IMG/VR virus record: IMGVR_UViG_3300033146_001218
Coordinates: 1-33,083 of that record
DNA length: 33,083 nucleotides
Origin: a virus
Strand: one strand, 5' to 3'
A program made the translations under genes and the position numbers. Below the pieces are notes generated by a model. That model was not told where the DNA came from. It saw only the letters and a program-made list of their open reading frames with translations, and made no database searches. Below, piece by piece: positions 1-33,083 of the stretch (position 1 is its first letter; the number at the start of each line of letters is the position of its first letter).

Positions 1-45
1 ATAAAAAGATAATGATGAAGATTATACAAATGTAAAATAAATATT

Positions 46-393
46 ATGTGTGAAATTGTACATTGGAAAAAAGATAAATATGATATTTATATAGGTAGAT
101 TACCTAATAATGAATATAATAAGTGGGCTTACCCAAAAGAATTAAGAGAGCAGTTTCCTGAAGGAACACCAAGACAAGATATTATAGATGCATATGAAAA
201 TTATTTAATCTCGAATAAAGAGTTAATGTCAGACTTACATGAATTAAAAGGCTTAACGCTTGGATGTTGGTGTAAAAATAAGAAAGTTGGTAATAAACCA
301 GCATCAGGTAAATCTTGTCACGGTGATATATTGAAAAAATATGTTGATAAGTTAGAAAGAATAGATGAACGCAATGAGTTATTAAATGATTAA
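46..393 (+). CDS. DUF4326 family protein
   Basis: This 115-residue protein matches the DUF4326 pattern as I know it: an N-terminal Y-I-G-R strand (residues 16-19), a central R-x-x-I-x-x-Y helix, then L-x-E-L-K-G-x-x-L-G-C-W-C and a terminal C-H-G-D-I-L. The paired CWC and CHGD cysteines and histidine could bind a metal. The family is common in phages and plasmids and has no established reaction that I can name. No clear Shine-Dalgarno sequence precedes the ATG. A tiny ORF follows after two bases, so the two are probably co-transcribed. Family assignment is fairly sure; function is unknown. Confidence 0.75.
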   Translation: MCEIVHWKKDKYDIYIGRLPNNEYNKWAYPKELREQFPEGTPRQDIIDAYENYLISNKELMSDLHELKGLTLGCWCKNKKVGNKPASGKSCHGDILKKYVDKLERIDERNELLND

Positions 394-395
394 CT

Positions 396-512
396 ATGGA
401 TAAAAAAGATAATGACATGAACGATATGAGTAATGTCGCATCAAAAAAACACACACAATATTATAAAAATATGTTTGATTATGCCGCATCATTAATACAT
501 GAAATATTATAA
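396..512 (+). CDS. Small hypothetical protein (38 aa)
   Basis: A short ORF starts two bases after the DUF4326 stop codon and encodes 38 residues, MDKKDNDMNDMSNVAS followed by a more hydrophobic end. The tight spacing argues for translational coupling with the upstream gene. It has no recognisable domain, no transmembrane segment and no good ribosome-binding site. It ends 12 bases before the convergent polynucleotide kinase gene. It may be a real small phage protein or a chance ORF. Confidence 0.35.
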   Translation: MDKKDNDMNDMSNVASKKHTQYYKNMFDYAASLIHEIL

Positions 513-523
513 TCTTTTTTATT

Positions 524-1096
524 TTAATCTACAAAGAAAATTTCTAAATCTTCTTCTTTTCTCAATCGTTCTTTGATTTTCTTTTTAATCACTTTATTCC
601 AAACACCATCCCATTTATAATAAATCACAGAATTTCTAAACCTATCATATTGTGTTTCAAGTGCTTCTAATGGTACATTACTTCTATCAACACCATCTTT
701 AATATTCTCAGATATTCTTTCACAAGATAACTCAATATCTGGTTTGAAAACTAAACCGATTTTTTTGATGGATTTAAAATGTTTTAAGAAACCTTTTCTT
801 TTAGCAACTGATGTCGCATCAAAGATACAAAACCCATGTTCTTTTAGTTTTTCTTTTGTTCGAGAGAAAACTAAAGATTTCCATATTTGTAAATCTTTAT
901 CATGGTTATTAACATCACCGGTCAATTCTCTTCTCATATCATCAGGTGATACGATAATATCTGAAATATCAAGTTTATTCTCAGTTAAATAAGAATCTAA
1001 ATCAGGAAAATCTTCTCTCATTTTATTCTTAATATACCAAGTTTTACCTGAACCAGATATTGCCAATGTGACAAATAATGTTTTTTTTGCTTTCAT
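524..1096 (-). CDS. pnk: Polynucleotide 5'-kinase (T4 Pnkp kinase-domain type)
   Basis: The 190-residue protein has the P-loop kinase layout of T4 polynucleotide kinase. A Walker A-like ISGSGKT lies at residues 13-19, an S-P-D-D-M-R segment at about 50-55 matches the T4 substrate-binding D-D-x-R, I-F-D-A-T at about 91-95 matches the strand before the general-base region, and R-x-N-V-P-L-E-A-L near residue 138 matches the T4 lid R-x-x-x-V-P-I-x-x-L. It should transfer the ATP gamma-phosphate to 5'-OH ends of RNA or DNA, for instance to repair tRNA cut by host defence nucleases. The 3'-phosphatase domain of T4 Pnkp is absent. The first Gly of the P-loop consensus is Ala12. A HAD phosphatase is encoded separately at 23695-24531. 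Confidence 0.82.
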   Translation of the reverse strand: MKAKKTLFVTLAISGSGKTWYIKNKMREDFPDLDSYLTENKLDISDIIVSPDDMRRELTGDVNNHDKDLQIWKSLVFSRTKEKLKEHGFCIFDATSVAKRKGFLKHFKSIKKIGLVFKPDIELSCERISENIKDGVDRSNVPLEALETQYDRFRNSVIYYKWDGVWNKVIKKKIKERLRKEEDLEIFFVD

Positions 1097-1116
1097 AATA
1101 ATTGTACTATCTTTAT

Positions 1117-1126
1117 TTAATATATA
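1117..1126 (+). promoter_or_regulatory. AT-rich late-promoter-like box
   Basis: The sequence TTAATATATA lies 35 bases before the ATG of the small terminase candidate. The same ten bases recur upstream of other structural genes in this window (20815, 23663, 31232 on plus; 5560, 10761 on minus). It is probably a phage late promoter element analogous to the T4 TATAAATA box. The spacing here is longer than at the other copies. Confidence 0.4.
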
Positions 1127-1134
1127 ATATTATA

Positions 1135-1142
1135 CAAATATA
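1135..1142 (-). promoter_or_regulatory. Putative Bacteroidota -7 box before the kinase gene
   Basis: On the minus strand this reads TATATTTG, an exact match to the Bacteroidota -7 consensus TAnnTTTG, 38 bases upstream of the polynucleotide kinase ATG. No TTG is found at the expected -33 distance, so only half of the promoter is supported. Confidence 0.35.
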
Positions 1143-1161
1143 AGAAAAAAAGTTTAATAAT

Positions 1162-2028
1162 ATGCATAATGATGAAGATTTTTTTGATATAGATGATGAA
1201 TTTGAATCTTTAAATGATGAAAATGTTGTAGAAAATGTAAATGACGAAAGTGATTTAGATACGGAAGACTTTGATTTTGAAGATGATGAGATTATATCAG
1301 ATGAAGAAATAGATGAAGATGTAAAAACTTCAAAAGAAATAAAAAAAGAGTTTAAAAAAGCAAAAAATGTATCTGATAATTATAAACGAGGTAAAATCGA
1401 AATAAATGATTCTGTTTCTGAGTTAAAAGGTAGTATAGATTCTATGTTAGAAACATTAGATAATCCAAATGATATGTTCATAGAACAAGATTTATTACCA
1501 AGTTTAGAATTAACTGATGTAGAAGTATATGATTATGTACAAGAAATCGAATTAATAAAAATTGATAGTAAAGATACATTAGAATCATTAGCAAACCTAT
1601 ATTTAGATATTGAAAAAATGAAAAATAAAAATATCTATAAGATTATAAAAAATGATGCTGAAGCATTAGCAGATCTTAATTTTTCAATATCGATGGCTAA
1701 AAGAGCATTAATAGGTTGTATGAAACAACTTGATTTAGGTGTAAATGATCCTGATATGTATCAAGCAGTTGCGATGTTTCAGAAAGAAATGAGGGATACT
1801 ATTAAGATGACATATGATATTCAGAAAAAAATGAAAGATTTCTATAAAGAATTAAAAAATGAATTACCAGAGATAAATGGTGGTGAACAAGAGATACAAG
1901 AAGAAGAAACAATCGAAGATGAATATACTATAATTGGTGATCCAAAACTACTTAATAGTGTATTGGAACAATACGAAAAAGATCCATCACTATTAAATAT
2001 TAAAAAAGATGATAAGACTAAAGATTAA
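1162..2028 (+). CDS. Candidate small terminase subunit (T4 gp16-like)
   Basis: This is a 288-residue acidic protein whose first 60 residues are mostly Asp/Glu. The C-terminal half aligns by eye with T4 gp16: a helical stretch near residues 165-195, then N-D-P-D-M-Y-Q-A-V-A-M-F, then a long helix ending K-K-M-K-D-F (T4 has K-D-M-K-D-I), and a tail I-G-D-P-K-L-L-N-S-V-L-E-Q-Y matching T4 M-G-S-P-T-E-L-M-D-E-I. The small terminase would form a ring that recognises concatemeric DNA and regulates the large terminase during packaging. The acidic N-terminal extension is absent from T4 gp16. The gene overlaps the convergent ankyrin gene by 11 bases. A structural or virion protein is the alternative. 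Confidence 0.55.
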   Translation: MHNDEDFFDIDDEFESLNDENVVENVNDESDLDTEDFDFEDDEIISDEEIDEDVKTSKEIKKEFKKAKNVSDNYKRGKIEINDSVSELKGSIDSMLETLDNPNDMFIEQDLLPSLELTDVEVYDYVQEIELIKIDSKDTLESLANLYLDIEKMKNKNIYKIIKNDAEALADLNFSISMAKRALIGCMKQLDLGVNDPDMYQAVAMFQKEMRDTIKMTYDIQKKMKDFYKELKNELPEINGGEQEIQEEETIEDEYTIIGDPKLLNSVLEQYEKDPSLLNIKKDDKTKD

Positions 2029-2518
2029 AATCAGAAATTTTTATTGATTTTTTTAGTAGTTCATATTTTTCTGGATAATTTTCTTTTAACCATTCTTCAC
2101 CATTATATAAATAATATATGAATGTTCTACCATAAGAATCTTGTTTTGTTACATCAGCACCATTATCAATTAATAATCTAATTAATTCATATGTTATACC
2201 TTTTATTGATGCTAAAATTAACGGTGTCATACCAACAGGAGAAATATTTTCAGTTATATATGTTATACTATGAATATTTGTTTCATAGATAGTTTGATTT
2301 ATATTTGCACCACTTTCTAACGCTGTTTTAATATATATGGCATCATAATCTTGAATAATTAAATGATGTAATATAGTTTCGCCATCATATATAAAATCAT
2401 CTATAAATCCAGATGCTTTTTTAATATCATCTATTGTTGCTTCTTTATCTTGAATTTTATAGAATAAATCTTGTAGAAAAATATGGTTATTTTCAAATAA
2501 TTTAAATTTTGTTATCAT
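2018..2518 (-). CDS. Ankyrin-repeat protein with capsid-targeting-like leader
   Basis: This 166-residue protein begins MITKFKLFE, identical in its first nine residues to the ankyrin protein at 12984. Two or three ankyrin-type units follow: G-E-T-I-L-H-H-L-I near residue 46, S-G-A-N-I-N near 70, and G-M-T-P-L-I-L-A-S with L-L-I-D-N-G-A-D near 95-122. The end carries Y-P-E-K-Y and the terminal D-F-N-L shared with paralogues at 14855 and in the interrupted gene at 12984. Ankyrin repeats normally bind other proteins; the target here is unknown. Its ATG overlaps the stop of the DHH phosphoesterase gene (ATGA), so the two are translationally coupled. Confidence 0.75.
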   Translation of the reverse strand: MITKFKLFENNHIFLQDLFYKIQDKEATIDDIKKASGFIDDFIYDGETILHHLIIQDYDAIYIKTALESGANINQTIYETNIHSITYITENISPVGMTPLILASIKGITYELIRLLIDNGADVTKQDSYGRTFIYYLYNGEEWLKENYPEKYELLKKSIKISDFNL

Positions 2519-4359
2519 TTATCATTTTGGATTTTTTGAGCATTCCTTATATCAGATGCTAACATTGTTTTTTTATTTAAATCTTCATCTTTAACTTTTG
2601 ATGGTGTTTTTTCTTCACTTTCATCACCCCAAGGCATTTTAATGTCAGACCATTTTACACCTGATAAATCTTGAATCATTTTATTTTTTATTAAATCCAA
2701 AAACCTCGAATCTGTATATATTTTTGTTGCTCTACCAAAGATATTTGATATTGAACCAATTCCTTTGTGTCCACCGGCAACTGTTGTAACATTTTCAACA
2801 GCATTTATATCTAAACCAAAATGTTCTTCAAAGTTTTTCAATAATACTTCACAATATTTACCAAGATTACCAACAGTTGTGCCGTCTTTCAATTTAGGTA
2901 AATATTCTTTATCATAATTATCTAATTTGTGATATGATGCGACTTGAAAAGTATTACCATATTGTAATAAAATCCAAAATATTGGTTGTTTTGCTCTCAA
3001 TATTAAAGTGCCTTCTGTTCGTTCTGGATCGAATACTAATCTACCATCTACCATTTTTGTAGCATCACCACCTTCAATCATTTCTTGATATAAATCAATA
3101 TAATCAGAAATACCTTCTACTTTTTCTTCTTTTTCATCCTTTTTTATATTTATTGTCGTAATATCAGTATCATATGTAATATCTCCAATAACTTCTACTT
3201 TCTGTCCAATTTTCATTTTCATTATATCATATAATGGACTATCTTTTTCAATTTCATATTGAATTGTTGGAACTAAACCATCTTGTTTACCATATTCTTT
3301 ATCTAATCTTGAAATCGCTTTTTTCATATCTTTTTCCAAGATTGCTCTGGCTCTCAACGCATTAGCCCAAGTACCAGACGGCACAAACATCATATTACCA
3401 ATTATCTGATAACCATCTAATTTAATTCCTTGATTAGTAGCAAATTTTTTATGAAATTCTACTTGTGAGTGAATAGTTTCTTTTGATTTAGGTTCGACTT
3501 TATTCCAACCTTGTTTTGTCATTCCTCTCGTTTTTTCTTGCATTGTATTTAATCGCCATTCAGCATCTTTAAGAAAATCTTTTTGGAATGTTTTTAACAT
3601 TGCTGGATTAGTTAATTTTAAATTTTTAATATATGCTTCTGTATCGTCATCAAAACCTGCGTTTTTCGATGCTTTCTTCAATGTCCACATATTCATATTA
3701 TTGGCAGGATATAATAATCTAAATAATCTATAAATATTATAGATGCTTGGATTTTTATCTGTTGTGTTAGCAACAACTTCAATAAATGTTCTGTGATCTG
3801 AACGTTTTAATAATTGATTGAAAGCTGCCGAAAATTCTAATTTAGATTTGAATTTCTTTGGATCAAAATTCAATAACACTTCTTGATCGATATTATAGTC
3901 ATCATATTTAGCACTATCAATCATATCAATTACATTTTGTATTAATGAATCTATTGGTAAACCTAATTGATCGCAAATTCCTTCATACGCAGATGTTGTT
4001 TCAGTTTTTATCGCACTTTTTTTATAATTATCATCTAATTCTCCTTGGTGATGATCAATGTAAACATCAATACCTTCTGTGTTTTCAGCATAATCTAATG
4101 CTATATTAATATATTTATTATTTAATGTTGTTGTGTTCCAACTTTCTTGATAATTAATTATACCATATCCTTGAATTTTGAAACCTTTATCTTCAAGGTG
4201 ATTTTTCATTAATATTGCTGAATATATACCATCCAAATCATCATGGAAATATATCATCACTTCTTTACCGACTTTACCTTTTTTAATCCAATAATCTTCT
4301 GAATTAGGTATTCTTGGCGCTGATTCATTCAACTTTGTATAATTTGTGAAGTTTTTCAT
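2515..4359 (-). CDS. DHH/DHHA1-family phosphoesterase with capsid-targeting-like leader
   Basis: The 614-residue protein has the DHH superfamily motifs: H-D-D-L-D-G at residues 39-44, an Asp in A-L-D-Y at 89, the signature D-H-H at 102-104, and Asp148. G-G-H-K-G-I-G-S at about 529-536 matches the DHHA1 substrate-binding G-G-G-H-x-x-A-x-G. Relatives (NrnA, GdpP, RecJ) are metal-dependent phosphoesterases that act on short oligonucleotides, cyclic dinucleotides or single-stranded DNA. The segment between the two domains is much longer than in NrnA. The N-terminus MKNFTNYTKLNE resembles the T4 internal-protein leader. It is followed by the ankyrin gene with an ATGA overlap. Packaging into the head, and a role against nucleotide-signalling defence, are inferences. 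Confidence 0.78.
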   Translation of the reverse strand: MKNFTNYTKLNESAPRIPNSEDYWIKKGKVGKEVMIYFHDDLDGIYSAILMKNHLEDKGFKIQGYGIINYQESWNTTTLNNKYINIALDYAENTEGIDVYIDHHQGELDDNYKKSAIKTETTSAYEGICDQLGLPIDSLIQNVIDMIDSAKYDDYNIDQEVLLNFDPKKFKSKLEFSAAFNQLLKRSDHRTFIEVVANTTDKNPSIYNIYRLFRLLYPANNMNMWTLKKASKNAGFDDDTEAYIKNLKLTNPAMLKTFQKDFLKDAEWRLNTMQEKTRGMTKQGWNKVEPKSKETIHSQVEFHKKFATNQGIKLDGYQIIGNMMFVPSGTWANALRARAILEKDMKKAISRLDKEYGKQDGLVPTIQYEIEKDSPLYDIMKMKIGQKVEVIGDITYDTDITTINIKKDEKEEKVEGISDYIDLYQEMIEGGDATKMVDGRLVFDPERTEGTLILRAKQPIFWILLQYGNTFQVASYHKLDNYDKEYLPKLKDGTTVGNLGKYCEVLLKNFEEHFGLDINAVENVTTVAGGHKGIGSISNIFGRATKIYTDSRFLDLIKNKMIQDLSGVKWSDIKMPWGDESEEKTPSKVKDEDLNKKTMLASDIRNAQKIQNDK

Positions 4360-4385
4360 AAATAAAAATTCTTTTTAGTTAGTAT

Positions 4386-4407
4386 TATATATAAAAAAGC
4401 AAATATA
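4386..4407 (-). promoter_or_regulatory. Promoter region of the DHH-ankyrin operon
   Basis: On the minus strand two elements precede the DHH gene. TATATTTG (4400-4407) fits the Bacteroidota -7 box, without a clear TTG upstream. TTTATATATA (4386-4395), 26 bases before the ATG, fits the late-type box found before other structural genes. The operon may be read at more than one stage of infection. Confidence 0.4.
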
Positions 4408-4420
4408 AGAAAAATAAATT

Positions 4421-4455
4421 AAAAAACCACATATTAATCAAAATATGTGGTTTTT
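4421..4455 (-). terminator. Intrinsic terminator
   Basis: A 13-base-pair perfect inverted repeat (4423-4435 with 4442-4454) around CCACATATT has a 6-base loop and is flanked by A and T runs on both sides. It lies 24 bases past the stop of the 4479-4982 gene and ends that minus-strand unit before the DHH promoter. Confidence 0.8.
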
Positions 4456-4478
4456 ATCTCTATTTTCCCGAACAGAGT

Positions 4479-4982
4479 TTATTTTAATAGTTTTTTAATA
4501 TTTTCAACTATTATGTTTTTTATATCATCATTAGGTATATTTTTAATAATTGTGAATGTATCACTACCTTCGATGTTTATGTTTTCAAAAATACTTTCAT
4601 TTAAATTATCTTTATGATATTTTATTAATGTTTCAACAAAAAGATTTAAGTCTATTTTTGTTTCTAAATTATATTTTAATAGCACAATACTATCATTTTG
4701 TTCAGTAATAATAAAATGTAATTTACTTTTACTGATTTTCTTTTGTTCTAATAATTGTATTGTCGAACTTGGTTTGATTGGTCCAATAAATGAAACAACT
4801 TTACCATCAAATATAATTGATTCAGAAATCTCTTTCACCTTTTCTATTTTTTTAGGTTTAGGTGTCTTTTTCAACATTGGTTCTTGAACTTTTGGTTCTT
4901 GAACTTTTGGTGTTTCTTTATCAGGAGTAGATGATTTCATACTCGAATTCTCATTAATATAATCTGTATATTTCTTTAACAT
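4479..4982 (-). CDS. Hypothetical protein with capsid-targeting-like leader
   Basis: The 167-residue protein starts MLKKYTDYINE, close to the T4 internal-protein leader MKTYQEFIAE, with a candidate prohead-protease site after I-N-E. A basic, proline-rich linker follows, with the duplicated unit P-K-V-Q-E and P-K-P-K-K (residues about 25-48). The remaining 115 residues look like a compact alpha/beta domain with no family I recognise. A lysine-rich, DNA-binding linker would suit an internal head protein, but that is an inference. It lies 31 bases after the Q-rich gene and ends at a strong terminator, so the two genes form a small operon. Confidence 0.65.
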   Translation of the reverse strand: MLKKYTDYINENSSMKSSTPDKETPKVQEPKVQEPMLKKTPKPKKIEKVKEISESIIFDGKVVSFIGPIKPSSTIQLLEQKKISKSKLHFIITEQNDSIVLLKYNLETKIDLNLFVETLIKYHKDNLNESIFENINIEGSDTFTIIKNIPNDDIKNIIVENIKKLLK

Positions 4983-5013
4983 AATATAATTTTTTTATAT
5001 GATCTTAATCAAT

Positions 5014-5538
5014 TTAAATTGCTTGTGTTTGACCACCTTGAATTGCTTGTCCTTGAATTTGACCTTGACCTTGACCTTGTCCTTGAATTTGTCCTTGACC
5101 TTGAACTTGTGTTTCTTGACCTTGAACTTGTGTTTCTTGACCTTGAATATCCTGAGCAGTTTCTTGTGCTTGGATGTTCTGTGTATCTTGAACTTGTGCT
5201 TGTGGATCCATTTGTGCTTGTGGTTGAACTTGAACTTGTGGTTGAACTTGTGTAGCCGCAGTACCTAAAACGATAGAAGTTGGAAAGTTTTCGATAGTCA
5301 TAAAAGAATCGGCTAAATATTGCACTAACATCTCAGCTATTTGATCTTTTGAATGTGTATTCAATAAATCTTGTCCTGATTCATCTTTTACTTTTTTCAT
5401 ATATCCTGATACAATAGAACCAGGCACTTTTATTGCGTTTCTTACATCAAAATCACTACCATTTAATATAACTGTTTCATTTAATTTTTTCCCAGTCTTA
5501 ATTGATTTGAAATCATTTAAATTTTTCATGTTTTTCAT
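5014..5538 (-). CDS. Q/G-rich repeat protein with leader-like N-terminus
   Basis: The 174-residue protein starts with two MKN units (MKNMKNLNDF), and its candidate protease site is L-N-E at residues 19-21. Residues 22-90 form an ordinary-looking domain with V-L-N-G-S-D-F-D. The last 80 residues are low complexity, built from Q-V-Q-P-Q, Q-A-Q and Q-G-Q-G units with almost no basic residues. No family is recognised. It is the first gene of a minus-strand unit behind a late-type box at 5560-5569. A scaffold, core or internal head role would fit the leader and context but is not shown. The start at 5538 rather than the ATG three codons later is the better fit to box spacing; both are possible. 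Confidence 0.65.
   Translation of the reverse strand: MKNMKNLNDFKSIKTGKKLNETVILNGSDFDVRNAIKVPGSIVSGYMKKVKDESGQDLLNTHSKDQIAEMLVQYLADSFMTIENFPTSIVLGTAATQVQPQVQVQPQAQMDPQAQVQDTQNIQAQETAQDIQGQETQVQGQETQVQGQGQIQGQGQGQGQIQGQAIQGGQTQAI
5040..5250. repeat. Short tandem repeats inside the Q-rich gene
   Basis: The plus strand is an array of CTTG-centred 6-base and related units. It includes a perfect direct duplication of a 21-base unit at 5097-5117 and 5118-5138. On the minus strand it encodes the Gln/Gly/Val tail. Such arrays expand and contract by slippage, so tail length probably varies between isolates. Confidence 0.8.
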
Positions 5539-5559
5539 AATTATAAATTATTTTTCTTT

Positions 5560-5569
5560 TATATATTAA
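5560..5569 (-). promoter_or_regulatory. Late-promoter-like box
   Basis: The minus strand reads TTAATATATA, with 21 bases between box and ATG of the Q-rich leader gene. This spacing matches the copies before the 10738 gene (22), the lysozyme (21) and the gp26-like gene (20). Confidence 0.5.
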
Positions 5570-5609
5570 TTAATAAAAGTCATTTTTTTTCAAACTATAA
5601 ATCAAAAAT

Positions 5610-5619
5610 TCAATATATA
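5610..5619 (+). promoter_or_regulatory. Late-promoter-like box
   Basis: TCAATATATA differs by one base from the TTAATATATA box and has 21 bases to the ATG at 5641. It lies back to back with the minus-strand box at 5560-5569, making a divergent promoter region. Confidence 0.4.
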
Positions 5620-5640
5620 TACTAAAAATCAAAAAATACA

Positions 5641-5982
5641 ATGAACAAAACTATTATATGGACTGTTGTAATATACTCGCTGATCTTGTTGTTGGTTGGT
5701 TATATTTATTTTAATTCTGATTTAAGTTACAAAAAAGAAATTGAAAAAATTGAAAATGAATACAAAATAAAAAATGATTCATTAGAAAATACTATTAAAA
5801 TTTATGAATTAAAAATAGAAAAATTAGATTCATTAAATAATGACATAACAAATGATATTGATTCTATAAAAAATAAACAAAATGATAATGAAACATACAC
5901 ATATACTCCTTTTCATAGTCTTTCTCCTGATTCAGTTGCAAACATATTCGCAAGATACGACATCAGTAAAAGATACGAATAG
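5641..5982 (+). CDS. Membrane-anchored coiled-coil protein, candidate inner-membrane spanin
   Basis: The 113-residue protein has one N-terminal hydrophobic segment (residues about 5-25, T-I-I-W-T-V-V-I-Y-S-L-I-L-L-L-V-G-Y-I) and then a charged helical region rich in Lys, Glu and Ile/Leu heptads (30-85) that should form a coiled coil. This is the architecture of an Rz-type inner-membrane spanin, which links inner and outer membranes in the last step of lysis. The next gene starts inside its 3' end in another frame, as in many Rz/Rz1 pairs. There is no sequence-level match to a known Rz that I can claim. A plain membrane-anchored phage protein is the alternative. Confidence 0.55.
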   Translation: MNKTIIWTVVIYSLILLLVGYIYFNSDLSYKKEIEKIENEYKIKNDSLENTIKIYELKIEKLDSLNNDITNDIDSIKNKQNDNETYTYTPFHSLSPDSVANIFARYDISKRYE

Positions 5983-6379
5983 TTATGATTTACCAGAAAT
6001 TGAAACATTAAAACCAATAGTTTTCAAAAAACATGGAGAAGTTTATTATGGTTTCGATACAAAACAAAGTGAATATCTTTTTAATTCTTTGAAACAACGA
6101 GATTTTTATTTTCATAAATATAAAATGAAAGTAGAAGATTTTAATAATATTGTTGAATTATATGATGAAAAATTATATAATAAAGATGAACAACTTAATT
6201 TAAAAGATTCAGTTATTACATCAAAAGATGAAATCATTATAAATAAGACTAATGAATTTTGCGATAAAGAAAAAATATATAAAAAACAATTAAAAAAAGA
6301 AAAATTTAAAACAGTTATCGGTACCGTAGTTGGTGTTGCGATAGGTGTAATAGGAACATTAATAATTGTTGCTCTATAA
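5882..6379 (+). CDS. Secreted coiled-coil protein with C-terminal membrane helix, candidate spanin partner
   Basis: The reading frame starts about 100 bases inside the upstream gene, at ATG 5882 or, more likely, 5888 (M-K-H-T-H). It has a typical signal peptide (hydrophobic I-L-L-F-I-V-F-L-L-I, then T-Y-S-Q as a possible cleavage site), a charged helical body with K-D-E and Y-D-E-K repeats, and a C-terminal transmembrane segment (about residues 141-164, rich in V, G and I). The overlap and topology suggest a lysis partner of the upstream protein. The lipobox cysteine expected of an outer-membrane spanin is missing, so it is not a classical Rz1 or a u-spanin. It meets the giant minus-strand gene with a 6-base overlap. 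Confidence 0.6.
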   Translation: MIMKHTHILLFIVFLLIQLQTYSQDTTSVKDTNSYDLPEIETLKPIVFKKHGEVYYGFDTKQSEYLFNSLKQRDFYFHKYKMKVEDFNNIVELYDEKLYNKDEQLNLKDSVITSKDEIIINKTNEFCDKEKIYKKQLKKEKFKTVIGTVVGVAIGVIGTLIIVAL

Positions 6380-9300
6380 TTTATAATTATTTTTTATATC
6401 TTTTGATAGTTTATATGTATTTTTTTGATCTTGTTCCCAAGGCGGAATTTCATAATATTTTTTATTCCTTTTTAAATGTTCAATATCTTCATGGTATGTG
6501 ATTGTTGATATTGCAATATTACTATTCGTTTCAATAGGTGGTGTAATACTTTCAGGTGTATTTACAGGAACTAAATTATTCCATCCATTAAATGTACCAA
6601 TATTCCATTTACCACCATTCCATTTACCTTCAAATACACCATTATAAAAATTACCACCATAAAAAGTATCTCTAAATGATGAATTATTTATTGGTAAATT
6701 TAGAGTTTTAAATTGAATACCAGCAACTCTATTAAAATTTAAAGAAGATGTTTGTATATTATTATTCCAATTTTTAAATTCATCTTTTTCATCATCTTGA
6801 AAATAAACATCATCAATTATACTTTCCGCATAATATTTATTAAATATTTTATTTAATGATAAAGCATTACTTAATGATGTCGCATCACCTCGTCTATATC
6901 TCCAATATGCTTCAAATAATATACTATCTTGTGAATTGTAATTATAAATACTATCACCTTGTTCAATTAATTTATCAGGAATTGGTGTCGGAGAATAAAT
7001 ATTATTTTGATCAACTAATGGAATACCATACCAAGATACACCATCATTCAATATTTTTTCATCAATTGTGACACTTGATTCTTTTTTAACTTTATTGATG
7101 ATTAAATAATCTATTCTAGTGAATGAACCATCCGAATTATTATTTTTAACAAATAAATTAATGAAATTACTTAGATTTAATACTCTAAATGTTGTTTCAA
7201 CTAATGTATTACTATTTAAATTTTTCAATAACCTATTTATATCTGATGATGGTGTAAATAATGGTGAAGGTAATTGTGTATTATAACCAATATTTTCATA
7301 TTTAAAATAAATAGATATATTTCCTTGGTATTTTATAGTAATTAAATATTCATTATTATCAAATGTCGTTTCAAATGTATTACCATTATTTGAGTTTTCT
7401 TCAAATATGACGATATTATCATGTATATCAGTATCAATATATCCTGTGTGTTGATTCCATCCAGCAGTGTCTTGAATTTCTTCTAATAAATTGTAACTAT
7501 CAAATTTATTATTTAGTCCGAGATCAACACCTTTTTTATTTTTATTTTTAATATGATATGTCATCCATTCTTTAAATGTATGATCATATGGTATATACGT
7601 TGATATATTTGAAAAATCTTCAACTTTTTCATTAAAATTAATAATATCATCTCTTAAAGTAGAAATATTATCATTAGGTAATATATTAATATCATAATTT
7701 TCAACTGTTTGATTATTAAATAATGTTGGTGTTATAAATTTCAAATTTGATGGGTGGTTTGAACCTAATTCATATTCCCAATCAATATCATAAAAATCAT
7801 AATAGTCACCTGCTGTGGTTGGTAAAGCATGATAACCAGGATTAATTGGATTTGAAGAATCTAACCATACTGATTTAGTTTTTAACCACCAAGGTGGCAC
7901 TGAAGTACCATAAATCCATTTAGATGTTGTTGTATTACCATCAGCATTCAATTCATAATTTGTGACATATTGTGTATCTGATGTACCACCACTATCATTA
8001 TCTAAATCACTTAATACTGGTAATGGATGTGTATAATATCCAGTATTTGCGACAGACCAAGCATTTCTGAAATTTTCTTTATATGATTCCCTTTCAGTAA
8101 TATTAGCATCGAACCATAAATTTCTAACATGTGCTGATTCAAATATAAAATAATAATAATTATCTGGTCCACTAATTGTGTTAATTATTTTATATCCCAT
8201 ATCAGAACTTAAAAACCCATTTTCATCAAAATCACCACTATCATACAAATCATTCAATGTTTCATATATCATAGTAGAAGCCGTAAATGGATTTTCTCGT
8301 TGAAAATCTAAATCAACTAAACCAATAAAACCATTAATAGATGTAACAGTCATTCTATTTATCCATTCTTTCAACACTAATTTATTTTCTGATGTAACAC
8401 AATCTATTTTAAAAACTAATCGATATGGTGCGACATTACTAGTATAATCTGATGAACCAGACCATACTTCTTGATTTTGATTTTGTGTTTCGACATCATA
8501 ATAATATATCATATTTGATGTCGTATCAACTTTTGTCCAAGAATATAAACCATTTTCTGGAACTATAAGATCATCATCCACTACAATACCACTATTTGTA
8601 GTAAAATGTGCAGGATATATTTTCTCAATGAATATATCACTAAATATAGTTGAATTTTTAATAACTTCTGTGTGTCCACTCTGAATAACAATATACGTTT
8701 CACCAGTATCTATTAATCTGTTTCCAAATGTACCATAATAAAAATTTCCATCATACCATTCATTTTCAAGTTCATCAAATTCAGAAGAAAAATTACCACC
8801 TCTAAAATTACCATTATTAAATTTAGTACCATTACGCATACTCGTTTTAACAAAATTACCATCATTTATAATAACATTGTTGAAATAATCTCTTGAAAAA
8901 TTACCATCATTAATAATGGTATTTAGATTATTTGAATTAAAATGATCTATATCATTTATTGAAATATAACCAATTGCTCCTTGATAATATGGTTTGAAAT
9001 CACCATCTATTAAAATATAATTTTCTCCAACCGAAGGATATGTATCATATACAGCATCACCATTAATATCAATTGATGATGGTGATGGTTTAAAATAAAT
9101 ATTATCAGATATAGTAATATTATTTAGATTGTTAATATCTATTGAATTAAATCCACCTAATTCAATTATTTTTCCTGTATCACTTAAACTAAAATCATGA
9201 CCATCAAAAAATGTAACTAAAATTTTCGTATCAAAATCAGCACCATCCCATAATTTTTTAGATGATAAAACACATTTCAATAATGATTTTTTACCTAATT

Positions 9301-10738
9301 GAAAAATATTAGAATTAAATTTACCATTATTAATTGTTGTCTTATTAATAAAATTATTTTCATTAAATTCACCATTTTCAATTATATTATTATAATAATA
9401 TTCTGATGTCGTTGATATTATATCATTTTCTAAAATATTATCAGATAATTTTGAATTAAAAACATTTCCTTCTTTTAAAGATGATTTTAATATGATAGAA
9501 TCATGTATCGATGAACCAATAATATTTGATGTTTTTATAGTAGATGCTGAAACCACACCACCTGTAAATTCAGAATTTGAAATGATTATATTATTTATTT
9601 CACCACCATTAATTTTAGCATTTAACATAATCATTTCATATTCACCGTTTATATCTTCACCATTCATATAACCACCATTAAAATCACCATCATACCATAT
9701 CGTAGATTTGCGTTGAGGAAAAGCAGGATATTGCACAGTATCTAACCAAGATTTACCTGAAAAATTACCATTTTGAAATTTACCATTTCTCCAAATTCTT
9801 CCTTTGAATTCTCCATTTAAAAAATAACCATTTTTCCATTCATTGCTCTCAGTTGCTTCATCAACACCAAATACACCATTTAAAAATAAACCATCATTCC
9901 ATACCGGCAAATTAAATGGTTCTTGATCATTTTCCCATTGTCCATAATTCCAAATAACTTGATCACCTAATGATGTATTTTTATATAAACCATTATTGAT
10001 AGATAATGCTGATATATTACATTCTTCAAACATACCATTTGATATTTTATATGTTAAATCATCAGCGGATATACTACAATTATAATAAATACCATTCTCA
10101 ATATCACAATTTTTTATAGAATGATTTAAATCATAAAAATATGAATAACCAAATGTGTTATTATTTAATGTTGCTACTTTTGAAAAGTTTTCGCTATCAT
10201 TATATGTTAAATTTAATGAAATATAATTCAAGTTATATTTATTTGATAGTTCTATATTTTCTATATCACCATCCATAACAATACCTTGAACCCATTTGAC
10301 ACTATTATTTTGAGCCATAATATTGATGTTTTTAAATAATGTTGAATCAATTGAACCATTTTTTATATCAATATTATTAACAACACATTTACTAACATAA
10401 TGACCATATAATTTTTTATTTGGTGGTATTGTTAAGATATGTCTATCTATCACAAATGAATTAATATTTTTATTTACATGAATTACTTTATATCCTGTTG
10501 AGAAATCTGAATATATAAAATCATCGGATTTATTTAGATAAATAAAATTATCTAATATTATATCATCATTTGGATAATTTGAACTATCACCAGAAAATGT
10601 AATAAAGATATTATCACCTTCTTCTATATGTGAATCTATTTCTGTATATAATTGTATATAACCGTCATAACTATTTACCAATGGTAATAATTTTACTGCA
10701 TTTATTGTCCCTAAATCATCATATCTTAATGGTAACAT
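6374..10738 (-). CDS. Giant fibre- or baseplate-like structural protein with W-x-N-G-x-F repeats
   Basis: This 1454-residue protein is rich in Asn, Asp, Ile and aromatic residues. Blocks of the short repeat W-x-[ND]-G-x-F-x-x-G-x-F occur at about residues 285-370, 590-700 and near 1390 (for example W-R-N-G-K-F-Q-N-G-N-F and F-Y-G-G-N-F-Y-N-G-V-F). Between them run N-G-x-I/F strands at about 5-10 residue spacing. Such repeats usually fold as a beta-helix or beta-sheet ladder. Size, repeats and a late-type box (10761-10770) suggest a virion adhesin, fibre or baseplate component. There is no enzymatic motif I recognise. The C-terminal 60 residues, with W-E-Q-D-Q-K-N, are hydrophilic and may be an attachment region. 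The exact tail position cannot be told. Confidence 0.65.
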   Translation of the reverse strand: MLPLRYDDLGTINAVKLLPLVNSYDGYIQLYTEIDSHIEEGDNIFITFSGDSSNYPNDDIILDNFIYLNKSDDFIYSDFSTGYKVIHVNKNINSFVIDRHILTIPPNKKLYGHYVSKCVVNNIDIKNGSIDSTLFKNINIMAQNNSVKWVQGIVMDGDIENIELSNKYNLNYISLNLTYNDSENFSKVATLNNNTFGYSYFYDLNHSIKNCDIENGIYYNCSISADDLTYKISNGMFEECNISALSINNGLYKNTSLGDQVIWNYGQWENDQEPFNLPVWNDGLFLNGVFGVDEATESNEWKNGYFLNGEFKGRIWRNGKFQNGNFSGKSWLDTVQYPAFPQRKSTIWYDGDFNGGYMNGEDINGEYEMIMLNAKINGGEINNIIISNSEFTGGVVSASTIKTSNIIGSSIHDSIILKSSLKEGNVFNSKLSDNILENDIISTTSEYYYNNIIENGEFNENNFINKTTINNGKFNSNIFQLGKKSLLKCVLSSKKLWDGADFDTKILVTFFDGHDFSLSDTGKIIELGGFNSIDINNLNNITISDNIYFKPSPSSIDINGDAVYDTYPSVGENYILIDGDFKPYYQGAIGYISINDIDHFNSNNLNTIINDGNFSRDYFNNVIINDGNFVKTSMRNGTKFNNGNFRGGNFSSEFDELENEWYDGNFYYGTFGNRLIDTGETYIVIQSGHTEVIKNSTIFSDIFIEKIYPAHFTTNSGIVVDDDLIVPENGLYSWTKVDTTSNMIYYYDVETQNQNQEVWSGSSDYTSNVAPYRLVFKIDCVTSENKLVLKEWINRMTVTSINGFIGLVDLDFQRENPFTASTMIYETLNDLYDSGDFDENGFLSSDMGYKIINTISGPDNYYYFIFESAHVRNLWFDANITERESYKENFRNAWSVANTGYYTHPLPVLSDLDNDSGGTSDTQYVTNYELNADGNTTTSKWIYGTSVPPWWLKTKSVWLDSSNPINPGYHALPTTAGDYYDFYDIDWEYELGSNHPSNLKFITPTLFNNQTVENYDINILPNDNISTLRDDIINFNEKVEDFSNISTYIPYDHTFKEWMTYHIKNKNKKGVDLGLNNKFDSYNLLEEIQDTAGWNQHTGYIDTDIHDNIVIFEENSNNGNTFETTFDNNEYLITIKYQGNISIYFKYENIGYNTQLPSPLFTPSSDINRLLKNLNSNTLVETTFRVLNLSNFINLFVKNNNSDGSFTRIDYLIINKVKKESSVTIDEKILNDGVSWYGIPLVDQNNIYSPTPIPDKLIEQGDSIYNYNSQDSILFEAYWRYRRGDATSLSNALSLNKIFNKYYAESIIDDVYFQDDEKDEFKNWNNNIQTSSLNFNRVAGIQFKTLNLPINNSSFRDTFYGGNFYNGVFEGKWNGGKWNIGTFNGWNNLVPVNTPESITPPIETNSNIAISTITYHEDIEHLKRNKKYYEIPPWEQDQKNTYKLSKDIKNNYKL

Positions 10739-10760
10739 TCTTTAAAAATTAATTTTTTAT

Positions 10761-10770
10761 TATATATTAA
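10761..10770 (-). promoter_or_regulatory. Late-promoter-like box
   Basis: The minus strand reads TTAATATATA, with 22 bases to the ATG of the 1454-residue fibre-like gene. It faces the plus-strand box at 10787-10796 in a divergent promoter region of 78 bases. Confidence 0.5.
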
Positions 10771-10786
10771 ATTGAACTCTCCGAAA

Positions 10787-10796
10787 AAGATATATA
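10787..10796 (+). promoter_or_regulatory. Late-promoter-like box variant
   Basis: AAGATATATA followed by A matches the core ATATATA of the late-type box, with 20 bases to the ATG at 10817. This is the same spacing as the exact copies. Confidence 0.35.
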
Positions 10797-10816
10797 ATTA
10801 AAAAATAATAATTTCG

Positions 10817-11155
10817 ATGAATTTAGAAAATATTAAACAAAAATTAGAAATACAATTTGTAGATGATTTTGATAATTTAAATGATTTTATGATGAATATA
10901 AATAACACTCTCGAAAAAATAAATATCGATAATTATTATGATTATAATACATTTTGTTTAGATATTGAAAAAACAATTTTTGATTTAATAAAAGAAACTA
11001 ATTCAACTAATATCACACCCGAACTATTATCCAAAGCATTGAATACTATGATTAAATATAAAATTATTGAAGATCCAAATTATGAAGAAAAATTAAATAA
11101 TTTTTTTGATGATGGTGGTGATTTCATCGAAGAAATTAAAAAAATCAAAAAATAA
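10817..11155 (+). CDS. Hypothetical acidic protein (112 aa)
   Basis: The protein is small, acidic and predicted mostly helical, rich in Asn, Asp, Ile and Lys, with no cysteine cluster and no membrane segment. It ends with D-D-G-G-D-F followed by a basic K-K-I-K-K tail. I recognise no domain. It is alone behind a box resembling the late promoter and is followed by a 369-base stretch without a convincing gene, so it is probably monocistronic. It is probably a real gene, given the length and normal codon use. The function is unknown. Confidence 0.6.
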   Translation: MNLENIKQKLEIQFVDDFDNLNDFMMNINNTLEKINIDNYYDYNTFCLDIEKTIFDLIKETNSTNITPELLSKALNTMIKYKIIEDPNYEEKLNNFFDDGGDFIEEIKKIKK

Positions 11156-11524
11156 TTTAGTGTTTTTTATATATTTATAATTGATTGATTATTAGATACT
11201 TAGATATTTATAATATATTGATTATCAGTTACTTATATAATGGCAAAAAACGAGATTTTAAAACAAATATATAAGATTGTTGTATAAAAAACAGATTGAA
11301 AAAAGTGAAATAATAAAATTTATTTATTATGAAAATCACAACTTTTATTTGATTTTTACTATAACTTTTAAAGCAATTGAAATGGTTAGTTTTCCAGAAA
11401 AAAACATTGTGAAGAATTTAAGGCAATTAAAGAAATGTAAGGCAATTTAATGTAAAAAAGCAATTTAATGAAATTTTAATTTATCCTTTTAATTAACTTC
11501 ATATAAAAAATACTTATATGAAAT
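11156..11524. other. Long leader region upstream of gp32
   Basis: This 369-base stretch has no convincing gene. It holds a 15-codon ORF at 11240 (MAKNEILKQIYKIVV) and, overlapping it in another frame, about 60 open codons without an ATG near the beginning, ending at about 11451. These may be remnants of a lost gene. The downstream half carries GCAATT repeats, described separately. No late-type box or exact host-type promoter is evident here. Confidence 0.5.
11370..11470 (+). repeat. GCAATT repeats in the gp32 leader
   Basis: Four copies of [AG]GCAATT followed by A, T or G start near 11372, 11422, 11441 and 11459. The last three are spaced 18-19 bases apart and two are preceded by TAA. They end about 55 bases before the gp32 ATG. 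T4 gp32 represses its own translation by binding A/T-rich repeats in the mRNA leader, so these could be an autoregulatory operator. That is inferred from position only. Confidence 0.45.
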
Positions 11525-12499
11525 ATGAGTGAAAACATAGCAGACGACTTCTTATTCGGTGGAATGGGAGCAGACGATCAAACATTGTCAGTGTTTGACA
11601 AAAAAGCAACACAACAAGACGGAATCTACCGTCCAACACTAAAAGATGCAAAAGACAAAAAAACAGGTTATCGAGCAACTTTAAGATTCTTACCAAACTT
11701 ATTAGAAAGTGGAAAAATTGGACCAAGTGCCATAGAAAAACATGTACATTATGTGGATATGAAAAATGAGCCAGGTATCGCAGGTTATTATGACTGTAAT
11801 AAAAACCACGAATCAGATTGTCCTTTATGTACTGAATTTTGGAAACTTAAAAATTCTAAAAATGCAGCAGATAACGCAAAAGCAGAGATGTTATCAAGAA
11901 CAACAAAATATTATTCTTATGTATTAGTTGTTGAAGATGAGCAACATCCAGATTTAGTTGGAAAAATCTTAGTATATCCTTATGGTTTTACTATCAAAGA
12001 AAAAATTAATTCTGAACGTCAAGGCGAAGTTTCAGGTGTTCCAACAAATATTTTTGACTTAGCAAAAGGAAAAGATTTTAGATTAATTATTAAAGAAAAA
12101 GGTGGTTTTCAAAACTATGAAGCATCTCAATTCTTAGATGTTAGTCCAATTAAAATTTGGAATGAGAAAAACGAGAAATTTATGGTAGCACCATTAACAA
12201 AATCAGGAGCAATTGGTGCCGAAGGTGATGACAAAAAAACAGCAACTATACATTCAAAAATTAAAGATATGCTATTATCTAAAACTGTTAATTTAACTGA
12301 CCATGAAGCAATTAAGTGGGACGAGCAGACAAAAGGTAAAGTTGATACCATCTTAGCAGTATTAAGTGGTAATGTAGATTACAAAGCAAATCAACAAGCA
12401 AAAAATACTTCAACTGATGCGACAACATCAACATCAACTGAAGATTTTGATACAGAACCAACAGAAGCAGATGATTTCTTTGACCTTGAAGATGAATAG
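11525..12499 (+). CDS. 32: Single-stranded DNA-binding protein, T4 gp32-like
   Basis: The 324-residue protein aligns along its core with T4 gp32. T-L-R-F-L-P at 52-57 matches V-I-R-F-L-P. The zinc ribbon has C91, C99, C102 and a His at 73 or 75 (T4 H64, C77, C87, C90). Y-Y-S-Y-V-L-V-V-E-D matches Y-W-A-N-I-L-V-V-K-D, and G-G-F-Q-N-Y-E-A-S-Q-F-L matches S-G-F-S-N-Y-D-E-S-K-F-L. The tail is Thr/Ser-rich, then acidic (A-D-D-F-F-D-L-E-D-E), like the gp32 A domain that binds other replication proteins. It coats single-stranded DNA in replication, recombination and repair. A terminator follows directly. Confidence 0.93.
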   Translation: MSENIADDFLFGGMGADDQTLSVFDKKATQQDGIYRPTLKDAKDKKTGYRATLRFLPNLLESGKIGPSAIEKHVHYVDMKNEPGIAGYYDCNKNHESDCPLCTEFWKLKNSKNAADNAKAEMLSRTTKYYSYVLVVEDEQHPDLVGKILVYPYGFTIKEKINSERQGEVSGVPTNIFDLAKGKDFRLIIKEKGGFQNYEASQFLDVSPIKIWNEKNEKFMVAPLTKSGAIGAEGDDKKTATIHSKIKDMLLSKTVNLTDHEAIKWDEQTKGKVDTILAVLSGNVDYKANQQAKNTSTDATTSTSTEDFDTEPTEADDFFDLEDE

Positions 12500-12519
12500 A
12501 AATATTTAAATATTAATAA

Positions 12520-12552
12520 AAAAGACCGTTCATTTATGAACGGTCTTTTTTT
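12520..12552 (+). terminator. Intrinsic terminator after gp32
   Basis: An inverted repeat, AAAGACCGTTC (12521-12531) with GAACGGTCTTT (12538-12548), has a 6-base loop and is followed by T residues. It is the only G+C-rich hairpin nearby and ends the gp32 transcript. Confidence 0.88.
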
Positions 12553-12564
12553 TGTTCTAATATT

Positions 12565-12574
12565 TTTATATATA
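12565..12574 (+). promoter_or_regulatory. Late-promoter-like box only five bases from the start codon
   Basis: TTTATATATA, one base from the common box, lies between the gp32 terminator and the ATG at 12580, with just five bases between box and ATG. The same five-base gap occurs at 31232-31241. If it acts like a T4 late promoter, the mRNA would start at or next to the ATG and be leaderless. Confidence 0.45.
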
Positions 12575-12579
12575 ACTTA

Positions 12580-12987
12580 ATGAAATATTTAAGATTGTTT
12601 GAAGAATATGATTACACTAATATGATACCTGGAAATATTTATAAAATGGTAGACATAGATAATCCATTGATATGTTTTATTGGAGATAATTCGATGAATA
12701 ACAATATTGGTGCTTATGGTGTTATAATTGTTGATATGGTAAATAATAATTATACTATATTAGATTGGGAAAAGAATAGAAAATTATATTCTACTAATAT
12801 GACATTGAAAGATTTAATTATTGAAGATAAAATAGATATGGTAAAAATAGAAAATGATTTTCATTATGCTATAAATTATGCCGAAAATGAAAACTTTGGT
12901 AATATCGTCAAAAATTTTCATAAATATTATATTGAAAATGATAAAGATATACAACGAAAAACAAAAACTAATGAATTTAATTTATGA
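12580..12987 (+). CDS. Hypothetical protein with leader-like N-terminus and EFNL C-terminus
   Basis: The 135-residue protein starts MKYLRLFE, with L-F-E as candidate prohead-protease site, and ends T-N-E-F-N-L. The body appears to be a small beta-rich domain (G-N-I-Y-K-M-V and I-G-A-Y-G-V-I-I-V strands), then a helix. I recognise no family. It is the first gene of a tightly packed plus-strand unit (12580-15538, probably running into the GH16 gene). Its stop overlaps the next start (ATGA). Start choice rests on the shared leader pattern and the promoter box just upstream. Confidence 0.65.
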   Translation: MKYLRLFEEYDYTNMIPGNIYKMVDIDNPLICFIGDNSMNNNIGAYGVIIVDMVNNNYTILDWEKNRKLYSTNMTLKDLIIEDKIDMVKIENDFHYAINYAENENFGNIVKNFHKYYIENDKDIQRKTKTNEFNL

Positions 12988-14156
12988 TTACTAAATTTAA
13001 ATTATTTGAAAAGTCATCACTAACACCATTAGGTGTTCCGGAAGAAGTAATGAAAGAAATACAGATTAATTTTGAGATTGATTCAAATGCAAGATGGTCA
13101 AAAATGAAATTAAAAAAAGATGTATTATATGAATTAAAAAAAGATGAAAGACAATTTTTTATACAATTAGATAAAAAAGGTAATATTTTCATCTTTATAA
13201 ACGATTATCAAAATTATACTAAACAATATTTTAAATTAGAAACTGATGGTTGGGGTAGTTTTAGAATAGATGATAGAGAAGCAATCACATATAATCAATT
13301 AAGATATTCAGTTAATATTAATGATGATATTTATATGTTACAAAGTTCTGATTTTAAAACTAAACCAAAGAAAGAAAGACGACTTAAAGCACAAATAGAA
13401 GAATTAGAAAAAAGCACATCCGAGTTTAAAATTTATATAATGGATAATTTTAATAAAATTATACGTAGTATGTATGGTGCTAAATATAAAAAAGTAATGA
13501 ATAAAATATCTGAAAATCTTTCTAAAATATCTGGTAATTCAACACCTGATGACATATTAAAATTTATTGAAAATAATAAAAAATTAGCACAAAAAGCCAA
13601 AGAATATGAAAATGCAAAGGAAGAAAAAGATTTGAAACGAATTAAAGAATTAGAAACACAGTATAATTCTCTAACCATTTTTGATGAAAAATTATTAGAA
13701 TTTGAAGATCATTATTCAAATGAATTTAGTTATTATATTAATATTGAAAATCTTATTAATGATTTTGGTAGAATGTATATTGAAACAGCATTTATGTATT
13801 ATCTATATACCAATAGATTCAGAGAATTACAAATAAGAGAAAGTGTGAATATTAGTGAAAATGATATAAATAGTATGATATATTATGCTCAAAAAGGATA
13901 TATTGATATGATTAAAAAATCATTAGAAAAAGGAGTTGATATTAATGATTATGGTAGTATTGAATTAACAGCATTATTAATGGCTTGTAGAGAAGATCAT
14001 TATGAAACTGTTGAATTTTTAATTAAAAATGGTGCTGATGTAAATTATCAATCAAAAACATCAAAAACAACAGCATTAATGATTTCTGCAATAAATAATA
14101 CAGAAGAAGATGATATTGAATATTTAATATTATTGACTGATAATGGTGCTGATTAG
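12984..14156 (+). CDS. Ankyrin-repeat protein with leader-like N-terminus, cut short by an in-frame TAG
   Basis: Residues 1-9, MITKFKLFE, equal those of the ankyrin protein at 2018-2518. Residues 10-110 form a globular region, about 115-285 are helical and charged, and ankyrin units begin near residue 295 (G-V-D-I-N-D-Y-G; T-A-L-L-M-A-C; L-I-K-N-G-A-D-V-N; T-A-L-M-I-S-A; L-T-D-N-G-A-D). The frame stops at TAG codon 391, yet the following 48 codons stay in frame and encode the expected ankyrin end. In the paralogue at 14855 the matching position is Trp (A-D-W-N, TGG), so one G-to-A change explains the stop. The product may be truncated, or full length if suppressed. Confidence 0.7.
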   Translation: MITKFKLFEKSSLTPLGVPEEVMKEIQINFEIDSNARWSKMKLKKDVLYELKKDERQFFIQLDKKGNIFIFINDYQNYTKQYFKLETDGWGSFRIDDREAITYNQLRYSVNINDDIYMLQSSDFKTKPKKERRLKAQIEELEKSTSEFKIYIMDNFNKIIRSMYGAKYKKVMNKISENLSKISGNSTPDDILKFIENNKKLAQKAKEYENAKEEKDLKRIKELETQYNSLTIFDEKLLEFEDHYSNEFSYYINIENLINDFGRMYIETAFMYYLYTNRFRELQIRESVNISENDINSMIYYAQKGYIDMIKKSLEKGVDINDYGSIELTALLMACREDHYETVEFLIKNGADVNYQSKTSKTTALMISAINNTEEDDIEYLILLTDNGAD

Positions 14157-14303
14157 AATAAAAAAAATTCAGATGGTAGATCATTTTTAGAAATATTACA
14201 AAATAAACAAGCAGATTATTTATACAATAAAATAATTGAAATATATCCAGATAAATATAAACAATATAAAATGAATAAAAAATCAACAGATTTCAATCTA
14301 TGA
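14157..14303 (+). pseudogene. In-frame 3' remainder of the interrupted ankyrin gene
   Basis: After the TAG the same frame continues N-K-K-N-S-D-G-R-S-F-L-E-I-L, then I-Y-P-D-K-Y and the terminal S-T-D-F-N-L, ending TGA. It matches the ends of the paralogues at 2018 (Y-P-E-K-Y ... D-F-N-L) and 14855 (Y-P-E-K-Y ... D-F-N-L). There is no start codon near its beginning. Its final bases overlap the start of the next gene (ATGA), the same coupling seen for intact neighbours. Confidence 0.7.
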
Positions 14304-14854
14304 AACATTTAAAAACTATTAATGAATATAATACTGAAAATGATGATCATAAAGTAGATCAGAGAGTTAATATAAACAATGATAAAAAATTTGGTGAAGA
14401 AACACCAGTAATATTACCTACGGATTATTACCTTACACCAGATGAAGATGGTGAGATAGATGATGAAGATTATTATACTACTTCAGCAGGTAGAGATGGT
14501 TTATATCATGGTGTAGAACCAGGACATAATAAAGGAACAAAAGCAAGAAAAACAGCAGTTTATAAAATGTCCGCTGAAAGCATTAACAACAATCTTAGTG
14601 ACGATAAATTATTAGAAAAATATAATAAATCGATAAGTAGAATAGAAAAAAATATTAGTAAAAATACTGAAAGATTAATTTATAATATAGATGAACTATT
14701 TCTTAATTCATATGAAGATGAATTAAGATATTATAAGAGTAAAATATATGAAATATCTTCAAATAGAGATTTATATGAAAAACTAGAAAACATATTGGAA
14801 AAGAAATTGGTAGTATTAAAAAAACTATATAAAATAAATGATTTTAACTTATAA
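14300..14854 (+). CDS. Hypothetical protein with leader-like N-terminus and DFNL C-terminus
   Basis: The 184-residue protein begins MKHLKTINE, with I-N-E as possible prohead-protease site. An acidic stretch with P-D-E-D-G-E-I-D-D-E-D-Y-Y follows at about 50-65, then a Gly-rich basic segment (G-H-N-K-G-T-K-A-R-K-T-A), and a long Lys/Glu/Leu helix likely to form a coiled coil (105-178). It ends K-I-N-D-F-N-L. It has no ankyrin repeats and no family I recognise, so the shared ends are not explained by simple paralogy. It sits between two ankyrin genes, with ATGA overlap upstream and direct abutment downstream. Confidence 0.65.
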   Translation: MKHLKTINEYNTENDDHKVDQRVNINNDKKFGEETPVILPTDYYLTPDEDGEIDDEDYYTTSAGRDGLYHGVEPGHNKGTKARKTAVYKMSAESINNNLSDDKLLEKYNKSISRIEKNISKNTERLIYNIDELFLNSYEDELRYYKSKIYEISSNRDLYEKLENILEKKLVVLKKLYKINDFNL

Positions 14855-15538
14855 ATGAAAAAATTGAAAACATATAAACAATTATTTGAAAATACATATA
14901 ATTTTGAATTTTTTATCGCTATTGAAAATCGTGATTTAGATAGAATCAAAGAAATAGTTGAAAAAAAAGATTTTGATATAAATATACAAAACATGTATGA
15001 AAACAATGGTCTATTGTGTTTAATTGGATTGAAAAATGATAAAGATATTGATTATGATATAGCAAAATATTTAATAAATAATGGTATAGATATTAATTTA
15101 GAAAGTAAGACATCACACGAGAATTTGTTGATGACTGCAATATCAAAAAGGAAAAATAAAATAGTAGAATTATTATTAGAAGAAGATGATATTAATGTTG
15201 ATAATTTTGGTATATATAATGCGATTTATTATGCTTCTTGGTTTAATTTAGATATAAAACTCGCTGAAAAAATAATCAAAAAAGGTTGTGATATTAATAT
15301 TAGCTCATATCATGATATAACACCATTGATGAAAGCATCATTAAATGAAGATATGGATATGATAAAAATGTTAATTGATTATGATGCTGATTGGAATTTG
15401 GTAGATAATGAAGGTGATACGTTTTTAGATATTTTACACCTTATGAGTAATGATAAGTATAAAAAAATAAAATCATTATATCCAGAAAAATATAAAGAAT
15501 ATGTAAAAAATAAAAAAGTTGGAGATTTCAACTTATAA
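14855..15538 (+). CDS. Ankyrin-repeat protein with leader-like N-terminus and DFNL C-terminus
   Basis: The 227-residue protein begins MKKLKTYKQLFE, with L-F-E as possible cleavage site. About five ankyrin-type units follow: A-I-E-N-R-D-L-D-R-I; Y-L-I-N-N-G-I-D-I-N; L-L-M-T-A-I-S-K-R-K; K-G-C-D-I-N-I-S; T-P-L-M-K-A-S-L-N-E-D; and I-D-Y-D-A-D-W-N. The end has Y-P-E-K-Y-K-E-Y and V-G-D-F-N-L. Ankyrin arrays bind proteins, and a delivered host-binding factor would be in keeping with the leader. The ATG directly follows the TAA of the preceding gene, and the GH16 gene starts 14 bases after the stop. Confidence 0.78.
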   Translation: MKKLKTYKQLFENTYNFEFFIAIENRDLDRIKEIVEKKDFDINIQNMYENNGLLCLIGLKNDKDIDYDIAKYLINNGIDINLESKTSHENLLMTAISKRKNKIVELLLEEDDINVDNFGIYNAIYYASWFNLDIKLAEKIIKKGCDINISSYHDITPLMKASLNEDMDMIKMLIDYDADWNLVDNEGDTFLDILHLMSNDKYKKIKSLYPEKYKEYVKNKKVGDFNL

Positions 15539-15552
15539 AAAAAAGTAAAAAT

Positions 15553-16272
15553 ATGAACATGAAATGGAGTGGATATAATTGGATAACACAAGAACGATGG
15601 GGTATTATGCATACAGATAAACCTTACAACTGGTATGATGAAAAATCTGTTAAAGTAAATAAAGATGGTTTTTTAGAATTAAGTATCAATTTCAATCCTA
15701 AAAAAATTATAATCGATGATAAAGAATATAACCCTGAACTTGGTATCGGATTAGTTTCATCAACATACAAAGATTTTACTTATGGTTACTATGAAATAGA
15801 AGCAAAATTACCGAATTCACCTTTTTCTTGGCCAGCATTTTGGATGTGGAGTTGGGAATCTTGGCCACCAGAAATAGATATATTTGAAGGTTATACAAAC
15901 TATAAAGGTAGTTATTTTAAAATATCAAATAGTTGGAAAATCTGGAAAATCTGGAATATACAAACTAATATACACTATAAGATAAATGAACTTAAACATA
16001 AAAGTATTGGTAGTGCTAAAGGTTTTATCGATTTATTTAAAAAATCACCAAGTAAAAGATTTATTAAATACGGTATGTTATGGAAACCAGATGAAATAAC
16101 ATTTTATTATGATGGTAGAGTTGTTAGAAAAATAACAGATTCAAAAATTTTAGATAAAATTAAAGGACATAAGATGAATTTAATATTGAATAATGGCGTT
16201 ACTAAAGATGATATTAGAGCAATCGAAGGCGATCCGATGATCATAAAATACTTCACTTACACAGACTTATAA
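15553..16272 (+). CDS. Glycoside hydrolase family 16 (endo-beta-glucanase/galactanase type)
   Basis: The 239-residue protein carries the GH16 active-site motif E-I-D-I-F-E at residues 107-112; E107 is the expected nucleophile, D109 the helper and E112 the acid/base. The surrounding fold signals agree: F-T-Y-G-Y-Y-E-I-E-A-K-L before it, W-P-A-F-W-M-W-S just upstream, and G-M-L-W-K-P-D-E-I-T-F-Y-Y-D-G after it. GH16 enzymes cut beta-1,3/1,4 glucans or marine galactans such as agar and carrageenan. The substrate cannot be told here. There is no signal peptide, so it probably acts as a virion part or after lysis. ATG 15553 or 15559 could be the start. Confidence 0.88.
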   Translation: MNMKWSGYNWITQERWGIMHTDKPYNWYDEKSVKVNKDGFLELSINFNPKKIIIDDKEYNPELGIGLVSSTYKDFTYGYYEIEAKLPNSPFSWPAFWMWSWESWPPEIDIFEGYTNYKGSYFKISNSWKIWKIWNIQTNIHYKINELKHKSIGSAKGFIDLFKKSPSKRFIKYGMLWKPDEITFYYDGRVVRKITDSKILDKIKGHKMNLILNNGVTKDDIRAIEGDPMIIKYFTYTDL

Positions 16273-16303
16273 CTAATAAATAGCATATAAAGTAATATAA
16301 TAT

Positions 16304-16331
16304 AGGAGATAATTGTATTATCTTCTTTTTT
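16304..16331 (+). terminator. Intrinsic terminator after the GH16 gene
   Basis: A short hairpin pairs GGAGATAAT (16305-16313) with ATTATCTTC (16317-16325), including one G-T pair, with a 3-base loop and a following T run. It ends the leader-gene/GH16 unit. Its loop overlaps the TTG of the next promoter. Confidence 0.65.
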
Positions 16332-16342
16332 GTCTACATTTG
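16313..16342 (+). promoter_or_regulatory. Bacteroidota-type promoter
   Basis: TTG at 16313-16315, 19 bases of spacer, and TACATTTG at 16335-16342 fit the TTG-N17-23-TAnnTTTG promoter recognised by the primary sigma factor of Bacteroidota. The next ATG (16347) starts four bases after the box, so that mRNA would have almost no leader. Confidence 0.7.
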
Positions 16343-16346
16343 TAAA

Positions 16347-16445
16347 ATGAAATTTATAAGAGAAGCATCAATAGATATAATATTATTTATATCAGCAATA
16401 TTCCTCAATGAAAACGCATATGATAAATTATATAATTTTTTTTAA
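16347..16445 (+). CDS. Small hypothetical membrane peptide (32 aa)
   Basis: A 32-codon ORF lies immediately after a good promoter. It encodes MKFIREASIDIILFISAIFL and a short polar end, with one hydrophobic helix at about residues 9-20. The promoter placement is the main reason to believe it. There is no known family. It could instead be an untranslated stretch upstream of a second promoter at 16457. Confidence 0.4.
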   Translation: MKFIREASIDIILFISAIFLNENAYDKLYNFF

Positions 16446-16456
16446 TCATATATAAT

Positions 16457-16487
16457 TTGGTTTATTGGTTTATTTATTATATATTTG
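16457..16487 (+). promoter_or_regulatory. Bacteroidota-type promoter
   Basis: TTG at 16457-16459, a 20-base spacer and TATATTTG at 16480-16487 match the Bacteroidota consensus. The bases after the box (TAAAAT) resemble those after the 16335 box. It lies 19 bases before the ATG at 16507 and probably drives the following cluster of small genes early in infection. Confidence 0.75.
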
Positions 16488-16506
16488 TAAAATAAAATCT
16501 AAAAAT

Positions 16507-16710
16507 ATGGGAAAAATAAAAGAAATTTTTATTGATACGATGAATGAAACAAGAGATGCTTCACATCAAGAATTATTAAATTTATTGACATTAAAAAATG
16601 AACAACTTGATTTAAAAGATGATGATATTGAAAATCTAACAGATGATGAATTAATATCATTAATCGCTCAAAAAAATTTATTAATTAAAAGTAAAGAAAT
16701 TAAAAAATAA
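16507..16710 (+). CDS. Hypothetical protein (67 aa)
   Basis: A small, charged, helical protein (MGKIKEIFIDTMNE ... ending S-K-E-I-K-K). The frame is open from 16465, but the promoter at 16457-16487 covers that upstream ATG, so the start at 16507 is chosen. No domain is recognised. A stretch with D-L-K-D-D-D-I-E-N-L-T-D-D-E-L suggests a short acidic helix pair. It is the first gene of a plus-strand cluster running to 18460, five bases before the next ORF. Confidence 0.6.
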   Translation: MGKIKEIFIDTMNETRDASHQELLNLLTLKNEQLDLKDDDIENLTDDELISLIAQKNLLIKSKEIKK

Positions 16711-16715
16711 ATATC

Positions 16716-17429
16716 ATGACAGAAATATTTTTAGTGGTTATCGCACTTATTCTTTTTTATGTATATAAAACAAACACAAAGTTTTCAAATATATTTAAAC
16801 GTAAATCAAAAACAAAATCGACACACTACTCTTATCGTGAAAGTAGAAATACTTCAACAAAATCACGAAGAAAAAATAAAACAAAAAATCATATTACGGA
16901 TGATCCAACAGTTGAATTATTTATGTATGAAATAATGGCAAAAATGAAAACAGATTTTTTATATAACCCTTATCATGATAAATTTTCTTCAAAAAATTCA
17001 ATTTATAAATATAAGTTAGAAAATAATGAGATAATTAATATACGTGTTGATAAACAACATATAACTAAATTAGAATATATTTTTGGTAAAAAAGGTAAAC
17101 GTTCAACACTATCTTCTTCACAATCAAGTATATTATTAGATTTTTATTTAGAACTTTTGAAATCATCAACAAGTCGAGGTAAAAATTATAATTTTGATAT
17201 ATCATTTAATGAATATCAAAATAAATATAATAATAAACGAGGTAAATTATTCACTGATGAACAATTAAAAGAGCAAACTAAATATAAGAAATTATTAGAT
17301 ATTTTTAATCTTAGAAAACAACAATTAGATGAATTATCAGATGGCGACTCAAATAGAGATATTTTGGCAAATGAATTAATTGTAGTTGAGAAAAAAATGA
17401 AGAAAATATATCCAAAAACAGGCTTATAA
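16716..17429 (+). CDS. Membrane-anchored basic protein (237 aa)
   Basis: One N-terminal transmembrane segment (about residues 3-17) is followed by a strongly basic Ser/Arg/Lys linker (about 24-58) and a soluble domain of about 170 residues. The domain includes Y-K-Y-K-L-E-N-N-E-I-I-N-I-R-V and a Lys/Glu-rich C-terminal helix. No family is recognised. The basic linker just inside the membrane suggests the bulk is cytoplasmic. It belongs to the small-gene cluster behind the host-type promoter, so early host modification or immunity to other phages are possibilities without direct support. Confidence 0.6.
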   Translation: MTEIFLVVIALILFYVYKTNTKFSNIFKRKSKTKSTHYSYRESRNTSTKSRRKNKTKNHITDDPTVELFMYEIMAKMKTDFLYNPYHDKFSSKNSIYKYKLENNEIINIRVDKQHITKLEYIFGKKGKRSTLSSSQSSILLDFYLELLKSSTSRGKNYNFDISFNEYQNKYNNKRGKLFTDEQLKEQTKYKKLLDIFNLRKQQLDELSDGDSNRDILANELIVVEKKMKKIYPKTGL

Positions 17430-17460
17430 TATCATTAAAATTACACATTATCCATTACTA

Positions 17461-17895
17461 ATGATAATTGGCAACAATAACGAAAATGAAAAAATCATGA
17501 GAATAATAGACAAATTAATCGAAGAAAAAGAAAGAGAAATAATAGAGTTAAAACCAAAATATTATCTTATTTTAGGTTATTTATCTACATTTATGTCATT
17601 ACAATCATTAAATGTAATAATTATACCTGGTGTTTATTTATTCCTTCATTTTTTAATATTAGAATCTGATGCAGAAACAAATATTGAAGAAATTATGCGA
17701 CATATTATATATTTATTTGTTTCATTTTTCTTTCTTGTGTTGAGTTTTGATTTTAGATATTCATATAAAATAGTTGATGATTGGTTTGGTATTCGTAAGT
17801 ATAAAGAAGCATTATATGATCTTAGTGTATTACAAGAAAAAAAATCAATAATTGAAGAATCTGAAAAAATTTGTGAAACAATAAAAAACAAATAA
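17461..17895 (+). CDS. Predicted two-helix membrane protein (144 aa)
   Basis: A charged N-terminal helix with R-I-I-D-K-L-I-E-E-K-E-R-E-I (residues 14-27) precedes two hydrophobic regions (about 36-67 and 83-99), with a short acidic loop between, then a helical cytoplasmic tail ending K-I-C-E-T-I-K-N-K. No known family is evident. It is larger than most holins and not next to the lysozyme, so a holin role is unlikely. The gene begins 31 bases after its neighbour and is three bases before the next. Confidence 0.6.
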   Translation: MIIGNNNENEKIMRIIDKLIEEKEREIIELKPKYYLILGYLSTFMSLQSLNVIIIPGVYLFLHFLILESDAETNIEEIMRHIIYLFVSFFFLVLSFDFRYSYKIVDDWFGIRKYKEALYDLSVLQEKKSIIEESEKICETIKNK

Positions 17896-17897
17896 AA

Positions 17898-18173
17898 ATG
17901 AGTTACATATTTGATAAAATAAAAGAATTAGAAATAAATTGTCCTGCTTGTGAAGATTTTTATGACGATGATCAATATACTTGCGATACTTGTTGGTGTG
18001 AAGGTGGACAAGGTAAAATAAATGCTTACGACTGGTTAAAAGAAAATGGTCATATAGTTAAACCATATTGCGAAGGTGTAATACATCATAGTTGCGAATA
18101 TTTTGATCAAATAACTGCTTGTAAAAATTGCCAAGTTAAAGAATTTAAATATAGAACAAATAAATTAAAATAA
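17898..18173 (+). CDS. Cys-rich, probable zinc-binding protein (91 aa)
   Basis: The 91-residue protein has about nine cysteines: C-P-A-C near residue 15, C-D-T-C-W-C near 29-34, then single cysteines at about 58 and 66 with H-H before the second, and C-K-N-C near 74-77. Paired C-x-x-C knuckles indicate one or two zinc sites. Such proteins often bind nucleic acid or host proteins, but no named family fits. It starts two bases after the previous stop and is followed two bases later by the next gene. Confidence 0.6.
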   Translation: MSYIFDKIKELEINCPACEDFYDDDQYTCDTCWCEGGQGKINAYDWLKENGHIVKPYCEGVIHHSCEYFDQITACKNCQVKEFKYRTNKLK

Positions 18174-18175
18174 AT

Positions 18176-18460
18176 ATGAATGATAAATTTACAAAAAGAT
18201 TAGAAGAATATCTAAATTCAGAATGTAGTGATTATGGTTTAGATTATACTTGGGAATGGATAGATGATTGTAATTATTGTGAAGCAACAATCACAAAAGA
18301 ATTATGCGACAATGTTGCTATAATACATCTGAAATATGATGAGAAAAATGATGATTTATCAATTGAACTTAGTGAAGATAGTTATGAAATAACACGAGAA
18401 TTTGATTGGACAATCAAATATTTTTGGATGCTTGTCGCACCACGTCTTTTCAATAATTAA
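18176..18460 (+). CDS. Hypothetical acidic protein (94 aa)
   Basis: The last gene of the small-gene cluster encodes a soluble 94-residue acidic protein with Y-T-W-E-W-I-D-D-C-N-Y-C near residue 25 and a beta-rich middle (A-T-I-T-K-E and A-I-I-H-L-K-Y-D-E-K). Tryptophans are frequent for its size. No family is recognised. A bidirectional terminator follows and separates it from the convergent polymerase gene. Confidence 0.58.
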   Translation: MNDKFTKRLEEYLNSECSDYGLDYTWEWIDDCNYCEATITKELCDNVAIIHLKYDEKNDDLSIELSEDSYEITREFDWTIKYFWMLVAPRLFNN

Positions 18461-18502
18461 AAAAAAAAGACTAAGTTTTTATAACTTAGTCTTTTTTTTT
18501 TT
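18461..18502. terminator. Bidirectional intrinsic terminator
   Basis: AGACTAAGTT (18468-18477) pairs with AACTTAGTCT (18483-18492) around a 5-base loop, flanked by an A run and a T run. It serves both the plus-strand cluster ending at 18460 and the minus-strand polymerase gene ending at 18501. Confidence 0.85.
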
Positions 18503-20273
18503 AATCCCAAAAATCATCATATTCGATTTCACCATTATCTGATTTTTCTTCAGTATCAATATCCGAAAAATCATCTTCAATATTACTTTCTATAACTTTT
18601 TTCTCAATTGATACAGATGGCTCTTCTATTTTAATTTCTTCTTTTTCAATATAATCACCATTTTCAGTATAATCTAAATCATCAGATGATATAATTTCGA
18701 TATTATCATCTTCCATATCATAATCATCTTTAACAATCTTTTTCTTTTTCTTTTTCTTATTAGTAGAAAATAAAGAATTTAAAACAGATAATCTTTTATT
18801 TATCTCAGGTAAACCAATAGGTTCGATAAATCTATTCGCAATTGACAAAAATGTTTTTTCAAATTGCATATCATAATCAACTTCAATTCCTTCTTCTGTT
18901 GTTACTTCTGTCGGATGAAAACTTCGTAGATAAGCAAATCTATCAGCACTAGTATATTTATCTTCTTGTTGTATCTTTAAATCATTTTTTGTAAAGTACC
19001 ATTTAATTCTACCACCATTTAAGAGGTTATATCGTGTCTTATATGATGTGTGTTCGTTCAATAGATAGTTATGTAACACAGCCGCTTTAACAGAGAAATG
19101 AGCACCTTTTAATGTTTCCATTCGACCTTGATCTTCAACCATTTTTATTTCATAATTATTTAAAGATGTAGTCATTGAAATATCTTCAACATCAGCCAAC
19201 TTAAATTCTTTTTTAAGATTTTTCATTATTTTCAAAATCTCTTTAATAGATACATTACCTGGGTTTTTGAACAAATATTTAATAAAATCCCAAATATTTT
19301 CTCTTACAAATGTTGGTGTCGAACTTTTAACAATTTCAACACCTTTTGGATAAAAATGTGATAAATCTTCAAAGAATACTCCATCTTCCCAAACAACATT
19401 ATTAATATAATGTTTTTTCTGAATATGTAAAGCAGATTTATTGATAGTTTCTAATTCAAAATCATGTATAGAATCAACACCATATTTATCAGCATATTCT
19501 TTTAAATATTTATTAAACATCGGTTGTGTAAAAACAGCATTCATGTGTAGTATAAATTTTAACTCATCTCCCTTAAAGTCAATACTTTCCATTATTGGGG
19601 TATATGAAATATATAATGAATCTGTATCACCATATATCACTAATGGAACTGTTCTAATACCTCTATATAAGTGAACAGATGAATCATTTGTCAAATCTGG
19701 TCTTGGTTCAATATCAAATTCATTAGGTATTGGTTTAATATTTGATAAATCAGCAATAAATACTTTCTCAATTATTTGATATTCATCACCATCTATGTTT
19801 ATAATATCTTTATCTGATTCAACAAAATCATTTTGATTAAGATAATATGCTTCTAATATTTTATCAAAACCTGTTGTCTTTTCATCATCTTCTCTACCCC
19901 AAGCATCAATCAATACTTCATCTTTTCGATGTATGTAATATTTTTTATCAAATTTAGAAATATACATAACACCAATATTATCAATATTCTCTATCTCATT
20001 TCTACCCCAATTATCATAAAAATATTCTTCAATGTGATCTAACATCCAGTTAATTACTTCTCTCGAACTGGCTGTAATCGCATTGGCTATATCTGCATTT
20101 GATACTGTAAATGCTGGGTGACAAAATGCTCCATATGTACCATTTAATACTAATTTTAATGCTAATTGCATCGCCTTAGCATAATCTCTTTCAGATTGTG
20201 TTTGTAAGAGTTTTTCTTTCAACTCTTTAATTTTTTCACGTTTTTGTGTCTCTGTCATATCTTTTATTTCCAT
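18501..20273 (-). CDS. 43: DNA polymerase family B, C-terminal fragment (T4 gp43-like, split)
   Basis: The 590-residue protein starts just before polymerase motif B, with K40 and N-G-T-Y-G at 44-48. It continues with motif C, Y-G-D-T-D-S at 214-219, whose two Asp bind catalytic metals, and the Q-K-K-H-Y segment that corresponds to the thumb-side K-K-x-Y. The exonuclease domain and motif A (D-x-x-S-L-Y-P) are missing and must be encoded elsewhere; the two pieces would assemble into the replicative enzyme. Motifs B and C are about 170 residues apart against roughly 55 in T4, so there is an insertion at about 90-205. The acidic tail ends D-D-F-W-D, possibly a sliding-clamp contact. No stop-free extension lies upstream. 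Confidence 0.88.
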   Translation of the reverse strand: MEIKDMTETQKREKIKELKEKLLQTQSERDYAKAMQLALKLVLNGTYGAFCHPAFTVSNADIANAITASSREVINWMLDHIEEYFYDNWGRNEIENIDNIGVMYISKFDKKYYIHRKDEVLIDAWGREDDEKTTGFDKILEAYYLNQNDFVESDKDIINIDGDEYQIIEKVFIADLSNIKPIPNEFDIEPRPDLTNDSSVHLYRGIRTVPLVIYGDTDSLYISYTPIMESIDFKGDELKFILHMNAVFTQPMFNKYLKEYADKYGVDSIHDFELETINKSALHIQKKHYINNVVWEDGVFFEDLSHFYPKGVEIVKSSTPTFVRENIWDFIKYLFKNPGNVSIKEILKIMKNLKKEFKLADVEDISMTTSLNNYEIKMVEDQGRMETLKGAHFSVKAAVLHNYLLNEHTSYKTRYNLLNGGRIKWYFTKNDLKIQQEDKYTSADRFAYLRSFHPTEVTTEEGIEVDYDMQFEKTFLSIANRFIEPIGLPEINKRLSVLNSLFSTNKKKKKKKIVKDDYDMEDDNIEIISSDDLDYTENGDYIEKEEIKIEEPSVSIEKKVIESNIEDDFSDIDTEEKSDNGEIEYDDFWD

Positions 20274-20318
20274 ATGATTTATAGTAAAAATCTAAAAAAA
20301 GTTATTCATTTCCATGAA

Positions 20319-20328
20319 TTAATATATA
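20319..20328 (+). promoter_or_regulatory. Late-promoter-like box
   Basis: TTAATATATA lies on the plus strand, 18 bases before an ATG at 20347 that opens only a 7-codon frame. The membrane protein at 20424 is the first sizeable gene downstream. The spacing matches other copies of the box. Confidence 0.35.
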
Positions 20329-20423
20329 AAAGAAAAAAGATAATTATGATTAAAAAAAAGAGTTCTTAGATGTATATAATAGCAATTTACCTTGTAAATA
20401 TACAAAATTTGTTTATAGGTTAA

Positions 20424-20699
20424 ATGGTGTTGAAGTTGATGGAAAAAAAATCAACTAAAAAATATATAATGTATGTATTGATTATTTTATTTTTTGTCGG
20501 TTTTTTATCGACAGTTTTTAATTTGAATGAAACAATTATTAAAATTGCAACATTATCATTTGCGTTCATACTCGTACCAATAGTTATTTCTATTTTTGTT
20601 GGTGTGTTTTTAAATATGAGAAGAATCAAAAGAATAATGAAAAAATTAAATATATCAGATACAGATGAATATAATAATTTAGCATCTTTATATTTGTAA
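20424..20699 (+). CDS. Small two-helix membrane protein, possible holin
   Basis: The 91-residue protein has two hydrophobic segments (Y-I-M-Y-V-L-I-I-L-F-F-V-G-F-L, about 14-28; and I-A-T-L-S-F-A-F-I-L-V-P-I-V-I-S-I-F, about 41-58) separated by a short hairpin, and a basic tail with R-R-I-K-R-I-M-K-K. Small size, two membrane helices and a charged C-terminus are holin-like, and a late-type box and the lysozyme gene lie within 2 kb. No sequence family is recognised. The ATG at 20439 is an equally good start. Confidence 0.5.
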   Translation: MVLKLMEKKSTKKYIMYVLIILFFVGFLSTVFNLNETIIKIATLSFAFILVPIVISIFVGVFLNMRRIKRIMKKLNISDTDEYNNLASLYL

Positions 20700-20745
20700 T
20701 GTTAGTGTGATTATATAAACAATAGAAAAAAATCAGATTTCAATG

Positions 20746-20824
20746 TTAATATATAATTATAATAAGCTATTATTTTAGATAGTGAAAAAAAAAATGTTTT
20801 TCTATATATGAGATTTAATATATA
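20746..20824 (+). promoter_or_regulatory. Two late-promoter-like boxes before the tail tube gene
   Basis: Exact TTAATATATA sequences occur at 20746-20755 and 20815-20824. The second has 25 bases to the tail tube ATG. The tail tube is a high-copy late protein, so a strong or doubled late promoter would be expected here. Confidence 0.5.
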
Positions 20825-20849
20825 GAATATAAAAAAAAATATAAAAATT

Positions 20850-21407
20850 ATGCCTTTACCACATTTTACAAATATTGAGTCTCATAATCAAAATTGGGAG
20901 CCTGTTTTTAAAAACCTATTTGAAGTAGTTATAGCATTACCACCAGCAATTGAAGCCTTACATCCTAATCATGTAACATTATTATTAGAGAATGTAATTA
21001 AAGCATCATTTCCGGTTTATCCTGTTATTGAAGAAGCGGAACAATTCTTCAAATTTAGTTCAAGAAAATTCTTGAAAATGCCAACAACAACATCAACAAA
21101 TCTAAAATTATCATTAAACATGAATGTTAATGATGATCTTCAAGTTTTTACTTGGAGAATGATGAAAGATTGGTATGATTTAGTTTGGAATAATGAAGAT
21201 GGTTCATTACATTATAAGAAAAATATTATTTCTGATATTGTTGTTCATGCTCACGATAAAGAAGGACACGTTATTAGAAGAGTAACATATTTCAATTGTC
21301 AAATTAAATCAATCACCGGCTGGGAAGATATTGATTGGTCTGGACAAGATATAGCAAGTTTAGAAGTAGAATTTGTAGCAGATTATTTTACAGATATGTA
21401 TTATTAG
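20850..21407 (+). CDS. 19: Tail tube protein, T4 gp19-like
   Basis: The 185-residue protein has the size and pattern of the T4 gp19 tube family: a short N-terminus, N-L-F-E-V-V-I-A-L-P early, a middle with R-K-F-L-K-M-P and L-K-L-S-L-N-M-N-V-N-D, W-R-M-M-K-D-W-Y-D-L-V, and a C-terminal strand set with I-T-G-W-E-D-I-D-W-S before V-E-F-V-A-D-Y. Hexameric rings of this protein form the inner tube through which DNA passes. It is a single gene behind late-type boxes, ends at a strong terminator and has relatively more G+C-rich, conserved codons than its neighbours, as expected for a highly expressed protein. Confidence 0.85.
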   Translation: MPLPHFTNIESHNQNWEPVFKNLFEVVIALPPAIEALHPNHVTLLLENVIKASFPVYPVIEEAEQFFKFSSRKFLKMPTTTSTNLKLSLNMNVNDDLQVFTWRMMKDWYDLVWNNEDGSLHYKKNIISDIVVHAHDKEGHVIRRVTYFNCQIKSITGWEDIDWSGQDIASLEVEFVADYFTDMYY

Positions 21408-21423
21408 ACACAAAAAAAAGACA

Positions 21424-21463
21424 AAAAAAAAAAAGATTATCAATCGATAATCTTTTTTTTTTT
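21424..21463. terminator. Bidirectional intrinsic terminator
   Basis: GATTATC (21435-21441) pairs with GATAATC (21446-21452) around AATC, extended by flanking A and T runs that also pair. It stops transcripts of the tail tube gene (plus) and the lysozyme gene (minus). Confidence 0.85.
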
Positions 21464-21465
21464 GT

Positions 21466-22272
21466 TTAACTAATAAACTTTTTATATTCTCTCAATCTTC
21501 GTATTCTAAGACCAGGAAATTTCTTATCATTTATCCTAAATGTCTTTATTAATTCAGCAGTTTTCTGATAATTTCCTTTTTTTAATTCTTGAATGAAATC
21601 AGATTTCAACATACCAGAAACACCGGAATTATATGTTATTGATACCAAAGCATCATATTGATTTTGTGTTAATTTAATATCAATACCTTTATTCTTCCAT
21701 CGTTTCCATAATCTTCTCATACCAGCAACTTTTTCATTTACATCTTTATGAAATATTCTTGTTGCTTCATTTTCCGTTATAGTATCACCAATATGATATT
21801 TAGAATTTTCAATTCTTTCAGCATGACCATAACCAATAGTTATCATACCATCACCTATTTTATAGGCTGTTAAACTCAGTTTCTCTTCATCACGAATCAT
21901 ATTCCAACCTGCTTGACTAAGATGTAATTCAGAAATATCTTTATATGCTGAATTTTTTAAAGTATCTTCAAAATTCGTTTCTAAATTATTTATTTGAGAA
22001 TCAATATCTGGTGATATTTCTTTTAATGGATTTACTTTTTGTTTTTCTAATTCGTCTAAAATTTCTTTCATGTTTTCATCTTCAATCTCATCTTTGATTT
22101 TTGGACTAGCAATTAGTTCTTGAATTTCAGACACAGAATATATAGCCAATAAACTAACCAATACTAATTTGATAGTTTTCTTAGATACTTTTTCTTTTAA
22201 TTTATTAAAAATATTTTTAACATTCATAAAATTTTCATTTATTTCACTATTAAAGTTATTATAATTTTTCAA
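21466..22272 (-). CDS. GH24 lysozyme with leader-like N-terminus and membrane helix
   Basis: The 268-residue protein ends in a T4-lysozyme-type domain (about 115-268). E130 lies seven residues before Y137, as T4 E11 before Y18, and T145 in I-T-I-G-Y-G-H matches T4 T26. The T4 D20 position is Ile139, with Asp141 two residues on. N-A-L-V-S-I-T-Y-N-S-G-type sequence (here D-A-L-V-S-I-T-Y-N-S-G) and R-L-R-E-Y-K-K-F are also family features. It cuts the peptidoglycan glycan chain. Residues 1-13, MKNYNNFNSEINE, look like a capsid-targeting leader. A membrane helix (about 33-48) and an acidic linker follow. It may be a signal-arrest endolysin or a head-packaged lysozyme. Confidence 0.85.
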   Translation of the reverse strand: MKNYNNFNSEINENFMNVKNIFNKLKEKVSKKTIKLVLVSLLAIYSVSEIQELIASPKIKDEIEDENMKEILDELEKQKVNPLKEISPDIDSQINNLETNFEDTLKNSAYKDISELHLSQAGWNMIRDEEKLSLTAYKIGDGMITIGYGHAERIENSKYHIGDTITENEATRIFHKDVNEKVAGMRRLWKRWKNKGIDIKLTQNQYDALVSITYNSGVSGMLKSDFIQELKKGNYQKTAELIKTFRINDKKFPGLRIRRLREYKKFIS

Positions 22273-22293
22273 TTTTCAGTTATTAGTTTTGTT

Positions 22294-22303
22294 TATATAT
22301 AAA
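22294..22303 (-). promoter_or_regulatory. Late-promoter-like box
   Basis: The minus strand reads TTTATATATA, with 21 bases to the lysozyme ATG, the same spacing as the other copies. Confidence 0.45.
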
Positions 22304-22335
22304 AATCATAGTTTTGTTTTTTATATACAAAATAA

Positions 22336-22393
22336 AAAAGTCAAGTTATAATCTAACTTTTATGATAAAAAATCAGCTTATGACTTGACTTTT
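22336..22393 (-). terminator. Probable terminator with a long loop
   Basis: AAAAGTCAAGT (22336-22346) pairs with ACTTGACTTTT (22383-22393), and about five more pairs (one G-T) extend the stem inward, leaving a loop of about 26 bases. It lies five bases past the stop of the 22398 gene on the minus strand. Confidence 0.65.
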
Positions 22394-22397
22394 AATA

Positions 22398-22682
22398 TTA
22401 AAAGTTTGGCATTGATGGTGGCTTAAAATTATTCGTATTTGGCATTTTAGGCATATTACCCATCATATTATTTTGTTGTTCTTGTTGTTGTTCCTGTTGA
22501 TTTTTATTTCTATCATTTTCCTGCTTATTGCGTTCATTCATGATTTTAATATATTCTTCAAACTCCCAATAACTCATCTTATCTATTTCAGAAGGACCAA
22601 TTGATTTCTGCCATAAGAATTCAAATTTATTCTTAATTAAAGTAGTCAAATGGATTTGAAATAACGAAAAGACTTGATGCAC
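22398..22682 (-). CDS. Downstream frame of the gp26-like gene, possible gp51-like or frameshift product
   Basis: This frame overlaps the last 50 bases of the gp26-like gene. The only upstream start is a GTG at 22682, deep within that gene. The part after the upstream stop codes for F-E-F-L-W-Q-K-S-I-G-P-S-E-I-D-K-M-S-Y-W-E-F and a Q/N/M/P-rich tail ending P-S-M-P-N-F. Reaching it from the gp26-like frame needs a +1 (or -2) shift. Short C-terminal extensions made by frameshift are typical of tail assembly chaperones, and T4 has gp51 beside gp26. A separate start at TTG or ATT near 22640, or ATG inside the frame, is the alternative. A terminator follows. Confidence 0.55.
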   Translation of the reverse strand: MHQVFSLFQIHLTTLIKNKFEFLWQKSIGPSEIDKMSYWEFEEYIKIMNERNKQENDRNKNQQEQQQEQQNNMMGNMPKMPNTNNFKPPSMPNF

Positions 22683-23583
22683 CGTTGGGAAATGTCATGT
22701 CTGTGTGGACCTCCTGACCACACTCTGGGCATTTCATCATTAAACCTTTTAAACCAAATACCATTTTATCAACTGCATGATTTAATATTTGAAATGTTTC
22801 CATTTCCATGCGTTTAAATTCATCTTCTTTTGATTTAATACCATCTTCAGTTATCGCAACTCGATCATACAACATAAATGGAATAATTTTTAAAAATGAA
22901 ACATTAGGTGTTTTTTTCTCTTGTACTTTTTTCTTAATATCTTCATAGAAAACTTCTTGTATTCCAATTGTTGGTGGTGCTAATTTATAAGAACCTCCAC
23001 CGATGTTGAATTCAAAACATTTCAAATCTTGCTTGTAGAATTTTTTCAATTCTTCTGGCATTTCATGATTAACAAAAGTTTTTGGATGTTGTTGATTTGC
23101 TGTTGCTCTAAAAGGAATAGAAAAATCATGACTACAATATTCACATTGTATTTCTTTCGCTAAACTATTTCCTGATTGAAATGTCAATTCTCTAATCATA
23201 AATACTAATTGTAATCTATCACCGTCTTTAATATCTTTATATGAACCTTTTTTACCATTTGGTAAATCTACTCTTATACAAGCTGATAATAGTTGATTCA
23301 TTTTTTCTGTAACATCTAATAAGTTTTTATCATCAACAACTGAATATGCTTGTACTTCATTCACTTTTGCTGATCTAATTTTTATTTTGAAACCTGCTTG
23401 ATAAAATATACCTAATGGTAAAGAATTTAATTCAACATTTAAATAATCTAAATTGTTTGATGTTGTAGGTAAATTTTCTTTCATTTCATGTATTTCATTC
23501 TTTATTTCTTCAACATTACCTGATGTCTCAGAAATAAATTGATTTAAATAATCATCTTGTGCTTGTTTATCTTTTTCGTCCAT
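22633..23583 (-). CDS. 26: Baseplate hub / tail assembly chaperone, T4 gp26-like
   Basis: The 316-residue protein has a central region typical of the T4 gp26 baseplate family: L-P-L-G-I-F-Y (about 54-60), I-R-S-A-K-V-N-E-V, then D-R-L-Q-L-V-F-M-I-R-E-L-T-F. Two zinc-type pairs follow, C-E-Y-C at about 148-151 and C-P-E-C near 283-286, close enough to form one ribbon in three dimensions. In T4, gp26 is needed for hub assembly next to the tape measure gp29. The first 45 residues are charged and helical. A late-type box precedes it by 20 bases, and a second reading frame overlaps its end. Confidence 0.65.
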   Translation of the reverse strand: MDEKDKQAQDDYLNQFISETSGNVEEIKNEIHEMKENLPTTSNNLDYLNVELNSLPLGIFYQAGFKIKIRSAKVNEVQAYSVVDDKNLLDVTEKMNQLLSACIRVDLPNGKKGSYKDIKDGDRLQLVFMIRELTFQSGNSLAKEIQCEYCSHDFSIPFRATANQQHPKTFVNHEMPEELKKFYKQDLKCFEFNIGGGSYKLAPPTIGIQEVFYEDIKKKVQEKKTPNVSFLKIIPFMLYDRVAITEDGIKSKEDEFKRMEMETFQILNHAVDKMVFGLKGLMMKCPECGQEVHTDMTFPNGASSLFVISNPFDYFN

Positions 23584-23603
23584 TCTTTAATCTTATTTTT
23601 ATT

Positions 23604-23613
23604 TATATATTTT
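23604..23613 (-). promoter_or_regulatory. Late-promoter-like box variant
   Basis: The minus strand reads AAAATATATA, two bases off the common box, 20 bases before the gp26-like ATG. Together with the plus-strand box at 23663 it makes a divergent late promoter region. Confidence 0.4.
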
Positions 23614-23662
23614 GTAGTATATAGTCAAATGAAGATTATTTTAATAAATAGAGTTTTGATTT

Positions 23663-23672
23663 TTAATATATA
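23663..23672 (+). promoter_or_regulatory. Late-promoter-like box
   Basis: Exact TTAATATATA, 22 bases before the ATG of the HAD gene. The following giant gene has no box of its own, so this promoter probably drives both. Confidence 0.5.
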
Positions 23673-23694
23673 GATAAAATGAAATAATATTTTA

Positions 23695-24531
23695 ATGAAA
23701 CCAATTCAAAATATAATAAACTTTTTTGATTTAGATGGTGTATTATGGAACACAAAATCAAAAATATGGATAGTTGATAAAGAAGATCCATCAAAACCAA
23801 TAATAAGATTAGATAAAAAAGAATCAACTAATATTTTATTAGGATTATATTTTAAAGAAAATCTTAAAATAGAATATAATGGTGAAGAATATTTTATATC
23901 AGAAAAATTACTAAATAAAATCAGTAAAAAGAAGAGAATTGCAATAGAAAGACTTGGTCTTTCTTGGATTGAATTTTATGATAAAAAATATCTTGACAAA
24001 ACAAATGTGTCATTTTTAATCGATAATATAACACATCTGAGAAATGAGAATAATATTATTTGTGTTTTGACTGGTCGTGCTTATCAAAATAGACACGGTA
24101 ATCTTTTAAATAAGTTAAGAAAAACTCTATTGGACATAGGAATAGAAATATATAAGGTATATTTTGTTTCTAAGAAATTCTATTTCAAACATAATGAAGA
24201 AATTAGTTTAAATAAAAGTCATGTTTTATTAGAACATATGCTTGGTATTAAAATTGAAGATGGTAAATTTATACCACAGAAACAAGATTGGTATAGTGAA
24301 GTTCATTTTTATGATGACAATAAAATGAATATTGATTATGCGAATGATATACAAGTTTTATTTGAAAGAATAATGAAGAAGTCAGATGATGAATTATTTT
24401 TAACTATAATCAATAGAATTAAAAATAATAATATAAAATTAGTTACTCATTTAGTGACTGGTAATGATACAAATAAATTTGTGTCGAGAGAAATTATATT
24501 AACTGAACCTATTCGTTTTCCTATCAAATAA
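23695..24531 (+). CDS. HAD-superfamily phosphatase
   Basis: The 278-residue protein has the HAD motifs in order: F-F-D-L-D-G-V-L-W (D12 nucleophile, D14 acid/base), V-L-T-G-R with the motif II Thr near residue 123, and H-F-Y-D-D-N near residue 205 with the metal-binding Asp pair. HAD phosphatases of this kind remove phosphate from small molecules or nucleic acid 3' ends, and the D-x-D-G-V-L-W and L-T-G-R forms are like HAD domains of RNA-repair proteins. With the separate polynucleotide 5'-kinase at 524-1096 it could form a two-gene equivalent of T4 Pnkp, but the different promoter type argues for other uses. The giant gene follows after 26 bases. Confidence 0.72.
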   Translation: MKPIQNIINFFDLDGVLWNTKSKIWIVDKEDPSKPIIRLDKKESTNILLGLYFKENLKIEYNGEEYFISEKLLNKISKKKRIAIERLGLSWIEFYDKKYLDKTNVSFLIDNITHLRNENNIICVLTGRAYQNRHGNLLNKLRKTLLDIGIEIYKVYFVSKKFYFKHNEEISLNKSHVLLEHMLGIKIEDGKFIPQKQDWYSEVHFYDDNKMNIDYANDIQVLFERIMKKSDDELFLTIINRIKNNNIKLVTHLVTGNDTNKFVSREIILTEPIRFPIK

Positions 24532-24557
24532 TTCTTTAAAAAAATTTATGCAAATAA

Positions 24558-27500
24558 ATGCCAGATGCAACAGATAATAAAGAAACATTATTAGAAGGTT
24601 TATCATTTTCTACATTAGAAGCAACTAAGAAAACTAAGAAACGCTTAGAAAAAGAAAGAAAATCATATCAACAACAAATAGAATATTATACAAATATTCT
24701 AAATGATGATATATTACCTGATTTAAAAAATAGTATTTTAAAATTAGAACAAAAAATCAGTGCAAAAAATATAGAAATTTCTGAATTACAACAAAGTATT
24801 CTATATAATTCTTCTGATTATTCTAATGTTGAATTAATCTTAAAGAAAGAAGAGTTATCTAAATTATGTGATGAATTATTATCATTAGAAACAGAATTGA
24901 AGAAAGAACAAGAAAATTATAATTATCAAAAGCAAAAATTAAGTGAACTTTCATTTGATGAAATCAAAGATAAAATCAATAGTTTAAATGAGAAATTAAA
25001 CAAAAACACTGAGCAATTAACATTTATTAGAAATAAAATGAGATTGTTACAATTAGATGAACCAGAAGAAGTTAAGCAAAATAAAATTCAATTATCTGAA
25101 ATTGATTTAGAAAAAGTTAATTTAGATAATTTTGATCTTAATTCAATATTACCAGAAAGTGATTTAGAATTTTTAAATAAAACTTGGTATGAAGAATGGG
25201 ACAATAAGATATATATTGATGAAAATCTCGGAATATATATCTTATATGATAAGCCTGGTGTTATTGGTACAACTATGAAATGTTTTTTTGGTGCTGGTGA
25301 TATACCAACACAAACAATTGAAAGTATGAGCAATCCAGCTCTTGGAGGTTTAGCAGGTATATTAGATATGTTTATTGAAACATTGATAAAAGCAATTGGT
25401 CAGTTTGCTAAACAATTTTTCTTTTTCAAAAATACGATAGATTTATTAGCTGGATTAGAGTTAGGTGAATTATTAGGTAATGCTATACCAGGTATTGTTA
25501 AAGTATTACAAGAATTAAAATTAATGCTTACTGACACACCGAAATGGATGTTAAAAACATTATTAGGTCCTTTGTTTGATACTAATGTTCCAATTCCAAA
25601 ATTTTGTATTAATATCGGAGATTTTATTCCATTTTTACCGTTTAATTTATGTATTCCAGAAATAGATCCATTTGGTTATTTTTCAAAAAATACTGCTTTA
25701 AATTTGAATGCTGATCCAAGAGATGTTCCAATAACTTGGTTAGCAGACATACAAACTGAAGTACTCGAAATGAAAAAAGAAGAAAAAGTTAGTGCATTAG
25801 AAAATAGAATAAAGAAATTAAAAATACTTAATGATAAGATAAAAGAATTAGAGAATAGGATTAATAGAATTAATATTTATGATAAACAAGTTACAATCTG
25901 TTTAAATAAACTCAAACAATTAGAATTAAAAGAAAAATCTTGTCATGATACTGGATGTACACAAGAAATAATAGATTTAACTTGTAGTGAGATTGATAAA
26001 CAAAAAAAATGTTTAAATGATCTATTAGGTAAACAAAAAGTTGAACAACATATCATAGATATTATGCATTGTGATATACAGTCAAAAGATAGTTTTGTTA
26101 TGATACCTATATTTTGTCAATCTTTAATAGATGCTAAGAAAGAATTAGAAATATTAAAAAAAGATAAAGAAATATTAAATAAGAATGAAATTAAATCAAA
26201 ATTTGATTATAAAAAACGTTCTATTATTGTTGCTATGAATGAGAATATAGAAAATGATGGTTTAGCAGACAAATTAGAAGAATTATATGACTTAGGAGTG
26301 AATGTGTATGACAATACAAATTTAGAATTATTACAAAAAATAGGTCATGATTTTACAAGTGATGATTATCTTAAAAAATTAATTGATTTAAGAAGTGAAA
26401 AAATTTCTTTATCAAATAATAAACAATTAAGATTTTTATATGATTTAGGATTTTCATTTAATGATCCAAACCACATATCAAAAATACATCAATTATCAAA
26501 ATATATTAGTTTAGATTCAACACAATTAATCTTATTGGTTGATATGGGGTTAAATCTACAAAATGAAAATGTTTTTGATGTTTTAAAAGAATTAAAATCA
26601 TTAAATATTAAATTAACAAAAACAATATTAGTTCGACTAGAAACCATTGGTTTTAATTTTAATAATCCACATAGTATAGAAAATTTAAAAATACTTGGAG
26701 ACTATATAGATTTAGGTGATGTTAAAGCATATGAAACAGCAATACAAAGAAATATTAGTTTAAATAATCCATATTTCAAAGATATTTTAATAAAAACACA
26801 TAAAATTGGTTTGCGTTGGGGTGGTTCCGATTCTAATGGTTATTTCAATGTAGAAGATGAAATTATTTCAGATACTTCTATACCAACTAATGTAGATTAT
26901 ATTATAAAAATATTGGATTATTTTAAAATGTCAGATAATAATTATATTGCACAAAAATATTATCGTGATATTTATTCAGAAGCAAAAGTAAAAAATGAAC
27001 TTAGTATATATGATGATATAACATATATTGAAACATTAAATTATACAACACAATATAGTGATGGTGAAACAGAAATAAATCGGATTGATGCAATATACAC
27101 ATTACATACTTCTGGTGATTATCATGGTGCTGAAATTGAAATTTATATAGATAATGTTTTAACTGATACGATCACTAGTTCATCTTCAATAATAACTGAT
27201 TATAGTTACACTATACCATATAATAAAGAATTTAAATTGATATGGCATTCTGGTAGCGATGATACAGAATCAGAATTAAATGTAAATGTAAATAAAAATG
27301 GCAATAATATTACAATATATGATTTTTCTACATTTGGTATACCTAATGATAATGATGATTTTTTAATCGATCAGCAAACAATAACTGAAGTTTTATATGA
27401 AAATGAATGGTATGATACAAATAATGATCTACATGAAGATGGTAGAGTTTACACATCTTTTTATGCTGAAATACCGGCATCATATAAAATGGAATTAACT

Positions 27501-30500
27501 GGTAATTTTCATGGCGCTGAAATTAATGTATATATTGATGATATATTACAAGGTTCATATACAAACTCAACAACAAATACAAGTGTAATTGAGTTTGATG
27601 TACCATATGGTTTAACATTAAAATTAACATATTCAAATGCTGTATCTCAAACACTATCAGAAGCATCATACAATTTATTATATAAAGATAATATTATTGA
27701 TACATATAACTCATTTCTTGGTACAAATTTATTAACAACTGATACAAGAAATGAAAAAAAATTAACTTTAAATTATGCGATAAAATCATTAAATTTAAGT
27801 CATTTTTATGATAAAATAAATCAATACAGCAAATATGATATTATATTGAATATTCCAAAATTAAATGATATAAAACCGTATGAAGAACCATATAATATAA
27901 AAACACCAAATAAATTATTATTTATTGATAATATAAATGGTTTCATCGAGAAATTATTATTATTAAAAGAATTTCATGAATATAAAGGTTGGAAAATAGG
28001 TGATACCGGAGAAATATCAAATGAACAATTAGGTGGTAATTATATTGATAATGATTGGAATAATATTAATGATGATTTTGATATTTTAACACAAGGTAGT
28101 GGATTAAATGCAACAAAAGAAATTAATACTACTGAACATCAAATTTCTTTTGATGTCTTACGAGGTGTTTATAATGAATTGGAAAAATTAGGTTTAAATA
28201 TTAAAGATCCTAATTTTAAAACAAATTTTGATTATTTTTTTAATAATCTTGGTATCTCTATGGATGAAAGTGTATTATTAGACACTACAAGAGTTGTAAC
28301 ATTAACATATACAGATATTAAACGATGGGAATGGAATGATCTTGTGCCTTACCATCCAGTCGTTACAATTGATCTTTCAACAAATAAAGTAGATCCCGAT
28401 GTATATTCTAATGCAAGATATAATGCAACAATCAGCGTCACAGAAGTAAAAAAAGAAAATGTGAGCAAACAACCAATGAAATCCGTTGTTCAGTTTAATG
28501 TGTTACAAAAATTAGGTTTCAATTTTAAACAACCAAACGCATTAACATTTTTAAATAAATTAGTTGGATTGAACCTTGACTTAAAAAAACACGAAACAAA
28601 ATTAACCATAGATGCATTAATATCTATTGGATGGCATCTTACAAATGATACAAATTATAATAAATTACAATATCTTATAGATAATGGTCTTAATTTCAAA
28701 ATATTAGAAGAACCAGACACAATAGTTACTACACCAGTATCTCAAATGTATTCTAAATTAGAACATTTATCTTTATTTGGTTTTAATTTTCAGAAAAATA
28801 ATTATCAAGAAGTATTTAGTATACTAAATTCATTAAATATTAAATTAAAAAATACAAATTTTGAAGCAGTTATTGAAAATCTTATTGGTTTTGGTATCAA
28901 TTTAAATGATGATGATTGGTATTCTAAATTAAATATTTTAATTAATGAAAAATTTGATTTCACTCCGGGTGATGATATTAATATTATTGATGATTGGCGA
29001 TTAAGATTAGATAATTTATCTCTTATGGGAATCGATTTTAATGGTTATGATTGGTATGCTAATTATCAGAAGATGAAATCATTTAAACAATTTGGATTAA
29101 ATTATACTGATATAACATTACGAAAAAAGATTACTATTTTAACAAACTTGGGTTTAGATTTTTCTAAACCAGAAGATGAGTGGAAACAAAAAGTCGAAAG
29201 TCTAATAAAATTAAAATTAATAAAAATACCTTCTAATATCATTTCTAATAAAAAAGATTATCTTTCTAAATTAAGAGAAGATAAATTAACAATCAATAAA
29301 GAATTGATAAAATATCAAAGATTAAACAATGATCCAACATATATTATTGATGATGAAATAAGTAAAATCAAAATTAAGATTAAACATTTAGACTCTCAAA
29401 TAAATATTGAGGAAAATTATAAGAAAAGAGATAAATTGTGTGTTTTATTTGATAATGATAAAAGAGTATTGACAGAATTATTATTAAAAAAGGAAAGTAT
29501 AATTAAATTACAACCTAATTATGATAAAGAAATTGAAAACTTAACGACACAGAAAGAAAATTTAATCAATCAAGTATATAAATTAAATGAAAAAATAATA
29601 TTTGAAAGTTTAGATAAATTTAAAGGATTTGAAACGAGCGGTTTAAATTTTTATGATAAAAATTATCAAAAAAATATAGATAATGTTATAGATTCTGGAT
29701 TTAATTTCGGATTAGTTGATTGGGAAGATAAATTAAAATTAATCACAAAATTATTCCCAGTAAATCCTATTTTGGAATGGATTAAGTCATTAGTGGAAAT
29801 GATTAAAACGATTATTATGATGCCAGTACAAATGCTAATGGGTATCATAAAAATGCTTATTGATTTAATTAAGCAAGTTATCGGTATACCATTAAATCCA
29901 GTTAAAATTCCAGATTGGTCGAAAGGTATTTTAGATAAATTTAAAGCATTAATTGATTTAATAATGTCATTAACAACAATAGAAGGTATTATGGACATAT
30001 TATTTATGTCACCAGACGGTTTAAAATTAATAGATGTTTTTATTCCTGGATTTGCTTCGTTTATGTCAATGTTAATGAAAAAAGTAACATCTTGGAAAGA
30101 TGATTATAAAGATAGTATCAAAGCATTATCTGATAAAAAATCTCAGTTAAAAAATTTAAAAATTGATAAAAATATATTAAATAATAAATTATCATTGTTT
30201 ATTGATCAATTAAATAATTCATCAACAAGTACTGATAACGTAGAAAAAAATATTGAACTACAAAAGAAAATATTACTCGAAAATAATGAGACATTAAAAA
30301 AATTGTTAGATAGTGATGTGTCTATATCGAAACAAACATTATTAAATATACAGAAAGAGTTAGAAAAAAATTGTGATTCAATAGATGAAGTAGATAATAT
30401 GTTAAATGAAGCGAATAATTTATCAACACAACAATTAAATAATAATATTACGAATTTAGATAAAAATAAAGATAATTTAGAAATACAAATTAAAAAATTA

Positions 30501-31226
30501 TCTAATGACATCAATAAATTAAATATCCAAAAAAATGAATTGAAAGATAAAGCAAGTTTAGGAGATTTATGTTCTTGGACTGAAAATGTTGATGTATTAA
30601 TATTAAAAGTATTGAAAGATTTTGTTATGGAGATGAGAAATAAACCTAATCCATATGATGAAAGATTACAGAAAAATCAACAATCTATTGATAATATTAA
30701 TAAAGCATTAACCATCGCTCAAACGAAAAAAGATTCGTTAGAAAAATATATTAATGGTAATTCATTATCAAATCAACAAGTCAAAAATAATAAAGCAATT
30801 GTTGTCTTAAATGCTAAGATAGATAGCATAGATAAATATGCTTGTTCTAATGAATTGAGTGATAGTGAATTAGATAAATTAAGTACAATAAAAAATGATT
30901 TATTAAGAGAACGTAATGAATTAATAGACACTGATATTGATCCGAATGTTATTGGTGAGTTAAATACATTAATTAATAATCTGAAAGAAAAATTGAGAAA
31001 ATTAAAAATTGAGAAAAAAGAATTAGAAAACAAATCAAAAAAGAAACAAGATGAAATAAACGCATCAATTGAACAATTAGATGATATTGCTAAATGGTTT
31101 GTTGTAATACTGAATATTATTTGTTGTACACCAAAATTAGTTGTAAATATTATCATAGTAATATTAAATGCTGTCGGTTATATGAAAAACTTACCTACGT
31201 TATGGGAGTTTCCATATATCAATTAA
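24558..31226 (+). CDS. Giant coiled-coil protein (2222 aa), candidate tail tape measure
   Basis: Residues 1-180 are coiled coil. About 255-370 is a hydrophobic segment with G-G-L-A-G-I-L-D-M-F. A second coiled coil lies near 410-560. Helical solenoid-like units of about 20-24 residues carrying L-G-[FLI]-[ND]-[FL]-x-x-P recur at about 570-750, 1195-1235, 1310-1560 and 1690-1730. Two similar beta-domains with H-G-A-E-I start near 855 and 983. More coiled coil follows at 1565-1690 and 1850-2180. A long hydrophobic stretch (about 1735-1845) and a hydrophobic end complete it. Length, helices, membrane-like segments and the neighbouring gp26-like gene suggest a tape measure. The beta-domains are unusual for that role, so another large virion protein is possible. 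Confidence 0.5.
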   Translation: MPDATDNKETLLEGLSFSTLEATKKTKKRLEKERKSYQQQIEYYTNILNDDILPDLKNSILKLEQKISAKNIEISELQQSILYNSSDYSNVELILKKEELSKLCDELLSLETELKKEQENYNYQKQKLSELSFDEIKDKINSLNEKLNKNTEQLTFIRNKMRLLQLDEPEEVKQNKIQLSEIDLEKVNLDNFDLNSILPESDLEFLNKTWYEEWDNKIYIDENLGIYILYDKPGVIGTTMKCFFGAGDIPTQTIESMSNPALGGLAGILDMFIETLIKAIGQFAKQFFFFKNTIDLLAGLELGELLGNAIPGIVKVLQELKLMLTDTPKWMLKTLLGPLFDTNVPIPKFCINIGDFIPFLPFNLCIPEIDPFGYFSKNTALNLNADPRDVPITWLADIQTEVLEMKKEEKVSALENRIKKLKILNDKIKELENRINRINIYDKQVTICLNKLKQLELKEKSCHDTGCTQEIIDLTCSEIDKQKKCLNDLLGKQKVEQHIIDIMHCDIQSKDSFVMIPIFCQSLIDAKKELEILKKDKEILNKNEIKSKFDYKKRSIIVAMNENIENDGLADKLEELYDLGVNVYDNTNLELLQKIGHDFTSDDYLKKLIDLRSEKISLSNNKQLRFLYDLGFSFNDPNHISKIHQLSKYISLDSTQLILLVDMGLNLQNENVFDVLKELKSLNIKLTKTILVRLETIGFNFNNPHSIENLKILGDYIDLGDVKAYETAIQRNISLNNPYFKDILIKTHKIGLRWGGSDSNGYFNVEDEIISDTSIPTNVDYIIKILDYFKMSDNNYIAQKYYRDIYSEAKVKNELSIYDDITYIETLNYTTQYSDGETEINRIDAIYTLHTSGDYHGAEIEIYIDNVLTDTITSSSSIITDYSYTIPYNKEFKLIWHSGSDDTESELNVNVNKNGNNITIYDFSTFGIPNDNDDFLIDQQTITEVLYENEWYDTNNDLHEDGRVYTSFYAEIPASYKMELTGNFHGAEINVYIDDILQGSYTNSTTNTSVIEFDVPYGLTLKLTYSNAVSQTLSEASYNLLYKDNIIDTYNSFLGTNLLTTDTRNEKKLTLNYAIKSLNLSHFYDKINQYSKYDIILNIPKLNDIKPYEEPYNIKTPNKLLFIDNINGFIEKLLLLKEFHEYKGWKIGDTGEISNEQLGGNYIDNDWNNINDDFDILTQGSGLNATKEINTTEHQISFDVLRGVYNELEKLGLNIKDPNFKTNFDYFFNNLGISMDESVLLDTTRVVTLTYTDIKRWEWNDLVPYHPVVTIDLSTNKVDPDVYSNARYNATISVTEVKKENVSKQPMKSVVQFNVLQKLGFNFKQPNALTFLNKLVGLNLDLKKHETKLTIDALISIGWHLTNDTNYNKLQYLIDNGLNFKILEEPDTIVTTPVSQMYSKLEHLSLFGFNFQKNNYQEVFSILNSLNIKLKNTNFEAVIENLIGFGINLNDDDWYSKLNILINEKFDFTPGDDINIIDDWRLRLDNLSLMGIDFNGYDWYANYQKMKSFKQFGLNYTDITLRKKITILTNLGLDFSKPEDEWKQKVESLIKLKLIKIPSNIISNKKDYLSKLREDKLTINKELIKYQRLNNDPTYIIDDEISKIKIKIKHLDSQINIEENYKKRDKLCVLFDNDKRVLTELLLKKESIIKLQPNYDKEIENLTTQKENLINQVYKLNEKIIFESLDKFKGFETSGLNFYDKNYQKNIDNVIDSGFNFGLVDWEDKLKLITKLFPVNPILEWIKSLVEMIKTIIMMPVQMLMGIIKMLIDLIKQVIGIPLNPVKIPDWSKGILDKFKALIDLIMSLTTIEGIMDILFMSPDGLKLIDVFIPGFASFMSMLMKKVTSWKDDYKDSIKALSDKKSQLKNLKIDKNILNNKLSLFIDQLNNSSTSTDNVEKNIELQKKILLENNETLKKLLDSDVSISKQTLLNIQKELEKNCDSIDEVDNMLNEANNLSTQQLNNNITNLDKNKDNLEIQIKKLSNDINKLNIQKNELKDKASLGDLCSWTENVDVLILKVLKDFVMEMRNKPNPYDERLQKNQQSIDNINKALTIAQTKKDSLEKYINGNSLSNQQVKNNKAIVVLNAKIDSIDKYACSNELSDSELDKLSTIKNDLLRERNELIDTDIDPNVIGELNTLINNLKEKLRKLKIEKKELENKSKKKQDEINASIEQLDDIAKWFVVILNIICCTPKLVVNIIIVILNAVGYMKNLPTLWEFPYIN

Positions 31227-31231
31227 TAATA

Positions 31232-31241
31232 TTAATATATA
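31232..31241 (+). promoter_or_regulatory. Late-promoter-like box five bases from the start codon
   Basis: Exact TTAATATATA with five bases to the ATG at 31247, as at 12565-12574. The transcript would be leaderless if initiation follows T4 late promoter spacing. Confidence 0.45.
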
Positions 31242-31246
31242 GTTAT

Positions 31247-32005
31247 ATGAAAAATTATGATAGTTTTATTAATGAAAATCTACTTAAAGATTTTCTAAAA
31301 AAAGCATTTGCACAATCATTGACTTTCTTATCAAAAGATAGACAAGAGATTATGATTAAATTAATTGATTCAATCAATAATAAAAAATCATTTATTGATG
31401 GTATAAATAGTGTCAAAAATGTTTTCAAAAATATAGAACAAACAAAAATAGACAATATCAATAGTTTAAAAACATCTATCAATGATGATCTTATTTCAAT
31501 AGATATGTCATTAAAAACATTAAGTAAAAAATTCGGTACTGATGAATTATTACCAAAAAATTTCTATAATGAATCTAATAATAAAATATTAAAAACAGCA
31601 TTAATATATGATAATGAAAAAGATTTTTTGAAAAATCTACCATTCAATTCAAACCAATTATTATTCCAAATATTAAAAACTGCAGGTTTAGATGATCAAC
31701 AAATAAAATCTTTATTGAAAACAGAACAAAAAAATGAAAGTATGATATTTGAATTACAAGATGTTCAACATCTTCAAAATACTGATAAATTAGACGATAC
31801 TATCAATGATGAAGAACAAGAACTATCTGATGAAGAAAATGATGAAACAAAAGAAAACGACAAATCAGATAATATAGATTTCACAAAAATACAAAAAGCA
31901 TATACAGACTTTCAACAAAATGCGATATTTATACCACTAATAAAAGAATTAGATAAATTCAATAATGAACGTGAAATAGAATTAAAAAATCCAAAAAATT
32001 TCTAA
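31247..32005 (+). CDS. Hypothetical protein with capsid-targeting-like leader (252 aa)
   Basis: The frame is open from within the giant gene, but the start at 31247 is chosen because it follows the promoter-like box and gives MKNYDSFINE, the closest match in this window to the T4 leader MKTYQEFIAE. The body is helical, with L-L-K-D-F-L-K-K-A-F-A-Q-S at once after the leader and a coiled-coil region at about 40-95. A strongly acidic stretch follows at about 185-215, then a last helix. No family is recognised. An acidic, helical, proteolytically matured protein would suit a prohead core component. Confidence 0.68.
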   Translation: MKNYDSFINENLLKDFLKKAFAQSLTFLSKDRQEIMIKLIDSINNKKSFIDGINSVKNVFKNIEQTKIDNINSLKTSINDDLISIDMSLKTLSKKFGTDELLPKNFYNESNNKILKTALIYDNEKDFLKNLPFNSNQLLFQILKTAGLDDQQIKSLLKTEQKNESMIFELQDVQHLQNTDKLDDTINDEEQELSDEENDETKENDKSDNIDFTKIQKAYTDFQQNAIFIPLIKELDKFNNEREIELKNPKNF

Positions 32006-32022
32006 TAACATAAACAAAAAAT

Positions 32023-32054
32023 CGTTTTCACAATATTAATAAAAAAAGAAAACG
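32023..32054 (+). other. Weak hairpin before a small ORF
   Basis: CGTTTTC (32023-32029) can pair with GAAAACG (32048-32054) across an 18-base A/T-rich loop, ending four bases before the ATG at 32059. There is no T run, so it is a poor terminator. It could affect ribosome access or be chance. Confidence 0.3.
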
Positions 32055-32058
32055 AAAA

Positions 32059-32346
32059 ATGTATATATTCTCATTTAATATAAATCAACAAGATAATAAT
32101 AATGTCCGAGTTCTTACAGAATTTCCAACATTATTAACTAATGAATCTCTATCATTAATTATAGAAGAAATTAGAAGTATAATTAAATATAATTTTGAAA
32201 ATCTTTCAATAGCAAATTCAATACCTATTATTGATTTTCGATTAGGTGTTTCAGCAGTTTATATCAAAGATGATTTTATAACAACACATACATTTTCTTT
32301 AAATTTTGAAAATATAAGAGAATCAATAGATTTAATAAAAAGTTAA
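32059..32346 (+). CDS. Hypothetical protein (95 aa)
   Basis: A small soluble protein with alternating strands and helices (MYIFSFNIN; T-L-L-T-N-E-S-L-S-L-I-I-E-E-I-R; F-R-L-G-V-S-A-V-Y-I). There are no cysteines, no membrane segment and no recognised family. It sits 53 bases after the leader-bearing gene and two bases before the next, so it probably belongs to the same transcript. Confidence 0.58.
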   Translation: MYIFSFNINQQDNNNVRVLTEFPTLLTNESLSLIIEEIRSIIKYNFENLSIANSIPIIDFRLGVSAVYIKDDFITTHTFSLNFENIRESIDLIKS

Positions 32347-32348
32347 TT

Positions 32349-32585
32349 GTGAGATTAAGTAAGACACTCGAAGAAATAATAAGAAAGATATTATTAGATA
32401 ATATATATGAGAAAGAACATGAATATATCAAATCTAAAATAACAAATAGTTGGTTTGATGATGAAAATTATGTGATAGTTTTTGAGGAAATGAGTCCAAA
32501 TTGTATATCTTATTATATTGATAAAGATGAAGTTGAAAACGCAATACGCAAAAATAAAATAAAAAAATTAATAGACGAATGTTAG
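32349..32585 (+). CDS. Hypothetical protein (78 aa), GTG start
   Basis: This ORF begins with GTG two bases after the previous stop. It encodes a basic N-terminal helix (R-L-S-K-T-L-E-E-I-I-R-K-I), a middle with S-W-F-D-D-E-N-Y-V-I-V-F-E-E, and a helical charged end. Its last seven bases overlap the start of the YqeY-like gene, a sign of coupling. No family is recognised. Confidence 0.55.
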   Translation: MRLSKTLEEIIRKILLDNIYEKEHEYIKSKITNSWFDDENYVIVFEEMSPNCISYYIDKDEVENAIRKNKIKKLIDEC

Positions 32586-32974
32586 AAAAATTAAAAGCAG
32601 AGAGAATATCTGCAATGAAAGAAAAAAACACAATTAAGAAAAATGTGTTATCTACTTTGATCGGTGAGATCGAAAGAGAAAATAAATCCGGTAAAGGTGA
32701 TTTGAAAGAACAAGATATTATTAAATTAATTAAAAAAATGTTTGAAAATAATATCACCACTGGTAGTGAAGATGAAAATCAATATATCGATATTTATTTA
32801 CCAAAAATGTTATCTGAAAATGAATTAGAAACGATTATATCCAAAATCATTGAAGATAATAATTTAGAAGGTATGAAAGGCATGGGTGTTATCATGAAAA
32901 ATCTTAATCAACATTATGCTGGACAATTTGATGGTAGTAATGCTTCATCAATATCTAAAAAAATATTACTATAA
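32579..32974 (+). CDS. GatB/YqeY domain protein
   Basis: The 131-residue protein matches the YqeY pattern: an N-terminal helix L-E-K-L-K-A-E-R-I-S-A-M-K-E-K, then N-V-L-S-T-L-I-G-E-I-E, and a C-terminal set with Y-L-P-K-M-L-S-E-N-E-L near residue 79, G-M-G-V-I-M-K at about 100-106 and G-Q-F-D-G near 115. The domain is also found at the end of the GatB amidotransferase subunit, where it contacts tRNA. The role of stand-alone YqeY is not established. It is slightly shorter than bacterial YqeY (about 148 residues). Acquisition from a bacterial host is plausible. Confidence 0.82.
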   Translation: MLEKLKAERISAMKEKNTIKKNVLSTLIGEIERENKSGKGDLKEQDIIKLIKKMFENNITTGSEDENQYIDIYLPKMLSENELETIISKIIEDNNLEGMKGMGVIMKNLNQHYAGQFDGSNASSISKKILL

Positions 32975-32975
32975 T

Positions 32976-33083
32976 ATGAAAGAATTAGAAGTAGGTGAAA
33001 TAGTCTTTGGAAGTTATGGTGTCGAATCATATATCACTGGAGAAATAATAAAAATAGATGGTGATAGGATATCTATTCAATGT
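32976..33083 (+). CDS. Hypothetical protein, cut by the window end
   Basis: ATG 32976 follows the previous stop by one base and the frame stays open for 36 codons to the window edge. The visible part, V-G-E-I-V-F-G-S-Y-G-V and G-E-I-I-K-I-D-G-D-R-I-S-I, reads as a small beta-barrel of SH3- or Tudor-like spacing. The rest is outside the window, so no family is assigned. Confidence 0.5.
   Translation, partial: MKELEVGEIVFGSYGVESYITGEIIKIDGDRISIQC

Follow-up and report, generated by a model that had tools for sequence, protein, structure and literature searches.

Why should ten open reading frames (ORFs) in a 33-kb phage fragment start with a short peptide that ends in [LI]-[NF]-E? A known precedent is the leader MKTYQEFIAE of phage T4, in which residues 4 and 7 target the protein and residues 8 and 10 are required for processing (PMC9026906). 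T4 has three internal proteins, and its T-even relatives have at least ten in all, with nothing in common but the leader; Ip1-3 block type IV restriction enzymes (PMC12373910), and the T4 internal proteins are basic (PMC9026906). An initial sequence-only reading of the locus proposed that the phage uses a leader of this type to mark a varied cargo for packaging and injection.

Our answer is that this reading is likely to be correct, with a probability that we put at about 0.8. The leader would be a T4-type capsid-targeting propeptide that has undergone great expansion in this lineage of huge phages of Bacteroidetes; scaffold binding, cleavage, packaging and injection are all inferred. A leader-type peptide is found on dozens of unrelated proteins, both in this phage and in its 462-735 kb relatives, and that these proteins are packaged and cleaved is predicted in the absence of virion data.

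The window and its relatives

The window (the whole stretch of DNA analyzed here, 33,083 bases, which is the entire IMG/VR record) is a fragment of a huge phage. Its DNA polymerase is closest to those of uncultured phage genomes of 735, 636, 635 and 642 kb, with 44% identity to that of LR756501. Those genomes are the largest 'Mahaphage' genomes, and their predicted hosts are Bacteroidetes (PMC7162821). The core genes of the window have their best matches in genomes of 634-735 kb, as expected of a Mahaphage-related member of the T4 superfamily. Besides a gp32-like SSB, a tail-tube-like protein and a GH24 lysozyme, the window encodes other T4-superfamily genes. We found no tRNAs and no Rfam matches in the window.

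The kinship of this fragment with the Mahaphages of 634-735 kb made it possible to test the leader idea on whole genomes. We analyzed three whole relatives, LR756501, LR745206 and LR756504 (the order of all triplets of numbers below), with ORFs called mechanically, so that start sites are uncertain. LR756500 and the Lak-A1 megaphage were covered only to 400 kb; for Lak-A1, coding coverage goes from 65% to 92% when TAG is read as glutamine. Another 80 IMG/VR loci were selected around head genes, and part of their ancestry is common with LR745206. The window itself has no protease or capsid genes, and the evidence on the machinery comes from relatives only.

Ten leaders in the window

All ten leaders are in real ORFs and end in [LI]-[NF]-E, as had been claimed (a slash marks the proposed cut). 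On the minus strand, the ankyrin ORF 2018-2518 starts with MITKFKLFE/N (2492..2518), supported by the ORF, the domain and a match to the leader profile introduced below. The DHH-phosphoesterase-like ORF 2515-4359 starts with MKNFTNYTKLNE/SAPR (4324..4359), and its orthologues (L235-L239 and LR756501) retain the motif despite varying letters and length. Two more minus-strand leaders are profile matches: MLKKYTDYINE/N (4950..4982) of ORF 4479-4982, for which the relative L236 has MGLKKYSEYISE/N, and MKNMKNLNDFKSIKTGKKLNE/T (5476..5538) of the Q-rich ORF 5014-5538, for which L235 and L236 have MKNMKNLKEFKTTNKSGERINE/D. This Q-rich ORF is the first of a run of leader genes, and the stretch upstream of it (5539..5628, minus strand) carries the late-type box AATATATAA. 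On the plus strand, the profile matches are MKYLRLFE/E (12580..12603) of ORF 12580-12987, MITKFKLFE/K (12984..13010) of ORF 12984-14156, MKHLKTINE/Y (14300..14326) of ORF 14300-14854, and MKKLKTYKQLFE/N (14855..14890) of ORF 14855-15538; the second and the fourth are also supported by their ankyrin domains.

Two starts had to be corrected. The GH24 lysozyme ORF 21466-22272 (minus strand) uses a TTG start, which gives the leader MKNYNNFNSEINE/N (22234..22272), then a hydrophobic segment, then the lysozyme domain; both the TTG and the leader are conserved in three relatives (L450-L452). The leader MKNYDSFINE/N (31247..31276, plus strand) of ORF 31247-32005 starts at the internal ATG 31247 and not at the longest-ORF start 31094, and it has the spacing of T4 MKTYQEFIAE at residues 1, 2, 4, 7, 8 and 10. 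IMG/VR relatives were found neither for this ORF nor for ORF 14300-14854.

Two of these genes have features of separate interest. Just past the cleavage motif of the lysozyme there is an in-frame ATG, conserved in the window and in L450-L452, and the gene could conceivably give two products, one with the leader and one without. In the ankyrin ORF 12984-14156, the frame is interrupted by a stop at 14154 and is then open up to a DFNL (14154-14303). A pseudogene, read-through or a sequence error are all possible, and the sequence cannot distinguish between them.

The claim that the ten proteins are unrelated held only in part: three of the ORFs (2018-2518, 12984-14156 and 14855-15538) all have ankyrin repeats, and therefore there are about eight distinct bodies. 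Late-type boxes had also been claimed ahead of most leader genes. Five called leader genes of the window have an intergenic gap of their own, and the claim holds for 4 of them; the other leader genes are within operons. The reading would have been in trouble if the pattern were equally common on non-virion genes. The non-leader genes of the window, which include a gp32-like SSB, a DNA polymerase, a tail tube-like protein, a GH16 protein and an AAA kinase, argue against such an even spread.

Leaders in excess of chance

The simplest rival explanation is chance acting on low-complexity, AT-rich N-termini full of K, F, L and N. In its favor, the letters of the leader are common in AT-rich genomes, and S-PM2 and T4 give a few matches without any genome-wide excess (KVP40 has a slight excess only).

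In the window, 9 of the 33 called genes have [LI][NF]E in their first 21 residues, versus 1 and 0 in control stretches. The same motif is found in the first 21 residues of 101, 74 and 61 genes of the three whole genomes, compared to about 25-33 in equal internal stretches. A leader profile built leaving one genome out, with a threshold of 8 bits, matches 105/972, 104/909 and 55/892 proteins, while the internal controls give 15/831, 10/800 and 10/769 (p=6e-16, 1e-19 and 2e-7). When the profile is trained only on other genomes, the window has 9/33 matches versus 1/32 in the control (Fisher p=0.013). The excess amounts to about 87, 93 and 43 genes per genome, a scale well beyond what the sequence-only reading had seen. 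It persists in the three whole genomes with reversed as well as internal controls, and it is repeated in the 80 further IMG/VR loci (111/931 vs. 40/858). The median length of the leader is 11 residues up to the E, in agreement with the short propeptides of T4 (10-19 residues, PMC9026906).

The chance explanation is all but excluded. It is refuted by the controls (internal, reversed and other-stretch), which come from these same AT-rich genomes, and by Lak-A1, whose GC content is 26% and where leaders are not in excess over the 400 kb covered. Moreover, the late box and the residue following the cut (P1′), both presented below, are independent of the letters that define the leader. Still, chance is expected to account for some 10-20% of the profile matches in the three whole genomes, and some of the matches to conserved enzymes (gp41-like, gp32-like, AdoMet decarboxylase) are probably spurious.

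A pattern derived from T4

The pattern [FY]xx[FLMYW][LI]xE was fixed beforehand from T4 residues 4, 7, 8 and 10, and it was not tuned on the huge-phage genomes. It occurs within residues 1-20 of 49, 23 and 24 genes, whereas any other stretch of 20 residues has it in at most 7, 8 and 6 genes (range 0-8 over the three genomes); the enrichment is solely in residues 1-20. For the genomes covered to 400 kb, the corresponding counts are 17 vs. 3 in LR756500, and 2 vs. 3 in Lak-A1.

Leaders come in two classes, an NE class and a short FE class, [FY]K[LI]FE, which agrees with T4 at residues 8 and 10 but not at residues 4 and 7. In the opposite direction, when the huge-phage profile with a neutral P2 position is applied to the T4 proteins, IPIII (identity from the T4 annotation), ORF 65416-65718 and gp24 rank near the top. 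The ORF 65416-65718 begins with MKTYQEFIAE, and we take it to be, presumably, IPII. As a separate observation on T4, the hypothetical protein gp61.1 (gene 61.1, 18966-19130) has a capsid-targeting-like N-terminus, MKTFKEFIKE/D.

Signs of a cleavage site

In the FE class, the residue directly after the E is A or S in 31/83 leaders (37%), compared to 27/239 (11%) of the internal copies of the same tripeptides (p=6e-7). For the NE class the numbers are 48/166 (29%) versus 62/608 (10%), with p=1e-8.

Orthologous genes are also informative. The sites of the DHH orthologues read KLNE/SAPR, KLNE/SAPR, KLFE/SAPR and ALNE/EAS, in leaders of otherwise varying letters and lengths. KLNE/S and KLFE/S interchange within this one orthologue group, and such tolerance at P2 is what a gp21-type [LI]-x-E site predicts. 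Another case is an ORF that adjoins the capsid gene (LR745206 202508-202897, with orthologues in the 80 IMG/VR loci), which has a leader in all close orthologues. We take it to be NFACT-R-like, judging by eye from the sequence and without a domain scan. Its close orthologues have FNSFNE/S, YLKYFE/S, KSFLYE/G and SFRLYE/S; an aromatic residue and E/[SG] are kept in every one of them, and the letters vary.

For a cut behind the E inside the prohead the support is only indirect, namely the A/S enrichment at P1′ and the capsid-protein site described next. There is no cleavage assay, and cleavage is an inference from sequence alone.

Protease, scaffold and capsid protein

A gp21-like prohead protease is absent from the window, which is a fragment, and it was found in the relatives LR756501, LR745206, LR756504 and LR756500. 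In all three whole relatives an S77-protease-like ORF is directly upstream of the gp23-like capsid gene, and a putative portal ORF is close to them. The S77 Pfam score is below the curated cut-off in these three genomes, and above it in LR756500 and Lak-A1; the LR756501 protease matches the PHROG 'head maturation protease' at 5e-27. Protease and scaffold are one polypeptide, with 10-13 tandem repeats of 14 residues and a consensus near YSEYIAENLDKNIA. We observe 10-13 scaffold repeats in 72 of 72 relatives. The core of the repeat, YSEYIAE, is identical to T4 YQEFIAE at 5 of 7 positions, with a conservative Y/F at a sixth.

Does the scaffold resemble the leader by a measure that has not seen the scaffold? 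We trained the NE-class profile with the protease excluded, and ranked proteins by their number of internal matches. The protease-scaffold ranks 1st of 972 proteins in LR756501, 1st of 909 in LR745206, 2nd of 892 in LR756504, and 1st of 515 in LR756500. The FE-class profile does not single out the protease-scaffold. The P2 residue is Ala in the scaffold units, and mostly Asn, Phe or Lys in the leaders.

The major capsid protein has INE/N at the expected cleavage position in 42 of 42 IMG/VR relatives; among the whole relatives the site reads MNE/N in LR756501 and IHE/N in LR756504. T4 gp23 is likewise trimmed near its N-terminus, as we propose for this site. Repeats and leaders also go together: LR756500 has both a leader excess and degenerate scaffold repeats, while Lak-A1, in the 400 kb tested, has an S77 protease and neither YxEYIAE repeats nor a leader excess. 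This is a small comparison, which fits a mutual dependence of the two.

A second rival explanation is that the leader sorts proteins to some other compartment or complex (a replication site, the membrane, a host structure), and that the likeness to T4 is convergent. Direct virion data are absent, and the C-terminal tags discussed below show that terminal peptides serve more than one purpose. We regard this rival as very unlikely. Evidence for the head comes from the cleavage-type P3, P1 and P1′ residues, from the matching sites of the capsid protein and the protease, and from the scaffold repeat and late promoter.

Two loci of LR756501 deserve mention on their own. One (11314-11850) is a second, short S77-protease-like ORF with a C-terminal DPYGEENW tag. 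The other (61904-66169) has four tandem, similar-looking ORFs of about 350 aa in the head cluster, at least three of them with leader-like N-termini (FVNE/A, YVYE/S, FLFE/A); these might be abundant internal head proteins.

The late box and the nature of the cargo

The late box of the lineage is AATATATA[AGC] or TTATATATA[AGC], and it is present ahead of most of the portal, protease and capsid genes checked. Among genes with an upstream gap of their own, it precedes 73/109 leader genes versus 259/1,023 other genes (odds ratio 6, p=1e-17). The T4 late promoter TATAAATA was rejected as the leader-gene box, as it shows no enrichment ahead of leader genes.

Could the leader genes be just one expanded family that has a common start by descent? 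A few tandem paralogues, such as those of LR756501 at 474-476 kb, would be in favor. Against it, the bodies behind the leaders fall in 97 clusters for 105 proteins in LR756501, 102 for 104 in LR745206, and 51 for 55 in LR756504, that is, they are non-homologous as in T4. Furthermore, RNA ligase 1 has the leader as an extra N-terminus in LR745206, and its orthologues in the other two genomes do not have it. The one-family explanation is thus very improbable. RNA ligase 1 is the clearest case of an existing protein gaining a leader, and it is the only direct demonstration, in outline, of the earlier claim that the leader is swapped onto different effectors.

Most leader bodies are without a known domain. 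The exceptions include RNA ligase 1, a tRNA nucleotidyltransferase, a 2H-phosphoesterase fused to an RNase T exonuclease, DHH, HD and NUDIX proteins, a nucleotide cyclase domain, methyltransferases, peptidoglycan enzymes and ankyrins. An Acb1 label for LR745206 448257-449573 is weak (below the Pfam cut-off); 2H phosphoesterase plus RNase T exonuclease describes it better. Leader genes are clustered along the genome. Membrane proteins are rare among leader proteins (3/108, 3/124 and 0/63 vs. about 10%). The cargo is acidic, with a net charge per residue of -0.03 to -0.06, more so than the other proteins of the three genomes; it does not consist of small basic mature proteins like the internal proteins of T4.

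A third rival accepts scaffold binding and cleavage of the leader, and proposes that the proteins act within the prohead, in assembly or in the core, without delivery to the host. In support, there are leader genes in the head cluster (for instance the related ORFs of about 350 aa at 62965, 64060 and 65144 of LR756501), as well as the leader ORF adjoining the capsid gene. On the other hand, most leader proteins are confined to a single genome out of the three (89/108, 110/124 and 54/63), and the recognizable cargo (RNA ligase 1, 2H-phosphoesterase with exonuclease, tRNA nucleotidyltransferase, NUDIX, cyclase) suits host takeover or counter-defence. We consider this rival unlikely.

C-terminal tags

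In the window, [DE]FNL forms the C-terminus of four leader proteins and the frame end of a fifth. DFNL ends ORF 2018-2518 (2018..2032, minus strand) and, on the plus strand, ORFs 14300-14854 (14840..14854) and 14855-15538 (15524..15538); EFNL ends ORF 12580-12987 (12973..12987, plus strand). The fifth is the DFNL at the frame end of ORF 12984-14156 (14289..14303, plus strand), past the in-frame stop. An artefact of translation coupling is unlikely for DFNL, because ORF 2018-2518 ends against a convergent gene. As such, [DE]FNL was not seen in LR756501 or LR756504, and it was seen once in LR745206, on a non-leader ORF.

Other lineages have other C-terminal tags, and [DE]FNL may be a tag of the same sort. 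In LR756501, a DPYGEENW-like peptide (DPYGE[ED]xW) is found in 84-89 proteins, exactly C-terminal in 37 of them, and sometimes directly behind the N-terminal leader. It is also present in dozens of IMG/VR stretches, and many contigs have several copies. We rejected DPYGEE as an interspersed DNA repeat, since its codons vary and nearly all six-frame matches are in called genes. A C-terminal R...[IL]..[LI]L or LGI tag is found on 84 proteins of LR745206 and 54 of LR756504, mostly small. Only 1 and 0 of these, respectively, have a leader, and 0/28 of the tagged genes with an upstream gap have the late box. Because synonymous codons vary, the C-terminal tags act at the level of the peptide. These patterns were spotted by inspection and counted afterwards, so exact numbers are optimistic. 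The tags are lineage specific, and we propose no mechanism for them.

A bolder reading, which we offer only as a possibility, is that, in the largest phages, a large part of the accessory proteome is sorted by terminal address peptides. The N-terminal scaffold-mimic leader would send proteins to the head for injection, and the C-terminal tags (DPYGEENW; R...I..LL/LGI; DFNL), which partly exclude the leader, would mark other sets for a second fate.

Discussion

The T4-type capsid-targeting reading is supported by the spacing derived from T4, the P1′ residues, the protease and capsid-protein sites of the relatives, the late box, the unrelated bodies, and the leaders conserved in orthologues. The claim that a varied cargo is marked for packaging and injection is consistent with the tests run, where virion presence, cleavage and injection are inferred only. 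The motif and its excess, the late box, the protease, the scaffold repeats, the capsid-protein site and the unrelated bodies are directly observed. Against the reading stand the lack of virion proteomics and of cleavage assays for these phages, and a protease and scaffold that come from relatives and not from the window. The P2 difference between scaffold units and leaders, the FE-class profile that misses the scaffold, and the acidic cargo also count against it.

We propose that late proteins, whose genes share their promoter box with the head genes, have an N-terminal peptide, some 11 residues long, that resembles one scaffold repeat, a copy in kind, by which the protein would be recruited to the core of the prohead. 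The scaffold-fused S77 protease would then cut after [LIF]-x-E, freeing the mature cargo and destroying the scaffold, and it would also mature the capsid protein at its own INE/N site. The cargo would remain in the head with the DNA and enter the next host as a preloaded kit of host-control or counter-defence proteins.

As in T4, with its capsid-targeting sequence, IPI-III and gp21, there is an N-terminal propeptide of about 10 residues of the form aromatic-x-x-aromatic-[LI]-x-E with A/S after the proposed cut, non-homologous bodies and, in the relatives, an S77 protease and an inferred matching cleavage of the capsid protein (PMC9026906, PMC12373910). Unlike T4, the huge phages have about 43-93 excess genes per genome instead of 3, protease and repeat scaffold fused together, an acidic cargo, a P2 that is mostly N, F or K, and a second, short [FY]K[LI]FE leader class. 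In phage P1, an N-terminal stretch of DarB similarly packages a reporter (30 residues are enough, 9 are not), and the cargo is antirestriction (PMC9024508), but the Dar proteins have no common consensus, whereas the huge phages have one consensus across dozens of proteins. Heads of the SPN3US/phiKZ type also have many ejected proteins, some cleaved by the prohead protease gp245 (PMC7411985, PMC10052503). Lak-A1 has a similar S77 protease fused to a long acidic C-terminal region, with an N-terminal LTLNE/A-like site; it differs in the absence of YxEYIAE repeats and leader excess noted above. The literature that we searched (open-licence papers only) has no earlier report of the huge-phage leader system.

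If this reading is true, the virions of the largest phages carry a ready-made kit of varied host-control proteins, chosen by a single peptide of 11 residues that is recognizable in the sequence, and the injected proteome of uncultured huge phages would become predictable. The T4 capsid-targeting peptide would have a mechanistic explanation as a copy of a scaffold repeat. The leader would provide a ready signal to load proteins into very large capsids. And, with most of the cargo having no known domain, it would locate new counter-defence proteins.
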